Positions 1-64,000 of a stretch of 64,000 bases of DNA are shown piece after piece. Each line of letters starts with the position of its first letter. Position 1 is the first letter of the stretch. Location of the stretch: NCBI RefSeq assembly GCF_032464895.1, contig NZ_JAWDIC010000004.1, positions 372,001 through 436,000 of the forward strand. Direction: 5' to 3'. Position numbers and translations under genes: made by a program. The notes under the pieces were generated by a model. The model did no database searches. It was not told where the DNA came from and saw only the letters and a program-made list of their open reading frames with translations. This stretch comes from Phycicoccus sp. M110.8 (GTDB lineage: Bacteria; Actinomycetota; Actinomycetes; Actinomycetales; Dermatophilaceae).

Positions 1-89
1 GCCCGGGTGAAGAACCGCCGGGTGCCCACGAGGGCCTCGGCGAGGGGCCCGTCGAGGCCCGCGGGTGTCGCGTCGTCGGTGGTGGTCAC
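1..89 (-). CDS. narG: Respiratory nitrate reductase alpha subunit, N-terminal fragment (runs off the window)
   Basis: Only the first 29 or so codons are inside the window. The GTG start at 89 follows an AGGAGG at 98-103 on the minus strand. The translation begins MTTTDDATPAGL and continues DGPLAEALVGTRRFFTR, which resembles the N-terminus of actinobacterial NarG (GPL..LL...RFFT). NarG is the molybdenum (bis-MGD) catalytic subunit of membrane-bound nitrate reductase. It sits 23 bp after the hemerythrin stop, in line with narK, so narK–hemerythrin–narG looks like one transcript. The identification rests on a short stretch plus the narK context; the codons beyond base 1 would settle it. Confidence 0.7.
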   Translation of the reverse strand, partial: MTTTDDATPAGLDGPLAEALVGTRRFFTR

Positions 90-112
90 GGGCGGGCCTC
101 CTGCTGGGCTCG

Positions 113-673
113 TCAGGCGTGCTGGTGGTCGTGGGTGTGGTCGTGCGGGTGGTCCTGGTCGTGCGGGTGGTCGTTGTCGTGCGGGTGGTCGTGGTCGTGG
201 TGTCCGGCGGGCTGCGCGAGGGCCGAGCCGGCGACGAGCCGGGCGGTCTCCACCGAGGCCCAGGCGTCCTCGTCGAGGATCGACAGGGACGCGGGAAAGA
301 GGCCGTCCTGCTCCTTGAGGATGTGGTCGCGCAGGCGCTCCATCGCGGTCAGCAGCTCGGCCGGCCAGGCGGGGTCGTTCGGCGTCCCGGCCGCGGCGCG
401 CGACAGGACCGCCTCGATCTCCCGGTGCTCGCGCTCGAGGACGGCGACGTGGTCGGGGAACTCGTGGGCGAGGTGTGGGAACAGCCCGTGCTCCTCCACG
501 GCCGTGTGGGGCGTGAGGATGCGGGCGATCCGCCGCGCGACCTCCGCGGCGCCCGCGACGTCGCCCTCGCGCACGCACACCCGCACGCGGGCGATCTCGG
601 CGACGACGGCGTCGTGCTCGCGGGTGAGCTCGGCGATGGAGGCGATGTCCTGGCAGCCGCAGTACTCACACAC
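113..673 (-). CDS. Hemerythrin HHE-domain protein with His-rich C-terminal tail
   Basis: This 186-residue protein has a four-helix hemerythrin pattern. Candidate di-iron ligands are H20, H56, E60/H62, H83, H117 and E121, consistent with O2 or NO binding or iron-centre repair. The N-terminus has a C-x2-C-x-C cluster (C2, C5, C7). Residues 158-186 form a tail dominated by His and Asp, encoded by three 18-bp tandem repeats at 140-193, and probably bind metal. The GTG start at 673 overlaps the narK stop (GTGTGA), so translation is coupled. Between narK and narG it may protect against nitric oxide or sense oxygen during nitrate respiration; that role is inferred from context. Confidence 0.85.
   Translation of the reverse strand: MCEYCGCQDIASIAELTREHDAVVAEIARVRVCVREGDVAGAAEVARRIARILTPHTAVEEHGLFPHLAHEFPDHVAVLEREHREIEAVLSRAAAGTPNDPAWPAELLTAMERLRDHILKEQDGLFPASLSILDEDAWASVETARLVAGSALAQPAGHHDHDHPHDNDHPHDQDHPHDHTHDHQHA
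140..200 (-). repeat. 18-bp tandem repeats encoding Asp-His-Pro-His motifs
   Basis: Three consecutive 18-bp units (140-157, 158-175, 176-193) share gtcgtgcgggtggtc and differ only in the last three bases; a partial fourth unit follows. They lie in frame in the hemerythrin gene and produce its His/Asp tail. Copy number of such repeats often varies between strains, so the tail length may be polymorphic. Confidence 0.85.
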
Positions 674-1931
674 GAGCGGTCTGCACCTCCTGCGCCCTGG
701 CGGTGCCCCGCACGACGCTGAGCGTGAGCAGGAGACACCCGACCGCCACGAGGGCGAGCAGCACGAGCCCCCAGCCGTAGGAGCCGGTGCTGCTGTAGAC
801 GCTGCTCATGACGAGCGGGGGCACGAACCCACCGAGACCACCTGCGGCTCCCACCAGCCCGGTCACCGACCCGACCTGGGCCGCCGGGGCGGCCCTGGCG
901 ACGAGCGCGAAGGTGGCGCCGCTGCCTGCGCCGAGGGCGGCCGCCATGATGAGGAACGCGGCCGTGCCGAGCGGCATGAGGCCCGGCGTGGCCGCCTGCA
1001 CCGCCGCGCCCCCCGCGACGACGCCGAAGACGGCCGCCAGGACCGGGACAGGGCCGAACCGGTCGGCGAGCCAGCCGCCGACCGGCCGCATGACGACGGC
1101 GACGAGGACGAAGCCCGCCATGCGGTTGGCCGCGTCCGCCTGCTCGAGGCCGTAGGCCGTCTTGAGGTACGCGGGCAGGTACACCGAGAACGCGACGTAC
1201 CCGCCGAACGCGACGGCGTACAGGATGCAGGCCTGCCACGCGATGGGCAACCGGGCGGCGGCGACGAGCCGGGTGGCCACGCTCGTCGTGGGGACCACGC
1301 GTCCCGGGGCGTCGCGCAGCAGCAGCCAGGCCGCCACGGCATACACCGCGAGGGCTGCGGCGGTGATGAGGAAGGGGGCGGTCTCGCCCACCCCCTTCAC
1401 CAGCTTGACCGTGGTCAGGGCGCTGATCGCGGTGCCGCCCATGCCGGCGCCGAACACCCCGATGGCGAAGCCGCGGCGCTCGGGCGGGAACCACGCGTTG
1501 ACGAAGGGCACCCCGATGGCGAAGGCGGTGCCGCCGATGCCGAGGAAGAAGCCGCCGACGAGCAGGCCGGCGAACGAGTGCTGGCCGAGGAGGCCGATGT
1601 ACAGGACCGGGACGATGGTCGCGACCGACACGACCGGGAACATCACCCGTCCGCCGAACTTGTCGGTGAGCGCCCCGACCGGGATCCGGCCCAGTGACCC
1701 GACGATGACCGGCACGGCCACCAGCAGCGCCTGCTGACCAGAGCTGAGGGCCAGGACGTCCTTGAAGCGCGGTCCGAGCGGGCTGAGCAGGGCCCAGGCC
1801 CAGAAGTTGATCGCGAAGCCCACCGTGGCGAGCACGAGCATCCGCGTCCCCGTGCGCGAGTTCGGTGGCATCGGTGCCGTCCCCTCGTGAGCTCTGCCGT
1901 CGAGTGCTGGGCCTGTCGGAAGGTGTGTCAT
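666..1931 (-). CDS. narK: Nitrate/nitrite transporter of the major facilitator superfamily (NarK type)
   Basis: A 421-residue membrane protein with about twelve hydrophobic segments and MFS glycine motifs (LGRIPVGALTDKFGG after helix 2, and FAIGVFGAGMGG), as in NarK/NasA porters. The ATG at 1931 is preceded by AGGA and is preferred over an upstream ATG at 2123, which would place the start beyond the DosR-like box. Nitrate uptake or nitrite export fits the downstream hemerythrin and narG, with which it forms an overlapping operon. In Mycobacterium tuberculosis narK2 belongs to the DosR regulon; a DosR-like box lies about 108 bp upstream here (2031-2048). Confidence 0.88.
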   Translation of the reverse strand: MTHLPTGPALDGRAHEGTAPMPPNSRTGTRMLVLATVGFAINFWAWALLSPLGPRFKDVLALSSGQQALLVAVPVIVGSLGRIPVGALTDKFGGRVMFPVVSVATIVPVLYIGLLGQHSFAGLLVGGFFLGIGGTAFAIGVPFVNAWFPPERRGFAIGVFGAGMGGTAISALTTVKLVKGVGETAPFLITAAALAVYAVAAWLLLRDAPGRVVPTTSVATRLVAAARLPIAWQACILYAVAFGGYVAFSVYLPAYLKTAYGLEQADAANRMAGFVLVAVVMRPVGGWLADRFGPVPVLAAVFGVVAGGAAVQAATPGLMPLGTAAFLIMAAALGAGSGATFALVARAAPAAQVGSVTGLVGAAGGLGGFVPPLVMSSVYSSTGSYGWGLVLLALVAVGCLLLTLSVVRGTARAQEVQTARV

Positions 1932-2030
1932 GTTCGTCCTACCAAAGTCGGGAGCGTCGCGCGAGGGGACATGCGGACGCGGTGCGCGGCGGCGCCCTCC
2001 CGAAGGGTGACGGCCGTCGAGGCTCCCGAA

Positions 2031-2048
2031 CAGGGACCTTCGGCCCGG
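2031..2048. promoter_or_regulatory. DosR-like box A (divergent narK / kinase-ATPase promoter)
   Basis: CAGGGACCTTCGGCCCGG contains the core GGGACYTTSGNCCY (2033-2046) found six times in this window. It matches the mycobacterial DosR/DevR site type (GGGACTTTnGnCCC). It lies about 100 bp from both divergent starts (narK at 1931, kinase at 2141) and may serve both. Confidence 0.75.
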
Positions 2049-2140
2049 TACCCGGACGAGCCGCCCCGCGAGGCTGGAGGTGGCGGCCGACGACACGGAC
2101 CGGTGGGCCGGCGTCGCCCGCACCGGCAGGAGGTGGACCC

Positions 2141-3646
2141 GTGGGGACCGGGCAGGTGTCTGCGGCCGGCACCTCCGGGCGTGGCGGCTGGGGGGCGGAC
2201 GTGCGGGAGACGCACTCGGCTGTCGTGGTGCTGCTGGGCGACCGCGCCTACAAGGTGAAGAAGCCGGTCGACCTCGGGTTCCTCGACTTCACGACCCTGG
2301 AGTCCCGCACGGCGGCGATCTCCCGTGAGCTGCGGCTCAACCGCAGGACGGCCCCCGACGTCTACCTGGGCACCCTCGAGGTCCGGGACGCGGGCGGCAC
2401 GGTCTGCGACCACCTCCTGGTGATGCGCCGCATGCCCGAGGACCGGCGGCTGGCCACCCTGGTGCGGGCCGGCGTCGACGTCACGGTCCCGCTCCGGCAG
2501 CTCGCCAGGGACCTGGCGGCCTTCCACTCGACGGCGCGCACCGGCGCCGCGGTCGACGCCTGCGGCTCGCCGGAGGCCCTGCGCGGTCGCTGGGTGGACA
2601 ACCTGCGGGGGCTGCGCCAGCACCCCGTCGACACGGTGCCGCCCCAGCTGCTGGACCAGGTGGAGCAGCTGGCGCTCGAGTTCGTGGAGGGGCGGGCTCC
2701 GTTGCTGCAGAGCAGGATCGACGCCGGCCTGGTGCGGGACGGCCACGGCGACCTGCTCGCCGACGACGTGTTCTGCCTCGAGGACGGGCCGCGGGCCCTG
2801 GACTGCCTCGACTTCGCCGACGAGCTGCGCTGGATGGACGTGCTCGACGACGCCGCCTGCCTCGCCACCGACCTCGAGCGGCTCGGGGACCCGCGCGCGG
2901 GGGAGCGGTTCCTCCACGACTACGAGGAGTTCTCCGGCCGGCGGCAGCCGCCCGCGCTGCGGCACCACTACACGGCATACCGCGCCGTCATGCGGGCGAA
3001 GGTGGCGGCGATCAGGGCCGGTGCCCACGGCCTGCCCTCCGGGCCCGACGCGGACGAGGTGCGGCAGCTGCTCGACATCGGCCTCGCCCACCTGCTGCAG
3101 GGTCGCGTGCGCCTGGTGCTCGTCGGCGGTGGACCCGGCTCGGGCAAGTCGACGCTGTCCTCCGGGCTCGCGGACCGGCTCGGTGCGGTGCTCATGGCGA
3201 GCGATCCCGAGCGGAAGGCGTTGATGGGCCTGGACCCCACGTCGCACGCGCCGGCGGCCTTCGGGCAGGGGATCTACACGCGCGAGGCCACGGCGAGGAC
3301 GTATGCCTCGCTGGCGGACCGCGCCGCGGCCCTGCTCGGGCTCGGGGAGACGGTGGTCGTGGACGCGTCGTTCTCCGACGCCGCCGAGCGGGCGGCGTTC
3401 CGGCAGGTGGGCGTCACGGCGCACGCGCCGGTCGCTGAGCTGGCGTGCACCGCGCCACGCGAGGTGCTGGAGGCGCGGCTGCTTCGGCGCGCGGACGTGC
3501 CGGACCGGCACGGCGACGCGGACCTGGCCATAGGGCGACGGCTCGCCGCCCAGGCGGCCCCGTGGCCGGAGGCCGTCGTGGTGCCGACGGGGGAGACGAC
3601 CAAGGCGGCCACGCTGGACGCGGCCCTGCGCCAGCTCGACCGCTGA
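2141..3646 (+). CDS. Aminoglycoside-phosphotransferase-like / P-loop ATPase fusion (Rv2004c-like)
   Basis: The GTG at 2141 has AGGAGG at 2128-2133 and gives 501 residues. The first 300 or so residues resemble an APH/choline-kinase fold, with VYLGTLEVRD, the catalytic-loop-like RDGHGDLLADDV and a following LDFADELRWMD. Residues from about 328 carry a Walker A loop (GGGPGSGKST) of an AAA_33/gluconate-kinase type domain. Length and domain order match M. tuberculosis Rv2004c, a DosR-regulon member of unknown substrate. A DosR-like box lies 95-110 bp upstream. Substrate and reaction are unknown; membership of the dormancy response is inferred from the box and the family. Confidence 0.85.
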   Translation: MGTGQVSAAGTSGRGGWGADVRETHSAVVVLLGDRAYKVKKPVDLGFLDFTTLESRTAAISRELRLNRRTAPDVYLGTLEVRDAGGTVCDHLLVMRRMPEDRRLATLVRAGVDVTVPLRQLARDLAAFHSTARTGAAVDACGSPEALRGRWVDNLRGLRQHPVDTVPPQLLDQVEQLALEFVEGRAPLLQSRIDAGLVRDGHGDLLADDVFCLEDGPRALDCLDFADELRWMDVLDDAACLATDLERLGDPRAGERFLHDYEEFSGRRQPPALRHHYTAYRAVMRAKVAAIRAGAHGLPSGPDADEVRQLLDIGLAHLLQGRVRLVLVGGGPGSGKSTLSSGLADRLGAVLMASDPERKALMGLDPTSHAPAAFGQGIYTREATARTYASLADRAAALLGLGETVVVDASFSDAAERAAFRQVGVTAHAPVAELACTAPREVLEARLLRRADVPDRHGDADLAIGRRLAAQAAPWPEAVVVPTGETTKAATLDAALRQLDR

Positions 3647-3653
3647 GGGCGGG

Positions 3654-6422
3654 CTACCGGCTGTCGCTCGCCGAGACGCCCTCCTGCAGCACGGTCGCCC
3701 TGCCCACCTCGAGCCGCGCCACCGGGACCCGTGGCGGCGAGCACGACACGTAGTCGACGCCGCAGCCGGTGAGGAAGCGGATCGACGCCGGGTCGCCGGC
3801 GTGCTCTCCACAGACGCCGAGCTCGAGCCCGGGCCGCGCCGCCCGACCCCGGTCGACGGCGATGCGCACCAGCTCGCCGACCCCGCGCTGGTCGAGGGTG
3901 ACGAACGGGTCCTCGGGCAGCAGGCCGCTGGTGGCGTAGCTGGTGAGGAAGCTCGCCTGGGCGTCGTCGCGGGACATGCCCCAGGTGGTCTGCGTGAGGT
4001 CGTTCGTGCCGAAGGAGAAGAACTCGGCCAGGCCGGCCAGGTCGTCCGCGGTGAGGGCCGCCCGGGGCAGCTCGATCATGACCCCGACACGCGGGGCGGG
4101 ACGGTCCGAGCCGAGGTCGCGGGACGTCTGCTCGGCGACCTCGAGGATGTGCTCCCGGGCAGCGGCCAGCTCGGCGACGTCGCTGACGAGCGGCACCATC
4201 ACCTCGGGCCGGGGGTCGAGGCCCTCGGCGGCCAGGCGCGTGGCGGCGGTGACGAGCGCCCGCACGTGCGCGTCGACGAGCTCGGGGTGGACTGTCAGCA
4301 GGCGCACGCCGCGCAGGCCGAGCATCGGGTTCGCCTCGGCCCAGCGCCGGGTGGCCTCCAGCCGCGAGGGCAGGGCGTCGGGCACCACGGCGCCCGTCGC
4401 CTCCAGCCGAGCCACCTCGACGGCCAGGTCGGTCGGGTCCGGCAGGAACTCGTGCAGCGGCGGGTCGAGGAGGCGCACCACGACCGGCAGGCCGTCCATG
4501 GCTCGCAGCAGGTCGACGAAGTCGTCGAGCGCGAGCGCCTCGATCCGGGCCAGCGCGTCGTCGGCATGGCTGTCGAGGACGACGCGTTCGACGAGCTCGC
4601 GCCGTTCGCCGAGGAGCATGTGCTCGGTGCGGCACAGCCCGATCCCCGTCGCGCCGGCGGCCCGGGCCTCGGCAGCCTCGGGGGCGGTCTCGGCGTTGAC
4701 GCGGACCTTCACGGCGGCCCGCTGGTCGGCGTGCGCGAGCAGGCGTCGTACCGCCCGCAGCACGACACCGTCGTGCGTCGTGGCCTGCGAGGTGGTGCCG
4801 GCACCCTCGTCGCCCACCGGCGCCGTCCCTGTCGTCGACAGGGCTGGGCTCGTGGTGTCGCTGGTGGGGAGGCCACCGGCCACCGGGCTCGGCCGCACGG
4901 CGAGCGCCCCGGCATACACGGCCCCGGCGGTGCCGTCCACGGAGACGAGGTCGCCCTCGCGGACGACCTGCCCGGACGTGGTGCGGGCCTCACGCGCGTC
5001 CTCGTCCACTACGAGGTCGGAGACTCCTGTGACGCAGGTGCGCCCGAACCCGCGCGCGACGACGGCGGCGTGCGAGGCCAGTCCGCCGCGGGCGGTCACG
5101 ACCGCGATCGCGGCGAGGATGCCGGGGAGGTCCTCGGCGCTGGTCTCGGTGCGGAACAGGACGACGTCCTCGCCGGCCGCGCGCCGGGCCACGGCGGTGG
5201 CCGAGTCGAACACCGCCGTCCCGGCCCCGGCTCCCGGGCTGGCCGGCAGCCCGGTGACCAGGGGCGACGTGCCTTCGGGGACGTCGAACCGGGCGTGCAG
5301 GAGCGACTCGAGCTGGTTGCCGTCGACGCGGACCAGCGCCTCGTCCTCGGTGATGAGCCCCTCCTCGGCCATGTCCGCGGCCATGACGAACGCGGCGGCC
5401 GGGCTGCGCTTGCCGACTCGGGTCTGCAGCATCCACAGCCGGCTGTCCTCGACGGTGAACTCGACGTCGCACAGGTCGCGGTAGTGCTTCTCCAGCGTGG
5501 ACAGGTGCGACAGCAGCTCGCGGTGGGCCGTCGGCTCGAGGTCGGCGAGCCGGGCGAGAGGTACGGTGGCGCGGCTGCCGTTGACGACGTCCTCGCCCTG
5601 CGCGTCGGTCAGGTAGTCGCCGTATGGGGCGGCGTCACCCGTGGCGGGGTTGCGGCTGAAGCACACCCCGGACCCGGAGTGCGGGCCGGTGTTGCCGTAG
5701 ACCATCTGCATCACGGTGACCGCCGTGCCGAGGGTGTCCGGGATGCCCTCATGGCTGCGGTACAGGCGCGCCCGCGGGCTGTTCCACGAGCTGAAGACGG
5801 CGTCGATCGAGCTCGTGAGCTGCGCCCACGGGTCCTGCGGCAGGTCCTCGCCCGTCTCCGCCACGAGGGCACGGCGGTACCGGCGGACGAGGGCGCGCAG
5901 GCCGGTCGCGTCGAGCTCGGCGGCCGAGGCGACGTCGTGGGCGGCGAGCACCTCCGAGCGCATGGTGTCGAAGACCGTCGCAGGTGCCCCGAGGACCGTT
6001 CGCCCGTACATCTCGACCAGTCGCCGGTAGCAGTCCCACACGAACCGCGGGTCCTGGCGCTGGGCGAGCCGCTCGGCCAGCGCGTCGGTGAGCCCGACGT
6101 CGAGGACGGTCTCCATCATGCCGGGCATCGAGAACCGCGCCCCGGAGCGAACCGACACCAGCAGGGGCTGGTCGCCCTCGCCGAAGGTGCGGCCGGTGGA
6201 GCGCTCGAGGGCGACGACGGCTCCTCGGACCAGGCCGTCGAGCTCCTCGGGGCGGTGCCCGGTGCGCAGGTACTCGCGGCACGCCTCGGTCGTGATGGTG
6301 AAGCCGTGCGGGACCGGCAGGCCCAGCCGCGTCATCTCGGCGAGGTTGGCGCCCTTGCCTCCGAGGAGGTCGGCCATGCCGCGTTCGCCGTGGCTGAAGG
6401 GGACGAGCAGGGGTGTGGTCAT
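3654..6422 (-). CDS. ppdK: Pyruvate, phosphate dikinase
   Basis: This 922-residue enzyme interconverts pyruvate + ATP + Pi and phosphoenolpyruvate + AMP + PPi. The N-terminal ATP-grasp domain begins with GGKGANLAEM. The swivelling phosphohistidine domain carries GGLASHAAVVARG with the catalytic His at 451. The C-terminal TIM-barrel has GVMIELPRA, SFGTNDLTQ and the catalytic Cys at about 871 in GVCGEHAGDP. A Ser/Thr/Gly-rich linker (about 510-550) joins the halves. The gene is convergent with the upstream kinase, with only 7 bp between stops. A DosR-like box is centred 42 bp before the ATG, which has no strong ribosome-binding site, suggesting a leaderless or near-leaderless transcript. It could feed gluconeogenesis or use PPi under energy limitation. 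Confidence 0.95.
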   Translation of the reverse strand: MTTPLLVPFSHGERGMADLLGGKGANLAEMTRLGLPVPHGFTITTEACREYLRTGHRPEELDGLVRGAVVALERSTGRTFGEGDQPLLVSVRSGARFSMPGMMETVLDVGLTDALAERLAQRQDPRFVWDCYRRLVEMYGRTVLGAPATVFDTMRSEVLAAHDVASAAELDATGLRALVRRYRRALVAETGEDLPQDPWAQLTSSIDAVFSSWNSPRARLYRSHEGIPDTLGTAVTVMQMVYGNTGPHSGSGVCFSRNPATGDAAPYGDYLTDAQGEDVVNGSRATVPLARLADLEPTAHRELLSHLSTLEKHYRDLCDVEFTVEDSRLWMLQTRVGKRSPAAAFVMAADMAEEGLITEDEALVRVDGNQLESLLHARFDVPEGTSPLVTGLPASPGAGAGTAVFDSATAVARRAAGEDVVLFRTETSAEDLPGILAAIAVVTARGGLASHAAVVARGFGRTCVTGVSDLVVDEDAREARTTSGQVVREGDLVSVDGTAGAVYAGALAVRPSPVAGGLPTSDTTSPALSTTGTAPVGDEGAGTTSQATTHDGVVLRAVRRLLAHADQRAAVKVRVNAETAPEAAEARAAGATGIGLCRTEHMLLGERRELVERVVLDSHADDALARIEALALDDFVDLLRAMDGLPVVVRLLDPPLHEFLPDPTDLAVEVARLEATGAVVPDALPSRLEATRRWAEANPMLGLRGVRLLTVHPELVDAHVRALVTAATRLAAEGLDPRPEVMVPLVSDVAELAAAREHILEVAEQTSRDLGSDRPAPRVGVMIELPRAALTADDLAGLAEFFSFGTNDLTQTTWGMSRDDAQASFLTSYATSGLLPEDPFVTLDQRGVGELVRIAVDRGRAARPGLELGVCGEHAGDPASIRFLTGCGVDYVSCSPPRVPVARLEVGRATVLQEGVSASDSR

Positions 6423-6455
6423 GCCGCGATCGTCCCGGCGGCCGGTGGGCCTCGA

Positions 6456-6473
6456 CAGGGACCTTGGGCCCTG
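6456..6473. promoter_or_regulatory. DosR-like box B (ppdK / universal stress protein)
   Basis: CAGGGACCTTGGGCCCTG is a near-perfect palindrome with core 6458-6471. Its centre is 42 bp from the ppdK ATG on the minus strand and about 119 bp from the universal stress gene at 6584 on the plus strand. The ppdK spacing would suit a -35-overlapping activator site. Confidence 0.78.
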
Positions 6474-6583
6474 ACCGCCCGGCTCCGATGTCGGCCACCG
6501 TTGGAGCCGAAGGGGTTCTGGCCCGCACCGGGTGGACGGGTCCCTTCGCCCCCACAGTTCCTCCGACCGACAGCGGGTAGGAC

Positions 6584-7471
6584 ATGACAGGCATGCAGCA
6601 GCCAGCGGTGGTCGTCGGGACCGACGGCTCCTGGGAGTCCCACGCCGCCGTCCGCGCGGCGACCCGGCTCGCTGCCCTGCACGGGGAGTCGCTCGTCGTG
6701 CTGGCCGTCTCGCGGCCGGTGGACACCAGCCTCACGGGTCACCGGTCGGCGCAGGACGCCGCCCGGGGCAGGGGAGTGGCCACGGCCACCCGCGCCGTCG
6801 AGCTCGCGCACGAGACCGACTCGACGGTGCACGTCGAGGCCGTGGTGCTGACCGACCTCGAGGACCCCGTCCTGAAGTCGGTCGCCGCCCGGGCGTCGCG
6901 CCTGGTTGTCGGCGGCCACGGCGCGGGTGGGCAGTCGGCCTTCTCGCTCGGGTCGGTGAGCGAGGCGCTCATGCGGCAGATCCCACGGCCCGTGCTCGTC
7001 ACCGCGACCAGCCGCAGCTCCCGGAGGCTGCGCGCGTCGTCCAGCGCCGGCGCCGTCCCCAAGGTGCTCGTCGGCTTCCGGCCCTCGATCGATCCCACCC
7101 ACCTGCTCACCCTGGCCGCCGAGGAGGCCGTCGTTCGGGGGGTGGTGCTGCGGGTGCTGACGAGCGTGCCGGGTCGGGGTGACGTCGCCGAGGTGCAGCA
7201 CGCCGTGTGGGAGGCCATCAGGGCCGACGCGACCTGTGCCGACGTGGCGGCCGAGGTGGAGGTTGTCCGGGAGCCGCCCGAGGACCTGCTGCACGGCGAG
7301 CCCCGGGAGACCGACCTCCTCGTGGTCGGGACCCGCGGTGGCGGCACGCTGGCCGGGCTCGTCCGCGGCTCGGTGGCGCGCAGCGTCCTCGACGACCCGC
7401 CGTGCGACGTCCTCGTGGTGCCCCCCTCGGTACTGGCGGTCCCGACCCGCTCCCACGCCTCTGCCGGCTGA
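6584..7471 (+). CDS. Tandem-domain universal stress protein
   Basis: A 295-residue protein with two UspA-type alpha/beta folds. The first domain starts VVVGTDGSWESHAAV and ends with LVVGGHGAGGQSAF. The second ends with LLVVGTRGGGTLAGLVRGSV, which keeps the G-x2-G-x9-G-S/T ATP-binding pattern, while the start of the second domain (VLVGFRPSIDP) is degenerate. The start at 6584 has only a modest upstream GGTAGGA. It diverges from ppdK across box B. The DosR regulon of M. tuberculosis includes several two-domain USPs of this size, and six USPs lie in this window. The biochemical role is probably ATP-dependent stress signalling. Confidence 0.88.
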   Translation: MTGMQQPAVVVGTDGSWESHAAVRAATRLAALHGESLVVLAVSRPVDTSLTGHRSAQDAARGRGVATATRAVELAHETDSTVHVEAVVLTDLEDPVLKSVAARASRLVVGGHGAGGQSAFSLGSVSEALMRQIPRPVLVTATSRSSRRLRASSSAGAVPKVLVGFRPSIDPTHLLTLAAEEAVVRGVVLRVLTSVPGRGDVAEVQHAVWEAIRADATCADVAAEVEVVREPPEDLLHGEPRETDLLVVGTRGGGTLAGLVRGSVARSVLDDPPCDVLVVPPSVLAVPTRSHASAG

Positions 7472-7552
7472 CGCACCCGCGTAGCGGACCCACCGCGCCG
7501 TATCGGACGCACCGCCGCCTCGACGGGACTGCCGGCGTGCTGCTGGTGGCAC

Positions 7553-7768
7553 CTAGAGGCGCCGCTCCACCCGAGCCCCCACCACTCCGCCGACCAGCGC
7601 GCCGACGAACGGTGCCACGACGGCGCCCAGGAGGCCGACGAAGATGTACTCGGCCTCGTCCATGCGGGTCCGGGCGTCATTGACCATGTCGGCCGCGACC
7701 GTGCCGACCACGAAGCCCAACGCCGCACCGACGATGACCCCGCAGGCGACGGCAACGGTGCGTCTCAC
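7553..7768 (-). CDS. Small glycine-rich membrane protein
   Basis: A 71-residue ORF with two predicted membrane helices (about 5-24 and 41-63) full of small residues (VIVGAALGFVVGTVA, GALVGGVVGA), like a glycine-zipper protein. The GTG start at 7768 has a good GGGGGGA ribosome-binding site. It lies 68 bp after the last gene of the three-USP operon on the same strand and may be its fourth member. I recognise no family; the codon pattern and ribosome-binding site support a real gene. Confidence 0.6.
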   Translation of the reverse strand: MRRTVAVACGVIVGAALGFVVGTVAADMVNDARTRMDEAEYIFVGLLGAVVAPFVGALVGGVVGARVERRL

Positions 7769-7836
7769 GATGTCCCCCCTGAGTAGGGGAGCAGCCTACG
7801 CTCGACGAGAGCGGGGTCGTGGTCGTTTGGTGGCTG

Positions 7837-8781
7837 TCAGGCCGACCCTGCCCGCGTCGCAGTCCCTGCCGAGTCGCCCGTGGGCGCCGTGCCGTCGGGG
7901 TGGACGACGGCGACGGGGCAGTGCGCCTTGCGCAGCACGGCCGCCGACACCGAGCCGAGGACGGCGCTGGCCACGGGTCCACGGCCACGGGAGCCCACGA
8001 CGAGCAGGCCGGCGCCCGAGCTGAGCTTGACCAGCTCGGCGATGGCGTCCCGCTGGGCCACGTGGACGCGGACGTCGACGTCCGGGAACTCCTCACGGAA
8101 CCCGGCCAGCGACTCGGACGCCACCGCGCGCTCGTCCATCTCGCCCCGGATGGGGTCCTCCGGCCACCACTCGGCGGACGGAGTCCTGATGTCGGGCTGC
8201 CAGGTGTGCACGGCCGTGATGCCGACCCGCCGGCGCCGGGCCTCCTCGAAGGCGAACCGCAGAGCCGGCGCGGAGACCTCGCTGCCGTCGACGCCCACGA
8301 CCACCCGCTGGTCGGGGATCGTCGTCGAGGCCGCGTGGCGGACCACGACGACCGGGGCGTGGGCGTGCTCGGTGACGGCCTTCGAGACCGAGCCGAGCAC
8401 CATGCCGCGCAGGGCTCCAAGCCCGCGCGCGCCGAGCGCGGCGACACAGGCGTGGCGGGACTCCTCGACGAGGGTCCGGGCGGGGTCGGACCCGGGGACC
8501 ACCCGCACCACCACGTCCAACGACGGGTGAGCGTGGCGCACCCTGGTGCCCACCGCCTCGCAGCGCGCGTGCGGGAGGGTCGGTGGCGGGATGTCGCCGT
8601 ATGCCGCGGGGTGGTCGGCGTCGGTCACGACCACGGCGGGCAGCGGTGTCGGCGGGGCGACGTGGACCAGCTCGAGGGCGCAGCCGCGCAGGACCGCCTC
8701 GGCAGCACCCCAGTCGACCGCCAGCTCGCTGGTGGCGGAGAGGTCCAGTCCGACCAGGACCGGGGCCGGCGCGGCGTTCAC
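7837..8781 (-). CDS. Tandem-domain universal stress protein
   Basis: A 314-residue protein with two USP domains. Domain 1 has VLVGLDLSATSELAVDWG and ALGARGLGALRGMVLGSVS; domain 2 has VVVGVDGSEVSAPALRFAF and VVGSRGRGPVASAVLGSVS. Both keep the G-x2-G-x9-G-S nucleotide motif, so both may bind ATP. The GTG start overlaps the stop of the preceding gene (GTGA at 8778-8781), so it is translationally coupled as the third gene of a USP operon led by DosR-like box C. The C-terminal 20 residues are Thr/Ala/Gly-rich. Confidence 0.9.
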   Translation of the reverse strand: MNAAPAPVLVGLDLSATSELAVDWGAAEAVLRGCALELVHVAPPTPLPAVVVTDADHPAAYGDIPPPTLPHARCEAVGTRVRHAHPSLDVVVRVVPGSDPARTLVEESRHACVAALGARGLGALRGMVLGSVSKAVTEHAHAPVVVVRHAASTTIPDQRVVVGVDGSEVSAPALRFAFEEARRRRVGITAVHTWQPDIRTPSAEWWPEDPIRGEMDERAVASESLAGFREEFPDVDVRVHVAQRDAIAELVKLSSGAGLLVVGSRGRGPVASAVLGSVSAAVLRKAHCPVAVVHPDGTAPTGDSAGTATRAGSA

Positions 8782-9203
8782 GGCGCCACCTCGTGGACCG
8801 GGCAGGTGACGCGCTCGCGGCAGAGCGCCCCGACGACCCCGCCCTCGGAGTCCGCGCCGATGACGAGCATCCGGGCGTCCGCGCAGCGGGCGACGAGCAG
8901 CTCCACGGGGTCGCCGGTCGTGGACTCGAACGTGGCCCGGGCGTGCGGTCCCGTCCGGCGCAGCGCTGCCATGGCTGCGGCGAACGTCGGCTCTGCGGCG
9001 TCTGTGCGCTCCTGGACGTCGAGCCTCTCGGGCAGCACGTGCACGAACCGGACGGACGCGCCGAGCTCGTGCGCGAGGCGTACGCCCTCCTCGGCGACGC
9101 GCCGCGCGGACTCGTCGTTGGTGAGGGCCACGACGACCTCGGCGCCGGTCGTCGAGGCTGCCGCTGCCGCTGCCGCGGACGGGCGGTGGGCCGTGGAGGT
9201 CAT
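8778..9203 (-). CDS. Single-domain universal stress protein-like
   Basis: 141 residues with one USP-like alpha/beta fold (VVVALTNDESARRVAEEGVRLA through ARMLVIGADSEGGVVGALC). An Ala-rich N-terminus (residues 9-17) precedes the fold. The ATP motif is degenerate (GADSEGG in place of G-x2-G-x9-GS), so nucleotide binding is doubtful. The ATG overlaps the upstream USP stop (ATGA at 9200-9203) and its own stop overlaps the next start. It is therefore the middle cistron of a tightly packed three-USP operon and may act as a non-catalytic partner of its neighbours. Confidence 0.78.
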   Translation of the reverse strand: MTSTAHRPSAAAAAAASTTGAEVVVALTNDESARRVAEEGVRLAHELGASVRFVHVLPERLDVQERTDAAEPTFAAAMAALRRTGPHARATFESTTGDPVELLVARCADARMLVIGADSEGGVVGALCRERVTCPVHEVAP

Positions 9204-10111
9204 GACCGCCCCCTCCGCTCCCGGGCCGGGCGTGGGAACGAGGGCACCACGGCCACCGGGCACGGGCTCTGGTGCAGCAACCGTGTGCTCACCGACCCGA
9301 GCAGCAGGCCGCGGAAGCCCCCACGGCCGCGGCTGCCGACGACGAGCAGCTGGGCACCCTGCGCCTCGTCGCACAGGGTCGAGACGGCCTGGCCACGGAC
9401 GACCTCGGTGCGCACCTGCACGTCGGGGTACTTGTCCTGCCACCCGGCCAGCATCTCGGCGAGCTGCCGGTGCTGGGTGTCGGCCACCGCGCCGAAGTCG
9501 TCCTCCCACTCGTGCCCCGACATGAAGGCGTCGGGCGACTCCCACCACCAGGAGTGGACGGCCACCAGCGGGACCGAGCGCCGGGCGGCCTCGGCGAAGG
9601 CGTACTCGAGGGCCGGCTCGCTGTGCGGGTCGATGTCCACGCCCACCACGACGGGTCCGTCGTGCCGCAGGAGCCCGTCGTGGGGCACCACGAGGACGGG
9701 GCACTCGGCGTGCGCTGCGACCTGCGAGGTCGTCGCTCCGAGCACTGCCGCGGACACGGCGCCGAAGCGGCCCGCGCCCAGGACGACGAGCGCGGCGCCG
9801 TGGCTGGCGTCGACGAGTGCCTTGGCCGGGCTGGTGAACACCGTCTCGGCGGTGACCTCGACACGGCTGCGGGCCTCGAGGCTCGCCCGGACGGCCTCCG
9901 TCCGGGCCTCCTGGCGGCCGACCATCTCGGGGGTCCAGGGGACGATGCCGACACCGGTCGCGTTGACGACGTGGAGCGGGTGGGCCGTCGCCGTCGCGAG
10001 GTCGGCCGCGGTGTCGAGGACGGCCTGCACGGGGTCGTCGGAGTCGACGCCGACGACGACGGGCGCGAGGACGACGACGGGGGCGAGCTGGGGGGTGACG
10101 TGGGTGGTCAT
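9200..10111 (-). CDS. Tandem-domain universal stress protein
   Basis: 303 residues, two USP domains. Domain 1 (VVVGVDSDDPVQAVLDT, LGAGRFGAVSAAVLGATTS) has a slightly altered loop. Domain 2 (VVVGVDIDPHSEPALEYAF, VVGSRGRGGFRGLLLGSVS) has the full ATP signature. A Trp-rich segment (VHSWWWES) follows the second domain's first strand, as in mycobacterial two-domain USPs. It is the first gene of the three-USP operon; DosR-like box C is centred 57 bp upstream. The ATG at 10111 follows GGGAG. Confidence 0.9.
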   Translation of the reverse strand: MTTHVTPQLAPVVVLAPVVVGVDSDDPVQAVLDTAADLATATAHPLHVVNATGVGIVPWTPEMVGRQEARTEAVRASLEARSRVEVTAETVFTSPAKALVDASHGAALVVLGAGRFGAVSAAVLGATTSQVAAHAECPVLVVPHDGLLRHDGPVVVGVDIDPHSEPALEYAFAEAARRSVPLVAVHSWWWESPDAFMSGHEWEDDFGAVADTQHRQLAEMLAGWQDKYPDVQVRTEVVRGQAVSTLCDEAQGAQLLVVGSRGRGGFRGLLLGSVSTRLLHQSPCPVAVVPSFPRPARERRGRS

Positions 10112-10159
10112 CGGAACTCCCTTCCTGGCTCAAGCCTCCGGCTCCGGCGCCTGCGCTGA

Positions 10160-10177
10160 AAGGGGCGAAGGTCCCTT
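10160..10177. promoter_or_regulatory. DosR-like box C (three-USP operon)
   Basis: On the minus strand this reads AAGGGACCTTCGCCCCTT, with the shared core GGGACYTTSGNCCY at 10162-10175. It is centred about 57 bp before the first USP gene at 10111. Confidence 0.75.
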
Positions 10178-10296
10178 GCAGCGCCGGCAAGGCAGCGCGC
10201 GTGCCGCACGGGGGCGGCATGGCGCATGGCGGACGTCGCGTGCGAATGTCGTTGCGTGCCAACGTCCCGACGTCCCGACCGAGCGGACACGCTTCT

Positions 10297-10334
10297 CCGG
10301 GGCCCGTGGGTTCCAGCACCGGCACGGGCCCCGG
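10297..10334 (-). terminator. Stem-loop terminator after the SDR gene
   Basis: A 12-bp perfect stem (CCGGGGCCCGTG at 10297-10308 with CACGGGCCCCGG at 10323-10334) and a 14-nt loop, 11 bp past the SDR stop. There is no T tract, as is common in high-GC actinobacteria. Confidence 0.6.
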
Positions 10335-10345
10335 GAGCCTGGGTG

Positions 10346-11107
10346 TCAGCGGGCGAGGAACCCGCCGTCGATGGGGTAGTACGTGCCGGTCGCGAAGGAG
10401 GCGCCGTCGCTGGCGAGCCAGGCCACCAGCTCGGCGACCTCCTCGGGCTCGCCGATCCGCTGCAGCGCGTGCTGGGCGGCCAGTGACTCCAGCGCCGCGG
10501 CGTCGAGGTGGGTCTCGACCAGCGGCGTCCGGATGAAGCCGGGGCCGACGGCGTTGACGCGGATGTGGTCGGCGGCGTGCTCCCACGCGGCGACCTGGGT
10601 GAGCCCGACGACCCCGTGCTTGGCGGCGGTGTACGCGCTCGCGGTGGGGAACCCGACGGCGCCGAGGATCGAGGCCATGTTGATGATCGAGCCACCGCGG
10701 CCCGAGGCCTTCATCGCCCTGATCGCCGCCCGCTGGGTGTAGAACACGCCGTCGAGGTTGACCCGGATGACCTCGTGCCACTCCTCGTCGGTGTAGTCGC
10801 CGCTCGTCGCGGCAGCCCCGCCGATGCCGGCGTTGCACACGGCGATGTCGACGTGGCCGAGGGCCTCACGCACCTCGTCCATGGCCGCGTCGACCGCGGC
10901 GGCGTCGCCCACGTCCACGACGGCACCGTGGCTGCGGAAGTCGTACGCCTCGAGCTCCTTGAGCACGAGGTCGATGGCTGCACGGTCGCGGTCCCAGATC
11001 GAGACGTCGGCGCCCGAGCGGGCCAACACGTGGGCGCAGGCGCGGCCGATGCCCGAGGCGCCGCCGGTGACGACGGCCACCCTGCCGCCCAAGCCGTAGC
11101 TGTTCAT
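10346..11107 (-). CDS. Short-chain dehydrogenase/reductase (SDR)
   Basis: 253 residues of classical SDR. The NAD(P)-binding TGGASGIG is at about 15-22, the structural NAG motif is in CNAGIGG, and the catalytic Ser and Y-x3-K are in NMASILGAVGFPTASAYTAAK. C-terminal PGFIRTPLV and GTYYPIDGGF are typical of 3-oxoacyl-ACP/alcohol dehydrogenase-like members. The Asp after strand beta-2 (IWDRDR) suggests NAD(H). The ATG at 11107 has AAGGA nine bases upstream. The substrate cannot be told. It lies downstream of the UvrA-like gene on the same strand with a 95-bp gap and ends in its own terminator. Confidence 0.88.
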   Translation of the reverse strand: MNSYGLGGRVAVVTGGASGIGRACAHVLARSGADVSIWDRDRAAIDLVLKELEAYDFRSHGAVVDVGDAAAVDAAMDEVREALGHVDIAVCNAGIGGAAATSGDYTDEEWHEVIRVNLDGVFYTQRAAIRAMKASGRGGSIINMASILGAVGFPTASAYTAAKHGVVGLTQVAAWEHAADHIRVNAVGPGFIRTPLVETHLDAAALESLAAQHALQRIGEPEEVAELVAWLASDGASFATGTYYPIDGGFLAR

Positions 11108-11202
11108 GTCCGGATGTCCTTCCTCGTCGGAGGCTCCAGCGTGGGCGCGCGGCGCAGGGCCCCGACAGGGCCGGAGGTCCCGCCGGGCGTGGTCAGGCGC
11201 GG

Positions 11203-13551
<2,349 letters not shown>

Positions 13552-13622
13552 GGCGCCACCGTATGCCGAGGCGCGGGGCGAGCGCCCCGGGTTTCCGGGC
13601 GTGGTGCGCTCCGGTCCGCGGG

Positions 13623-15707
13623 TCACCAGCCGGCGGTCACCGCGGGCTCAGCCTCCGCCTCCCGCTCGCGCGGCAGGGTGCCCTGGGGGATGGTCATCGA
13701 GAAGACCGAGCCACCGCCGGGACGCGGTTCGTACCCGACCTCGCCGTGGTGGGCGTGCGCGATCGAGGCGACCAGGGTGAGGCCGATGCCGGTGCCCTGG
13801 ACGGCGTTGACCTGGGCCGTGCTGGACCGGAAGAACCGCTCGAACAGCCGGTGCGCCTCGTCCTCGGGCACCCCCATGCCGGTGTCCTCCACGGCGACGG
13901 TCACGGCGTCGGGCGCCCGGCGGACGCGCACGGTCACCTCGCCACCGGGGGGCGTGAACTTCACGGCGTTGGACACGAGGTTGATGAGGGCGCGCTCGAG
14001 CTGGGCCTTGTCGCCCACGACCTGGACGGGGCCGTGCGGCAGGGCCACGCGCACCGTCACGCCCGCGTCGCGGGCCTGCGTGTCGAGCACCTCGCAGGCC
14101 TGCCAGACCACCGCCCGCAGGTTCACCTCCTCGAGGGTGAGGGTGAAGCTGCCGGCGTCCACGCGGGACACGGCGAGCACGTCCTCGATGAGGGCGAGCA
14201 GACGGGTGGCGTTGCGCTGCACCTTCTCCACCATCGACAGCTGAAGGCGGTCGAGGTCACCGGCCTCGCCGGAGGCGAGCATCTCGGCATACCCGATCAC
14301 GCTGGTGATGGGCGTCCTCAGCTCATGGCTGATGTTGGTGACGAAGTCGCTCTTGGCGCGGTCGAGCTCGGTGAGCTGCTCGTTCGCCACGCGCTCGGCG
14401 TCCAGCGCTGCCCGCAGGTGGTCCTCCGCCTCGCGGCGCCCCGTCACGTCGACGAGCTGGGCGGTGAACAGGTCCTCGGAGTGCTCGACGAGCGGCGACA
14501 GGCTGACCTGCACCCACGGGCGCGGACCGGCTGCCACCCGTGCCTCGCCGTGCCAGGCCTGCGCCTGGCCCGAGTCGTCGCGCGGTCCCTCGGCGGGGAC
14601 CCCGCCGAGGAAGAACTCGCCCCAGCGCGAGCCGACGACGTCGTCCTCGCCGCGGCCGTCGCCACCGGTGAGCAGCCGCAGGGCGACGGCGTTGACCTCC
14701 TCGACGACGAGGACGTCGCCGTGCCGGCGCAGCAGCAGCATGCCCAGCAGGGCGCTGTTGAACCCGTGCCGGTAGAGCGCCTCGCTGCGGGTGAGCGCAG
14801 CCAGGGTCTCCTGCCGCTGCACGACGGCGACCGACAACGGCAGCACCAGCAGCGCACTGCACACCAGGAACGCCTGCACCAGCGCGGTGACGACCTCGGG
14901 CGAGCGCGACTGCCCCAGGTGCCCGAACGCGCCCCCACCGGCCGAGGTCAGCAGGGTGGCCAGGAGCCCGGTCGTGAGCAGCTGGACGAACACGGTCCTC
15001 TGGTCCATCCGCACGGCGCCCCACATCAGCGGCACGAACGGCACGAACGCCAGTGGCAGGCTCTGCGGGGGAGCGAACACCAGCGCCGGCACCAGCAGCA
15101 CCGCCGACCACTGGGCGACCCGCTCCAGCCTCGAGCGTCGCGCGCCCTCGGCGATCCCGAGGAACCACGGCAGCACGATGAGGACGGCCGCCCCGTGCGA
15201 CGCGGCGGCGGCCCGGCCGGCCGCGAAGGGGTCGCCGGTCTCGGTGAGGGTCACCGTGACCCCGGCGCCCACGCCGAGGACCAGCGCCCCGGCGGCCACG
15301 GCCCGCACGAGGTGGAACAGCCCCACCATCGACGCCAGGGCGCGGCGCGGGTCGCCGGAGCGGAGGAGCAGCAGCGCGACGGTGACCGCCTCCGCGGAGT
15401 TCGCGAGCGCGAACCCGGAGGCCACCGGCAGCGGCCGGCCGCCGAGGACGTTGGCCGCCAGCGAGACCAGTGTCAGCAGGGCCACGACGACCCAGCGCCA
15501 CCACGACCGGGCCCACAGGACGAGCGCGACCGACAGGCCGGCGGCGGGCCACCAGGCGGCCACCCGCGACCCGGCGGGGGCGAGCCCCACCGACGTGGTC
15601 ATGAGGACGAGGACCAGGGCCAGGGCGGTGCCGGCGGTGAGCGCGTACCTCGCCCGTGGGGGCAGTCCGCGGTACCACCCGACGACGCCAGCGGTGCCGA
15701 CGGCCAC
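13623..15707 (-). CDS. MASE1-type membrane sensor histidine kinase
   Basis: 694 residues from the GTG at 15707, which has AGGAGG nine bases upstream (better supported than the GTG at 15743). About eight to ten hydrophobic helices make up residues 20-295 with a MASE1-like layout (AAWWPAAGLSVALVLW). A degenerate PAS domain (about 300-425) and a short coiled linker follow. HisKA has SHELRTPITSVIGY with the phospho-acceptor His at about 461; HATPase_c has LVSNAVKFTPPGG, DTGMGVPED and GTGIGLTLV. No response regulator lies next to it, so it is an orphan or hybrid partner. The stimulus is unknown. Confidence 0.85.
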   Translation of the reverse strand: MAVGTAGVVGWYRGLPPRARYALTAGTALALVLVLMTTSVGLAPAGSRVAAWWPAAGLSVALVLWARSWWRWVVVALLTLVSLAANVLGGRPLPVASGFALANSAEAVTVALLLLRSGDPRRALASMVGLFHLVRAVAAGALVLGVGAGVTVTLTETGDPFAAGRAAAASHGAAVLIVLPWFLGIAEGARRSRLERVAQWSAVLLVPALVFAPPQSLPLAFVPFVPLMWGAVRMDQRTVFVQLLTTGLLATLLTSAGGGAFGHLGQSRSPEVVTALVQAFLVCSALLVLPLSVAVVQRQETLAALTRSEALYRHGFNSALLGMLLLRRHGDVLVVEEVNAVALRLLTGGDGRGEDDVVGSRWGEFFLGGVPAEGPRDDSGQAQAWHGEARVAAGPRPWVQVSLSPLVEHSEDLFTAQLVDVTGRREAEDHLRAALDAERVANEQLTELDRAKSDFVTNISHELRTPITSVIGYAEMLASGEAGDLDRLQLSMVEKVQRNATRLLALIEDVLAVSRVDAGSFTLTLEEVNLRAVVWQACEVLDTQARDAGVTVRVALPHGPVQVVGDKAQLERALINLVSNAVKFTPPGGEVTVRVRRAPDAVTVAVEDTGMGVPEDEAHRLFERFFRSSTAQVNAVQGTGIGLTLVASIAHAHHGEVGYEPRPGGGSVFSMTIPQGTLPREREAEAEPAVTAGW

Positions 15708-15812
15708 GTGCCGATCCTCCTGCGACTGGGGGGAAGTGCGCACGCAGGAGTATGCCGGGGCGCCGGCGGTGTGCCGACGGGCGCGCGCCGGTCCGAGCCG
15801 TTCGGCTGAGGC

Positions 15813-15848
15813 AGGTCCGCCCGAGAGGTCAGGTCCGCCCGAGAGGTC
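15813..15848. repeat. 18-bp tandem direct repeat, two copies
   Basis: Two identical 18-bp units (aggtccgcccgagaggtc) at 15813-15830 and 15831-15848 lie back to back, the second running into the stop codon of the lipoprotein gene. Probably a recent slippage duplication; I see no function. Confidence 0.7.
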
Positions 15849-17007
15849 AGGGGCGGTCGATCTCGGCGAACACCGGGCGGCCCAGCCGGGGCTGCGCGAG
15901 CAGGCGGGCGAAGTCGCTGGTGTTCCGGGAGATCGAGATGAGCAGGCGGCCGTCCGTGAGCCGGATGCCGGGGTGGGCCAGGGGCGCGTAGGCGAGGTTG
16001 CCGTCCGGGTCCTGGAAGTCGGCGCGCACGCCGCGCGTGGCCTCCCACGGGCCTGTCGGCGCGCCCGAGTCCCAGGCGTAGACGGTGGACCCCAGGTCGC
16101 CGTCGCGCTTGCTCACGAGCACGAACCGCGACCCGACGACGTCGACCGACAGCGTCTGCGACACCCCGCCCTCCGCGGGGAGCACCACGGCCGCGCGGCC
16201 GGCGTCGGCGACCCAGGCGCGACCGTCCCAGAACCGCCAGGTGCCGCGGTCGCGGGCGTCGGCGGCCGGGGCCCGCGCGACGTAGAGCGCGCGGCCGAAG
16301 GCGGTTCTGCTGGGCAACCGGGTGCCGTAGACGTAGATCCAACCGTCGTGGACGGTCATCGCCGAGCCCCAGTTGACCTGGGTCGTGTCGGGGGAGTCGG
16401 GGGTGATGTCGAGCTGGCGGACCGGCGTGGGGGCGCCCCCGTCGGGCAGGCGGAAGACGGTCGCGGTGCTGCCCAGGTAGGTGAAGTCCAGCCCGCCGAC
16501 GCCGCGGCGGATCCGCGCGGAGATGACGACGAGGGACGCCTCCCCGCCGCGAGGCACCACGGCCACCGACATCGGCCAGTGGACGACGCCGTCGGAGCGG
16601 TCCGGGATGACCGGGCCGCGACCGGCGACCTCGACCTGGGAGGTGCACAGGCCGGCGGTGACGAGCATCGAGTTGGCCACGATGCGCGGCTGGACGTCCG
16701 GCGCGCGCACCGTGTCGCCGAAGACCCACACGAGTCGCCCGTCGGGCAGCCGTGCGCTCGCGCCGATGTCACCGGCCTGCCACAACGGGAGGTCCAGGCC
16801 GGCGACGACGCGGTTGAGCTGGGCGACCGTCACCGCCGGGGGGCGCGCGGCAGGCGGCGGGCAGCGGGGTGACAGGCGCGGGTATGCCCTGGTGCCCGAC
16901 GCGCCGGCGCCCCCGCCCGGGGGCGCGTGGGTGCCGGTGCTGCAGCCCGTGAGCGCGACGGCGGCCGCCAGCAGCGCCGCCGGGGCGAGACGGACCACGC
17001 GGCGCAT
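15847..17007 (-). CDS. Secreted lipoprotein with DUF4185-like beta-propeller
   Basis: 386 residues starting with a lipoprotein signal peptide whose lipobox is ALTGC (Cys22). A Gly/Pro/Ala-rich spacer follows. The body has repeated W/GD motifs (LVWVFGDTVRAP, NWGSAMTVHDGWIYVYGTRL, YGTRLPSRTAFGRALYVARA, WEATRGVRADFQDPDGNLAY) typical of DUF4185/DUF5005-type five-bladed propellers, many of which are related to glycan-active proteins. It should be anchored to the outer face of the cell membrane. Catalytic activity cannot be assigned. No operon partner is evident. Confidence 0.75.
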   Translation of the reverse strand: MRRVVRLAPAALLAAAVALTGCSTGTHAPPGGGAGASGTRAYPRLSPRCPPPAARPPAVTVAQLNRVVAGLDLPLWQAGDIGASARLPDGRLVWVFGDTVRAPDVQPRIVANSMLVTAGLCTSQVEVAGRGPVIPDRSDGVVHWPMSVAVVPRGGEASLVVISARIRRGVGGLDFTYLGSTATVFRLPDGGAPTPVRQLDITPDSPDTTQVNWGSAMTVHDGWIYVYGTRLPSRTAFGRALYVARAPAADARDRGTWRFWDGRAWVADAGRAAVVLPAEGGVSQTLSVDVVGSRFVLVSKRDGDLGSTVYAWDSGAPTGPWEATRGVRADFQDPDGNLAYAPLAHPGIRLTDGRLLISISRNTSDFARLLAQPRLGRPVFAEIDRP

Positions 17008-17057
17008 GGCCGCATCGTACGGAGGGGCGCACCGGGCACTGGCGGCGGTGCACGCGA

Positions 17058-17092
17058 GAGGGGCCGCCCGACGTGGTGTCGGGCGGCCCCTC
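17058..17092 (-). terminator. Strong stem-loop terminator after the OsmC gene
   Basis: A 15-bp perfect stem (GAGGGGCCGCCCGAC, 17058-17072; partner 17078-17092) with a 5-nt loop, 46 bp beyond the OsmC stop. It separates that gene from the downstream lipoprotein gene. Confidence 0.75.
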
Positions 17093-17137
17093 GTGCAGCC
17101 GGGACCGGCTGGGACCGTGCGGGTCGGGCAGGGAGGG

Positions 17138-17566
17138 TCAGGAGGAGAAGGACGTCTCCAGCGTGATCGGCACCGCCTTCAGCGCGGCACTGACCGGGCA
17201 GTTCTCCTTGGCGTCCTGGGCCGCCTTCTCGAATTCCTCGGCGGTGATGCCGGGGACGGCGCCCACGACGGACAGCGCGATGCCGGTGATCCCGGTGCCG
17301 GGCTGGAACGTCACCTCCGCCGTCGTGTCGATCGTGGTGGGCGGGGTGCCGGCCTGGGCCAAGCCGTGCGACAGCGCCATCGAGTAGCAGGTCGAGTGCG
17401 CCGCGGCGATGAGCTCCTCGGGGCTGGTCTTCCCGTTCGCCTTCTCCGCGCGCGACGGCCACGACACGGCATACGTCCCGATGCCGGAGGACGTGAGGGT
17501 GACCTCGCCGGAGCCCTCCATGAGGGACCCCTCCCAGTGGGCGGCGGCGGTGCGGGTGGTGGCCAT
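17138..17566 (-). CDS. OsmC-family peroxiredoxin (OsmC/Ohr fold)
   Basis: 142 residues. OsmC proteins reduce organic hydroperoxides with two cysteines. Cys60 lies in AAAHSTCYSMALS and Cys123 in ENCPVS, both in the expected context, and the family's KTSPEELIAAAH segment precedes the first. The length matches the OsmC subgroup (about 140). It is likely cytosolic. The DosR-like box D lies 87-104 bp upstream of its start on the divergent side, so joint regulation with the CBS gene is possible but unproven. Confidence 0.92.
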   Translation of the reverse strand: MATTRTAAAHWEGSLMEGSGEVTLTSSGIGTYAVSWPSRAEKANGKTSPEELIAAAHSTCYSMALSHGLAQAGTPPTTIDTTAEVTFQPGTGITGIALSVVGAVPGITAEEFEKAAQDAKENCPVSAALKAVPITLETSFSS

Positions 17567-17652
17567 GCTCTGCTCCTTCGCTGGGGACCGGCGCGGGTCG
17601 TCCCGCGCCTGCGCCTCAAATCTAGGCGCTCGTCGTTCCCGTGCAACGGCTG

Positions 17653-17670
17653 CAGGGACCTTCGACCCTG
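17653..17670. promoter_or_regulatory. DosR-like box D (CBS-BON–dosS operon)
   Basis: CAGGGACCTTCGACCCTG, core 17655-17668, is centred about 81 bp before the CBS-BON start at 17743 and about 95 bp before the divergent OsmC gene. Confidence 0.75.
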
Positions 17671-17742
17671 TGCCCGCACCGGCGTCGTGGCGAGCATCGG
17701 GGTGCAGCCGGACGCCCGCCCGGTGCCGCGCGAGGAGGAGCC

Positions 17743-18372
17743 GTGCTCGTCAGTGAGCTCATGACCACCAACGTCGTCGCCGTCGACACCGAGTGCCCGC
17801 TGGACGCCGCGGTGCGGCTGCTGGCGGACCGTGGCGTCTCGGCGCTGCCGGTCGTCGACCGGAGCGGCCTCGTGGTGGGGATCCTCAGCGAGGCCGACGT
17901 CCTGCGCCTGCACCTCGCGGCGGACACCCGGGCGCACCTGCGGCCGCTGGCCCCCACAGCGCCCGAGGACGCCGCGTGGCCCCGGTACGTCGACGCGGTC
18001 ATGACACCGGACCCGGTGACGGTCCACCGCGGGGCGGACGTGGCCGAGGTGGCAGCCGTCATGGCGGACACCGGCTGGAAGAGCATGCCGGTCGTGGACG
18101 AGCACGGCGCCCTGTGCGGCATCGTCAGCCGCAGCGACGTCATCCGCGTCCTGGGGCGTGCGGACGCCGAGATCTGGTCGCAGGTCGTGCACGACATCGC
18201 CGGTGTGGCCGGGGAGGGCTGCACCGTGGAGGTCCACCGGGGCGTCGTCACGCTGTCCGGCCTGGGGTCCGAGAGCGCGGCACGGGTGGCCTCGGCCATC
18301 GCCTCGACCGCCCCCGGCGTGCGCTCGGTGGTGGTGGACCGGACACCCCGCGATGTCCGGAGCGACGCCTGA
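17743..18372 (+). CDS. Two-CBS-domain protein with C-terminal BON domain
   Basis: 209 residues from the GTG at 17743, preceded by GAGGAGGAG; an earlier in-frame start at 17641 would overlap box D. Two CBS motifs pair up: MTTNVVAVDTECPLDAAVRLL with SALPVVDRSGLVVGILSEADV, and MTPDPVTVHRGADVAEVAAVM with SMPVVDEHGALCGIVSRSDV. Residues about 140-205 fit a BON domain (VEVHRGVVTLSG). CBS pairs usually bind adenine nucleotides. The M. tuberculosis DosR-regulon protein Hrp1 (Rv2626c) is a two-CBS protein without BON. The dosS-like sensor follows 21 bp downstream, so the two are probably co-transcribed. Confidence 0.88.
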   Translation: MLVSELMTTNVVAVDTECPLDAAVRLLADRGVSALPVVDRSGLVVGILSEADVLRLHLAADTRAHLRPLAPTAPEDAAWPRYVDAVMTPDPVTVHRGADVAEVAAVMADTGWKSMPVVDEHGALCGIVSRSDVIRVLGRADAEIWSQVVHDIAGVAGEGCTVEVHRGVVTLSGLGSESAARVASAIASTAPGVRSVVVDRTPRDVRSDA

Positions 18373-18393
18373 CCGAGCCCCCGGCCTCCTACC

Positions 18394-20052
18394 ATGGGGC
18401 CCGTGGCAGCGGACGAGACGACCGACGGGGGCGGCCCGGGCAGCATGTTCCGGCTCTCGACCCTCGAGCTGGACGACCTGCTCGACGAGCTGCGGGCCCG
18501 CGCGGGCAGCGCCCGGGCTGCCCAGGAGCGGCTCTCGGCGCTGCTCGACGCCGTGGTGGCGGTGAGCTCGGACCTCGAGCTCGCCACGGTTCTGCGCCGC
18601 ATCGTGGAGTCGGCCTGCCACCTCGTCGGGGCCCGGTACGGCGCCCTGGGTGTCCTCGGCCCCGAGGGTGACGAGCTCATCGAGTTCGTGACGCACGGGA
18701 TCAGCGACGAGGACCGGGAGCGGATCGGGCCCCTGCCGCACGGCCGCGGCTTGCTGGGGCTGCTGATCCACAGCCCGCACCCGCAACGGGTGGCGCGGAT
18801 CAGCGAGCACCCGGAGTCCTACGGCTTCCCGGAGAACCACCCCGTGATGACGAGCTTCCTCGGGACACCCATCCGCATCCGCAACGAGGTGTTCGGCAAC
18901 CTGTACATGACGGACAAGCGGACCGGCGAGGAGTTCTCGGCCGACGACGAGGTCATCCTCACCGCGCTGGCCGCGGCGGCCGGCGTCGCCATCGACAACG
19001 CCCGGCTCTACAACCGCAGCGTGATGCAGCACCGCTGGGGCGGGGCGACACGCGACCTCGTGTCGGCGCTGCTGCAGGGCCGGGCGCAGGAGGACGTCCT
19101 TGCGGCCGCGAGCCGGTACGTCCTGGAGCTGACCGACGCCACGAGCTGCGCGATCGCCGTGCCCCGCGGCACCGACCTCGTCGTCGCAGCCACTGCCGGG
19201 GAGGGTGCGCCGCCCGTCGGCACCGTCGTCGAGGACGCCGACTGGCGCGCCGAGCTCGCGTCGCCCTCGCAAGGCGTCCGTGAGGCGGGCGCTGGGCTGG
19301 TGCTGCTCTCCCTGGGCGCCGGTGCGGAACCCCTCGGGGTGCTGGCGGTCCAGGACGTCAGCACCGTCAACGGGTACTCGGCGGCGTTGATGGACTTCGC
19401 CCAGCGGCTGGGCGTCGGGCTCACCGCCGCCCAGGCCCAGCACGAGCGCGGGCGGATGGAGATGCTCGAGGACCGCGACCGCATCGCCCGGGACATGCAC
19501 GACCACGTCATCCAACGGCTCTTCGCCACCGGCCTGTCCCTGCAGTCGGTGGGCCGGCAGCTCACCGATCCGGCAGCCCGCGAGCGGGTCGAGGCAGCCG
19601 TCGACGAGGTCGACGCCGTCATCAAGGACATCCGCCACACCATCTTCGCGCTGCACCGTTCGCCGGACTCGCGAAGCCTGGCCGCCGAGATCACGACCCT
19701 GTGCGAGAACGCCGTCGTCACCCTCGGCTTCGCGCCGACCCTCACGGTGCGGGGAACCCTCGTGGACGTGCCGGACCAGCTGGCGGCCGACCTGCTCGCC
19801 GTCGTCCGTGAGGCCCTGAGCAACGCCGCCCGGCACGCCGGCGCCAGCGTCGTCTCGGTCGTCGTGGAGGCGGACGAGGCCTTGCGCGTGGAGGTCCGCG
19901 ACAACGGCCGGGGCGTCCAACCCGGGACACGGCGCTCGGGCCTGGACAACCTCGCCCGCCGCGCCACCACCCGTGGGGGACAGCTCGTGATCGCGGCCCC
20001 CGACGAGGGCGGCACCGAGCTCGTCTGGTCGGTGCCGCTCCTCGAGCGCTGA
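18394..20052 (+). CDS. dosS: DosS/DosT-type GAF-GAF sensor histidine kinase
   Basis: 552 residues. GAF-A (about 55-200) has ARYGALGVLG, and ENHPVMTSFLGTPIRIR leads into FGNLYMTDK. His149 and Tyr171 fall at the same numbers and 22-residue spacing as the haem-ligand His149 and distal Tyr171 of M. tuberculosis DosS, so a haem gas sensor is likely. GAF-B is at about 225-345. HisKA_3 has RIARDMHDHVIQRLF with the phospho-acceptor His369; HATPase_c has REALSNAARHAGA and DNGRGV. The cognate regulator is most likely the NarL-type protein at 21123, one gene further on. It follows the CBS-BON gene by 21 bp and probably depends on box D. Confidence 0.93.
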   Translation: MGPVAADETTDGGGPGSMFRLSTLELDDLLDELRARAGSARAAQERLSALLDAVVAVSSDLELATVLRRIVESACHLVGARYGALGVLGPEGDELIEFVTHGISDEDRERIGPLPHGRGLLGLLIHSPHPQRVARISEHPESYGFPENHPVMTSFLGTPIRIRNEVFGNLYMTDKRTGEEFSADDEVILTALAAAAGVAIDNARLYNRSVMQHRWGGATRDLVSALLQGRAQEDVLAAASRYVLELTDATSCAIAVPRGTDLVVAATAGEGAPPVGTVVEDADWRAELASPSQGVREAGAGLVLLSLGAGAEPLGVLAVQDVSTVNGYSAALMDFAQRLGVGLTAAQAQHERGRMEMLEDRDRIARDMHDHVIQRLFATGLSLQSVGRQLTDPAARERVEAAVDEVDAVIKDIRHTIFALHRSPDSRSLAAEITTLCENAVVTLGFAPTLTVRGTLVDVPDQLAADLLAVVREALSNAARHAGASVVSVVVEADEALRVEVRDNGRGVQPGTRRSGLDNLARRATTRGGQLVIAAPDEGGTELVWSVPLLER

Positions 20053-20077
20053 TCCGGGCCTCCCCCGTTCTGCCGAG

Positions 20078-20096
20078 CAGGGGACTTTCGCCCCTG
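20078..20096. promoter_or_regulatory. DosR-like box E (USP–dosR operon)
   Basis: CAGGGGACTTTCGCCCCTG is a 19-bp near-perfect palindrome, core 20081-20094. It lies in the gap after dosS and is centred about 45 bp before the USP ATG at 20132. It implies that the USP–dosR transcript is autoregulated. Confidence 0.8.
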
Positions 20097-20131
20097 TCCG
20101 CCCCGGCGTGGCGACGGTCACCGTGAGCCGC

Positions 20132-21067
20132 ATGGATCGCACCCCCGCGGCCGCTCGAGGACATCAGGCCACCGCCGTGGACGACCTCCCGGACCTCGTC
20201 GGCCGTGAGGTCGTCGTCGGCTACGACGCGACACCAGCCGCCGACGCCGCCGTCCGGTGGGCCGCGCTGGAGGCGGCGCGGCTGCGCTCGGCCCTCACGG
20301 TGGTGTGCGCCGTGGACCCGGGCTCGGTGGACGGTGCCCACACGCCACAACCGGAGCTGGCACGGGTGGGCCGGGAGCTCGCCCGGCGCGGGGCCGACGT
20401 GGCGCACCGGGCAGCGCCGGACGGCATACCCGCACGTGTCGTCGGTGCGATCGGCGGAGCGGCCGGAGAGCTCGTCGCCAGGTCCGCCTCCGCGGCACTC
20501 CTGGTGGTGGGGGCACCACGGCTGCGCGGCGTGGCCGCCCTGGGCTCGGTGTCCTTCGGCGTGACGCTGCACGCCCGCTGCCCCGTCGTCCTGGTCCCGG
20601 AGGGCACCGAGCTGAGCCACCGTCACGACGTCGGTGACGTGGTCGTGGGCGCGGACGGCTCCCGGGCCTCGCGCACCGCCGTCGAGCTGGCCGCTCAGCT
20701 CGCCCTGGCCCGGAACCGCCGCCTGCGGGTCGTCACCGCCTGGCTGCCTGCGCCCGTGCCGAGCGCCACGACGGCCGGCGCGGTCCGCAGGCAGCAGGAT
20801 GCCGTGCGGCAGGACATCGCGCGCGAGGACCTGGCCGCTGTGGTGGAACAGGTGCAGCGCAGGCACCCGGCCCTGGAGGTGACCGGTACGGCGGTCCGCG
20901 GCCACGCCGTCGACGTCCTCGTCGCGAGTGCGCGCGACGCTGGGCTGCTCGTGGTCGGCAGCCGCGGGCACGGCGGTTTCGCGGGGCTCGCGCTGGGCTC
21001 GGTGAGCCACGCGGTCGTGCGCTCGGCCAGGGTCCCTGTCGCGGTCGTACGCCAGGGTTGGTGGTGA
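20132..21067 (+). CDS. Tandem-domain universal stress protein (Rv3134c position)
   Basis: 311 residues from the ATG at 20132. An upstream in-frame GTG at 20108 lies only 12 bp from box E and is unlikely; a GTG at 20177 is a shorter alternative. Domain 1 has VVVGYDATPAADAAVRWAA and LVVGAPRLRGVAALGSVSFG. Domain 2 has VVVGADGSRASRTAVELAA and LVVGSRGHGGFAGLALGSVS. In M. tuberculosis a USP gene (Rv3134c) sits directly upstream of dosR in one operon, and the same order is kept here, with the dosR-like gene 55 bp downstream. Confidence 0.88.
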   Translation: MDRTPAAARGHQATAVDDLPDLVGREVVVGYDATPAADAAVRWAALEAARLRSALTVVCAVDPGSVDGAHTPQPELARVGRELARRGADVAHRAAPDGIPARVVGAIGGAAGELVARSASAALLVVGAPRLRGVAALGSVSFGVTLHARCPVVLVPEGTELSHRHDVGDVVVGADGSRASRTAVELAAQLALARNRRLRVVTAWLPAPVPSATTAGAVRRQQDAVRQDIAREDLAAVVEQVQRRHPALEVTGTAVRGHAVDVLVASARDAGLLVVGSRGHGGFAGLALGSVSHAVVRSARVPVAVVRQGWW

Positions 21068-21122
21068 ACCGCCCCGGGGACGCGGCCGACGTCCTAGGCT
21101 GGGGTCGACCGGAGGTGGTGCT

Positions 21123-21791
21123 GTGAAGATCGGCGTGTACCTGCTCGACGACCACGAGGTCGTCCGTCGCGGGCTGCGGGAGCTGCTGGAGGTCGAGGAG
21201 GACCTCCTCGTCGTGGGCGAGTCGGGGAGCGCCCAGGAGGCGGCCCGGCGCATCCCGGCGCTGAGGCCCTCGGTCATGGTGCTCGACGCCAGGCTGCCCG
21301 ACGGCTCCGGCATCGACGTGTGCCGCGACGTGCGCTCGGTCGACCCGTCGATCGCCGGCCTGATCCTCACGTCCTACGACGACGAGGAGGCCCTGACCGC
21401 CGCCGTCACCGCGGGAGCGGCCGGGTACGTCCTCAAGGACATCCACGGCAGCGACCTGGTCACCTCGATCCGCCGGGTCGCGGCCGGCGAGACGCTGCTC
21501 GACGCGGCTGTGGTCGAGCGGCTCCGGGCCCAGTGGGGCCACCAACAGCCCACCGACCCCCGGCTGGCCAGCCTCACCCCGCAGGAGCGGCGCATCCTCG
21601 AGTGCGTCGGCGAGGGCCTGACGAACCGGCAGATCGGCGAGCGCCTGTCCCTGGCGGAGAAGACGGTCAAGAACTACGTCACGTCGGTCCTGGGCAAACT
21701 CGGCATGGAGCGCCGGACCCAGGCCGCGGTCTACGTCGCCGGGCAGGGGCTCAACCACAACGGGTCCACGAGCCCGGGACCGCACGGCTGA
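21123..21791 (+). CDS. dosR: DosR/DevR-type NarL-family response regulator
   Basis: 222 residues. The receiver domain has the acidic pocket D9-D10, phospho-acceptor D55 (VLDARLPDGSGID), T83 and K105. The C-terminal LuxR helix-turn-helix has GLTNRQIGERLSLAEK then TVKNYV and LGKLGMERRTQAA. K180, K183 and N184 correspond to the DNA-contact residues K179, K182 and N183 of mycobacterial DosR. Similarity runs along the whole length, starting with LLDDHEVVRRGL. The GTG at 21123 has GGAGG seven bases upstream. It is the likely reader of boxes A-F and the partner of the sensor at 18394. A strong palindrome follows the gene. Confidence 0.95.
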   Translation: MKIGVYLLDDHEVVRRGLRELLEVEEDLLVVGESGSAQEAARRIPALRPSVMVLDARLPDGSGIDVCRDVRSVDPSIAGLILTSYDDEEALTAAVTAGAAGYVLKDIHGSDLVTSIRRVAAGETLLDAAVVERLRAQWGHQQPTDPRLASLTPQERRILECVGEGLTNRQIGERLSLAEKTVKNYVTSVLGKLGMERRTQAAVYVAGQGLNHNGSTSPGPHG

Positions 21792-21808
21792 CACCACCCT
21801 CGCCCGGG

Positions 21809-21828
21809 CCCGGGTCGGCCGACCCGGG
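21809..21828. terminator. Bidirectional palindromic terminator between dosR and flavin protein gene
   Basis: CCCGGGTCGGCCGACCCGGG is a perfect 20-bp palindrome located between the convergent stops at 21791 and 21856. It can fold in both transcripts. Confidence 0.6.
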
Positions 21829-21855
21829 TGACCCCAGCTCGGCAACGTCCTGAGG

Positions 21856-22317
21856 TCAGCCGACGGAGCGCCCGCTGACGGACTGGGCCCGTACCCTCAC
21901 CCAGGTCATCGAGTCGGGCTCGACGGGCACCCACAGGGCCGGCGCGTGCTGGTCGAGCCGGCGCACCTCGGCCTCCTCCTCGACGATGGTGGCGACGCCC
22001 TGCACGAGCACGCTCCAGCCGGTGCGTGTCGAAGCGTCGAAGGCGTCGGCCTCGTAGCCGACCCGTTCGCGGTCCACCGCCGCCTGGATCTTGGAGCTGC
22101 CGGCGGTCCGGAAGCAGACGTCCACGCCGTCGACCAGGTGCGCCACCGGCAGCACCGTGATCTCGCCGTCGAGCTCGAACGCAATCCGCCCCACCGGCAC
22201 CGAGGCCACCAGCTCGAGGCACTCGTCGAGGTCGAGCACCCGCAGTCCGGTGTGGTCGGTGGGGACGTCGGCGCCGGTCCGGTGGGCGCCGGCCGGTCGG
22301 GCCTGGTCGGTCGTCAT
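21856..22317 (-). CDS. Pyridoxamine 5'-phosphate oxidase-like split-barrel flavin protein
   Basis: 153 residues of the Pyridox_ox_2 / FMN-binding split-barrel type: VPVGRIAFELDGEITVLPVAHLVDG, then VCFRTAGSSKIQAAV and GWSVLVQGVATIV. The family binds FMN or F420 and reduces varied substrates; it is not a true PdxH. The M. tuberculosis DosR regulon includes a member of this type (Rv3129). Its ATG overlaps the stop of the preceding USP (ATGA at 22314-22317), so it should be controlled from box F. The exact cofactor is unknown. Confidence 0.85.
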   Translation of the reverse strand: MTTDQARPAGAHRTGADVPTDHTGLRVLDLDECLELVASVPVGRIAFELDGEITVLPVAHLVDGVDVCFRTAGSSKIQAAVDRERVGYEADAFDASTRTGWSVLVQGVATIVEEEAEVRRLDQHAPALWVPVEPDSMTWVRVRAQSVSGRSVG

Positions 22318-23249
22318 GGCGTCACCGCCTGCGATCCTGCGGCGGACACGACGGGGGCCTGCGACGGCACGGTCTCGGGCTGGGACCGCACCACCATCAC
22401 CGGGCAGTGCGCGTGGTGCAGGACGCCCTGGCTCACCGAGCCCAGGACCAGCCCACCGAAGCCGCCACGACCGCGGGTGCCCACGACGAGGAGCTCGGCG
22501 CCCTTGGAGTGGTCGACGAGGGCCTGCACGGGGTGGGCGTTGAGGACGTGCTCACGGACGCTGACACCGGGGTACCTCGCGGACCACCGCGCCACGGCGT
22601 CGTGGGCCAGCGACCGCTCCTCCTGTGCGAGTTCGGCGATCTGGGCGTCGGTGGCGAGCACGGCCAGGCCGGTGCCCGCGTAGTCGAGGAACCAGGCGTG
22701 GACCACCGTGAGCGGCAGCCCGCGGGCGTCGGCCTGGTGGAACGCCTCCCCGAGCGCGCCCTCGCTGATGGGTGAGCCGTCGATGCCGACCACGACACCG
22801 GGGCGGTCCGGAAGGGCCTGCGAGAGCTCGCGGACGACGACCACGGGGCTGTGCGCGTGGGCGGCGACGTCGAGTGAGGTGGACCCGAGCATCGCGCTGC
22901 GCAGGGCACCGCGGCCGCGCGCTCCCACGACGAGCATCGTGGCGTCGCGGGAGGCGTCGACCAGCATCGGCGCCGCTGCGCCGTGTGCGCCGGACGTCGT
23001 CACGGACGTGTAGGGCGCCAGGGAGTGCACGCGCGCCACGGCGTCCTCGAGGACGCCGTCGACGCCGGGCCGGGTGAACGCGGTCTCGACCGCGGGTCCC
23101 CGCAACGGCATCGGGCGTGCGTGGACGAGCTCGAGGGGCAGGTCACGTCGCCGGGCCTCGTCGATCGCCCAGTCCAGGGCCAGCCGGCTCTGCGCGCTCT
23201 CGTCGACACCCACGACGATGGGGTGCGACGTGGTGGGGGTGGTCGACAT
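22314..23249 (-). CDS. Tandem-domain universal stress protein
   Basis: 311 residues from the ATG at 23249, four bases after AGGAGG. Domain 1 has IVVGVDESAQSRLALDWAI and VVGARGRGALRSAMLGSTS. Domain 2 has VVVGIDGSPISEGALGEAF and VVGTRGRGGFGGLVLGSVS. Both have complete G-x2-G-x9-G-S motifs. It is co-translated with the split-barrel flavin protein downstream. Box F is centred about 88 bp upstream and is shared with the divergent flavin protein gene at 23380. Confidence 0.9.
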   Translation of the reverse strand: MSTTPTTSHPIVVGVDESAQSRLALDWAIDEARRRDLPLELVHARPMPLRGPAVETAFTRPGVDGVLEDAVARVHSLAPYTSVTTSGAHGAAAPMLVDASRDATMLVVGARGRGALRSAMLGSTSLDVAAHAHSPVVVVRELSQALPDRPGVVVGIDGSPISEGALGEAFHQADARGLPLTVVHAWFLDYAGTGLAVLATDAQIAELAQEERSLAHDAVARWSARYPGVSVREHVLNAHPVQALVDHSKGAELLVVGTRGRGGFGGLVLGSVSQGVLHHAHCPVMVVRSQPETVPSQAPVVSAAGSQAVTP

Positions 23250-23328
23250 GGTTCCTCCTGTGGGGAGCGGGACGGTGGGGGGCGGTCGCCCCAGCCCTTG
23301 AAGGGTCTGGTCGGCGGTGGCTGGGGGA

Positions 23329-23346
23329 CAGGGACTTTGGGCCTTG
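23329..23346. promoter_or_regulatory. DosR-like box F (divergent USP / flavin protein–CoA-transferase)
   Basis: CAGGGACTTTGGGCCTTG, core 23331-23344. Its centre is 42 bp from the ATG at 23380 and about 88 bp from the USP ATG at 23249. Confidence 0.75.
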
Positions 23347-23379
23347 AAGCGCTGGAAGCGGACAGGGCACCGTGGAGCC

Positions 23380-23844
23380 ATGGACGCCAACCAACCCGTC
23401 GCCGGTGCCGTGCCGCTCGAGGTTCTCGAGGTGCCCGAGTGCTGGGCGCTGCTGCGCGAGCAGCCGGTCGGGAGGCTGGCCGTCCTGCACGACGGCCGGC
23501 CGGACATCTTCCCCGTCAACTTCGTGGTCGACCACGGCAGCCTGGTCTTCCGCACCGGGTCGGGCACCCTCTTCGCCAGCGCCGCGGGGTCGTGGGTGGC
23601 GTTCGAGGTCGACGGGTATGCCGCCGAGGAGGGCAGGGCCTGGAGCGTCGTCGTGCGTGGCCGCGCGCGGGAGGTCCACGACGTCGACGACATCCTCGAC
23701 GTGCTGACCCTGCCGCTGCTGCCGTGGCACGCGGGACCCAAGCCACGGCTGGTCCGCATCGAGCCCGACTCGGTGAGCGGTCGCAGGTTCCCGGTGCGGG
23801 GCGGCTACCGCGCCACGACCGGGCCGGCCCGGCCGACCGAGTGA
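23380..23844 (+). CDS. Pyridoxamine 5'-phosphate oxidase-like split-barrel flavin protein (second copy)
   Basis: 154 residues, same fold as the 21856 gene: LREQPVGRLAVLHDGRPDIFPVNFVVDHG, LVFRTGSGTLFA, WSVVVRGRAREV and a C-terminal RIEPDSVSGRRF. The ATG has only a short, weakly spaced GGAG upstream and lies 42 bp from the centre of box F, the same spacing as ppdK, so a leaderless message is possible. Its stop overlaps the GTG of the CoA-transferase gene (GTGA), making a two-gene unit. A flavin- or F420-dependent redox role is expected; the substrate is unknown. Confidence 0.85.
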   Translation: MDANQPVAGAVPLEVLEVPECWALLREQPVGRLAVLHDGRPDIFPVNFVVDHGSLVFRTGSGTLFASAAGSWVAFEVDGYAAEEGRAWSVVVRGRAREVHDVDDILDVLTLPLLPWHAGPKPRLVRIEPDSVSGRRFPVRGGYRATTGPARPTE

Positions 23845-25070
23845 GGGCCGTCGACCTCGCGGCCCTAGAGCGCCGCCTCGCCGCGCTGCCCGGCCGCCCC
23901 CGGGTCGTCGTCAGCGGCAACGCCGCCACCCCGTGGACGGTGGTCGACGCGCTCGACCGGGCCGTCCCGGCATACCGGCTCTGGATGCTCAACGCCGGCG
24001 CCGGGGTGCCGGTGCGCGACGGGGTCGTCGCGGAGACCGCCTTCGTCGGGCCGGGGATGCGCCACCACCCGGCCCTGTCCTACCTGCCGTGCCGGCTGTC
24101 CATGGCACCGCTCCTGCTGCGGTCGGTGACGCCTCCCGACGTCGTCGTGGTGCACTGCGCGCCGCCGGAGGCCGGCCGGCTCAGCCTCGGCACCGAGGTG
24201 AACGTCCTGCCTGCCGCCGTGGAGGCCTGCCGTGCCCGCGGGGGGCTCGTCGTGGCGGTGGTGAACCGGTACATGCCGTTCACGTACGGCGACGCCGAGC
24301 TGGACGTGGAGGCGGTCGACCTCGCGGTGGAGGTCGACGCCCCGCTGCCGACGCCCGTGCGGGCCGTGCCCGACGAGGCGAGCCGGCTCGTGGCAGAGCG
24401 GGTCTCTGCGCGGGTGGAGGACGGCGCCACGGTGCAGATGGGCATCGGTGCCGTGCCGGACTGCGTGGTCGCGGGGCTGACGGCGCGCCGGCGGCTCGGG
24501 GTCTGGACCGAGATGTTCTCCGACGGGCTGCTGTCGCTGCACGCCTCCGGGGCCCTCGACCCCGACCGCGAGGTCACCGCGTCGTTCTGCTTCGGCTCGC
24601 CCGAGCTCTACGACCACGTGGACCACAACCGGGCCATCAGGATGCTGCGCACCGAGCGCACCAACGACCCGGCGAGGATCGCCGCGAACCCGGCCATGGT
24701 CAGCATCAACACCGCGTTGGAGGTCGACCTCTACGGGCAGGTCAACGCCTCCCGGGTCGGCGGCCGGATCCACTCCGGGTACGGCGGTCAGACCGACTTC
24801 ATCGTCGGGGCCCTGCACTCGCCCGGAGGCCAGGCGTTGATCGCGCTGCGCAGCTGGCACCCGCGTGCCGACGTGTCGACGATCGTGCCGCTGCTCGACG
24901 AGCCGGTGACGTCGTTCCAGCCGAGCGCGGTGCTCACCGAGCACGGGGTGGCGCCGCTGTTCGGGTGCGACCAGCAGGCGCAGGCCAGGGCCCTGATCGA
25001 GCACACCGCCCACCCACGGGTGCGCGACGAGCTGTGGGAGGAGGCGCGGGCCCTCGGCCTGGCCACCTGA
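23841..25070 (+). CDS. Acetyl-CoA hydrolase / 4-hydroxybutyrate CoA-transferase family enzyme
   Basis: 409 residues of the acetyl-CoA hydrolase/transferase family. GIGAVPDCVVAGL is followed by VWTEMFSDGL, whose Glu is where the family's catalytic thioester-forming glutamate lies. The C-terminal half has VSINTALEVDLYGQVNA and GRIHSGYGGQTDF, the usual CoA-site motifs. It moves CoA between acyl-CoA and a short acid such as acetate, or hydrolyses acyl-CoA. The GTG at 23841 overlaps the flavin gene stop, so it probably belongs to the box F unit. It could support acetate disposal or acetyl-CoA balancing at low oxygen. Confidence 0.88.
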   Translation: MRAVDLAALERRLAALPGRPRVVVSGNAATPWTVVDALDRAVPAYRLWMLNAGAGVPVRDGVVAETAFVGPGMRHHPALSYLPCRLSMAPLLLRSVTPPDVVVVHCAPPEAGRLSLGTEVNVLPAAVEACRARGGLVVAVVNRYMPFTYGDAELDVEAVDLAVEVDAPLPTPVRAVPDEASRLVAERVSARVEDGATVQMGIGAVPDCVVAGLTARRRLGVWTEMFSDGLLSLHASGALDPDREVTASFCFGSPELYDHVDHNRAIRMLRTERTNDPARIAANPAMVSINTALEVDLYGQVNASRVGGRIHSGYGGQTDFIVGALHSPGGQALIALRSWHPRADVSTIVPLLDEPVTSFQPSAVLTEHGVAPLFGCDQQAQARALIEHTAHPRVRDELWEEARALGLAT

Positions 25071-25110
25071 CTGCACGCGGGGAGCGGAGCGTCCGCCCCC
25101 GGGAGTGTTC

Positions 25111-25146
25111 GAAGGGTTTGACGCCCCGGGAGGCGCCAAACCCTTC
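25111..25146. terminator. Bidirectional stem-loop terminator between convergent genes
   Basis: GAAGGGTTTG (25111-25120) pairs with CAAACCCTTC (25137-25146); an inner CGCC/GGCG extends the stem after a mismatch. It lies between the CoA-transferase stop (25070) and the FMN-reductase stop (25179) and can work in both directions. Confidence 0.75.
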
Positions 25147-25178
25147 AAAGACCCGTGTATGCCGCGTGCCGGGCCGCG

Positions 25179-25811
25179 TCAGCTGCCGCGGAGCAGCTCC
25201 TCGAACGGGACCGGGTCGGCGAACTCGTCCGGCCGCTCGCGGTGCCGGCCCTGCCCGGAGACCAGGTCGGCGAGTTCGCCCGCAGCCACCTGGACCCGGC
25301 GCGCCAGTCCGCCGTCGACGGTGCCGCTGGAGCCCCAGTCCTCCGACGCCGCGAACACCGCAGTCGGCACGGTGACGGCCTTGAGGTAGGTGAACACCGG
25401 CCGCATCGCGTGCTCGAGCACCAGGGAGTGCCGAGCCGTGCCCGCGGTCGCGGCGAGCAGCACGGGGGTCCCGCGCAGCGAGCCGTCGTCGAGCACGTCG
25501 ACGAAGGTCTTGAACAGCCCGCTGAACGAGCCCTGGTAGACCGGCGTCACCGCGATGACGGCGTCAGCCGCCGCGACGGAGTCCAGCGCGGCCCGAAGGT
25601 CGCCGGTGGCGAACCCGGTGAGCAGCGTCGAGGCCAGCGCCTGGGCGTGGTCGCGCAGCTCGACGACCTCGACCTGCGACTCGACCCCGCGCTCGAGCAG
25701 CGCGTCCCGGGTGGCCTCGGCGAGCCGGTCGCCGAGCAGGCGCGTCGAGGACGGCTGCCCGAGACCGGCCTGGATGACCACGACCCGACGGGGGGTGGTG
25801 GACGTGGTCAT
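25179..25811 (-). CDS. NADPH-dependent FMN reductase
   Basis: 210 residues, flavodoxin-like fold. The FMN phosphate loop is in VIQAGLGQPSSTRLLGDRL; the second FMN contact is TPVYQGSFSGLFKTFVD and the third AATAGTARHSLVLEHAMRPVF. These fit the FMN reductases paired with LLM-class oxygenases, to which they supply FMNH2. Its ATG overlaps the LLM gene stop by one base (TGATG), so translation is coupled. The pair resembles the CE1758/CE1759-type actinobacterial unit. The physiological substrate is unknown. Confidence 0.9.
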   Translation of the reverse strand: MTTSTTPRRVVVIQAGLGQPSSTRLLGDRLAEATRDALLERGVESQVEVVELRDHAQALASTLLTGFATGDLRAALDSVAAADAVIAVTPVYQGSFSGLFKTFVDVLDDGSLRGTPVLLAATAGTARHSLVLEHAMRPVFTYLKAVTVPTAVFAASEDWGSSGTVDGGLARRVQVAAGELADLVSGQGRHRERPDEFADPVPFEELLRGS

Positions 25812-26953
25812 CAGGCCACCTCCTCGGCGGTGAGCCCGGTGACCTCATCGACGCCGTGGACCGTGAGGTCACGGGCGCCACCGGCGGCCGCCACGCGAGA
25901 GGCGTGGGTGGGGGCGTCGGGCACGTGGGCCGGCTTGCGGGCCGCGGCGATCCGCCGCAGCTCGGGCACGACCTGGGTGCCGAGGATCTCCACCTGCTCC
26001 AGCACGGTCTCGTGGGGGAGCCCGGCGTGGTCGATGAGGAACAGCTGGCGCTGGTAGTCGCCCACCTCGTCGGCCATCGCGGCATACCGCTCGATGACCT
26101 GCTGCGGCGAACCCACGGTGAGCGGCGTCTCCCGGCTGAACTCCTCCAGCGACGGCCCGTGCCCGTAGACCGGGGCGTTGTCGAAGTACGGCCGGAACTC
26201 GCGGACGGCGTCCTGGCTGTTGGGGCGCATGAACACCTGCCCACCGAGGCCGACGATCGCCTGGTCGGCCTGCCCGTGCCCGTAGTGCTCGAACCGGCGG
26301 CGGTACAGCGCGACCATCTGCTTCGTGTGGCTCATCGGCCAGAAGATGTTGTTGTGGAAGAAGCCGTCGCCGTAGTAGGCGGCCTGCTCCGCGATCTCGG
26401 GGGAGCGGATCGAGCCGTGCCAGACGAACGGCGCGACGCCGTCGAGCGGGCGCGGCGTGGAGGTGAAGGACTGCAGCGGCGTGCGGTACTTGCCGGACCA
26501 GGTGACGTTCTCCTCGGTCCACAGCCGGCGCAGCAGCGCGTAGTTCTCCACGGCCAGCGGGATGCCGTCGCGGATGTCCTTGCCGAACCACGGGTAGACC
26601 GGGCCGGTGTTGCCGCGGCCCATCATGAGGTCGACGCGGCCGTCGGCGAGGTGCTGCAGGTAGGCGTAGTCCTCGGCGAGGCGCACCGGGTCGTTGGTCG
26701 TGATGAGGGTCGTCGCGGTCGACAGGACGATCCGCGAGGTGCGGGCGGCGATGTTCGCCAGCAACACCGGCGGGTTGGCCGGGGCGGCGAAAGGCGGGTT
26801 GTGGTGCTCACCCGTGGCGAAGACGTCGAGGCCCACCTGCTCGGCGCGGACGGCGAGCTCGACGGTGTTTTTGATCCGCTCGTTCTCGCTCAGCGTGCGA
26901 CCGGTCGTGGGGTCCTGGGTGACGTCCCCGACGGTGAAGATGCCGAACTGCAT
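25811..26953 (-). CDS. LLM-class flavin-dependent oxidoreductase (luciferase-like)
   Basis: 380 residues, bacterial-luciferase fold: MQFGIFTVGDV at the N-terminus, VFATGEHHNPPF, LSTATTLITTNDPVRLAEDYAYL and VDLMMGRGNTGPVYPWFG. These are diagnostic of FMNH2-using two-component monooxygenases. The FMN reductase partner is encoded immediately downstream. The ATG at 26953 has AGGAG ten bases upstream. The promoter region holds a 9-bp inverted repeat at 26983-27006, a likely repressor operator. A detoxification or degradation role is plausible; the substrate is not evident. Confidence 0.9.
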   Translation of the reverse strand: MQFGIFTVGDVTQDPTTGRTLSENERIKNTVELAVRAEQVGLDVFATGEHHNPPFAAPANPPVLLANIAARTSRIVLSTATTLITTNDPVRLAEDYAYLQHLADGRVDLMMGRGNTGPVYPWFGKDIRDGIPLAVENYALLRRLWTEENVTWSGKYRTPLQSFTSTPRPLDGVAPFVWHGSIRSPEIAEQAAYYGDGFFHNNIFWPMSHTKQMVALYRRRFEHYGHGQADQAIVGLGGQVFMRPNSQDAVREFRPYFDNAPVYGHGPSLEEFSRETPLTVGSPQQVIERYAAMADEVGDYQRQLFLIDHAGLPHETVLEQVEILGTQVVPELRRIAAARKPAHVPDAPTHASRVAAAGGARDLTVHGVDEVTGLTAEEVA

Positions 26954-26982
26954 GGTGCTCGCGCTCCTGACTGGTTCTCGCT

Positions 26983-27006
26983 AGGTAGTTGCGATTTCAA
27001 CTACCT
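26983..27006. promoter_or_regulatory. Palindromic operator upstream of the LLM/FMN-reductase operon
   Basis: AGGTAGTTG (26983-26991) and CAACTACCT (26998-27006) form a perfect 9-bp inverted repeat with a 6-nt AT-rich spacer, 30 bp upstream of the LLM start. Its size and symmetry fit a MarR- or TetR-type dimer site. No such regulator gene is adjacent. Confidence 0.6.
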
Positions 27007-27026
27007 TAACGGAGGGGTGGGACGGC

Positions 27027-28220
27027 CTATTCCGCCGGGGCGGCTGCCAGGCCGGTGCACGCCCGGGCCTGCGTCCACAGGGACTGCAGGCGCCTGCTGT
27101 CCGCCGTTGCCGGCACCCGGGGTATGCCGTCGGTGCCGATGAGCATGGGCGTCCAGACGGCCCTGCGCACGGCACTGGTGTCGGTGCGCCGCGTGCCCTT
27201 CGCCGCGGCGACGTCGACCGAGAGCGTGAGCACGCCCGAGCGCGAGTCGGGCTCGCGGCTGCGCCACCAGACGAAGTTGCCCAGGCCGAAGTCGACGTAG
27301 GACCGGCCGAGCCAGCCCGCGCCGTTGACCCGGTGGGAGTGGCCGCCCACGACGATGTCCGCACCGGCCTGCTCGAGCACGCGGGCCGTGTCGGTGGAGA
27401 GCCGGTCGGGGCACTGCTGGTAGTCGGTGCCCCAGTGCAGGAAGACGACCACGAGGTCGTACCGTCGCGACGCCCGCTCGACCGCCTGCCGGATCCGGGT
27501 CGTCGGCATGCTCGAGGCGATGCCGGCTTTGCCAGGGCCGGCGGAGTACCGGGCGAGGGTCATCTCGTAGACCTGCGAGACCCCGAACACCGCGACCGTC
27601 AGGCCCTTGGCGCGCAGGACGGCCGGGGCGAAGGCCTCGTCCTCGTCCCTGCCGATGCCCACCACGGGGATCGGGCTCGTCCGCCTGGCGGCGAGGGTGT
27701 CCTGCAGCCCGACCGGTCCGTAGTCGACGCCGTGGTTGTTGGCCATGCTCACGGCGTCGATGCCCGCACCCGCCACCGTCTCCAGGGCCGAGGCCGGTGC
27801 GCGGAAGTGGAACTCCTTGCCGATCTTCGTGCCCCGCTCGGTGATCGCGGTCTCGAGGTTCGCGACGGCGAGGTCGGCTGCGCCCAGCGACGACCGCAGC
27901 TCGGCGAGCCCCTCGGGGTCGCGGGCGAGGGGCGCGAGGTGGTCCTCGAAGTGGATGTCCCCGGCGAACGCCAGGGTGAGCGTCCCCGGGTCGGACGCCG
28001 CGCCCCGGGCAGCGGGGGTCGTGGCACCCCGGGCGGCCGTGGAGGTCCCGGACGCGCCGGGGATGCCGGGTGTCGTGGTGGCCCTCGGGCGCGCCGTGGC
28101 GGTGCCGGGCGTGGCGGTCGGCCCGCCCGCTGCCGGGCCCTGCCCGTCGGCGGCCGTCGAGCACCCCGCGGCGAGGAGCAGGCACAGGGCGGTCGCCGTG
28201 CCGGGCAGCAAGGGGCGCAT
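27027..28220 (-). CDS. CapA-family lipoprotein (metallophosphatase-like)
   Basis: 397 residues. A lipoprotein signal peptide ends in LAAGC (Cys20), and a Thr/Pro/Ala-rich stalk runs to about residue 75. The CapA/PGA_cap fold follows: LTLAFAGDIHFEDHL, VANLETAIT, SMANNHGVDYG, VVFLHWGTDYQQCP, VVGGHSHRV and DFGLGNFVW. The Asp/His/Asn residues in these motifs are those of calcineurin-like metallophosphoesterases. CapA proteins act in poly-gamma-glutamate capsule synthesis or other cell-surface work; no capBC genes are nearby, so the substrate is open. It diverges from pabB across 36 bp. Confidence 0.85.
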   Translation of the reverse strand: MRPLLPGTATALCLLLAAGCSTAADGQGPAAGGPTATPGTATARPRATTTPGIPGASGTSTAARGATTPAARGAASDPGTLTLAFAGDIHFEDHLAPLARDPEGLAELRSSLGAADLAVANLETAITERGTKIGKEFHFRAPASALETVAGAGIDAVSMANNHGVDYGPVGLQDTLAARRTSPIPVVGIGRDEDEAFAPAVLRAKGLTVAVFGVSQVYEMTLARYSAGPGKAGIASSMPTTRIRQAVERASRRYDLVVVFLHWGTDYQQCPDRLSTDTARVLEQAGADIVVGGHSHRVNGAGWLGRSYVDFGLGNFVWWRSREPDSRSGVLTLSVDVAAAKGTRRTDTSAVRRAVWTPMLIGTDGIPRVPATADSRRLQSLWTQARACTGLAAAPAE

Positions 28221-28256
28221 GGGCGCCGAGTGTAGGTCGAGCCTAGGATCGCCGAC

Positions 28257-29285
28257 GTGGAGGCGCCAGCGTCGGGGCACGCCCGGTTCGGGTCGCTGCT
28301 GGCCACCCGGCCCGTCGAGGTCCGGCGGGAGGTCTCCCGCCTCGACCGGGGCTTCTGGGCGCTCGTCGTCACCTTCGAGGGCGAGGTCACGGCGGTGCGC
28401 TTCGCCGACGTCGACCGTGACGCCGCTCCGCCCGCCCCGGTGCCGTGGGCTCCGCTGGACCGGGAGTGGGGCACGAGCCTGGACCACGCGGCATACCTCG
28501 CCGGCGTGCGGGAGGTGCGCGAGCGGATCGCCGCCGGGACGGTGTACCAGGTCAACCTCTGCCGCGTGCTGTCCCACGTGCTGCCCGAGGACGCCGACCT
28601 CGACGGGCTCGCGCAGCTGCTCTCGCGCGGCAACCCGGCCCCGCACGCCGGGCGGGTGCACGTGCCGGACGCGGGGCTCGACGTCGTCTGTGCCAGCCCC
28701 GAGGCGTACCTCCTGCGCGACGGCGACCGGCTCGAGTCGCGCCCCATCAAGGGCACGGCCGTCACGCTCGAGGCCATGCTCCCCAAGGACTTCGCCGAGA
28801 ACGTCATGATCGTCGACCTCGTGCGCAACGACCTGTCGCACGTCTGCCGCGAGGGCACCGTCCGGGTCGACGCGCTCTGCCGGGCCGAGGAGCACCCCGG
28901 ACTGGTGCACCTCGTCTCGGCCGTGACCGGCGAGCTGCGCCCGGGCCTCGGGTGGGACGACGTCCTGGCCGCGACCTTCCCGCCGGGCTCGGTGTCCGGT
29001 GCCCCGAAGCACACCGCCCTGCAGGCCATCGCCGACCTCGAGCCCGCGACGCGTGGCCCGTACTGCGGCGCGGTCGGCTGGGTCGACGGCGACGCCGGAC
29101 GGGCGGAACTCGCGGTCGGCATCCGGTCGTTCTGGGCAGACCGGGACGAGGACGGTCGCCGGTGGCTGCGGTTCGGGGCCGGTGCGGGCATCACGTGGGG
29201 GTCGGACCCCGAGCAGGAATGGGTGGAGACCCAGGTGAAGTCCCGACGGCTGGTGGGTCTGGCGTCTGGAAGGGTGGAGGCATGA
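28257..29285 (+). CDS. pabB: Aminodeoxychorismate synthase component I (chorismate-binding enzyme)
   Basis: 342 residues; lacks most of the N-terminal anthranilate-synthase-like domain, so it is near the minimal chorismate-binding domain. YQVNLCRVL, CASPEAYLL, SRPIKGTA, VDLVRNDLSHVCREGTV, FPPGSVSGAPK, GPYCGAVGW and GAGAGITWGSDPEQEW are the canonical motifs of the PabB/TrpE/MenF family. The next gene encodes aminodeoxychorismate lyase (ATGA overlap), which points to 4-aminobenzoate for folate. No glutamine amidotransferase (pabA) is adjacent; it must be elsewhere or shared with trpG. GTG start with AGGA upstream. Confidence 0.92.
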   Translation: MEAPASGHARFGSLLATRPVEVRREVSRLDRGFWALVVTFEGEVTAVRFADVDRDAAPPAPVPWAPLDREWGTSLDHAAYLAGVREVRERIAAGTVYQVNLCRVLSHVLPEDADLDGLAQLLSRGNPAPHAGRVHVPDAGLDVVCASPEAYLLRDGDRLESRPIKGTAVTLEAMLPKDFAENVMIVDLVRNDLSHVCREGTVRVDALCRAEEHPGLVHLVSAVTGELRPGLGWDDVLAATFPPGSVSGAPKHTALQAIADLEPATRGPYCGAVGWVDGDAGRAELAVGIRSFWADRDEDGRRWLRFGAGAGITWGSDPEQEWVETQVKSRRLVGLASGRVEA

Positions 29286-30127
29286 GCAACGAGCCGAGGG
29301 TGTGGGTCAACGGCAGGCTGACCGGCGTCGACGAACCGTCGATCGCGGCGCTCGACCACGGGGTGACGGTGGGGGACGGGGCGTTCGAGACGGCGAAGGT
29401 CGACCGCGGGCAGGTGTTCGCGGCGACCCGTCACGCGCGCCGGCTCGACCGGACGCTGGCGGGGCTGGGGCTGCCGCCGGCCGACCACGACTACATCGCC
29501 GAGGGGGTGAAGGCGGTCCTCGGCTCCGGTCCGCAGATCGAGTTCGGGCGCCTGCGCTACTCGGTCACCGGGGGAGCGGGGCCGCTGGGCTCCGACCGCG
29601 ACTCCAGCCCCCTGACCTACATCGTCACCGCCGGCGCGCAGCCCCGGCCACCGGCCAGCGCCTCGGTCGCGGTGGTCCCGTGGGTCCGCAACGAGCGGTC
29701 CGCTGTCGCCGGCCTCAAGACGACCTCGTATGCCGAGAACGTCGTCGCGCTCGCGTACGCCAAGGAGCGCGGCGCGATCGAGGCGGTCTTCGGCAACACC
29801 CGGGGTGAGCTGTGCGAGTGCACCGGCTCCAACGTCTTCGTCGTCGTCGACGGGGTCGTCATCACCCCGCCGCTGGAGTCGGGCTGCCTGGCCGGCATCA
29901 CGCGCGAGGTCACCATCGAGTGGTGCCGGGAGGACGGCATGGACGTCCGGGAGCAGACCCTCCCGCTGGAGGTGCTGCGCGACGCCGACGAGGTGTTCAT
30001 CACCAGCTCCACCAAGGACGTCCTGGCCGTCCACGCCGTCGACGAGCGCGCCCTCGAGCCGGGCCCGGTGACGGCGCGTGCGGCAGCCGTCTTCGCCCGT
30101 CTCTCCGCGGAGCGGGTCGACCCGTGA
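29282..30127 (+). CDS. pabC: Aminodeoxychorismate lyase (class IV PLP enzyme)
   Basis: 281 residues of fold-type IV aminotransferase. N-terminal VWVNGRLTG and HGVTVGDGAFET are followed by the PLP lysine in AGLKTTSYAENVVA, then FGNTRGELCECTGSNVFVV, TPPLESGCLAGITR and EVFITSSTKDVL. It releases pyruvate from 4-amino-4-deoxychorismate to give 4-aminobenzoate. The distinction from branched-chain or D-amino-acid aminotransferases rests on the overlap with pabB. The ATG at 29282 overlaps the pabB stop, and its own stop overlaps the next gene (GTGA). Confidence 0.9.
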   Translation: MSNEPRVWVNGRLTGVDEPSIAALDHGVTVGDGAFETAKVDRGQVFAATRHARRLDRTLAGLGLPPADHDYIAEGVKAVLGSGPQIEFGRLRYSVTGGAGPLGSDRDSSPLTYIVTAGAQPRPPASASVAVVPWVRNERSAVAGLKTTSYAENVVALAYAKERGAIEAVFGNTRGELCECTGSNVFVVVDGVVITPPLESGCLAGITREVTIEWCREDGMDVREQTLPLEVLRDADEVFITSSTKDVLAVHAVDERALEPGPVTARAAAVFARLSAERVDP

Positions 30128-30588
30128 CCGGCCAGCAGCCGCCGTCGCAGCTCCAGCCGGGCGAGCGCGAGAGCACGGAGCAGGAGGAGGACGACGACTG
30201 GGCGTGGCGCCGTCGCATCCGCTCGAACCCGCACAGCTACCGCATCTACCGCTGGGTGGTCGGCATCGTCGGCACGCTCGTCACGCTCGGTGGGCTCGTC
30301 GCGGTGCCGGCGCCGGGGCCGGGCTGGCTGATCGTCTTCGTCGGCGTCGGGATCCTCGCCTCGGAGTTCGAGTGGGCCCAGCGCCTGCTGCACTGGGGAC
30401 GCGCCCGGCTGGACGACTGGAACGCCTGGCTGGCGCCGAAGCCGTGGTGGTTCAAGGGTCTCGTCGGCCTCGCCACGCTCGTGCTGGTGCTCGCGATCTT
30501 CTACGGGCTGTTCCTGCTCTCCGGTGTGCCCGGCTTCTTCCCCGACCTCATCGAGGAGCGCCTGACCCGCCTGCCCGGCCTCGGCTGA
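30124..30588 (+). CDS. PGPGW-motif membrane protein (TIGR02611 family)
   Basis: 154 residues. An acidic/Gln-rich cytosolic head (1-30) and a basic RRRIRSNPHSYRIYRW segment precede two closely spaced membrane helices (about 45-75). These enclose VPAPGPGWLIVFVGVGILASEFEWA, the signature of this actinobacterial family. A third helix is at about 115-135. The function is unknown. Its GTG overlaps the pabC stop, and it is the last gene before tRNA-Val. Confidence 0.85.
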   Translation: MTGQQPPSQLQPGERESTEQEEDDDWAWRRRIRSNPHSYRIYRWVVGIVGTLVTLGGLVAVPAPGPGWLIVFVGVGILASEFEWAQRLLHWGRARLDDWNAWLAPKPWWFKGLVGLATLVLVLAIFYGLFLLSGVPGFFPDLIEERLTRLPGLG

Positions 30589-30608
30589 CCGCGCTGCCGG
30601 CCCCGGAT

Positions 30609-30638
30609 TTCACGCCGGGGCGGGGGTGCGGCTATTCT
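30609..30638 (+). promoter_or_regulatory. Promoter of tRNA-Val
   Basis: TTCACG (30609-30614) and TATTCT (30633-30638), 18 bp apart, give a start near 30645, 16 bp before the tRNA. The -35 overlaps a 7-bp stem-loop (30600-30621) that may terminate the upstream operon. Confidence 0.5.
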
Positions 30639-30660
30639 TCGGCGAGCCCGCAAGGGCGCT

Positions 30661-30737
30661 GGACGTGTAGCTCAGTTGGTTAGAGCGTTCGCTTCACACG
30701 CGAGAGGCCAGGGGTTCGAGTCCCTTCACGTCCACCA
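30661..30737 (+). tRNA. tRNA-Val (anticodon CAC)
   Basis: The acceptor stem GGACGTG/CACGTCC is fully paired. The D arm has AGCTCAGTTGGTTAGAGC, the anticodon loop TTCACAC gives CAC (reads GUG), and the T arm has GGGGTTCGAGTCCC. Discriminator A and an encoded CCA (30735-30737) complete it. A stem-loop follows at 30753. Confidence 0.95.
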
Positions 30738-30752
30738 CCCGCACGACACCCG

Positions 30753-30778
30753 GACCCATCTCCCGACGGAGGTGGGTC
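30753..30778 (+). terminator. Terminator after tRNA-Val
   Basis: GACCCATCTCC (30753-30763) pairs with GGAGGTGGGTC (30768-30778), an 11-bp stem with one T·G wobble and a 4-nt loop, beginning 15 bp after the tRNA; a short TTTCT lies ten bases further on. Confidence 0.7.
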
Positions 30779-30843
30779 TGCGCGTTTCTGGGGTCCCGCG
30801 TGACGTGCCCCCGTGGTGCCGTGGGAGCAGGAGGGGAACGACC

Positions 30844-30996
30844 ATGACCCAGCACCGCGACCACCGCAGCATCGTCCACCCGCCCCGCGCCACGGCGCCT
30901 CCGACGCTCGGAGCCGTCCCCCCGCTGCCGGCCCCGCGCCTGCTCGTGCAGGGTGCCGGCGACGGGCTGAGCCTGCGGCACGCGGAGCCGCGGTGA
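30844..30996 (+). CDS. Small hypothetical protein, 50 residues
   Basis: A short ORF (MTQHRDHRSIVHPPRATAPP and onward) with a strong AGGAGG nine bases before its ATG, placed between the tRNA terminator and the MOSC-like gene. It is Pro/His/Arg-rich with no hydrophobic helix. I recognise no family; the ribosome-binding site is the main support. It could also be a spurious ORF in a GC-rich leader. Confidence 0.4.
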   Translation: MTQHRDHRSIVHPPRATAPPTLGAVPPLPAPRLLVQGAGDGLSLRHAEPR

Positions 30997-31033
30997 ACCC
31001 GCGCCGGCCGACCTCCCGGCATACGATCGAGCC

Positions 31034-31441
31034 GTGGAGCAGGCAACCGGCGCGACCGTCACCACGATCCACGTCCACCCCACCAAGGGGGAGCCGGGGC
31101 TGGAGCTGTCGAGGGTCGAGGTCGGGCCCGAGGGACTGCACGGCGACCGGCCCAAGAAGGCGGCCGTCATGGTGCTCTCCGCCGACGACACGACCGGCGC
31201 CCGGGCGAACCTCGTGGTGACCCTGCCGCCGCAGGCGCTCTCGGCCGCGGTCGGGGGAGTCCTGCGCGTGGGGAGCGTGGAGCTCGAGGTCACCGGCCCC
31301 GCCGGCAGCTGCCCCGGTGTGTATGCCGCGGTGCGCCGCCCCGGCACGGTCTCGGTGGGCGACCCGGCGGTCGTGGTGGAGCGGGTGGCGGGGGCCGCCG
31401 ACACGGCCGACGTGTCCAGTGGCACAGGGGAACCCGCGTGA
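31034..31441 (+). CDS. MOSC-domain-like protein
   Basis: 135 residues, GTG start. VEVGPEGLHGDRPKKAAVMVLSADD, LRVGSVELEVTGP and CPGVYAAVRRPGTVSVGDP resemble the MOSC fold found in molybdenum-cofactor sulfurases and in YiiM/YuaD proteins. The usual second half of a MOSC protein is short here, and the conserved Cys is retained (SCPGVY). A role in sulfur or molybdenum-cofactor handling is a family-level guess. It is followed 32 bp later by tmsA. Confidence 0.6.
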   Translation: MEQATGATVTTIHVHPTKGEPGLELSRVEVGPEGLHGDRPKKAAVMVLSADDTTGARANLVVTLPPQALSAAVGGVLRVGSVELEVTGPAGSCPGVYAAVRRPGTVSVGDPAVVVERVAGAADTADVSSGTGEPA

Positions 31442-31473
31442 CGGCCGCCGAGGGGACGGCATAGGGTCGGCGC

Positions 31474-32889
31474 GTGGGTTCGGACGTCGAGGTGGGGCAG
31501 GGGCAGCGCGCCCGGGACGCGGGCGACCCCCGCACAGCCCACGACCGCGCGGTCCAGCGGCTGGTCGCCAGCTACCACGCCATCCCTGCGGGTGCTCCCG
31601 TGCGGCTGGCCAAGAAGACCTCCAACCTTTTCCGCGCCAGGGCGGCCACGTCGGCCCCCGGCCTGGACGTGAGCGGACTCGGCGGCGTCATCGGCATCGA
31701 CCCCGTCGCGCGCACGGCCGATGTCCAGGGCATGTGCACCTACGAGGACCTCGTCGACGCCACCGTGCCGCACGGGCTCGTCCCGCTCGTCGTGCCGCAG
31801 CTCAAGACGATCACCCTCGGCGGGGCCGTCACGGGCCTCGGCATCGAGTCGACGTCGTTCCGCTCCGGCCTGCCGCACGAGTCGGTCCTCGAGATGGACG
31901 TGCTCACCGGTGCCGGCGAGGTCGTCACCGCCCGTCCCGAGGGCGAGCACGCAGACCTGTTCCACGCCTTCCCGAACTCCTACGGCACCCTCGGCTACGC
32001 CACCCGGCTGCGGATCGAGCTCGAGCCGGTCGAGCCGTGGGTCGAGCTGCGGCACGTGCGCTTCCACGACCTGGAGTCGCTGGTGGCGGTGATCGGCGAC
32101 ATCGCCGCGAGCGGTGAGCACGACGGGGTGGTCGTGGACTACCTCGACGGCGTCGTCTTCTCCGCCACCGAGGCCTACCTCACCCTCGGCCGGCGCACGG
32201 CCGCCCCCGGTCCGGTGAGCGACTACACCGGCCAGCAGGTCTACTACCGCTCGATCCAGCACGACTCCCCGGTGCCGAAGGTGGACCGGCTCACCACCTA
32301 CGACTACCTCTGGCGCTGGGACACCGACTGGTTCTGGTGCAGCCGCGCGTTCGGCGCCCAGGACCCGCGGATCCGCAGGCTCTGGCCCCGCCGCTACCGC
32401 CGGAGCTCGTTCTACTGGAAGCTGATCGCCCTCGACCACCGCTACGACATCGCCGACCGGCTCGAGGCGCGCAAGGGCCGTCCGCCGCGCGAGCGCGTGG
32501 TCCAGGACGTCGAGGTGCCGCTGGGCCGCACGGCCGAGTTCCTGCACTGGTTCCTGCGCGAGGTCCCGATCGAGCCGATCTGGTTGTGCCCCGTACAGAC
32601 CCGCGGCAGCTGGCCGCTGTACCCGCTGCAGCCCGGCGAGCTCTACGTCAACGTCGGCTTCTGGTCCAGCGTCCCGCGCGACCCGTCCGACCCCGGACAC
32701 ACCAACCGCCTGGTCGAGGACGAGGTCACCCGCCTCGACGGGCACAAGTCGCTCTACTCCGACGCGTACTACGACGAGGAGACCTTCTGGCGGCTCTACG
32801 GCGGTGACGACTACGGGGGCGTGAAGCAGCGCTACGACCCCGACTCCCGGCTCCTCGACCTCTACTCCAAGGCGGTGCGACGCAAGTGA
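31474..32889 (+). CDS. tmsA: FAD-binding oxidoreductase, TmsA/BfaA-like (10-methyl fatty acid synthesis)
   Basis: 471 residues of the FAD_binding_4 (vanillyl-alcohol oxidase / delta-24-sterol reductase-like) type: VQGMCTYEDLVDATVPHGLVPLVVPQLKTITLGGAVTGLGIESTSF, and PNSYGTLGYATRLRIEL. It resembles M. tuberculosis Rv0449c. Its GTGA overlap with a cyclopropane-synthase-like methyltransferase reproduces the tmsA-tmsB (bfaA-bfaB) pair. In that pair TmsB methylenates oleoyl phospholipid at C10 and TmsA reduces the product to 10-methylstearate (tuberculostearate). The third gene tmsC is not next to it. GTG start at 31474. Confidence 0.82.
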   Translation: MGSDVEVGQGQRARDAGDPRTAHDRAVQRLVASYHAIPAGAPVRLAKKTSNLFRARAATSAPGLDVSGLGGVIGIDPVARTADVQGMCTYEDLVDATVPHGLVPLVVPQLKTITLGGAVTGLGIESTSFRSGLPHESVLEMDVLTGAGEVVTARPEGEHADLFHAFPNSYGTLGYATRLRIELEPVEPWVELRHVRFHDLESLVAVIGDIAASGEHDGVVVDYLDGVVFSATEAYLTLGRRTAAPGPVSDYTGQQVYYRSIQHDSPVPKVDRLTTYDYLWRWDTDWFWCSRAFGAQDPRIRRLWPRRYRRSSFYWKLIALDHRYDIADRLEARKGRPPRERVVQDVEVPLGRTAEFLHWFLREVPIEPIWLCPVQTRGSWPLYPLQPGELYVNVGFWSSVPRDPSDPGHTNRLVEDEVTRLDGHKSLYSDAYYDEETFWRLYGGDDYGGVKQRYDPDSRLLDLYSKAVRRK

Positions 32890-34193
32890 CGATCCTCAAG
32901 ACCAACCGGCACGACACCGCGACGGCGGAGCGCCTCTCCATGGCGCAGATCCTCGACGCGGTCACCCGCGGCGAGGTCCCGCTGCGGTTCACGGCATACG
33001 ACGGCTCGGCCACGGGCCCCGAGGACGCGCCCTACGGGCTGCACCTCAAGAACCCGCGCGGCGCGAGCTACATCGCCACGGCCCCCGGCGACCTCGGCAT
33101 GGCGCGCGCGTACGTCGCGGGCGACCTCGACCTGCACGGCGTCCACCCCGGTGACCCGTACCCGCTGCTCGCCGCCATGGGCGACCTGCACTTCGCGCTG
33201 CCGTCCCCGCGCACGGCGGCCGCGATCGCCCGCTCCCTCGGCGTCGACCTGCTCAAGCCGCCGCCGCCCCCGCCGCAGGAGGCCCTGCCGCGGTGGCGCC
33301 GGGTCGCAGAGGGCCTGCGGCACAGCAAGACCCGCGACGCCGAGGCGATCCACCACCACTACGACGTCTCCAACCGGTTCTACGAGATGGTCCTCGGGCC
33401 GTCGATGACCTACACCTGCGCCTGCTTCCCGACCGAGGACGCGACGCTGGAGGAGGCGCAGGAGAACAAGTACCGCCTCGTCTTCGACAAGCTGCACCTC
33501 AAGGAGGGCGACCGCCTCCTCGACATCGGGTGCGGCTGGGGCGGGATGGTCCGGTATGCCGCGCGGCGAGGCGTGCGCGTCATCGGCGCCACCCTGTCGC
33601 GCGAGCAGGCGCAGTGGGCGCAGGAGGCCATCCGCCGCGAGGGCCTGCAGGACCTGGCCGAGGTGCGGTTCAGCGACTACCGCGACATCCCGGAGACGGG
33701 CTTCGACGCGGTGTCCTCGATCGGCCTGACCGAGCACATCGGCGTGAAGAACTACCCGTCGTACTTCCGCTTCATCAAGTCCCGGCTGCGTCCCGGCGGG
33801 CTGCTGCTCAACCACTGCATCACCCGGCCCGACAACAAGCGGACGTCGACCGGCGCGTTCATCGACCGGTACGTCTTCCCCGACGGCGAGCTCACCGGGT
33901 CGGGCACGATCATCGCCTCGATCCAGGACATCGGGATGGAGGTCAGGCACGAGGAGAACCTGCGCGAGCACTACGCGAAGACCCTCGCGGGCTGGTGCGC
34001 CTACCTGGAGCAGAACTGGGACGAGTGCGTCGCCGAGGTCGGCGAGGCCACCGCTCGCGTGTGGGGCCTGTACATGGCCGGGTCGCGGCTCGGGTTCGAC
34101 CGCAACGTCGTCCAGCTGCACCAGGTGCTGGCGGTCAAGCTCGGCGACAAGGGCGACGCGGGCCTCCCACTGCGCCCGTGGTGGCAGGCCTGA
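32886..34193 (+). CDS. tmsB: SAM-dependent fatty-acyl phospholipid methyltransferase, TmsB/BfaB-like
   Basis: 435 residues of the cyclopropane-fatty-acyl-phospholipid synthase family. A family-specific N-terminal domain precedes the Rossmann SAM site LLDIGCGWGGMVRYAARRGV, with IHHHYDVSNRFYEMVLGPSMTYTCACF before it and VSSIGLTEHIGVKNY after it. The GTG overlaps the tmsA stop. Paired with tmsA it most likely makes 10-methylene/10-methyl branched membrane lipids rather than cyclopropanes. Lipid analysis would separate these two outcomes. Confidence 0.87.
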   Translation: MTILKTNRHDTATAERLSMAQILDAVTRGEVPLRFTAYDGSATGPEDAPYGLHLKNPRGASYIATAPGDLGMARAYVAGDLDLHGVHPGDPYPLLAAMGDLHFALPSPRTAAAIARSLGVDLLKPPPPPPQEALPRWRRVAEGLRHSKTRDAEAIHHHYDVSNRFYEMVLGPSMTYTCACFPTEDATLEEAQENKYRLVFDKLHLKEGDRLLDIGCGWGGMVRYAARRGVRVIGATLSREQAQWAQEAIRREGLQDLAEVRFSDYRDIPETGFDAVSSIGLTEHIGVKNYPSYFRFIKSRLRPGGLLLNHCITRPDNKRTSTGAFIDRYVFPDGELTGSGTIIASIQDIGMEVRHEENLREHYAKTLAGWCAYLEQNWDECVAEVGEATARVWGLYMAGSRLGFDRNVVQLHQVLAVKLGDKGDAGLPLRPWWQA

Positions 34194-34229
34194 GGCCGGC
34201 ACCGCAGGCCTGAAGAGAGGGCGTCCGCC

Positions 34230-34655
34230 GTGGAGCAACGCGTCTCGCTGGTGACGCTCGGCGTCCGGGACCTCGGGCGCGCCCGCGCGTTCTACGAGGC
34301 GCTCGGTTGGCGCCGCGGCGACGACAACGACGACGTCGTGTTCTTCCAGTGCGGCGGCCTGGTGGTGGCCCTGTGGTCGCGGGCAGAGCTCGCGGCCGAC
34401 TCGACCGTCGAGGACGGCGGTGGCTGGGGCGGCGTGACGCTCGCGCTCAACCTCCGCTCCCCGCAGGAGGTGGACGACACCCTCGCCGAGGCTGCCGCCG
34501 CGGGCGGCACCATCGGGCGCGCGGGCGCAGAGACCTTCTGGGGTGGCTACTCGGGTGTGTTCGTCGACCCCGACGGGCACCCGTGGGAGGTCGCGCACAA
34601 CCCGTTCTGGACCGTCACCGACGACGGCCGGACCCTCCTGCGCCCCGAGGGCTGA
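34230..34655 (+). CDS. VOC (glyoxalase/bleomycin-resistance) family protein
   Basis: 141 residues. The vicinal-oxygen-chelate pattern is complete: VSLVTLGVRDLGRARAFYEALGW, DDVVFFQCGGLVVALW, LALNLRSPQEVDDTLAEAAAAGG and GYSGVFVDPDGHPWEVAHNP. The usual glyoxalase-I first-position His is replaced, so lyase activity is doubtful. GTG start, 37 bp after tmsB; it may be read through from that operon. Confidence 0.87.
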   Translation: MEQRVSLVTLGVRDLGRARAFYEALGWRRGDDNDDVVFFQCGGLVVALWSRAELAADSTVEDGGGWGGVTLALNLRSPQEVDDTLAEAAAAGGTIGRAGAETFWGGYSGVFVDPDGHPWEVAHNPFWTVTDDGRTLLRPEG

Positions 34656-34672
34656 CGCGCGGCCGGCCCGGG

Positions 34673-36001
34673 TCAGGCCGCCGCTGCGACGATCGCCGCG
34701 AGCTCGGCACGGGAGGGGCCCTCGTCGACAGGTGGCCGCCAACCGGTCGCCAGCAGTCGCCGCACGGGCTCCTGCAGGGGGTCCAGGCTTGCCGGGCCCT
34801 CTGCCATCGAGAGGTAGGGCAGGGCCGTCGCGCGCAGGTCGCGCAAGGGCCCGTCCACCGCTGCGAGGAGCACGTCGGACGACAGCCGTCCACCGAGGTC
34901 GACGTCGCGGCCGGACCACCGGTCCCGCGTCGAGCGGTCCATCGCCACGTGGTCCTCGACCCAGGGACGCATCGACGTCTCGCACCAGGCGTCGAACTGC
35001 TCGCCGAGCTCCACCGGGTCCTCGACACCGTCGTCGACGAGGGCGAGGAGCGCCCGCGCCTGCATCAGGCTGGTCGTGATGCCGCGCCCGAAGATGGGCG
35101 TGGTCGTGCAGACGCTGTCGCCGACGAACACGAGGCCCGGCAGGGCGAGACGGCCGTGGGGACCGCGCTGGCTGCGGTACCAGTTCACGAGGTTGCCGCC
35201 CGGCAGGACGGACGTGATCGGCCTGGACCGCTCAGGATCGGTCCAGGCTGCGAGTCCCGGGATCGCGGCCGCGGCGGCGTCGAACGCGCGGTCGTGGGCC
35301 AGGCCGACCAGCTCACGAGTGTGGGTGGGGCGGATGAGCAGGACCGAGAAGATGCCGTGCTCGTGGGTGAACAGCAGCACCTGGTACCCGTCCGGGTCCG
35401 CGGCCCAGACGATCGGGTTGAGCAGGGGGCCGGGCTCCGCACCCGGAAGGAGCTGGTACTGCCGGTCCACGTAGGCGATCCCGCAGCTTCCGCCGGTGGT
35501 CGGCGTCTCCCGCAGGTCGCGGGTGACCCGTCCCGACCGGCCGGAGGCGTCGAGGACGAGATCGCACGGGAGGGTCGCCCCGTCCACGACCAGGCCGGTC
35601 GCCCGACCGTCCGTGGTGACCACGCCGTCCACGTGGCCCCGCCTCACATCGAGCCCCGGCTCCCGCACGGCGACCGAGCGCAGCGCGCGCTCGAACGTCA
35701 TCCGGCGTGACTTGGTGCCGATGAGGACCGGCTCGGTGCTGTCGGAGGGCAGGGTCACCGGCTCGGCGCCCAGGCTCAGCCAGGCGGCATACGCCTCGGG
35801 CACCTCGGCGAGCAGGGCCGCCGTGACCGGCGGCCGGAAACCGTGCGCGTGGTGGAACTGCATGACGCCCCGTCGCGGCCAGGTGCCGTCCACGGCGGGT
35901 CCGGGGTCGCGATCAACGGCGGTGACGCGGTGGCCCCGCCGGGCGAGTGCGACGCCCAGGAAGAGGCCGGTCGGCCCGGCGCCGATGATGCCGACGTCCA
36001 C
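34673..36001 (-). CDS. FAD-dependent monooxygenase / halogenase-like
   Basis: 442 residues from the GTG at 36001. The FAD ADP-binding loop GIIGAGPTGLFLGVALARRGH opens the protein, LVLDASGRSGRVTRDL is the middle motif, and VFVGDSVCTTTPIFGRGIT carries the second FAD motif. A longer reading to 36328 would overlap the neighbouring gene on the same strand and is rejected. The start has no strong ribosome-binding site. It resembles PHBH-fold monooxygenases and geranylgeranyl-reductase-like proteins; no substrate can be given. It is convergent with the VOC gene (17 bp between stops). Confidence 0.78.
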   Translation of the reverse strand: MDVGIIGAGPTGLFLGVALARRGHRVTAVDRDPGPAVDGTWPRRGVMQFHHAHGFRPPVTAALLAEVPEAYAAWLSLGAEPVTLPSDSTEPVLIGTKSRRMTFERALRSVAVREPGLDVRRGHVDGVVTTDGRATGLVVDGATLPCDLVLDASGRSGRVTRDLRETPTTGGSCGIAYVDRQYQLLPGAEPGPLLNPIVWAADPDGYQVLLFTHEHGIFSVLLIRPTHTRELVGLAHDRAFDAAAAAIPGLAAWTDPERSRPITSVLPGGNLVNWYRSQRGPHGRLALPGLVFVGDSVCTTTPIFGRGITTSLMQARALLALVDDGVEDPVELGEQFDAWCETSMRPWVEDHVAMDRSTRDRWSGRDVDLGGRLSSDVLLAAVDGPLRDLRATALPYLSMAEGPASLDPLQEPVRRLLATGWRPPVDEGPSRAELAAIVAAAA

Positions 36002-36123
36002 CGCCCAAGGATGGACCTGCGACGAGCTGGCTGCCTCCCGCAGGCGGACGAGTCCCGGGGTGGACCTGCGCAGGATCCGTGTCGTCGGGCCCCGGCAGGC
36101 CCCGAGCGGTCCCTGTCCGCCGG

Positions 36124-38037
36124 TCAGGCTGTCTGTGTCAGCTCGGTGGCCAGCCAGGTCCCGGGGATGCCGAACGCGTCGACGAGGGTCTGGGCGTGCG
36201 GCCGCAGCTGGGCGCAGAGGTCGTTGACCGCGGCCGTGACCTGCTTGCTGCGGGCCGGGGTGATCCGGCCGTGCTCGAGGTACCAGCCCTTGTCCGCCTC
36301 GATCATCGACAGCGCGTAGAGGTCGCACACCGAGCCGAGCATGGAGGCAGCGGCGGTGTCCTCGCAGCCGTCGATGGCGGCGACGAACGACTCCAGCACC
36401 AGCCGGTCGACGTGCGCCCGTGCCGCCTCCACGACGTGGTCCTGGCAGTCGTTGAAGACGGCGAACAGGTCCGCACCGGGCTTGCCGGCCTTGCGCAGCC
36501 GCAGCGCCAGGGTCTCCAGCAGGTGGCGCTCACGGTCCTCGACGAGGGCGAGCTGCCAGCCGCGGTCGGTCGGGCCGTTCTCGCTGTCGCGCCCCGGTGC
36601 GGCTGCCACCAGGCGCTGGACCAGCCCACGCGCGGCGGTCCGCTCGAGGACGACGCCGGCGAACTGGCGTGCCCCGAACCGGACCATGCCGAGGGTGTCG
36701 AGGTCGCCGAACGCGTCGCGGTAGTCGGTGAGCAGTCCCTTGGCGACGAGCTGCAGCAGGACCGTGTTGTCGCCCTCGAAGGTCGTGAACACGTCCGTGT
36801 CCGCCTTGAGGGCCGGAAGCCGGTTGACGGCGAGGTAGCCCGCGCCGCCGCACGCCTCGCGGCAGGCCTGGATGGTGGCGGTGGCGTGCGCCGTCGAGAC
36901 GGCCTTGAGCCCGGCGGCGCGCGCCTCGAGCTGGCGCTGGTCGTGCTCATCCACGGCCTCGCCCGCGGTCTGCACGTCGTGCATGAACGACACGAGCTGG
37001 TTCTGGGCCAGCTGCAGTGCGTAGGACTTCGCCAGCGCCGGCAGCAGCTTGCGCTGGTGCGTCCGGTAGTCCAGCAGCAGGACCTCCTCCTGCGTCTGCG
37101 GCGGGCCGAACTGGCGCCGGTGCCCGGCATACGTCACGGCGAGGGCCAGGGCCGTGCGGGTGGCGGCGCCCGCCGCACCGGCGACGCTGATGCGGCCGCG
37201 CACGAGGGTGCCGAGCATCGTGAAGAAGCGGCGAGTCGGGTTGGTGATGGGGGAGGAGTAGGTGCCGTGCTCGTCGATGTCGCCGTAGCGGTCGAGCAGG
37301 TTGGTCCGGGGCACGCGCACGTGGTCGAACGTGAGCCGCCCGTTGTCGACGCCGGGCAGGCCCGCCTTGGCGCCGCAGTCGCCGATCGTGACCCCCGGCA
37401 TCGGCGCACCCGACTCGTCGCGGATCGGCACGAGCACGCAGTGCACCCCGTGGGTCTGCTCGCCGGTGACCAGCTGCGCGAAGACCGCGGCCATGCGGCC
37501 GTCCCGCGCCGCCCCGCCGATGTAGTCCTTGCGCGCCGCCGGGCTGGGCGTGTGCACGACGAGCTCGTCGGTGTCGGGGTCGTAGGTCGCCGTCGTCCCG
37601 AGCGACTGCACGTCCGAACCGTGGCCCGTCTCCGTCATCGCGAAGCAGCCGGGCAGGGTGCCGTCGATGATCGAGGGCAGGTATGCCGCGTGGTGCCGCT
37701 CGGTGCCGAGGTTCGCCACCGCGCCACCGAACAGGCCCCAGTGGACGCCGGCCTTCACCATCGTCGACAGGTCGGCGTGGCCGAGCATCTCGAACGCGGT
37801 GACCGAGCCGCCCAGGTCGCCGTTGCCCCCGGCCTCCTTGGGGAAGCCGCGGGCGGGGTGACCGGTCGCCGCGATGTGCTGCACCTGCTCGGCGACCCGG
37901 GCGCGGTACTGCTCCATCGTGAGCTCCTCGCGCGGCGGGGCGAACCGCTCGGGGTCGGGGTCGTCGCGCAGCTCCTGCTTGATCGCTGCCCACCGCCCGT
38001 CGAGGACGCGGCGCAGCTCGGTCGTGAGGTCGGTCAT
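36124..38037 (-). CDS. Acyl-CoA oxidase / dehydrogenase
   Basis: 637 residues, the size of peroxisomal-type acyl-CoA oxidases. GCFAMTETGHGSDVQSLGTTATYD is the FAD-binding TET/GxGS segment; VRGRISVAGAAGAATRTALALAV, REACGGAGYLAVNRL and FTTFEGDNTVLLQLVAKGLL follow, the last with the catalytic-region glutamate. It catalyses the first alpha-beta oxidation of acyl-CoA. The ATG overlaps the TetR gene stop (ATGA at 38034-38037), so regulator and enzyme are one unit, divergent from the thiolase operon. Confidence 0.92.
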   Translation of the reverse strand: MTDLTTELRRVLDGRWAAIKQELRDDPDPERFAPPREELTMEQYRARVAEQVQHIAATGHPARGFPKEAGGNGDLGGSVTAFEMLGHADLSTMVKAGVHWGLFGGAVANLGTERHHAAYLPSIIDGTLPGCFAMTETGHGSDVQSLGTTATYDPDTDELVVHTPSPAARKDYIGGAARDGRMAAVFAQLVTGEQTHGVHCVLVPIRDESGAPMPGVTIGDCGAKAGLPGVDNGRLTFDHVRVPRTNLLDRYGDIDEHGTYSSPITNPTRRFFTMLGTLVRGRISVAGAAGAATRTALALAVTYAGHRRQFGPPQTQEEVLLLDYRTHQRKLLPALAKSYALQLAQNQLVSFMHDVQTAGEAVDEHDQRQLEARAAGLKAVSTAHATATIQACREACGGAGYLAVNRLPALKADTDVFTTFEGDNTVLLQLVAKGLLTDYRDAFGDLDTLGMVRFGARQFAGVVLERTAARGLVQRLVAAAPGRDSENGPTDRGWQLALVEDRERHLLETLALRLRKAGKPGADLFAVFNDCQDHVVEAARAHVDRLVLESFVAAIDGCEDTAAASMLGSVCDLYALSMIEADKGWYLEHGRITPARSKQVTAAVNDLCAQLRPHAQTLVDAFGIPGTWLATELTQTA

Positions 38038-38696
38038 CGTGGCTCCTGCGAGGTCCAGGCGGACGCCAGTCCGCTCCAGGCGAGGTCGGTCAGGTGGTCG
38101 GTGAGCTCGTCCCGCGGCATCGACCCCGGGCTCGTCAGCCACTGGTCGGCCGCAGCCCTGACCATGCCGACGAGCCCGGCGGCCCACACCGCCGCCGCCC
38201 GGTCGTCGCGACCGGCGGCCCGCAGCGCCCCGGCGACCACGGTCGCCAGCCGGGCGGCGATGTGGCTGGTCACGGGGCCGGCCGGGTCGCCGCCCGCGGG
38301 GACGTCGAGCAGGGGAGCGGTGACGACGAAGCGGTAGACCTCAGGGTCGCGCTCGACGAGCCGCAGGTAGGAGTCGATCGCGGCGGCGATGAGAGCCCGC
38401 GGCGAGGCCTCGACGTCGGCCAGGTCCTCGCCGCTCGAGGCGCCGAGGACTCGCTCGAGGTCGCGAAGGATCAGGGCGTCGACGCTCTCGCACACCGCGG
38501 CGTACAGGCCCTGGCGGTCGGTGAAGTGGCGGTAGACGACGGTCTTGGACGTGCCGGCCGTGGCGGCGATCTCGTCCATGCCCACCCCCGCGCCGTGCGC
38601 CCGGATCGCCCTCAGCGTCGCCTCGACGAGCTCACGCCGGCGAGCGGCGCGGTGGGCGTCCCAGCGGGTGCTGCGGCCGTCCGTGGAGGTGCTCAT
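38034..38696 (-). CDS. TetR-family transcriptional regulator of fatty-acid genes
   Basis: 220 residues. The N-terminal helix-turn-helix is MDEIAATAGTSKTVVYRHFTDRQGLYAAV, the TetR signature; the rest is a ligand-binding helical domain. It is co-translated with the acyl-CoA oxidase and starts 11 bp from a perfect 11-bp inverted repeat (38707-38733), so it probably represses both its own unit and the divergent fadA–fabG–htdX unit, released by an acyl-CoA. The ligand is inferred from neighbours. Confidence 0.9.
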   Translation of the reverse strand: MSTSTDGRSTRWDAHRAARRRELVEATLRAIRAHGAGVGMDEIAATAGTSKTVVYRHFTDRQGLYAAVCESVDALILRDLERVLGASSGEDLADVEASPRALIAAAIDSYLRLVERDPEVYRFVVTAPLLDVPAGGDPAGPVTSHIAARLATVVAGALRAAGRDDRAAAVWAAGLVGMVRAAADQWLTSPGSMPRDELTDHLTDLAWSGLASAWTSQEPR

Positions 38697-38706
38697 TCCG
38701 GGAACG

Positions 38707-38733
38707 GTAGCAGGTACTGCGCGTACCTGCTAC
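38707..38733. promoter_or_regulatory. TetR operator in the divergent fatty-acid promoter
   Basis: GTAGCAGGTAC (38707-38717), a 5-nt spacer and GTACCTGCTAC (38723-38733) form a perfect 11+11 inverted repeat between the TetR gene and the thiolase gene. Confidence 0.8.
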
Positions 38734-38742
38734 TGTCGGTAT

Positions 38743-38752
38743 CAGTTAACTG
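38743..38752. promoter_or_regulatory. Second palindrome in the same divergent promoter
   Basis: CAGTTAACTG is a perfect 10-bp AT-centred palindrome 9 bp from the 11-bp operator. It may be part of the promoter or a second regulator site. Confidence 0.4.
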
Positions 38753-38794
38753 GCGCCGGTCCCGGCGCCGCTCGCCGACCTCCGAGGAGTACCC

Positions 38795-40087
38795 GTGGCC
38801 GCCTCCAGCAGCCCGCGCCGCGCCGCCGTCATCGGCGGTAACCGCATCCCGTTCGCCCGTGCCAACGGTGCCTACGCGCGTGCCTCGAACCAGGACATGC
38901 TCACCGCCGCCCTCGAGGGGCTCGTCGCCCGGCACGGCCTGGCGGGGGAGCAGGTGGGCGAGGTGGCGGCGGGCGCCGTGCTCAAGCACAGCCGCGACTT
39001 CAACCTCACCCGCGAGTCGGTGCTGGGCTCGAGCCTCGCTCCGACCACCCCGGCCTACGACGTGCAGCAGGCGTGCGGCACCGGCCTCGAGGCGGCGATC
39101 CTGGTCGCCAACAAGGTCGCCCTCGGGCAGGTGGACTCGGGCATCGCCGGCGGCACGGACACCGCGTCCGACGCCCCGATCGCCGTCAGCGAGGGCCTGC
39201 GCCAGACGCTCCTGGCAGCCAACCGGGCCAAGACCCCCGCGCAGCGGGCCAAGGCCCTGGCCGGCCTGCGCCCCGGGCACCTCGTGCCGGCGATCCCGCA
39301 GAACGTCGAGCCCCGCACCGGGCTGTCGATGGGCGAGCACATGGCCCAGACGGCGGCGCAGTGGGGCATCACCCGCGAGGCCCAGGACGAGCTCGCCGCG
39401 GCCTCGCACCGCAACCTCGCCGCGGCGTACGAGCGCGGGTTCTTCGACGACCTGATGACCCCGTTCCACGGGCTCACCCGCGACCAGAACCTGAGGGCCG
39501 ACTCCACGGTGGAGAAGCTCGCGGGCCTCAAGCCGGTCTTCGGCAAGGGCCCCGAGGCCACCATGACGGCGGGCAACTCGACGCCGCTGACCGACGGCGC
39601 CTCCGTGGTCCTGCTGGGCAGCGACGAGTGGGCTGCCGAGCGCGGGCTGCCGGTCCTGGCCCACGTCGTCGACGCGCAGACCGCCGCGGTCGACTACGTC
39701 ACGGGCCACGAGGGCCTGCTCATGGCACCGGCCTACTCGCTCCCCACGCTGCTCGCCCGCCAGGGCATGAAGCTCCAGGACTTCGACCTCGTCGAGATCC
39801 ACGAGGCGTTCGCCGCGACCGTCCTGGCCACGCTGGCGGCGTGGGAGAGCGAGCAGTTCTGCCGCGAGCGGCTCGGCCTCGACGCACCGATCGGCGAGCT
39901 CGACCGGTCGCGCCTCAACGTCAACGGCTCGTCCCTCGCGGCCGGCCACCCGTTCGCGGCCACCGGCGGCCGCATCGTCGCCTCGCTCGCGAAGGCGTTG
40001 CACGAGAAGGGTTCCGGCGCACGCGGCCTGATCTCGATCTGTGCCGCGGGCGGCCAGGGCGTCATGGCGATCCTCGAGGCGGCCTGA
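38795..40087 (+). CDS. fadA: Acetyl-CoA C-acyltransferase (thiolase, FadA2/FadI type)
   Basis: 430 residues. The nucleophile Cys94 is in YDVQQACGTGLEA; IHEAFAATV, GHPFAATGGR and ISICAAGGQG complete the thiolase triad. It cleaves 3-ketoacyl-CoA or condenses acetyl-CoA. The GTG at 38795 has GAGGAG upstream. The following genes match M. tuberculosis fabG4 and htdX, whose neighbours include fadA2, so gene order supports FadA2-type function. Divergent from the TetR–acyl-CoA oxidase unit across a shared operator. Confidence 0.92.
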   Translation: MAASSSPRRAAVIGGNRIPFARANGAYARASNQDMLTAALEGLVARHGLAGEQVGEVAAGAVLKHSRDFNLTRESVLGSSLAPTTPAYDVQQACGTGLEAAILVANKVALGQVDSGIAGGTDTASDAPIAVSEGLRQTLLAANRAKTPAQRAKALAGLRPGHLVPAIPQNVEPRTGLSMGEHMAQTAAQWGITREAQDELAAASHRNLAAAYERGFFDDLMTPFHGLTRDQNLRADSTVEKLAGLKPVFGKGPEATMTAGNSTPLTDGASVVLLGSDEWAAERGLPVLAHVVDAQTAAVDYVTGHEGLLMAPAYSLPTLLARQGMKLQDFDLVEIHEAFAATVLATLAAWESEQFCRERLGLDAPIGELDRSRLNVNGSSLAAGHPFAATGGRIVASLAKALHEKGSGARGLISICAAGGQGVMAILEAA

Positions 40088-40166
40088 TCATGTCGGGAGT
40101 CGACGACGGCGCGAGGACACGAGCGAGGTACGAGCGAGGCCCGCAGCGACGAGGAGATGACCAGTC

Positions 40167-41510
40167 ATGACAGGTGCGTACACGGGGTTCGTGCAGAACC
40201 CGATCGGGAGGAAGCTCGCCGCCCAGCTCGGGCTGCCGCGCCCGGTGCGCCTGCGCCGGTATGCCGTGGACGCGCCGCTCGTGGACGGCCCCGTCCTCGT
40301 CGGCGGCCTCGGCGAGGCGCCGGTCGCGGCCCGCGTGCGGTCGCTGCTCGAGGCCGAGGGCGTCGAGGCGGTCGAAGAGGTGGCCCCGGGCCGCCGCGTG
40401 GGCGCGGTCGTCGCGGACCTCACCGCCGTCGAGGACCCCGCCGACCTCGAGTCGCTGCGCGCGCTGGTCGCCCCGGCACTCAAGGGACTCCAGCCCAGTG
40501 GTCGCGTGGTCGTCGTGGGGCGGGACCCGGAGGAGGCCAAGGGCTTCGCCCAGGCCGCTGCCCGCCGTGCCCTCGAGGGCATCACGCGTTCGATCGGCAA
40601 GGAGCTGCGGGCGGGTGCCACCGCGAACCTCGTCCTCGTGGCCGACGACGCCGACGCCAACACCGACGCGACTGTCCGCTTCCTTCTGTCCGGCCGCTCG
40701 GCATACGTCGACGGTCAGGTGGTCCGCGTCGGCGCGGGCGACCCGACGGAACCCGCGGACTGGCGAGCCCCGCTGGCGGGGAAGGTCGCCGTCGTCACCG
40801 GCGCCGCCCGCGGGATCGGGGCGTCCATCGCCGACGTCCTGGCCCGCGACGGCGCCACGGTGGTCTGCGTCGACGTGCCGGCCGCCGGTGACGCGCTGGC
40901 CCGCACCGCCAACCGGGTGGGTGGCACCGCCCTGCAGGTCGACGTGACGGGCGAGGACGCCGGTCGTCGCATCCTCGACCACGCGACCAGCCGCCACGGC
41001 GGCGTCGACATCGTCGTGCACAACGCGGGCATCACGAGGGACAAGCTGCTGGCCAACATGGACGAGTCGCGCTGGGCCTCCGTCCTCGACGTCAACCTCG
41101 GCTCGATCCTGCGCATGAACGAGGTCCTGCTCGGCGACGACGGCGTCCGCAGCGGCGGCCACGTCGTGCTCGTGTCCTCGATCGCCGGGATCGCCGGCAA
41201 CCGCGGCCAGACCAACTACGCCGCGTCGAAGGCCGGTGTGATCGGCCTCGTCGACGCGCTGGCCGCGGACGACGGCCTGCGCGGCCGCGGCATCACCGTG
41301 AACGCGGTCGCCCCGGGCTTCATCGAGACCGAGATGACGGCGAAGGTGCCGTTCGCGACCCGTGAGGTGGGCCGGCTGCTCAACTCGCTCAGCCAGGGCG
41401 GTCTGCCCGTCGACGTCGCCGAGACGATCGCGTGGTTCAGCCAGGACGCCAACGCCGGTGTCACGGGGAACGTGGTCCGCGTCTGCGGCCAGAGCCTCCT
41501 GGGGGCGTGA
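40167..41510 (+). CDS. fabG4: High-molecular-weight 3-oxoacyl reductase (FabG4-like)
   Basis: 447 residues, far longer than ordinary FabG (about 245). An N-terminal flavodoxin-like extension (1-205, with RRALEGITRSIGKELRAGATANLV) precedes an SDR domain with VTGAARGIG, HNAGITRDKLL, SSIAGIAGNRGQTNYAASKAG and NAVAPGFIETEMT. This architecture matches FabG4 (Rv0242c), which reduces 3-ketoacyl-CoA with NADH. The ATG at 40167 has GAGGAG ten bases upstream. It lies 79 bp after the thiolase and 1 bp before the MaoC-type gene. Confidence 0.92.
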   Translation: MTGAYTGFVQNPIGRKLAAQLGLPRPVRLRRYAVDAPLVDGPVLVGGLGEAPVAARVRSLLEAEGVEAVEEVAPGRRVGAVVADLTAVEDPADLESLRALVAPALKGLQPSGRVVVVGRDPEEAKGFAQAAARRALEGITRSIGKELRAGATANLVLVADDADANTDATVRFLLSGRSAYVDGQVVRVGAGDPTEPADWRAPLAGKVAVVTGAARGIGASIADVLARDGATVVCVDVPAAGDALARTANRVGGTALQVDVTGEDAGRRILDHATSRHGGVDIVVHNAGITRDKLLANMDESRWASVLDVNLGSILRMNEVLLGDDGVRSGGHVVLVSSIAGIAGNRGQTNYAASKAGVIGLVDALAADDGLRGRGITVNAVAPGFIETEMTAKVPFATREVGRLLNSLSQGGLPVDVAETIAWFSQDANAGVTGNVVRVCGQSLLGA

Positions 41511-41511
41511 C

Positions 41512-42381
41512 GTGGCCGACGTGGTCCTGCGCGAGTCACCCTCCCTCGCACCGCTGTTCGTCAAGGCGGCCCTTACGACTCGCGGGCGCGGGGGAGACCT
41601 CCCGTCGACGGTGCTGCGCCGGGAGGGCATCACCGTCGACCGGGACCGCCTGCTGGCGTACCAGCGGGTGTGCGGGTTCGGCGGGTCCGACGACCTGCCG
41701 CACACCTACCCGCACGTGCTGGGCTTCCCGCTGCAGGTGGCCCTCATGGCCGATCGTGGGTTCCCGCTGGCGCTGCCCGGGCTGGTCCACCTCGAGAACA
41801 CCATCACCGTGCACCGACGGCTCACCGCCGACGACCGGCTCGACGTCGCCGTGCGGGCCGAGGACCTCCGGCCGCACGCCAAGGGGCGCCTCGTCGACCT
41901 GGTGACCGAGGTCGACGTGGCCGGCGAGCGCGCCTGGGAGGGCCGCAGCACGTACCTGCGCCGCGGAAGTGGTGGCGGACCGGCCGGGCCGGAGCCGGAG
42001 CCGGCCCCCGAGCTGCCCGACCGCGCGCCGGCTGCGGTGCTGCGCGTGCCCGAGGGGCAGGGTCGGGCGTATGCCGCCGTGTCCGGCGACGTCAACCCGA
42101 TCCACCTGCACCCGCTGACGGCTCGTGCCATGGGGTTCCCGCGGGCCATCGCCCACGGCATGTGGACCGCTGCCCGCACGCTCGCCGCGCTCGGTCCCGG
42201 TGTCAACGGCCCCGGCACGGCGGGGCCGGGCACGTCGCACGTGTGGTTCGCCAAGCCGGTGCTGCTGCCGAGCACCGTCGAGCTCCTCGTCGACGACCGC
42301 TCGGACCCGGTCGTGGCCGGCCTGCGCTCGGCGAAGGACCCCGCCGTCCGTCACCTCACCCTGACCTTCGCCCGCTCCTGA
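41512..42381 (+). CDS. MaoC-like double-hotdog enoyl/3-hydroxyacyl dehydratase (HtdX-like)
   Basis: 289 residues. A degenerate first hotdog domain (PHTYPHVLGFPLQVALMADRGFP) precedes a MaoC hydratase-2 motif, YAAVSGDVNPIHLHPLTARAMGFPRAIAHGMW, holding the Asp/His catalytic dyad. It corresponds to HtdX (Rv0241c), which follows fabG4 in mycobacteria and dehydrates (3R)-hydroxyacyl thioesters. The GTG at 41512 starts one base after the fabG4 stop. With the thiolase and FabG4 it completes a set for chain shortening or elongation of acyl-CoA. Confidence 0.88.
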   Translation: MADVVLRESPSLAPLFVKAALTTRGRGGDLPSTVLRREGITVDRDRLLAYQRVCGFGGSDDLPHTYPHVLGFPLQVALMADRGFPLALPGLVHLENTITVHRRLTADDRLDVAVRAEDLRPHAKGRLVDLVTEVDVAGERAWEGRSTYLRRGSGGGPAGPEPEPAPELPDRAPAAVLRVPEGQGRAYAAVSGDVNPIHLHPLTARAMGFPRAIAHGMWTAARTLAALGPGVNGPGTAGPGTSHVWFAKPVLLPSTVELLVDDRSDPVVAGLRSAKDPAVRHLTLTFARS

Positions 42382-42408
42382 CCTTCAGGGGGCAGGCCAG
42401 GTGCCGCG

Positions 42409-42906
42409 TCAGAGGCGCTTGGCGTAGTAGCGCGACAGCTCGGAGTCGGCGTAGTGCCCGAAGGCCACGGTGGGCGTGTAGCCGCTGGCCTCGTAGAGCG
42501 CGATCGCCTCGGGCTGCATCGTGCCGGTCTCCAGGACGAGCAGCTCGGCACCCGCACCGCGGGCCGTGCGCTCCAGGGCGCCCAGGACGCGCCGGGCGTG
42601 GCCCTGTCGGCGAGCCGAGTCCGCGACGTACATCCGCTTGACCTCGGCGCTGCGCCCGCCGACCACGTCGTCGAGCTCGGGTCGCATCCGCCAGCCGCCC
42701 ATGGCCACGGGTTCGCCCTCGAGCGTGCCCAGCAGGAAGCACCCCTGGGGCGGGTCGAACTCGCGTGCGTCGACCGGGGAGTCGTCCGGACCGCCGTAGA
42801 TGACGACGTAGTGCGCCTGGACCTCCTGCACCAGGCGCTGCACCCGGGGGTCGAGGAAGTCGACCCGGTCCAGCCGCAGCTCGGCCGACGTGGTTCCCGG
42901 CGGCAT
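42409..42906 (-). CDS. GNAT-family N-acetyltransferase
   Basis: 165 residues. Acetyl-CoA motif A is seen in VKRMYVADSARRQGHARRVLGALERTA, with ETGTMQPEAIALYEASGY before the C-terminal Tyr-rich tail. The start (ATG at 42906) overlaps the stop of the upstream NAD(P)-binding gene by one base. The substrate is unknown. Its stop is 28 bp from the convergent htdX-like stop. Confidence 0.87.
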   Translation of the reverse strand: MPPGTTSAELRLDRVDFLDPRVQRLVQEVQAHYVVIYGGPDDSPVDAREFDPPQGCFLLGTLEGEPVAMGGWRMRPELDDVVGGRSAEVKRMYVADSARRQGHARRVLGALERTARGAGAELLVLETGTMQPEAIALYEASGYTPTVAFGHYADSELSRYYAKRL

Positions 42907-43568
42907 CAGCCGAGCGAGATGAGCGACGCGACGGCGTCCCGCACGGGGGTCTCGCCGGCCACGACGTCGAACTGCCGGCGGTCGGGAGCCGGGCTCTCGA
43001 GCACCGACAGCAGCACGTCCGCGACATCGGCCCGGGGGATCGACCCGCTGGGGAGGGAGGCGCCGACGGTCACGTGGCCCGTGGGGGAGTCGTCCGTGAG
43101 GCGCCCGGGACGCACGATCGTCCAGACCAGGTCGGAGCGGCCGCGCAGGTCGGCGTCGGCCGCCGCCTTCGCGCGCAGGTAGACCTGGAACACGTCGTCC
43201 GAGGTCGGGTCGGCCTTCTCCGTGCCCATCGAGGAGACCATGACGTACCGCGCCACCCCGGCGGCCGAGGCGGCGTCGGCGAGCAGCACCGCGCCGGCAC
43301 GGTCGACGGTCTCCTTGCGCTCCGCCGTGCTGCCGGGTCCCGCGCCGGCGGCGAAGACGACGGCGTCCGCGCCCCGGAGCACGTGGGTCACGTCGGTGAC
43401 CGAGGCCGACTCGAGGTCCAGCACGACGGGCGTCGCGCCGACCGCGTGCACGTCGCGTTCGTGGTCGGGGTTGCGCACCAGCGCGACCGGGTCGTGGCCC
43501 GCGTCGGCGAGGCGCTTCTCGAGCAGCAGGGCGATCTGGCCGTGTCCACCGGCGATGACGACGCGCAT
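42906..43568 (-). CDS. NAD(P)-binding atypical SDR (YwnB/HSCARG-like)
   Basis: 220 residues. The atypical SDR loop VVIAGGHGQIALLLEKRLADAGH starts the protein; ADAVVFAAGAGPGS, RYVMVSSMGT and TIVRPGRLTDDSP follow. There is no Y-x3-K catalytic pair in the classical place, as usual for this group of NAD(P)-binding redox sensors or quinone reductases. It is co-translated with the GNAT gene downstream. Confidence 0.85.
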   Translation of the reverse strand: MRVVIAGGHGQIALLLEKRLADAGHDPVALVRNPDHERDVHAVGATPVVLDLESASVTDVTHVLRGADAVVFAAGAGPGSTAERKETVDRAGAVLLADAASAAGVARYVMVSSMGTEKADPTSDDVFQVYLRAKAAADADLRGRSDLVWTIVRPGRLTDDSPTGHVTVGASLPSGSIPRADVADVLLSVLESPAPDRRQFDVVAGETPVRDAVASLISLG

Positions 43569-43601
43569 GCGACCTGTCTACCAGCGGCCGGGGGTCCCTG
43601 C

Positions 43602-44360
43602 TCAGCGGAGGCGGTGTCGCACCCAGACGCCCGGCTCGACGTAGACGGCGTGGTCGTGGGTCAGGTCGCAGTGGACGGGGTTCAGCGCCCCGGGGACGAC
43701 GACGTCGCCGGTGGAGTCGAACGGCATGCCGGTCCACTCACGCCACTGCGCGAGGGTCCCGGAGATGGTCATCGCCCGCGGGCACACGCCGACCACCTCG
43801 GCGCCGACCCGCACGTGCAACCGCAGCCACGGGTCCTCCGGCAGCCCGTCGGGCCGGGTGCGCGCGGCATACTCGCGCATCCCCACCCGGGGCTCCAGGT
43901 GCTTGCCGCTCGGGCGCACCGGGGCGACCAGCTCGCCGAAGCCGAGCCGCGCGGCCTTGGCCCGCTTGGCCTCGAGCAGGACCGACGCCAGCCCGGTGCC
44001 GCGCAGGTCGGGACGGATCGCCACCTCGATTGCCGACACGTGCGTCGGCTCCCGGCCCGCCACGTCGTCGAGCCAGGCCCACCGGATGACGCCGTCCCAG
44101 CCGTCCTCCGGCAGCTCGGTGCGCCCCAGGTCGGCCCCCATGGCGAACGGGATCGCGCACGACCGGGCCACCGGCCGCCCACCCGCCTCGTCGCGGTCGA
44201 ACGCGAGCAGTGTGTACTCGGCGTACCGCGTGCCGGCGCGGGCGTAGAACAGGTCGCCGACCGGGTCCTGCTGCATGAACCGCGGCCACAGGTCGTCGAA
44301 GTCCCACAGCCGGTCGGCCAGGTCCGGCCGTTCCGCGAGGGTGACGATCTCGAGGTCCAT
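43602..44360 (-). CDS. GNAT-family acetyltransferase-like protein
   Basis: 252 residues from the ATG at 44360; an upstream in-frame start at 44480 would cover the intergenic region shared with thrS. VSAIEVAIRPDLRGTGLASVLLEAKRAKAARLGF is an acetyl-CoA binding motif A. The C-terminal half (HLEPRVGMREYAARTRPDGLPEDPWLRLHVRVG) is conserved in long actinobacterial GNATs. The substrate is unknown. It diverges from thrS. Confidence 0.78.
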   Translation of the reverse strand: MDLEIVTLAERPDLADRLWDFDDLWPRFMQQDPVGDLFYARAGTRYAEYTLLAFDRDEAGGRPVARSCAIPFAMGADLGRTELPEDGWDGVIRWAWLDDVAGREPTHVSAIEVAIRPDLRGTGLASVLLEAKRAKAARLGFGELVAPVRPSGKHLEPRVGMREYAARTRPDGLPEDPWLRLHVRVGAEVVGVCPRAMTISGTLAQWREWTGMPFDSTGDVVVPGALNPVHCDLTHDHAVYVEPGVWVRHRLR

Positions 44361-44500
44361 GCTGCGACGGTATGCCGCGCGCCGGTACTCGCGCGCGGCC
44401 TTTTCCGCCTGGCGGATAGCATCGGGATGCCGGGCACGCAGACGCGTGCACGGCATCCGCGAAGCACCGAACCGCACCACCCACCCGAGGAGAAGCCAGC

Positions 44501-46489
44501 GTGCCTGCCGAGATCACCGTCCACGTCGCCGGGAGCGAGCGATCGGTGCCGGAGCAGACGACGGCGGCCGAGCTCTTCGAGGGAGACCGGGCCGTGCTCG
44601 TCGCCCGGGTCAACGGGGAGCTGCGCGACCTCGCGCACGTCCTCGCCGACGGCGACACCGTCGAGCCCGTGACCGCGCAGGAGCAGGACGGCCTCGACGT
44701 GCTGCGGCACAGCGCCGCCCACGTCCTGGCCCAGGCCGTGCAGGAGGTCAACCCCAAGGCCCGCCTCGGCATCGGGCCGCCCGTGCGCGACGGCTTCTAC
44801 TACGACTTCGACGTCGAGGAGCCGTTCAGCCCCGACGACCTCAAGGCCCTCGAGAAGGTCATGCAGCGCATCGTCAACGAGGGCCAGACCTTCGTGCGCC
44901 GCGAGGTCAGCGACGAGGACGCCGCGGTCGAGCTCGCCGACGAGCCGTACAAGATCGAGCTGATCGGCCTCAAGGGCGGCGCCTCCGGGGACGTCGAGGA
45001 GGCCGCCGAGGGTGCCTCCGTCGAGGTCGGGGGAGCGCAGCTCACCATCTACGACAACGTCCGCCGCGACGGCTCGCGCGCGTGGGGCGACCTGTGCCGC
45101 GGCCCGCACGTGCCCACCACCAAGGTCCTCGGCAACGCGTTCAAGCTGATGCGCAGTGGTGGCGCCTACTGGCGGGGCAGCGAGAAGAACCCGCAGCTGC
45201 AGCGCATCTACGGCACCGCGTGGCCGACCAAGGACGACCTCAAGGCCTACCTCGACCGGCTCGCCGAGGCCGAGAAGCGCGACCACCGCAAGCTCGGTGC
45301 CGAGCTCGACCTGTTCTCCTTCCCCGAGGTGCTCGGCGCCGGCCTACCGGTGTTCCACCCCAAGGGCGGCGTCATCAAGCGGGAGATGGAGGACTACGTC
45401 CGGCGGCGGCACCTCGAGGAGGGCTTCAGCTACGTCGGGTCGCCGCACATCAGCCGCGAGGAGCTCTTCTACACCTCGGGCCACCTGCCGTACTACTCCC
45501 AGGGCATGTTCCCGCCCATGGACGTCGACGGGCAGAACTACCGCCTCAAGGCGATGAACTGCCCGATCCACAACCTCATCTACAAGTCGCGCGGGCGGTC
45601 CTACCGCGAGCTGCCGCTGCGGTTCTTCGAGTTCGGCACCGTCTACCGCGACGAGAAGTCGGGCGTGCTGTCGGGCCTGACCCGGGTGCGCATGATCACC
45701 CAGGACGACAGCCACTCCTACGTCACCAAGGAGGGCGCGCCCGACGAGGTCCGGCACCTGCTGGACTTCGTGCTGTCGCTGCTGCGCGACTTCGGGCTCG
45801 ACGACTACTACCTCGAGCTGTCGACCCGTGACGACAGCAAGCCGGACAAGTTCATCGGGTCCGACGAGCAGTGGGCCGAGGCGACCGCGATCCTGCAGGA
45901 GGTCGCCGACGGCAGCGGGCTCGAGCTCGTCCCCGACCCGGGTGGCGCGGCCTTCTACGGGCCGAAGATCTCGGTCCAGGCGCGCGACGCGATCGGCCGG
46001 ACCTGGCAGATGTCGACCATCCAGTACGACTTCAGCCAGCCGGCCAGGTTCGAGCTCGAGTACCAGGCCGCCGACGGCACCCGCCAGCAGCCGGTCATGA
46101 TCCACTCGGCCAAGTTCGGGTCGATCGAGCGGTTCATCGGCGTGCTGGTCGAGCACTACGCCGGTGCGTTCCCGCCCTGGCTGTCGCCCGTCCAGGTCAC
46201 CGGCATCCCCGTCGCCGAGGAGTACTCCGAGTACCTCCACGAGGTCGCGGACCAGCTGCGTGCCAAGGGGATCCGCGTCGAGGTCGACGACAGCGACGAC
46301 CGCTTCCCGAAGAAGATCCGCAACGCCAGCAAGTCCAAGGTGCCGTTCGTGCTCATCGCGGGCGAGGAGGACCGGTCCAAGGGGGCCGTGTCCTTCCGGT
46401 ACCGCGACGGCTCGCAGAAGAACGGCGTCCCGGTGGCCGAGGCCGTGGCCGAGGTCCTCGAGGCCGTGGAGTCGCGCCGCCAGGTCTGA
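44501..46489 (+). CDS. thrS: Threonyl-tRNA synthetase
   Basis: 662 residues with the complete order: TGS domain (1-65), editing domain ([12 protein letters not shown] about 72-83, and DLCRGPHVP), class II catalytic core ([40 protein letters not shown] and the motif-3 region) and anticodon-binding domain (about 560-662). It charges tRNA-Thr in the cytosol. The GTG at 44501 has GAGGAGA seven bases upstream. It opens the thrS–HIT–pgsA–patA–pimA order that is conserved in actinobacteria. Confidence 0.98.
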
Positions 46490-46497
46490 CACCCGGC

Positions 46498-46544
46498 GCC
46501 GTCGGCCACCGCCCCTGCCGTGTCAGGCGCCGGTGGCCGACGGC
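46498..46544. terminator. Bidirectional terminator between thrS and GNAT gene
   Basis: GCCGTCGGCCACCG (46498-46511) pairs perfectly with CGGTGGCCGACGGC (46531-46544), a 14-bp stem. The right arm lies within the last codons of the convergent GNAT gene. Confidence 0.7.
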
Positions 46545-47068
46545 CTCCAGACCATCCGGACGTCGGGGGCGTGCTCCTCGTTGTCGCCCTCGGTCCACTC
46601 GACGGCCTCGAACCCGTGCCGCTCGTAGAACCGCAGGGCACCCTCGTTGCTCTGGAACGCCCAGAGCTGCAGCCCCGCCGGGAACCGCGTCTTCGCCAGC
46701 CCGAGGAGCTGTGTCCCGAGGCCGCGGCCGGTGTGGTCGGCGGTGATGTAGAGGTGGCCGAGCTGGTCCGGCGCCATGAGCGCGAGGAAGCCGACGAGGC
46801 GGTCGGCCTCCTGGGCGACCCAGACCTCGAACTCGCGCAGCAGCACCGTCTCGACGAACGGGAGCACGCTCTCGCGCGGGTGCACGATCATCGGGATGCT
46901 GGGCACGGACTCGGTGCGGACCAGCCAGAACAGCTCCGCCAGGTCGCTCGCGTCGTCGGGCGTCGCGGGGCGGATCGTCGGCTGCTGCCCCGCAGGGGAC
47001 TGCTCGTCGTTGGCAGGCGTCCCGACGGCGCGGGGGGATGCGTCGTGGTGTGCGGTCACGACGGCCAT
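46523..47068 (-). CDS. GNAT-family N-acetyltransferase
   Basis: 181 residues from the ATG at 47068. A 30-residue polar N-terminus precedes TIRPATPDDASDLAELFWLVR. Motif A is LYITADHTGRGLGTQLLGLAKTRFP, and the C-terminus is LWAFQSNEGALRFYERHGFEAVE, typical of ElaA/PhnO-like GNATs. It lies on the opposite strand between thrS and the HIT gene, so it interrupts the conserved order. The substrate is unknown. Confidence 0.87.
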   Translation of the reverse strand: MAVVTAHHDASPRAVGTPANDEQSPAGQQPTIRPATPDDASDLAELFWLVRTESVPSIPMIVHPRESVLPFVETVLLREFEVWVAQEADRLVGFLALMAPDQLGHLYITADHTGRGLGTQLLGLAKTRFPAGLQLWAFQSNEGALRFYERHGFEAVEWTEGDNEEHAPDVRMVWRPSATGA

Positions 47069-47128
47069 TGTGGCCGAGCGGGCCCGGGCCCGCCTCCACC
47101 CCCGGGACGGTCCCCCTAGGATCGCCGC

Positions 47129-47686
47129 ATGACCGACGAGCTCGAGCGGGACACCGACTTCGCCGGGGTGCACGACGGCTTCGAACGCCTCTGGACGCCG
47201 CACCGGATGGCGTACATCACCGGGGAGCGGCCGAGCGAGGACGCCGGCGACGGCTGCCCGTTCTGCGCCGCACCCGGCAAGGACGACGCCCAAGGCCTCA
47301 TCGTCCACCGCGGGCAGCACTGCTACGTCGTCATGAACCTCTTCCCGTACAACCCCGGCCACGTCCTCGTCTGCCCGTACCGCCACGTGTCGCTCTACGT
47401 CGACCTCACCGACGAGGAGACCACCGAGTTCACCGCGCTGACCAAGGCCGCGATCGGCGCGCTCGACGCCTCCAGCGCCCCGCACGGCTACAACGTGGGC
47501 ATGAACCAGGGCGCGGTCGCCGGCGCCGGGGTGCAGGCGCACCTGCACCAGCACGTCGTGCCCCGGTGGGGAGGCGACGCCAACTTCCTGCCCATCATCG
47601 GGCAGACGAAGGCACTTCCGACGTTGCTCGAGGACGTGCGGACCCAGCTCGTGGCGGCGTGGCCGCGAGCCGGCGAGGGCGCCTGA
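47129..47686 (+). CDS. HIT-domain nucleotide hydrolase/phosphorylase
   Basis: 185 residues. The histidine triad is GVQAHLHQHVVPRW; upstream are CPFCAAPG (metal-binding cysteines) and VVMNLFPYNPGHVLVCPYRH. It matches M. tuberculosis Rv2613c, an Ap4A phosphorylase-type HIT protein with the same neighbours (thrS, pgsA1). It likely degrades diadenosine polyphosphates made by aminoacyl-tRNA synthetases. Its last 92 bp overlap the end of the convergent HTTM gene. Confidence 0.93.
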   Translation: MTDELERDTDFAGVHDGFERLWTPHRMAYITGERPSEDAGDGCPFCAAPGKDDAQGLIVHRGQHCYVVMNLFPYNPGHVLVCPYRHVSLYVDLTDEETTEFTALTKAAIGALDASSAPHGYNVGMNQGAVAGAGVQAHLHQHVVPRWGGDANFLPIIGQTKALPTLLEDVRTQLVAAWPRAGEGA

Positions 47687-48491
47687 CCCGTTCGAGCGGC
47701 AGGAACGCCAGCAGGCAGACCACCAGCGGCAGGAAGTGGATCTTGAGCATCACGTAGGTGCTCAGGTGGAAGCCCGCCCAGAAGAGCAGGCCGGCATACA
47801 GCGCACGCCCCCTCAGCCACAGCAGGACGGGGGAGCAGAACTCGGCGACGAGCACGATCCACTGCAGCGCGTGCGTGAGGGCAGGGTGCGAGCCGACCCA
47901 GGGCCCGATGCCGTTGGGGCGCCTCGTGAGCGCCCAGATCAGCGTGGCGCCGTTCGCCCACCCCCAGCCGCCGAACCGCATCTTCGCCCACGCCGACAGG
48001 GCGTAGATGCACACCGCCCCGACCTGCACCATCCGCACGGCCCAGCCGGCTCGCTCGGTGCGCTCGTCGACCTCGCGGGTGCTCGCCCGGCCCGCCGTCG
48101 GGAGGACGAAGAGCGCCACGACGAGGGCGAAGTGGTCGTGGTCGACCTTGGAGTAGGCGAAGGCGTTGCTCACCCAGTCGAGCATCCCGACGGCGCAGAC
48201 CCAGCCCGCGAGACGCGGGAGCCGCCCCGTCGCAGCGACGGCGGAGCTGACGAGGATGACGCCGAGCAGCCAGCGCACGTAGTCGTGCGACGGCACCGGC
48301 AGGTGCAGCAGGTCCCGGACCAGGAGACCGCGGTACAGGCTCGGCGGGACGTCGCCGTGGGGTATCGGGTCGGTGACGATCCACAGCACGTCGAGCCACA
48401 CGAAGGGGTAGATGACGCGCCGCAGCCACGCCACCCGCGCCGGCGGCAGCGCGGGCACGAGGAAACCGCGCACCGCCCGCGCCGCGTTCAC
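47595..48491 (-). CDS. HTTM-domain integral membrane protein
   Basis: 298 residues from the GTG at 48491, with about seven hydrophobic segments: VIYPFVWLDVLWIV, YVRWLLGVILVSSAVAATG, HFALVVALFVLP, VRMVQVGAVCIYALSAWAKM, ALQWIVLVAEFCSPVLLWL and MLKIHFLPLVVCLLAFLP. The HTTM fold is related to vitamin-K-dependent gamma-carboxylases. It is co-translated with the next upstream gene (GTGA at 48488-48491) and lies near a DCC thioredoxin-like gene, a common HTTM neighbour. The reaction is unknown. The 3' end overlaps the HIT gene by 92 bp antisense. Confidence 0.75.
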   Translation of the reverse strand: MNAARAVRGFLVPALPPARVAWLRRVIYPFVWLDVLWIVTDPIPHGDVPPSLYRGLLVRDLLHLPVPSHDYVRWLLGVILVSSAVAATGRLPRLAGWVCAVGMLDWVSNAFAYSKVDHDHFALVVALFVLPTAGRASTREVDERTERAGWAVRMVQVGAVCIYALSAWAKMRFGGWGWANGATLIWALTRRPNGIGPWVGSHPALTHALQWIVLVAEFCSPVLLWLRGRALYAGLLFWAGFHLSTYVMLKIHFLPLVVCLLAFLPLERVRRPRRLAATPPRAGSARPRATSEVPSSAR

Positions 48492-48979
48492 GGGGCACCA
48501 CCCGGTATGCCGGTCGGCTCGGGGTGCAACGGGTCGCGGACCTCCCACGTGGCCAGGGTCGTGACGACCACCTCACCCGTCCTGATGCGGGTCTGGGTGT
48601 TGCGCAGCCAGATCGTGCGGTACGCCGGCTCGCGCGGCAGGCGGCGCGAGTGCAGCACCGCGATGTCCTGCAGGATCTCGGGGTCGCGGATGATCCGCGG
48701 CGCCTGGCCCTCGACCTCGGCCCGCTCGATGCCGATCTTCTCCTTGGACAGGGGCACGCGCACGACCTCGCCGTCGACCGTCAGCGCGTCCATGCCGAGG
48801 GAGTTGATGACGCCGTCGTTGCGCACCGAGAACGCGTACTGGGACATCGGCGCGAACGGCCACCAGTCGTCGTTCCCGACCAGCGTCCCCGCCGCCGCCG
48901 TGACCACCACCGCCGCCGTCACCGTGAGCCGCCACCCCAGTGCGAGCGGTCCGAGCCGTCGCACCCCTGCCCCCGTCAT
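48488..48979 (-). CDS. Membrane-anchored hypothetical protein, HTTM-operon partner
   Basis: 163 residues. One N-terminal transmembrane helix (LTVTAAVVVTAAAGTLVG, about 15-32) is followed by DDWWPFAPMSQYAFSVRNDG. The remaining domain, probably outside the membrane, includes the segment RLPREPAYRTIWLRNTQ. It starts upstream of and overlaps the HTTM gene, so the two proteins probably act together. I do not recognise a family beyond this recurring pairing. Confidence 0.68.
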   Translation of the reverse strand: MTGAGVRRLGPLALGWRLTVTAAVVVTAAAGTLVGNDDWWPFAPMSQYAFSVRNDGVINSLGMDALTVDGEVVRVPLSKEKIGIERAEVEGQAPRIIRDPEILQDIAVLHSRRLPREPAYRTIWLRNTQTRIRTGEVVVTTLATWEVRDPLHPEPTGIPGGAP

Positions 48980-49027
48980 GGCGCACATGGTGCCAGAGGG
49001 CCCTGCACGGGATGCCACACTGGCCCC

Positions 49028-49468
49028 ATGGACTCCAGCAGCGGCACCGGTCGCGGCGTGCTCGTCTTCGACGGCGACTGCGGCTTCTGCACCACCAGTG
49101 CGCGGTTCGCCAAGCGGTGGGTCGACCGGCGCGGTCGCTACGACCTGCGGCCGTGGCAGGAGCTCGACCTCGAGGCGCTCGGCCTCACGCAGGCCCAGTG
49201 CATCGAGGCGGCCCAGTACGTCCGCCCCGACGGCAGCGTGGCCTCGGCCCACCTCGCCATCGCCGAGGGACTGCGCCACGGCGCGCCGCTGTGGCGGCCG
49301 CTCGGGTGGCTGGTGGCCGCCCCCGGCGTCCGCGCCGTCGCAGGGCGCGTCTACACGTGGGTGGCGGACCACCGCTACCAGCTCCCGGGCGGCACCCCGG
49401 CGTGCGCACCGACGCAGCCCGCCACGGCGCCGGCCGCGTCGGGCACCGCCGGGCCCTCGGCTCAGTAG
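49028..49468 (+). CDS. Thiol-disulfide oxidoreductase, DCC family (DUF393)
   Basis: 146 residues. The signature DGDCGFC is at 15-21 in VLVFDGDCGFCTTSARFAKRW; RPWQELDLEALGLT and GSVASAHLAIAEGLRHG follow, as in DUF393. The C-terminal 30 residues are Ala/Pro/Thr-rich. A thioredoxin-like redox role is expected. It diverges from the HTTM pair by 48 bp and completes a redox cassette inserted between the HIT and pgsA genes. Confidence 0.87.
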   Translation: MDSSSGTGRGVLVFDGDCGFCTTSARFAKRWVDRRGRYDLRPWQELDLEALGLTQAQCIEAAQYVRPDGSVASAHLAIAEGLRHGAPLWRPLGWLVAAPGVRAVAGRVYTWVADHRYQLPGGTPACAPTQPATAPAASGTAGPSAQ

Positions 49469-49481
49469 GCTGGCGCCCACC

Positions 49482-50102
49482 ATGCTCAACAAGTACGCGC
49501 GCGCCTTCTTCACCAAGGTCTTCACGCCGGTGGCCCGGTTCCTGCTCAAGCTCGGGATCAGCCCCGACGTCGTCACGACCGTCGGCACCATCGGCGTCTG
49601 CGTCGGGGCGCTGGCGTTCTACCCCCGTGGTGGCACGAACTTCTTCTGGGGCACGCTGGTCGTCACCCTGTTCGTCTTCTCCGACACCGTCGACGGCGTG
49701 ATGGCGCGCATGTCCGGCCGCTCCGGCAACTGGGGCGCCTACCTCGACTCCACGCTCGACCGCGTCGGCGACTCGGCGATCTTCGGCGGACTCGTGCTCT
49801 GGTACGCCGGCAGCGGCGACAACTTCCTCATGGCCGGGCTCGCGCTGGCCTGCCTGATCCTCGGAAGCGTCGTGTCCTACGCGAAGGCGCGTGCAGAGGG
49901 CCTGGGCTTCACCGCCAACGTCGGCATCGCCGAGCGGGCCGACCGGCTCGTCGCCGTGCTCGTGACGACGGGCCTGGTCGGGCTCGGGCTGCCCGAGGTC
50001 GTCCTCGGCGTCGTGCTGGCCCTGCTGGCCGTCGCCAGCCTGGTCACCGTCGTGCAGCGGATGCTGATGGTGCGCCGCCAGGCGCTGGCCGAGACCGCCT
50101 GA
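49482..50102 (+). CDS. pgsA: Phosphatidylinositol phosphate synthase (CDP-alcohol phosphotransferase)
   Basis: 206 residues, about six membrane helices. The CDP-alcohol motif D-x2-D-G-x2-A-R-x8-G-x3-D-x3-D is complete in FSDTVDGVMARMSG followed by GNWGAYLDSTLD. Position before patA and pimA identifies it as the actinobacterial PgsA1 type, which joins CDP-diacylglycerol and inositol-1-phosphate, giving the lipid base of PIMs and lipomannan. ATG start, 13 bp after the DCC gene. Confidence 0.92.
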   Translation: MLNKYARAFFTKVFTPVARFLLKLGISPDVVTTVGTIGVCVGALAFYPRGGTNFFWGTLVVTLFVFSDTVDGVMARMSGRSGNWGAYLDSTLDRVGDSAIFGGLVLWYAGSGDNFLMAGLALACLILGSVVSYAKARAEGLGFTANVGIAERADRLVAVLVTTGLVGLGLPEVVLGVVLALLAVASLVTVVQRMLMVRRQALAETA

Positions 50103-50106
50103 GCCC

Positions 50107-51096
50107 GTGCGCGGCATCGGCGACGTCTTGGCCGTCGGGGGCTACCGGCTCGGCTGGGGAGCGGTCCGCCGCCTCCCCGAGCGCACGGCATACACGGTCT
50201 TCGACCAGCTGGCCGACCTCACCGTCGCCCGCGGGGGAAAGGGCGTGCAGCGCCTGCGCGCCAACTACGCGAAGGTGCGCCCGGAGCTCGGCGAGCCCGA
50301 GCTCGACGCCCTCGTCAAGGCAGGGATGCGGTCGTACATGCGGTACTACTGCGAGGCGTTCCGGCTCCCGGACCGCACGCAGGCAGAGCTCGAGGCGTCC
50401 GTGCGCGTCGTCGGCGACGCGCCCGTGCGGGCCGAGATCGCCGCGGGTCGCCCGGTCGTCTGCTTCCTCGGCCACCTGGGCAACTGGGACCTCGCCGGCG
50501 CGTGGGGGACCCGGGCCATCGCGCCCGTCGTCACCGTCGCCGAGCGGCTCAAGCCCGAGGAGGTGTATGCCGAGTTCCTCGCCTTCCGCGAGTCGCTGGG
50601 CATGACGATCCTGCCGCTGACCGGCGGTGGCGACGTGTTCGCCCAGCTGCGCGGCCACCTGGCCCAGCCGGTGCTCATGCCGCTGCTCGCCGACCGCGAC
50701 CTCACCGCGCGCGGGGTCGAGGTCGACCTGTGCGGCCACCGCACCTCGATGGCGGCCGGTCCGGCCGCCCTGTCGCTGGCCAGCGGTGCCGCGCTGTTCC
50801 CGGTGTCCATCCACTACGAGCCGGTGGGGCAGCCGTCGTGGCGGCACCGGGTGGTCATCACCTTCCACGAGCGGGTGACCGTCCCGTCGAGCGGGACGAC
50901 CCGTGCCAAGGCGGTCTCCATGACCCAGCAGTGCGCCGACGCCCTTGGCGGCGCCATCCGCGAGCACACGCAGGACTGGCACATGCTCCAGCGCGTCTTC
51001 CTCGAGGACCTGCCGGGCGCGACGCCCGTGGAGGCGCCCACGACCGCGCCCGGTGGGGTGCCCCGCTCGGGTCAGGGTGACGAGGTTCGCCGGTGA
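50107..51096 (+). CDS. PIM mannoside acyltransferase (PatA-like)
   Basis: 329 residues of the lysophospholipid acyltransferase/LpxL-type fold. The H-x4-D active site is GHLGNWD (about 122-128), with PLLADRDLTARGVEV as the second block. It is expected to acylate the mannose of PIM1/PIM2 at the cytosolic face. It lies 4 bp after pgsA and overlaps pimA (GTGA at 51093-51096), as in the mycobacterial Rv2612c-Rv2611c-Rv2610c operon. GTG start. Confidence 0.93.
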   Translation: MRGIGDVLAVGGYRLGWGAVRRLPERTAYTVFDQLADLTVARGGKGVQRLRANYAKVRPELGEPELDALVKAGMRSYMRYYCEAFRLPDRTQAELEASVRVVGDAPVRAEIAAGRPVVCFLGHLGNWDLAGAWGTRAIAPVVTVAERLKPEEVYAEFLAFRESLGMTILPLTGGGDVFAQLRGHLAQPVLMPLLADRDLTARGVEVDLCGHRTSMAAGPAALSLASGAALFPVSIHYEPVGQPSWRHRVVITFHERVTVPSSGTTRAKAVSMTQQCADALGGAIREHTQDWHMLQRVFLEDLPGATPVEAPTTAPGGVPRSGQGDEVRR

Positions 51097-52292
51097 GGAT
51101 CGGCCTCGTCTGCCCGTACTCCTTCGACGTGCCCGGGGGAGTGCAGTTCCACGTCCGCGACCTCGCGGAGCACTTCCTAGCCGAGGGGCACCACGCGCGT
51201 GTCCTCGCGCCGGCTGACGACGACACCCCGCTGCCCGACTACGTCGAGTCGGTGGGGCGCGCGGTCCCTGTGCGCTACAACGGCTCCGTCGCGCGGCTCA
51301 GCTTCGGCCCGGTCACGGCGGCGCGGGTCGGGCGCTGGCTCGAGCAGGGCGACTTCGACGTCCTGCACATCCACGAGCCGGTGACGCCCAGCGTCTCGCT
51401 GCTGGCCCTCTGGGCAGGGGAGGGCCCGATCGTCGGGACCTTCCACACGAGCAACCTGCGCTCGCGTGCCATGCAGGCGGCATTCCCGATCCTTCGCCCG
51501 AGCCTGGAGAAGATCAGCGCGCGGATCGCGGTGTCCGAGGACGCCCGGCGCACGGTGACGACGCACCTCGGTGGCGACGCGGTCGTGATCCCCAACGGCG
51601 TCAACGTCGCCCGCTTCGCGTCGGCTGCCCCGAACCCGTCGTGGCAGGGCACCCCCGAGGCCCCGACCCTGGCGTTCCTCGGGCGCATCGACGAGCCGCG
51701 CAAGGGCCTGCCGGTGCTCGCGGCAGCGATGTCGCAGGTCCTGCGCACGCACCCCGGCACCCGGCTGCTCGTGGCCGGGCCGGGCGACGTCGACGCCGCG
51801 CGCGAGCGCATGACGCCCGAGGTGGCCCGTGCCACCGAGTTCCTCGGCATGGTGTCCGACGACGACAAGGCAGCCCTGCTGTCCTCCGTCGACGCCTACG
51901 TCGCCCCGCACACCGGTGGCGAGTCCTTCGGCATCGTCCTCGTCGAGGCGATGAGCGCCGGCGCCCCGGTCGTCGCGAGCGACCTGGCCGCGTTCCTGCG
52001 CGTGCTCGACGGCGGCCGCACCGGGGTGATGTTCGCCAACGAGGACCACGAGGACCTGGCCGCCAAGCTCTGCCGGCTGCTCGAGGACCCGCGGGAGCGC
52101 GCACGCCTCGCGGAGGAGGGGCACCGGCGGGCGATGGTCTTCGACTGGTCGGAGGTGGCCCGCGACGTGATGGCCGTCTACGAGATGGTGACCCACGGTG
52201 CCGACGAGACGCGCTTCGACTCGGGCTCGGACACGCGGTGGACCCGGCTGCTGCGCGGCCGGCGAGGAGGTGAGGAGACGTGGACGCGCTGA
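51093..52292 (+). CDS. pimA: Phosphatidyl-myo-inositol mannosyltransferase
   Basis: 399 residues of GT4. N-terminal VCPYSFDVPGGVQFHVRDLAEHF is the acceptor-side loop; VIPNGVNVARF, FLGRIDEPRKGLPVL and PHTGGESFGIVLVEAMSAGAPVVASDL form the GDP-mannose site with the E-x7-E motif. It transfers the first mannose to phosphatidylinositol. GTG start overlapping patA. The last 13 bp overlap the next gene. Confidence 0.95.
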   Translation: MRIGLVCPYSFDVPGGVQFHVRDLAEHFLAEGHHARVLAPADDDTPLPDYVESVGRAVPVRYNGSVARLSFGPVTAARVGRWLEQGDFDVLHIHEPVTPSVSLLALWAGEGPIVGTFHTSNLRSRAMQAAFPILRPSLEKISARIAVSEDARRTVTTHLGGDAVVIPNGVNVARFASAAPNPSWQGTPEAPTLAFLGRIDEPRKGLPVLAAAMSQVLRTHPGTRLLVAGPGDVDAARERMTPEVARATEFLGMVSDDDKAALLSSVDAYVAPHTGGESFGIVLVEAMSAGAPVVASDLAAFLRVLDGGRTGVMFANEDHEDLAAKLCRLLEDPRERARLAEEGHRRAMVFDWSEVARDVMAVYEMVTHGADETRFDSGSDTRWTRLLRGRRGGEETWTR

Positions 52293-52867
52293 CGTGGGGC
52301 GCCGTCGCCGTGGCCCTGCTGCTCGGGGTCGCCTGGTACCTGTCCTACAGCGCGGCCCGGCTCGACCGGCTGCACACGCGAGTGGAGGGGTCGCTCTCGG
52401 CCCTCGACGCCCAGCTGGTGCGCCGCGCCGAGGCGACCCTGGAGCTCGCCAACTCCGGGGCGCTGGACCCCGCCTCCGCGCTCATGCTCGTGAGCGTGGC
52501 CTCCGAGTCGCTGGAGGCGCACAACGAGCGCGCGCTCGAGGACGACCTGCTCGAGGGGCAGGTCTTCGGCCCGCGCGAGGGCATCGAGAGCGGCCTCACC
52601 GAGGCGCTGCAGGCGGCCCTGTCCGCGGACGTCGTCGCCCACCTGCGCGAGGACCCCGCAGGTCCCGCGGCTGCTGCCCTCGAGCGGGTCGAGGCCGCGG
52701 GGATGCGCGTGCAGCTCGCCCGGCGGTTCCACAACGACGCGGTGACCGACGTCCGCCGGGTCCGGCGCAAGCAGGTCGTGCGCGTCTTCCGGCTCGCCGG
52801 CCATGCCGACCTGCCCCGGACCGTCGAGTTCGACGACGAGCTGCCGCCGGCCGTCCGCAGCAGCTGA
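52280..52867 (+). CDS. LemA-like membrane-anchored protein
   Basis: 195 residues. An N-terminal membrane helix (AVAVALLLGVAWYLSYSAA) is followed by a long helical region with LHTRVEGSLSALDAQLVRRAEA, ARRFHNDAVTDVRRVRRKQVVRVFRLAGHADLP. The last segment is typical of LemA-family proteins (A-R-x-YNxxV). It is translationally linked to pimA (13-bp overlap, GAGGTGAGGAG ribosome-binding site). The function is unknown. Confidence 0.72.
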   Translation: MDALTWGAVAVALLLGVAWYLSYSAARLDRLHTRVEGSLSALDAQLVRRAEATLELANSGALDPASALMLVSVASESLEAHNERALEDDLLEGQVFGPREGIESGLTEALQAALSADVVAHLREDPAGPAAAALERVEAAGMRVQLARRFHNDAVTDVRRVRRKQVVRVFRLAGHADLPRTVEFDDELPPAVRSS

Positions 52868-52903
52868 CGTCCACCAGCGCCCGGGCACCCCGGAGGGTTT
52901 CGC

Positions 52904-53036
52904 ACTTCGGGCCACCTGACCCGCGACCGGGTTGCCCGGACCGCGGTTGGGTGGCCCGAAGTCCGGAGGCTTCCCGCACTTCGGGCCACCTGACCCGTGA
53001 CCGGGTAGGCCGGACCGCGGCTGGGTGGCCCGAAGT
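52904..53036. repeat. Tandem pair of 59-bp palindromic elements
   Basis: Two 59-bp units (52904-52962 and 52978-53036) lie 74 bp apart. Each starts ACTTCGGGCCACC and ends GGTGGCCCGAAGT, with further nested GC-rich complementarity inside. They differ at four positions by my alignment. They occupy the 187-bp gap between the convergent LemA-like and TMEM165-like genes and could act as terminators or as REP-type elements. Confidence 0.85.
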
Positions 53037-53054
53037 GGGGGAGGTGGCGTCCGG

Positions 53055-53633
53055 TCAGCGGGACAGCAGGCCCTGCACCACCAGGGCCACCCCGAACACG
53101 AGGAACGCGACCGCGGCCCCGACCTTGATGACCTTCTCGGGCAGCTTGCGGCCGAGCACCGCGCCGACCCCGATGGCGAGCGCGTCGGCCAGCACCATGC
53201 CGAGGGTGCTGCCGACCCAGGTGCCGAACCAGCCCTCCTTGGCGGCGAGCGTGATGGTGGCGAGCATGGTCTTGTCCCCGAGCTCGGCGAGGAAGAAGGC
53301 CGTGCCGACCGCGAGAAGGGCCGCGCCGCTGCTGCGCCGCGCCTTGTCCGCCTCGTCCTCGGTGAGCTCGTCGCCGCGCAGCGTCCAGGCCGCGAAGCCG
53401 AGGAACGCGACGCCGGCCACGACGTTGACCAGCCACTGGTGGTCGCTGAACGCCGTGCCGACCAGCCGGCCGATCCCGACCGAGGCCAGGTGCACGACGG
53501 CGGTGGCGACGGTGATGCCGAGCAGCACCTGCCTGGCCCGGTACCTCGTCGCGAACGTCATGGCCATCAGCTGGCTCTTGTCGCCGAGCTCGGCGACGAA
53601 GATGACGGCAGTGCTGAGCAGGAATGCGTACAT
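53055..53633 (-). CDS. UPF0016/TMEM165-GDT1 family cation transporter (probable Mn2+ exporter)
   Basis: 192 residues with six membrane helices in two halves. Each half carries the E-x-G-D-K-S/T signature: ELGDKS at 15-20 and ELGDKT at 117-122. The family moves Mn2+ or Ca2+ in exchange for H+; bacterial members export manganese. The ATG at 53633 follows GGAGGAG. The leader contains a probable yybP-ykoY Mn2+ riboswitch (53721-53817), which strongly supports the manganese assignment. Confidence 0.93.
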
Positions 53634-53720
53634 GGGTGTCTCTCCTCCGGCACCCGGCCGAGGAGACCCGTGACCGGACGTCCCTTCGACCAGGACGCCC
53701 GTCGTGGGTACGTCGAACTG

Positions 53721-53817
53721 GTCGAAAGTCTCGTCCGCCACCTGCGGAGGGTGGCCCACCGCACCGGACCCGGGGGTCAGTGTGTCGACGCGGCGGTTGG
53801 GGACTACTCCCTTTCGC
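53721..53817 (-). promoter_or_regulatory. yybP-ykoY-type manganese riboswitch
   Basis: Reading the minus strand from 53817, GCGAAAGGGAGTAG matches the first conserved loop of the yybP-ykoY aptamer, and GGACGAGACTTTCGAC (53736-53721) matches its closing ACGAGAC loop. GC-rich helices lie between the two. The gene 88 bp downstream is a UPF0016 exporter, a classic client. The two loops are those that bind Mn2+ in known structures. Confidence 0.78.
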
Positions 53818-53992
53818 AGGCCAGCGTATGCCGTGCGGCCGGGGCGCCCGTCACCGGGTCCGGTGGGCGCCCTCGTGGCGCCCGGCCGCAGGGGTGACTC
53901 CCCGGCATACCGGCGCCCGGCCACCAACTACCATGGAGGGGAAGCGCGCCCCCTGCGCTGCGCCCTCTGAACGACCGGAAGTAGGCACCTTC

Positions 53993-54907
53993 ATGTCCGC
54001 CGACACGACCACCCCCACGACCCCGCCCGGCACCGGCACCCAGCGCGTCAAGCGCGGCATGGCCGAGATGCTCAAGGGCGGCGTCATCATGGACGTCGTC
54101 AACGCCGAGCAGGCCAAGATCGCCGAGGACGCCGGCGCCGTCGCCGTCATGGCGCTCGAGCGCGTCCCCGCCGACATCCGCGCCCAGGGCGGCGTCTCCC
54201 GGATGTCCGACCCCGACATGATCGACGGCATCATCGAGGCCGTCTCGATCCCGGTGATGGCCAAGGCCCGCATCGGCCACTTCGTCGAGGCGCAGGTGCT
54301 CCAGTCCCTGGGCGTCGACTACATCGACGAGTCCGAGGTGCTGACCCCGGCCGACTACACCAACCACATCGACAAGTGGGCGTTCACCGTCCCCTTCGTC
54401 TGCGGTGCGACCAACCTCGGCGAGGCCCTGCGCCGCATCACCGAGGGCGCGGCCATGATCCGCTCCAAGGGCGAGGCCGGCACCGGTGACGTCTCGAACG
54501 CCACCACCCACATGCGCAAGATGCGCGACCAGATCCGCTGGCTGCAGAACCTGCCCGAGGACGAGCTCTACGTCGCGGCCAAGGAGCTGCAGGCGCCGTA
54601 CGACCTCGTCAAGGAGGTCGCCGAGGCGGGCAAGCTCCCCGTCGTGCTGTTCACCGCCGGCGGCATCGCGACCCCGGCCGACGCCGCGATGATGATGCAG
54701 CTCGGCGCCGAGGGCGTGTTCGTGGGCTCGGGCATCTTCAAGTCCGGCAACCCGGCCCAGCGCGCCGAGGCGATCGTCAAGGCGACGACCTTCTACGACG
54801 ACCCCGACGTGATCGCCAAGGTCTCCCGCGGCCTGGGCGAGGCCATGGTCGGCATCAACGTCGACGAGATCCCCGAGCCGCACCGCCTGGCCGAGCGCGG
54901 CTGGTGA
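53993..54907 (+). CDS. pdxS: Pyridoxal 5'-phosphate synthase subunit PdxS
   Basis: 304 residues, (beta/alpha)8 barrel. [44 protein letters not shown] is the signature. D34 and K91 ([12 protein letters not shown]) are the sugar-phosphate-binding residues, and [13 protein letters not shown] holds the second lysine. PdxS condenses ribose-5-phosphate, glyceraldehyde-3-phosphate and ammonia supplied by PdxT, which is encoded 715 bp downstream with one GNAT gene between. The 359-bp leader is mostly shared with the divergent riboswitch promoter; GC-rich inverted repeats at about 53836-53894 have no clear role. Confidence 0.97.
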
Positions 54908-54913
54908 CACCGG

Positions 54914-54936
54914 GGCCGGCGGCAGCGCCGCCGGCC
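54914..54936 (+). terminator. Terminator hairpin directly after pdxS
   Basis: GGCCGGCGGC and GCCGCCGGCC form a perfect 10-bp stem with a 3-nt loop, 6 bp past the stop. Confidence 0.65.
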
Positions 54937-54950
54937 GCCCGCTGACCTCT

Positions 54951-55007
54951 CGAGGGGTCACGACGGGCCGATGGACTCCGGTCCGCTCGGCCCGTCGTGG
55001 CCCCTCG
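54951..55007. terminator. Long bidirectional hairpin between pdxS and GNAT gene
   Basis: Arms of 21 bp (54951-54971 and 54987-55007) pair with a single T·G wobble around a 15-nt loop; the inner part reads CACGACGGGCCGA/TCGGCCCGTCGTG. It lies between convergent stops at 54907 and 55026. Confidence 0.7.
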
Positions 55008-55025
55008 ACGCGTCCTGCGGCCGCG

Positions 55026-55583
55026 TCAGCCGGCCGCGTCGGGCAGCGCCATGAGCAGGACGGGCCGGTGGGTGTCGGGCAGCCACGACGGACGCGCCTC
55101 GCCCACCACCTGCCACCCCGCCCGCTGGTAGAGCCGCACCGCGCGCTCGGTCTCCTGCACCACGTCGAGCACCGGCACCCGGCCGCTGCGCCGGATGAAG
55201 GCGACGGACGCCTCCAGCAGCGCCCGTCCCACGCCCAGCCCGGAGACCCCGTGGTCGACGAACAGGACCGACACCGCGGCCAGCTCCTCGACCGGCCGCC
55301 CGGTCCCGGCGACCCAGCCGTCGACCTCGGGGCCGTCGCCGGCCACCGCGGTCACCGAGACGTGGCCGACGGGGACGTCGGTGTCACCGAGCGTGGCCAC
55401 CCACGCGCCGAGCTCGCCCTGCCGCTGCAGGAACGACTCCACCGGCCAGGGCAGCGGCCATCGCTGCGGGTACCCCGTGTGCGGCTGCTGCGCCGCGAGG
55501 GCGCGGGCGAGGGCGGGGAGGTCGTCGGGGGTGCGCTCGCGGATGCGCACGGCGCCGGGCTGCGGCACGTCGGGGAGGGGCAC
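55026..55583 (-). CDS. GNAT-family N-acetyltransferase
   Basis: 185 residues from the GTG at 55583. VRIRERTPDDLPALARALAAQQP starts the fold; SVLFVDHGVSGLGVGRALLEASVAFIRRSG is motif A and VQETERAVRLYQRAGWQVVGEARPS the C-terminal strand. It lies on the opposite strand between pdxS and pdxT. A longer reading to 55856 would cover the pdxT start and is rejected. The substrate is unknown. Confidence 0.85.
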   Translation of the reverse strand: MPLPDVPQPGAVRIRERTPDDLPALARALAAQQPHTGYPQRWPLPWPVESFLQRQGELGAWVATLGDTDVPVGHVSVTAVAGDGPEVDGWVAGTGRPVEELAAVSVLFVDHGVSGLGVGRALLEASVAFIRRSGRVPVLDVVQETERAVRLYQRAGWQVVGEARPSWLPDTHRPVLLMALPDAAG

Positions 55584-55621
55584 GGGGTCCAGCCTAGGAG
55601 GGCGGTCGTAGCATTCCCGCC

Positions 55622-56230
55622 GTGACCACGCAGCCCACGATCGGTGTCCTGGCCGTCCAGGGCGACGTCCGCGAGCACCTGCGCGCCCTCGAGGACGCCG
55701 GCGCCCGTGCCGTCCCCGTCCGGCGCACGGTCGAGCTCGAGGCGGTGGACGGGCTGGTGCTGCCCGGCGGCGAGTCCACGACCATGGACAAGCTCGTCCG
55801 CGCGTTCGACCTCCACCAGCCGCTGCGCGCACGGATCGCGGAGGGTATGCCGGCATACGGCTCGTGCGCGGGGATGATCATGCTCGCCGACCGCATCGCC
55901 GACGCCCGCCCCGACCAGCAGACCCTCGGCGGCATCGACATGACGGTGCGGCGCAACGCGTTCGGCCGCCAGGTCGACTCGTTCGAGGAGGACCTGCACA
56001 TCCACGCCATCGGCGGCGCGCCCATGAGGGCGGTCTTCATCCGGGCGCCCTGGGTCGAGCAGGTCGGCGACGCGGTGGACGTGCTGGCCCACGTCGAGGA
56101 GGGTCCCGCCGCAGGTAGGATCGTCGCCGTTCGTCAGGGGGCCCTGCTGGCCACCTCCTTCCACCCGGAAGTGACCGGTGACCACCGGTTCCACCAGTTG
56201 TTCGTCGAGATCGTGAGAGGCAACGCATGA
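55622..56230 (+). CDS. pdxT: Pyridoxal 5'-phosphate synthase glutaminase subunit PdxT
   Basis: 202 residues of class I glutamine amidotransferase. The nucleophile Cys82 is in [12 protein letters not shown]; the His/Glu pair is in [20 protein letters not shown] is the oxyanion-side motif. It delivers ammonia to PdxS. Its stop overlaps the yebC start (ATGA at 56227-56230). GTG start at 55622, 38 bp from the divergent GNAT start. Confidence 0.97.
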
Positions 56231-56988
56231 GCGGCCACAGCAAATGGGCCACCACGAAGCACAAGAAGGCTGCCATCGACGCCAAGCGCGGCAAGCTCTT
56301 CGCCAAGCTCATCAAGAACATCGAGGTCGCGGCGCGCCAGGGCGGCGGTGACCCCGCGGGCAACCCGACGCTGTACGACGCCATCCAGAAGGCGAAGAAG
56401 TCCTCGGTCCCGAACAACAACATCGACAACGCCGTCAAGCGCGGCAGCGGCGCGACCGCCGGCGGTGCCGACTGGGAGAACATCACGTACGAGGGCTACG
56501 CGCCCGGTGGCGTGGCCGTCCTCATCGAGTGCCTCACCGACAACCGCAACCGCGCGGCCGCCGAGGTCCGCACCGCGCTGACCCGCAACGGCGGCCAGCT
56601 CGCCGACCCGGGCTCGGTCGCCTACGTCTTCGACCGCAAGGGCGTCGTCATCGTCCCGAAGACCGAGGGCCAGGGCGAGGACGACATCCTCGAGATCGTC
56701 CTCGACGCCGGGGCCGACGAGGTCAACGACAACGGCGACACCTGGGAGATCGTCAGCGAGGCGACGGACGTCGTCGCCGTGCGGACCGCCCTGCAGGACG
56801 CCGGCGTGGAGTACGACTCGGCCGAGGCCTCGTGGGTCCCGAACCTCCAGGTGCCGCTCGACCTCGAGGGCGCCCGCAGGATGATCCGCGTCATCGAGGC
56901 CCTGGAGGACTCCGACGACGTGCAGGACGTCTTCGCCAACGGCGACATCCCGGACGACGTCCTGGCCCAGCTCGAGGACGAGGACTAG
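56227..56988 (+). CDS. yebC: YebC/PmpR-family protein
   Basis: 253 residues. [49 protein letters not shown] at the start, ERALKRG-like [12 protein letters not shown], and [24 protein letters not shown] are invariant family blocks. Once listed as a transcription factor, YebC proteins are now also linked to translation of proline stretches. The pdxT–yebC–ruvC order is conserved in actinobacteria. Translationally coupled to pdxT; followed by a stem-loop. Confidence 0.97.
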
Positions 56989-57024
56989 GACGCCCCGGCC
57001 CGTGCGGCCGACCAGGCGGACACC

Positions 57025-57065
57025 GGCGCCCGCCCCTCGCGTGTCACTGCGGGGGAGCGGGCGCC
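57025..57065 (+). terminator. Terminator after yebC
   Basis: GGCGCCCGC (57025-57033) pairs with GCGGGCGCC (57057-57065); inner CCC/GGG pairs extend the stem past a bulged A. It separates yebC from the SOS-controlled ruvCAB unit. Confidence 0.65.
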
Positions 57066-57083
57066 GTCGTGTGTAGCGTTCGA

Positions 57084-57099
57084 CCGAACACCTGTTCGG
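57084..57099. promoter_or_regulatory. LexA/SOS box upstream of ruvCAB
   Basis: CCGAACACCTGTTCGG contains the actinobacterial LexA motif CGAAC-N4-GTTCG, 16 bp before the ruvC start. It indicates DNA-damage induction of ruvC, ruvA and ruvB. Confidence 0.82.
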
Positions 57100-57114
57100 A
57101 CGGAAGGGACTGAC

Positions 57115-57651
57115 GTGCGCGTGCTCGGTGTCGACCCGGGGCTCACCCGGTGCGGCCTCGGCGTCGTCGACGGGAGCCGCGGCGGGCGCCTGTCGATGGT
57201 GGCCGTGGGCGTCGTGCGCACGCCCGGCGGCAGCGACACCGGGGAGCGGCTCGTCTACCTGCAGGACCAGCTCGACGCCTGGCTCGACCGGTTCGAGCCG
57301 GACGCCATCGCGCTCGAGCGCGTCTTCGCCGCCGACCACGTCCCGACCGTCATGACCACCGCCCAGGCATCCGGCCTGGTCCTCCTGGCGGCGGCACGCC
57401 GAGGCCTGCCGCTCGTCACCCACACCCCCAGCGAGGTCAAGGCCGCCGTCACCGGCCAGGGCCGCGCCGACAAGGCACAGGTCACCACGATGGTCACCCG
57501 CATCCTCGCCCTCGAGGTCGCCCCCAAGCCGGCCGACGCCGCCGACGCCCTCGCCCTGGCGATCTGCCACCACTGGCGCGGCGCCGGTGACCGCCGGCTC
57601 GCCCTCGCCGCGGCGTCCGAGCGCGCCCGCCTCAAGGCGGTGTCCTCGTGA
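57115..57651 (+). CDS. ruvC: Holliday junction resolvase RuvC
   Basis: 178 residues. [20 protein letters not shown] carries catalytic D7, IALERVF E68, and the C-terminal [15 protein letters not shown] the last acidic pair; all four acidic residues of the RNase H-like site are present. It cuts Holliday junctions in homologous recombination. GTG start after GGAAGG, 15 bp from the SOS box; its stop overlaps ruvA (GTGA at 57648-57651). Confidence 0.97.
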
Positions 57652-58268
57652 TCGCCTCCGTCCGCGGGCCGGTCCTGCACGCCGGGCTCGACCGCGTCGT
57701 CGTCGAGGTCGGCGGCGTGGGCATGCTGCTGCACACCGCGCCCGCCACCGCCGCGTCCGTCCACCGGGGCCAGGAGGCCACGCTGGCCACCACCCTGGTC
57801 GTGCGCGAGGACAGCCTCACGCTCTACGGCTTCGCGACCGACGACGAGCGCGACGTCTTCGAGCAGGTCCAGACCGTGTCCGGCGTCGGCCCGCGACTGG
57901 CGCTTGCCATGCTCTCCGTCATGCCCCCCGACCGGCTGCGGGCCGCCATCGGTGGCGGTGACGTCGCCGCCCTGACCAAGGTGCCCGGCATCGGCAAGAA
58001 GGGCGCCGAGCGGATGGTCCTGGAGCTGCGCGACAAGATCGGGCTGCCGACGGCGACCGCCGCCGCGACCAGCGGGCCCGTGGCCCGGGCGGTGGCCCCC
58101 TGGCGCGAGCAGGTGACCGAGGCCCTGACCGGGCTGGGCTGGACCGCCAGGCAGGCCGAGGACGCCGTCGCCCGGGTCGCGGACGGCGCCGACGGTGCTG
58201 CCGCTGCCGGCGCGAACCCCGACGTCTCGGCGATGCTCCGTGCCGCCCTGCGCGAGCTGGGCCGGTGA
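57648..58268 (+). CDS. ruvA: Holliday junction DNA helicase subunit RuvA
   Basis: 206 residues. An OB-fold N-terminus ([29 protein letters not shown]) is followed by helix-hairpin-helix motifs ([16 protein letters not shown] and [19 protein letters not shown]) and a C-terminal RuvB-binding domain ([16 protein letters not shown]). It binds the four-way junction and loads RuvB. Coupled to ruvC and ruvB by GTGA overlaps. Confidence 0.97.
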
Positions 58269-59374
58269 GCACCGTGGCCGACGGCTTCTCCTCCGAGATG
58301 TACGAGGACAGGTCGGTCGACGCGACCGCCCGCGTCGTCGACCCGGGCAGCGACGCCGACGAGCGCACCGTCGAGAACGCCCTGCGTCCCCGGCGCCTCA
58401 GCGAGTTCTCGGGCCAGACCCGGGTCCGCGACCAGCTCTCCCTCGTGCTCGAGGCGGCGCGACGCCGGGGGAGCGCCCCCGACCACGTCCTGCTCTCCGG
58501 GCCACCCGGGCTCGGCAAGACCACCCTGGCGATGCTCATCGGCACCGAGCTCGAGCGTCCGATCCGCATCACCAGCGGTCCAGCGATCCAGCACGCGGGT
58601 GACCTCGCCTCCGTGCTCTCGTCGCTGTCCGAGGGCGAGGTGCTCTTCCTCGACGAGATCCACCGCATGTCCCGCTCCGCCGAGGAGATGCTCTATCTCG
58701 CGATGGAGGACTTCCGGGTGGACGTCGTGGTCGGCAAGGGCCCCGGAGCCACCGCCATCCCGCTCGAGCTGCCGCCCTTCACCGTCGTCGGCGCGACGAC
58801 GCGGGCGGGCCTGCTGCCGGCGCCCCTGCGCGACCGGTTCGGGTTCACCGGCCACCTCGACTTCTACGCGACCGACGACCTCGTGACGATCCTGCACCGC
58901 TCGGCGCGCCTGCTCGACGTGAGCGCCGACGAGGCCGGCATCCTCGAGATCTCCCGGCGGTCCCGCGGCACACCCCGCATCGCCAACCGGCTGCTCCGGC
59001 GCGTGCGGGACTGGGCGCAGGTGCACGGCCGCGACGTGGTCGACGAGGAGGCCGCCCACGCGGCACTGGCCCTCTTCGACGTCGACGACCGCGGGCTCGA
59101 CCGGCTCGACCGCGCCGTGCTCGACGCGCTGTGCCGCCGCTTCGCCGGCGGACCCGTGGGCCTGTCCACCCTGGCCGTGGCCGTGGGGGAGGAGGCGGAC
59201 ACCGTCGAGACCGTCGCCGAACCGTTCCTCGTGCGCGAGGGGCTCGTGACGCGTACGCCCCGGGGCCGGGCCGCGACCGCGCTGGCCTGGGCGCACCTGG
59301 GCCTCACGCCCCCGGCCGGCGCCGACGTCCAGGTGCCGCTGCCGCTCGACGGCGAGGGCCGTTTCGGCGCCTGA
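58265..59374 (+). CDS. ruvB: Holliday junction branch-migration ATPase RuvB
   Basis: 369 residues. Walker [13 protein letters not shown], Walker [12 protein letters not shown], sensor-1 [21 protein letters not shown], and the arginine/sensor-2 and winged-helix C-terminus ([19 protein letters not shown]). It drives branch migration with RuvA. The GTG at 58265 overlaps the ruvA stop; a second in-frame GTG at 58274 is possible. The C-terminal 30 residues are slightly longer than usual. Confidence 0.97.
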
Positions 59375-59446
59375 GCGTGCCTCGGGTGCCCCTGGTGGGC
59401 AGCCTTCGCGTAGGTCACGATTGGAACGCGACCCCCGCGGGCCACG

Positions 59447-59476
59447 TTGGTCGGTATGCCCGGTGTCACCTACACT
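59447..59476 (+). promoter_or_regulatory. Candidate promoter for yajC-secD-secF
   Basis: TTGGTC (59447-59452) and TACACT (59471-59476) are 18 bp apart, upstream of yajC by about 55 bp. This suggests the Sec operon is transcribed separately from ruvCAB. The octamer-like GTATGCCC lies in the spacer. Confidence 0.45.
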
Positions 59477-59530
59477 CGGGCGGTCGCCCAGCCCGGCGCG
59501 TCCAAGCACCCTGCCCGAAGGACCTTTCCC

Positions 59531-59866
59531 ATGTCGAACGGCGGCTCGTCCGCGTCCAGCCTGCTCATCTTCCTCCTGCCGGTCGCGCTGATCGCCTTCA
59601 TGGTGTTCAGCCAGCGGCGCCGCCAGCGGGAGACGCAGAACCTGCAGGCCGGGCTGTCCGTGGGCGACGAGGTGTGCACGACGTCCGGCCTCTTCGGCCG
59701 CATCACCTCCCTCGACGACACCGTCGTCACCCTCGAGGTCAGCCCGGGGGTCACCGTCCGCTTCGACCGGCGTGCGATCGGCACCAGGACGACCGCGCCC
59801 TCCACGGACGGCACCCCGTCCACCGAGGGCACCTCGTCCACCGACGCGCCCAGCACCACCGACTAG
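59531..59866 (+). CDS. yajC: Sec translocon accessory protein YajC
   Basis: 111 residues. One N-terminal membrane helix (LLIFLLPVALIAFMVF) is followed by the basic RRRQRETQNLQAGLSVGDEVCTTSGLFGRI, the YajC signature, and a Ser/Thr-rich tail. ATG at 59531 with AAGGA upstream; a longer in-frame reading from 59447 has no ribosome-binding site. It precedes secD by 13 bp, forming yajC-secD-secF. Confidence 0.95.
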   Translation: MSNGGSSASSLLIFLLPVALIAFMVFSQRRRQRETQNLQAGLSVGDEVCTTSGLFGRITSLDDTVVTLEVSPGVTVRFDRRAIGTRTTAPSTDGTPSTEGTSSTDAPSTTD

Positions 59867-59879
59867 GGGTAACCAGCCC

Positions 59880-61694
59880 GTGGCACTCAACCCGTACACC
59901 CGCAAGCCGCTGAAGGTCCTGGCCTGGCTGGCCGCGATCGCGGTGGGCCTCGGCGCGCTGCTGTTCAGCGCCAACACCTGGGGCACCGGCAGTTGGACCC
60001 CCAAGCTGGGCCTGGACCTCGAGGGCGGCACCGAGATGGTGCTGCAGCCCAAGCTGGTCGGCAACCAGAAGGTGTCGAGCCAGCAGCTCGAGCAGGCCCG
60101 CGGCATCATCGTCCAGCGCATCGACTCCAACGGTGTCTCCGGCGCCGAGGTGACCACGCGCGGCAACGACATCGTCGTGTCGATGCCGGGTGAGCCCTCG
60201 CGACAGGACGAGGACGCGATCCGCCGCTCCTCGCAGATGCAGTTCCGCGGCGTGCTGGTCTCCGGCCCGGGAACGAACCAGCCGGCCCCCACGGGCACCG
60301 CCACCGGCACCGGCACGGCGACGGGCTCGCCGACCGGCACCGCCACCGGCACGGCCACCGCACCGGTGCCGACGGCCTCCGGCGCGGCCACGACGACGGC
60401 CAAGAGCGCGCTTCCCGGCTCGTTCCTCCAGGCGACGACGCCGCCGCCCACCCCGTCCGCGACCACGGGCGCGGCGACCGCCACCACCGGGGCCGCGACC
60501 CCGACCGGCACCGCCACCACCGGCGCGACCGGCGGCACGCCGACCAACCCCAACGACCTGGCGTGGGTGACGCCGGAGCTGCAGCAGCAGTTCCAGGCGC
60601 TCGACTGCTCCAAGCCCGGCGTGCTCGACAACATCGTCAACGACCCGAAGAAGCCGCTGGTCACCTGCAGCGACGACGGCGTCGAGAAGTTCATCCTCGG
60701 ACCGGTCATCGTCGACGGCAACCAGATCGACAAGGCCGCGGCCGGCTACCGCCCGCTGTCCAACGGCCAGCCCTCGAGCACCGTCGAGATCCAGCTGTCG
60801 TTCAAGTCCGCCGGCGCCAAGGCGTACGGCGAGGCGAGCAAGCGCATGGTCGGCCTCGAGTCGCCGCGCAACCGGATGGCCGCAGTGCTGGACAACCGGT
60901 CGATCGTCGCCCCGTCGTTCAACGAGGCGATCCTCAACGGCTCGGCCAGTATCACCGGCAACTTCACCATCGAGAGCGCCCGCGCCCTCGCCAACCAGCT
61001 CAAGTTCGGCGCGCTGCCGATCTCGTTCACGCTGCAGACGCGCGAGCAGATCAGCCCGACGCTCGGCTCCGAGCAGCTCACCATGGGCCTCGCGGCCGGA
61101 CTCATCGGCCTGCTCCTCGTGGCGGTCTACTCGCTGTTCCAGTACCGCGCCCTCGGACTGGTGACCGTCGCCAGCATCGCGATCGCGGGGCTCCTGACCT
61201 ACCTGCTCATCACGATCCTCGGCTGGTCCCACAACTACCGCCTCGACATGGCCGGCGTGACGGGCCTGGTGGTGGCGATCGGTGTCACGGCCGACTCGTT
61301 CATCGTCTACTTCGAGCGCGTCCGCGACGAGGTCCGCGAGGGCCGTCCGCTGCGCGCAGCGGTCGAGACCGGCTGGCGGCGTGCCCGCCGGACCATCCTG
61401 GTGGCCGACGGCGTCAACTTCCTCGCGGCCGTGGTGCTGTACTTCCTGGCCTCCTCGGGGGTGCGCGGCTTCGCGTTCACCCTCGGCCTCACCACGCTGC
61501 TCGACATCCTCGTCGTCTTCCTGTTCACCCACCCCGTGGTGGGGATCCTGGCCGAGACGAAGTTCTTCGGCGGCGGCCACAAGTGGTCCGGCCTCAGCCC
61601 TGAGCGCCTCGGGGCCAAGGTGACGCCGCGCTACGTGGGACGGGGGCGGTTCGCCGTACCCGCCGCCACCGCGACCCAGGGGAGCGCCCGATGA
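59880..61694 (+). CDS. secD: Protein translocase subunit SecD
   Basis: 604 residues from the GTG at 59880. The N-terminal helix and LGLDLEGGTEMVL motif start the first periplasmic (P1) domain. A Thr/Gly/Ala/Pro-rich insertion (about 136-222) interrupts P1 before QFQALDCSKPGVLDN. The C-terminal six-helix RND-type core has GLAAGLIGLLLVAVYSLFQYR, VTGLVVAIGVTADSFIVYFERVRDE and GVNFLAAVVLYFLASSGVRGFAFTLGLTTLLDI. With SecF it uses the proton gradient to finish protein export. Coupled to secF by an ATGA overlap. Confidence 0.97.
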   Translation: MALNPYTRKPLKVLAWLAAIAVGLGALLFSANTWGTGSWTPKLGLDLEGGTEMVLQPKLVGNQKVSSQQLEQARGIIVQRIDSNGVSGAEVTTRGNDIVVSMPGEPSRQDEDAIRRSSQMQFRGVLVSGPGTNQPAPTGTATGTGTATGSPTGTATGTATAPVPTASGAATTTAKSALPGSFLQATTPPPTPSATTGAATATTGAATPTGTATTGATGGTPTNPNDLAWVTPELQQQFQALDCSKPGVLDNIVNDPKKPLVTCSDDGVEKFILGPVIVDGNQIDKAAAGYRPLSNGQPSSTVEIQLSFKSAGAKAYGEASKRMVGLESPRNRMAAVLDNRSIVAPSFNEAILNGSASITGNFTIESARALANQLKFGALPISFTLQTREQISPTLGSEQLTMGLAAGLIGLLLVAVYSLFQYRALGLVTVASIAIAGLLTYLLITILGWSHNYRLDMAGVTGLVVAIGVTADSFIVYFERVRDEVREGRPLRAAVETGWRRARRTILVADGVNFLAAVVLYFLASSGVRGFAFTLGLTTLLDILVVFLFTHPVVGILAETKFFGGGHKWSGLSPERLGAKVTPRYVGRGRFAVPAATATQGSAR

Positions 61695-62869
61695 TCAACT
61701 TCGCCCAGCTCGGCAACGACCTCTACACCGGCAAGCGGTCGGTCCGGTTCATCGAGAACCGCCGCCGCTGGTACATCGCGTCCGGCGTCGTCATGGTGAT
61801 CGCGCTCGTGGGCCTGCTCGTGTTCCGGCTCAACCTGGGCCTGGAGTTCACGGGGGGCTCGGAGTTCCGCGTCTCCACCACGCCCGCCGGCACGTCCAGC
61901 TACGAGACCCGCGCCAAGGACGCCGTCCGCTCGGTCGGATCGGCGCAGGACGCCAACGTCACCAAGCTCGGCAACAGCACCGTGCGCGTGCAGACCGAGC
62001 AGCTCAACGACGCCCAGTCGGCGAACGTCCGCGACGCCCTGGCCAAGGAGTTCGACGTCCCCACCGACAAGGTGAGCGCGAGCTTCATCGGCCCGTCGTG
62101 GGGTGCCTCGCTGAGCCAGCAGGCCCTGCGTGCCCTGGTCGTCTTCCTCGTGCTGACGATGCTGGTCATGGCGCTGTACTTCCGCACCTGGAAGATGGCC
62201 CTGTCGGCCCTGGTCGCCCTGGTCCACGACATGATCATCACCGTCGGCATCTACGCCCTCACCGGCTTCGAGGTGTCCCCGGCGACGATGATCGGCTTCC
62301 TGACCGTCCTCGGCTACTCGCTCTACGACACGGTCGTCGTCTTCGACAAGGTGCGCGAGAACACCAACGAGGCGTTCGCCGGCAAGCGGGTCACCTACGC
62401 CCAGGCCGCGAACCTCGCCGTGAACCAGACCGTGGTCCGCTCGATCAACACCACCGTGGTCGCGCTCCTGCCGACCTTGGCGGTGCTGGTCGTGGGCTTC
62501 GCGACCATCGGCCCGGGCACGCTGCTCGACCTCTCGCTCGTGCTGTTCATCGGCATGGCGGTGGGCGCGTACTCCTCGATCTTCATCGCCACGCCGCTGC
62601 TCGTGACGCTGCGTGCCAAGGAGCCGGAGGTGCAGCAGCTCGAGAAGGCCGCCCTGCGCTACCAGCAGCGCCACGGTGCGCCGACCTCCCACGACGTCGC
62701 CCCGCACGCCCACGAGGCGCCGGAGCCGGCCGACGAGGCCGGCGAGGAGGGAGCCGAGCGCGAGGGGGTCCCGGCCGGGGCCCGTCCCGCGGTCGCCCGT
62801 GAGACGCACCGGTACGCCACCTCGGGCCCGCGCAACCAGCCGCGGCGTGCACCCAAGTCGCGGCGCTGA
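61691..62869 (+). CDS. secF: Protein translocase subunit SecF
   Basis: 392 residues. RRRWYIASGVVMVIALVGLLVFRLNLGLEFTGGSEF opens the protein. The RND-type core has VSPATMIGFLTVLGYSLYDTVVVFDKVRENT and NQTVVRSINTTVVALLPTLAVLVVG. A charged, Pro/Glu-rich cytosolic tail (about 315-392) is longer than in E. coli SecF, as seen in other actinobacteria. It works with SecD. Starts inside the secD stop. Confidence 0.97.
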   Translation: MINFAQLGNDLYTGKRSVRFIENRRRWYIASGVVMVIALVGLLVFRLNLGLEFTGGSEFRVSTTPAGTSSYETRAKDAVRSVGSAQDANVTKLGNSTVRVQTEQLNDAQSANVRDALAKEFDVPTDKVSASFIGPSWGASLSQQALRALVVFLVLTMLVMALYFRTWKMALSALVALVHDMIITVGIYALTGFEVSPATMIGFLTVLGYSLYDTVVVFDKVRENTNEAFAGKRVTYAQAANLAVNQTVVRSINTTVVALLPTLAVLVVGFATIGPGTLLDLSLVLFIGMAVGAYSSIFIATPLLVTLRAKEPEVQQLEKAALRYQQRHGAPTSHDVAPHAHEAPEPADEAGEEGAEREGVPAGARPAVARETHRYATSGPRNQPRRAPKSRR

Positions 62870-62888
62870 GCCGGACGGGGACCCGCCG

Positions 62889-63440
62889 ATGACGACCGAC
62901 GAGACCACCACGACTCTCGCCGAGCGCGTGGACCGCACCCTGCGCGACATCCCCGACTTCCCCGAGCCCGGCGTGGTCTTCAAGGACGTCACGCCGGTGC
63001 TCGCCGACGGTGCGCTGTTCGGTGACATCGTGCGCGACATGGCGCAGCGGTATGCCGGGCGCGTCGACGTCGTCGCGGGCGTGGAGGCCCGGGGCTTCAT
63101 CTTCGGTGCCGCCCTGGCCCACGAGCTCGGCCTCGGGTTCGTCCCGGTCCGCAAGGCGGGCAAGCTGCCCGGTGCCACGGTGTCGCTGTCCTACGCGCTC
63201 GAGTACGGCAACGCGACCATCGAGGTGCACGAGGACGGCTTCGAGCCCGGGGCGCGCGTGCTGGTCGTCGACGACGTGCTGGCCACCGGCGGGACGGCCG
63301 AGGCGGCCTGCCGGCTCGTCGAGCAGGTCGGGGCCACCGTGGTGGCGTTCGAGACGCTCGTCGAGCTGACCTTCCTCGGAGGTCGCGGTCGCCTGGCCGG
63401 GCGCGAGGTGCACACGACGGTCGTCGTCACGGGGGACTGA
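62889..63440 (+). CDS. apt: Adenine phosphoribosyltransferase
   Basis: 183 residues from the ATG at 62889. IPDFPEPGVVFKDVTPVLAD, VVAGVEARGFIFGAALAHELGLGFVPVRKAGKLP and the PRPP loop VLVVDDVLATGGTAEA are diagnostic. It makes AMP from adenine and PRPP. It follows secF by 19 bp and precedes rel by 50 bp, the usual actinobacterial order. A longer in-frame reading from 62613 would run into secF and is rejected. Confidence 0.96.
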   Translation: MTTDETTTTLAERVDRTLRDIPDFPEPGVVFKDVTPVLADGALFGDIVRDMAQRYAGRVDVVAGVEARGFIFGAALAHELGLGFVPVRKAGKLPGATVSLSYALEYGNATIEVHEDGFEPGARVLVVDDVLATGGTAEAACRLVEQVGATVVAFETLVELTFLGGRGRLAGREVHTTVVVTGD

Positions 63441-63490
63441 GACGGCCGGACCCGCGTCGGCGGCACGGCCGCATCACGTAGGCTCTTGTC

Positions 63491-64000
63491 ATGACTGAGG
63501 ACGTCGTCACCGGGCCCGTGCCCACGGGCGCGTCCTCGGCGAGCCGGGTCCGGGCCAGGCTGGCCCGCTTCGGGGCTCGCGGCGCCCCCGCGAACCCCGT
63601 CCTCGAGCCGCTGCTGCAGACGGTCCGGGCCACCCACCCCAAGGCCGACCTGACCGTCATCCAGCGCGCCTACGTCGTCGCCGAGGAGGCCCACCGGGGC
63701 CAGAAGCGCAAGTCCGGCGACGCGTACATCACGCACCCGCTCGCGGTCACGACCATCCTTGCCGAGCTCGGCATGACGCCGGCCACGCTGGCCGCGGCGC
63801 TGCTGCACGACACGGTCGAGGACACGGCATACGGGCTCGACCAGCTGGAGAAGGACTTCGGCCACGAGGTCGCGATGCTGGTCGACGGCGTCACCAAGCT
63901 CGACAAGGTGACCTACGGCGACGCGGCCCAGGCCGAGACGGTCCGCAAGATGGTCGTCGCGATGGCCAAGGACATCCGCGTCCTGGTCATCAAGCTGGCC
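63491..64000 (+). CDS. rel: Bifunctional (p)ppGpp synthetase/hydrolase Rel, N-terminal part
   Basis: The first 170 codons, truncated by the window edge. After a 50-residue N-terminal arm, [31 protein letters not shown] and [13 protein letters not shown] form the HD hydrolase domain (metal-binding His/Asp pairs), followed by [10 protein letters not shown]. The synthetase and TGS/ACT domains should lie beyond base 64000. ATG at 63491. It governs the stringent response. Confidence 0.95.

Follow-up and report, generated by a model that had tools for sequence, protein, structure and literature searches.

A very probable DevR/DosR/OsdR-type oxygen-responsive regulon island in Phycicoccus sp. M110.8 and the spacing of its predicted promoters

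The window, by which we mean the whole 64,000-nucleotide stretch that was analyzed (contig NZ_JAWDIC010000004.1, positions 372,001 to 436,000, forward strand), holds a response regulator and a sensor kinase among genes for universal stress proteins (USPs), nitrate metabolism and flavin proteins, with predicted DosR-type sites between them. Operons were inferred from strand and spacing, and offsets of the hexamer NANNNT are counted in bases from the site.

L026:2376–6089: molybdopterin oxidoreductase (narG), almost wholly left of the window
1–89, minus: 5' end of narG by gene calls; narGHJI runs on left of the window
113–673, minus: hemerythrin-domain protein (Pfam Hemerythrin, 7.7e-19), on the strand of narK and narG
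666–1841, minus: narK-type nitrate/nitrite transporter (Pfam MFS_1 on the longer frame; NCBIfam NarK family 6.2e-56, under cut-off); in-frame ATG at 1931 as alternative start
2033–2046, plus: predicted site flanked by narK and the Rv2004c-like gene; NANNNT at +24 on either side (2070–2075 plus, 2009–2004 minus)
2141–3646, plus: AAA_33 ATPase-domain protein of 501 aa (Pfam 5.8e-25 on the longer frame), "Rv2004c-like" by domain only
3654–6422, minus: pyruvate phosphate dikinase, ppdK (TIGR01828, 1033.7 bits, above cut-off); predicted leaderless
6458–6471, plus: predicted site flanked by ppdK and a USP; NANNNT at +25 (plus side, 6496–6501) and +24 (minus side, 6434–6429)
6593–7471, plus: tandem USP (Pfam Usp, two stretches); start at 6584 or 6593
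7837–8781, minus: tandem USP (Pfam Usp), in a probable operon with the next two genes
8778–9131, minus: single-domain USP (Pfam Usp, 2.2e-7)
9200–10111, minus: tandem USP (Pfam Usp), first gene past the site at 10162
10162–10175, minus: predicted site; NANNNT at +24 on the gene side (10138–10133), none at +19 to +34 on the other
10346–11107, minus: short-chain dehydrogenase, SDR (Pfam adh_short_C2, 2.8e-60), candidate further target
11168–11181, minus: candidate seventh site, one mismatch; NANNNT at +25 facing the SDR gene, none at +19 to +34 on the other side
17138–17566, minus: OsmC-family protein (Pfam OsmC, 1.5e-18), 89 bases off the minus side of the site at 17655
17655–17668, plus: predicted site 5' of CBS-BON and dosS; NANNNT at +24 (17692–17697)
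17743–18372, plus: CBS-pair and BON protein (Pfam CBS and BON, on the longer frame)
18394–20052, plus: dosS-type sensor kinase
20081–20094, plus: predicted site 5' of USP-dosR; NANNNT at +25 (20119–20124) and another at +19, none at +19 to +34 on the other side
20132–21067, plus: tandem USP before dosR (Pfam Usp on frame 20108–21067); predicted leaderless
21123–21791, plus: dosR/devR-type response regulator
21856–22317, minus: PNPOx-like flavin protein (Pfam Pyridox_ox_2, 2e-24), 3' of the next USP on the same strand
22314–23249, minus: tandem USP (Pfam Usp, 3.9e-53)
23331–23344, plus: predicted site flanked by a USP and a PNPOx-like gene; NANNNT at +24 on either side (23368–23373 plus, 23307–23302 minus)
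23380–23844, plus: PNPOx-like split-barrel flavin protein (Pfam Pyridox_ox_2, 3e-30, on the longer frame); predicted leaderless
23841–25070, plus: acetyl-CoA hydrolase/CoA-transferase family protein (Pfam AcetylCoA_hyd_C, 8.6e-47; TIGR03948 under cut-off)

Behind the narK site, narK, the hemerythrin gene and narGHJI follow one another on one strand and extend past the edge of the window; NarH, NarJ and NarI were recognized by Pfam to its left. A preliminary description of this DNA had included the nitrate reductase in the island, which holds for the start of narG, but nearly all of narGHJI lies outside the window. Its list omitted the site at 11168 and the OsmC-type gene facing 17655, a doubtful target because the hexamer on its side occurs at +31 only.

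The regulator consists of a NarL-type receiver and a GerE/LuxR helix-turn-helix (Pfam), and its best match in the PDB is DevR (3c3w, E 3e-63), followed by VraR (9.8e-36). Residues D55, T83 and K105 correspond to DevR D54, T82 and K104, with the phospho-acceptor kept, and K180, K183 and N184 align with DevR K179, K182 and N183, the residues with which that protein contacts DNA. Conservation of the regulator residues in 80 of 80 relatives' loci is partly circular, because the loci were fetched by peptides, for example AEKTVKNY, that contain some of them. The genome has one regulator match at E up to 1e-40. Among the named regulators listed, which may not include that of this genome itself, the closest belongs to Knoellia locipacati (80%), and we found no paper naming DosR together with Knoellia.

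The kinase contains two GAF domains, HisKA_3 and HATPase_c (Pfam), and its GAF-A matches DosT (4.4e-49) and DevS (1e-44 to 1.2e-43) in the PDB. The proximal heme ligand His149 and the distal Tyr171 align with both proteins, and the channel position is occupied by Gly86, as in DosT (G85), and not by the Glu87 of DosS, two residues whose roles in the channel have been discussed (PMC4082495, in excerpt). Among 65 kinase relatives the heme His was found in 63, the distal Tyr in 62 and Gly at the DosS-E87/DosT-G85 position in 63; this genome has one kinase match at E up to 1e-20. The DosR/DosS-type pair of the preliminary description was borne out: the regulator is of DevR/DosR type, the kinase is of the heme type with tandem GAF domains, and DosR-type sites stand 5' of both.

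The pattern GGGACYTTSGNCCY has exactly six matches in the window, with the positions and strands previously described, compared with a mean of 0.03 and a maximum of 1 in 100 dinucleotide shuffles. A weight matrix derived solely from the 17 sites that lie elsewhere in the genome ranked the same six places first to sixth (scores 20.0–24.8), although this test is partly circular because those sites came from a search with the core given in the preliminary description. The next scores were 14.6 at 11168 (minus) and 12.4 at 1609 (minus), and the reversed window reached 13.1. The place at 11168–11181 (minus) is likely a seventh site, 5' of the SDR gene. All six sites are intergenic, as had been claimed, under the gene starts called here; this hinges on the choice of start, because those at 2033, 17655 and 23331 fall within longer alternative frames of adjoining genes. 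In the whole genome the exact core occurs 23 times, against once for the reversed pattern. Since 17 of the 23 exact sites fall outside the window, the terms "complete" and "compact", previously applied to the regulon, could not be upheld.

Across the 80 dosR loci from relatives (named contigs), the exact core was found 45 times, 43 of them outside called genes, and the reversed control once. Relatives carrying the regulator (n = 35, E up to 1e-60; G000 left out) had a mean of 4.71 sites, and the 22 lacking it a mean of 2.00 (Mann-Whitney p 0.0011). The coupling of site number to regulator presence is loose. In 16 relatives without a regulator match at 1e-40 the mean was 1.94 sites versus 0.81 for the control, and G004, of the same genus, has a regulator match of 5e-93 yet one exact site (wider pattern, 4 versus 3 in the control). 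The count of 23 here is far above that of congeners with a close regulator (1–9). The core shows an orientation preference of 10 to 1 here (p 0.012) and 16 to 7 in relatives (p 0.09). A tblastn survey (1e-15, up to 10 kb on each side of dosR) detected dosS in 67, CBS-BON in 8, ppdK in 5 and narK or hemerythrin in none of the 80 loci.

Downstream of the sites, on the forward side, the −10-like hexamer NANNNT begins after 24–25 bases in all six cases in the window. It is present on nine of the ten gene-facing sides, the exception being the OsmC side, and on neither of the two sides that face no gene. Genome-wide, 15 of 23 sites carry it at this forward position and eight lack it, where other offset pairs gave a mean of 0.7 and a maximum of 4. 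When TANNNT was tried as the −10 element, it matched none of 16 promoters; ANNNT did match. A TGG at +28 to +31 was seen at 12 of 23 genome sites (slid windows, maximum 4), and it failed at 31 sites of further relatives, with 5 occurrences versus an upstream-window maximum of 7. When a looser core was applied to the relatives, 47 of 135 gene-facing sides had the hexamer (other offsets, mean 6.6, maximum 32), as did 43 of 183 sides not called gene-facing (mean 9.3, maximum 17); it was as enriched on the latter as on the former, whereas the side labels predict otherwise. Missed genes may explain this result; the gene caller left 39% of the relatives' DNA uncalled. The layout figures do not constitute one planned test, because several motifs and offsets were looked at first.

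The start ATG lies 36 bases after the site in ppdK, 36 in the PNPOx-like gene at 23380 and 38 in the USP gene before dosR. These genes begin at about the expected transcription start and are therefore predicted to give leaderless mRNAs. An in-frame ATG at +36 to +38 was found in 5 of 27 stretches of this genome (0.9 expected if even) and in 30 of 120 from relatives (4.0 expected), about 21 of those 30 being non-independent cases directly 5' of dosR in related genera. GTG starts showed no peak at +36 to +38 (1 of 31 here, 6 of 111 in relatives).

Outside the window, sites with the same layout precede cydAB, more USPs, Hsp20 together with a cation P-type ATPase, and the gene of a GAF-ANTAR protein. 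Some of the 23 matches appear to be chance, because eight are without the forward hexamer and C5:197279 sits within a methyltransferase gene. This match, C1:1786010 (DUF881) and C1:1919041 (TetR-MMPL) have a hexamer on neither side and were rejected as probable chance matches. C2:64704, C4:337976 and C4:572997 are likewise without it; a second site near C4:572997 has one at +25, as does a second site near C1:2179405, whose own hexamer lies at +22 only. Ribonucleotide reductase was dropped as the target of C1:1990099: nrdA is about 440 bp away and the hexamer is on the opposite side, facing a gene with an LPG-synthase-type domain.

On these sequence data, a DevR/DosR/OsdR-type oxygen-responsive regulon very probably has its core island in this stretch, which very likely encodes a programme for surviving low oxygen like those already known in tuberculosis bacteria and Streptomyces. 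An orthologous pair could instead sense redox state or development, not O2 or NO, and drive a general stationary-phase or stress programme; USPs dominate the island (of 24 Usp-domain matches genome-wide, 11 fall in the window), and in S. coelicolor development and stress are likewise under the control of OsdR, whose signal was called unconfirmed (PMC5069765, in excerpt). We regard this as unlikely, since His149, Tyr171 and the DosT-type Gly86 are all retained and the predicted targets narGHJI and cydAB fit low O2. It is highly improbable that the core belongs to another NarL-family regulator, or to a structural repeat, and lies close to dosR incidentally. Although some relatives that lack a close DosR have a few matches, and one that possesses it has almost none, the core is enriched at dosR loci across actinobacterial genera, is coupled to regulator presence, and closely matches GGGACTTNNGNCCCT, the stringent DosR motif used for M. 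smegmatis (PMC6448022, in excerpt); such sites stand upstream of the predicted targets here. That the sites are chance matches in GC-rich DNA has a negligible probability: with two mismatches allowed, the 21 matches in the window are not above shuffles (mean 17.8), and eight genome sites lack the forward hexamer, but the shuffle and reversed-pattern counts and the preferred spacing to the hexamer contradict chance for the full set, even if single sites may be chance.

The regulon type is shared with M. tuberculosis DevR/DosR-DosS/DosT in the key regulator and kinase residues and in the site. The M. tuberculosis targets include USPs, a narK-type gene, Hsp20 and a cation P-type ATPase, and the same types are predicted here. 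In contrast to the two kinases of M. tuberculosis, one was found here, of the DosT type at the channel residue; the predicted regulon here includes nitrate reductase and cydAB, unlike that of M. tuberculosis, and has mostly single exact sites, with weaker neighbouring sites possible. The novelty outside mycobacteria implied by the preliminary description is not supported: the OsdR/OsdK pair (SCO0204/SCO0203) of S. coelicolor was reported in 2016. Its binding was tested, and its sites, some predicted and some tested, lie at USPs, PPDK/USP, narG2, narK-hemerythrin and a pyridoxamine-oxidase gene (PMC5069765, in excerpt). The two systems have in common the regulator-kinase pair, the site core (AGGGACCTTCGGCCCC is printed for narG2), and USPs, PPDK opposite a USP, and nitrate reductase as targets; narK-hemerythrin opposite a pyridoxamine-oxidase gene is also listed as shared. 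They differ in that osdR-osdK is one operon, whereas here there are two units, CBS-BON-dosS and then USP-dosR, and in that the S. coelicolor nitrate reductase has its own site, whereas narGHJI here is in line with narK-hemerythrin behind apparently one site (same source). Overall, the earlier observation of the sites is confirmed and its interpretation partly supported, including target types common to known DosR/OsdR regulons.

In the oxygen-responsive reading, a drop in O2, or displacement of O2 by NO or CO, would cause the DosT-type heme-GAF kinase to phosphorylate the NarL-family regulator, whose phosphorylated dimer would bind the 14-bp near-palindrome and recruit RNA polymerase. The site would lie at about −50 to −37, a class-II position replacing the −35 element; the DevR site proximal to the transcription start overlaps that element (PMC3029386, in excerpt). 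Because sites stand 5' of both CBS-BON-dosS and USP-dosR, kinase and regulator alike are predicted to be under positive feedback. Outputs in the window would be narK-hemerythrin-narGHJI (nitrate respiration), ppdK, USPs, flavin proteins, the CoA-transferase-family protein and probably the SDR; elsewhere, the genes with the same layout named above would be added.

More tentatively, and at slightly less than even confidence, we suggest that non-mycobacterial DosR-type regulons follow a rigid promoter grammar readable from sequence (site, 24–25 bases, an ANNNT −10 element, about 5–7 bases, then often the ATG of a leaderless mRNA) and have one O2-binding kinase, of the DosT type, that drives them. 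Confidence stays below even because the relatives' non-gene-facing sides are also enriched in the hexamer and GTG starts show no peak. If a single DosT-type kinase does drive these regulons, DosS with its Glu87 would be an addition made in mycobacteria. With Gly at this position in 63 of 65 relatives, it becomes a testable question how the mycobacterial two-kinase system originated. The suggested spacing rule would ease prediction of the members of such regulons. A DosR/OsdR-type low-oxygen programme, very likely including nitrate respiration and cytochrome bd, is now placed in a further actinobacterial lineage.

The preliminary description had claimed a complete DosR/DosS-type dormancy regulon with six sites, at 2033, 6458, 10162 (minus strand), 17655, 20081 and 23331. 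The core on which it rested, GGGACYTTSGNCCY, has exactly six exact matches in the window (73.5% GC), all where they had been placed, against a shuffle mean of 0.03. The window corresponds to C4:372001-436000, and the whole genome (4.12 Mb) holds 23 exact matches versus 1 for the pattern read backward. A weight matrix built from the 17 genome sites outside the window gave its top six ranks to the six window sites; the next was 11168 (minus strand), which carries one mismatch and lies before an SDR gene. With two mismatches allowed, the core was not above shuffles in the window. Ten of the 23 exact sites fall in 57 kb, C4:337976-C4:395344 (the neighboring stretches L024-L026 and the window). More than half of this stretch lies left of the window.

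Pfam and NCBIfam back a hemerythrin, a NarK-family transporter, an AAA_33 protein, PPDK, six USP genes, a CBS-BON protein, two PNPOx-like proteins, a CoA-transferase-family protein, a tandem-GAF histidine kinase and a response regulator. The genes narG, narH, narJ and narI continue left of the window on the same strand, and therefore site 2033 appears to head a narK-hemerythrin-narGHJI run. Coordinates of four features of the island are as follows.

11203-16833, block inside the island with UvrA-like ABC ATPase, MASE1 histidine kinase and DUF4185 genes and no exact core match of its own
17138-17566, minus strand, OsmC gene facing site 17655 from 89 bases off
18394-20052, plus strand, dosS-type kinase
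21123-21791, plus strand, dosR/devR-type regulator

Right of the island (25811-64000), 10 of 39 called genes were scanned. They belong mostly to routine metabolism or housekeeping and encode a luciferase-like monooxygenase, an FAD-binding protein, a cyclopropane synthase, an acyl-CoA oxidase, a class II tRNA synthetase, an acyltransferase, a glycosyltransferase, YebC, RuvB and SecF.

A hexamer, NANNNT, begins 24 or 25 bases past the sites; in M. smegmatis, 79% of 6,090 promoters are reported to have a -10 of the ANNNT type (PMC6448022). On the forward side it is found at all six window sites. Sites 2033, 6458 and 23331, between divergent genes, have it on both sides; at 17655, also between divergent genes, the OsmC side has the hexamer at +31 only. 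Sites 10162 and 20081 face no gene start on their far side, and there NANNNT is absent at +24/25, as it is on the far side of the 11168 candidate. Genome-wide, it occurs at 15 of 23 sites forward and 5 of 23 reverse; the averages for other offset pairs are 0.7 and 0.5 (maximum 4 and 3). Sites outside the window with the hexamer at +24/25, and the targets predicted for them, are listed below.

C1:1880990, cydAB
C4:345345, Hsp20 and cation P-type ATPase
C4:343076 and C4:573160, USPs
C1:2179261, GAF-ANTAR protein
C4:359241, GNAT/acyl-CoA-synthetase-like gene, opposite a beta-CASP protein
C1:1315184 and C1:1777019, two short ORFs with no Pfam match
C1:2184192, site without a clear target

Two sites precede the GAF-ANTAR gene (C1:2179261 and C1:2179405, 144 bp apart, in L027) and two a USP gene (C4:572997 and C4:573160, 163 bp apart, in L029); just one site of each pair has the hexamer at +24/25.

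In-frame ATG codons peak 36-38 bases past the sites, in 5 of 27 cases in this genome versus 0.9 expected if evenly spread and in 30 of 120 versus 4.0 in relatives, where about 21 of the 30 immediately precede dosR, in related genera. For GTG codons there is no such peak. The five ATGs include those of ppdK (+36) and 23380 (+36) in the window, and inspection found ATG 20132 of the USP before dosR at +38. From this ATG position we predict leaderless mRNAs, with the site lying between about -50 and -37. Such a placement agrees with the overlap of site and -35 reported for DevR targets (PMC3029386).

The genome has one match to the regulator (E up to 1e-40) and one to the kinase (E up to 1e-20). 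Among solved structures, the best match of the regulator is DevR (3e-63), followed by VraR (9.8e-36). Its residues D55, T83, K105, K180, K183 and N184 correspond to D54, T82, K104, K179, K182 and N183 of DevR, and all six are kept in 80 of 80 relatives, the best 80 of 586, which were fetched by peptides that contain some of these residues. For GAF-A of the kinase, DosT is nearest and DevS second. The kinase retains His149 and Tyr171, and its Gly86 aligns with DosS Glu87 and DosT Gly85; among 65 relatives, 63 have Gly at this position, and the His and the Tyr are kept in 63 and 62. One proposal is that Glu87 limits the entry of O2 in DosS and that Gly85 keeps the DosT channel open; disagreement over DosS autooxidation clouds this proposal (PMC4082495). 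We infer that the kinase is an O2-binding, DosT-like sensor.

The core recurs in the 80 dosR loci of relatives 45 times (reversed control, 1), and a looser mycobacterial-like core 113 times (control, 5); 43 and 109 of these lie outside called genes, in loci of which the gene caller leaves 39% of the DNA uncalled. Across 57 related genomes, this one left out, those with the regulator (E up to 1e-60; n=35) average 4.71 sites versus 2.00 in those without (n=22; p 0.0011). In the genus, a wider core, with palindromes counted on both strands, gave 47 versus 4 for the control in this genome, 7 versus 6 in G001, a genus-mate with no regulator match, and only 4 versus 3 in G004, whose regulator match is strong. 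Exact sites number 23 in this genome versus only 1-9 in congeners with a close regulator (among G001-G010). The hexamer at +24/25 follows 15 of 45 sites of relatives on the forward side (other offsets: mean 1.6, maximum 12) and 8 of 31 in a second set (mean 1.5, maximum 5). When the looser core is used on the 80 loci, the hexamer lies on 47 of 135 sides called gene-facing (mean 6.6, maximum 32) versus 43 of 183 remaining sides (mean 9.3, maximum 17), and thus does not cleanly single out gene-facing sides there.

The OsdR/OsdK system of S. coelicolor binds DevR target promoters, and its sites, predicted or tested, lie at USPs, PPDK/USP, narG2 and narK-hemerythrin opposite a pyridoxamine oxidase (PMC5069765). 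On that description, the island is the same kind of system as the already published OsdR/OsdK regulon.
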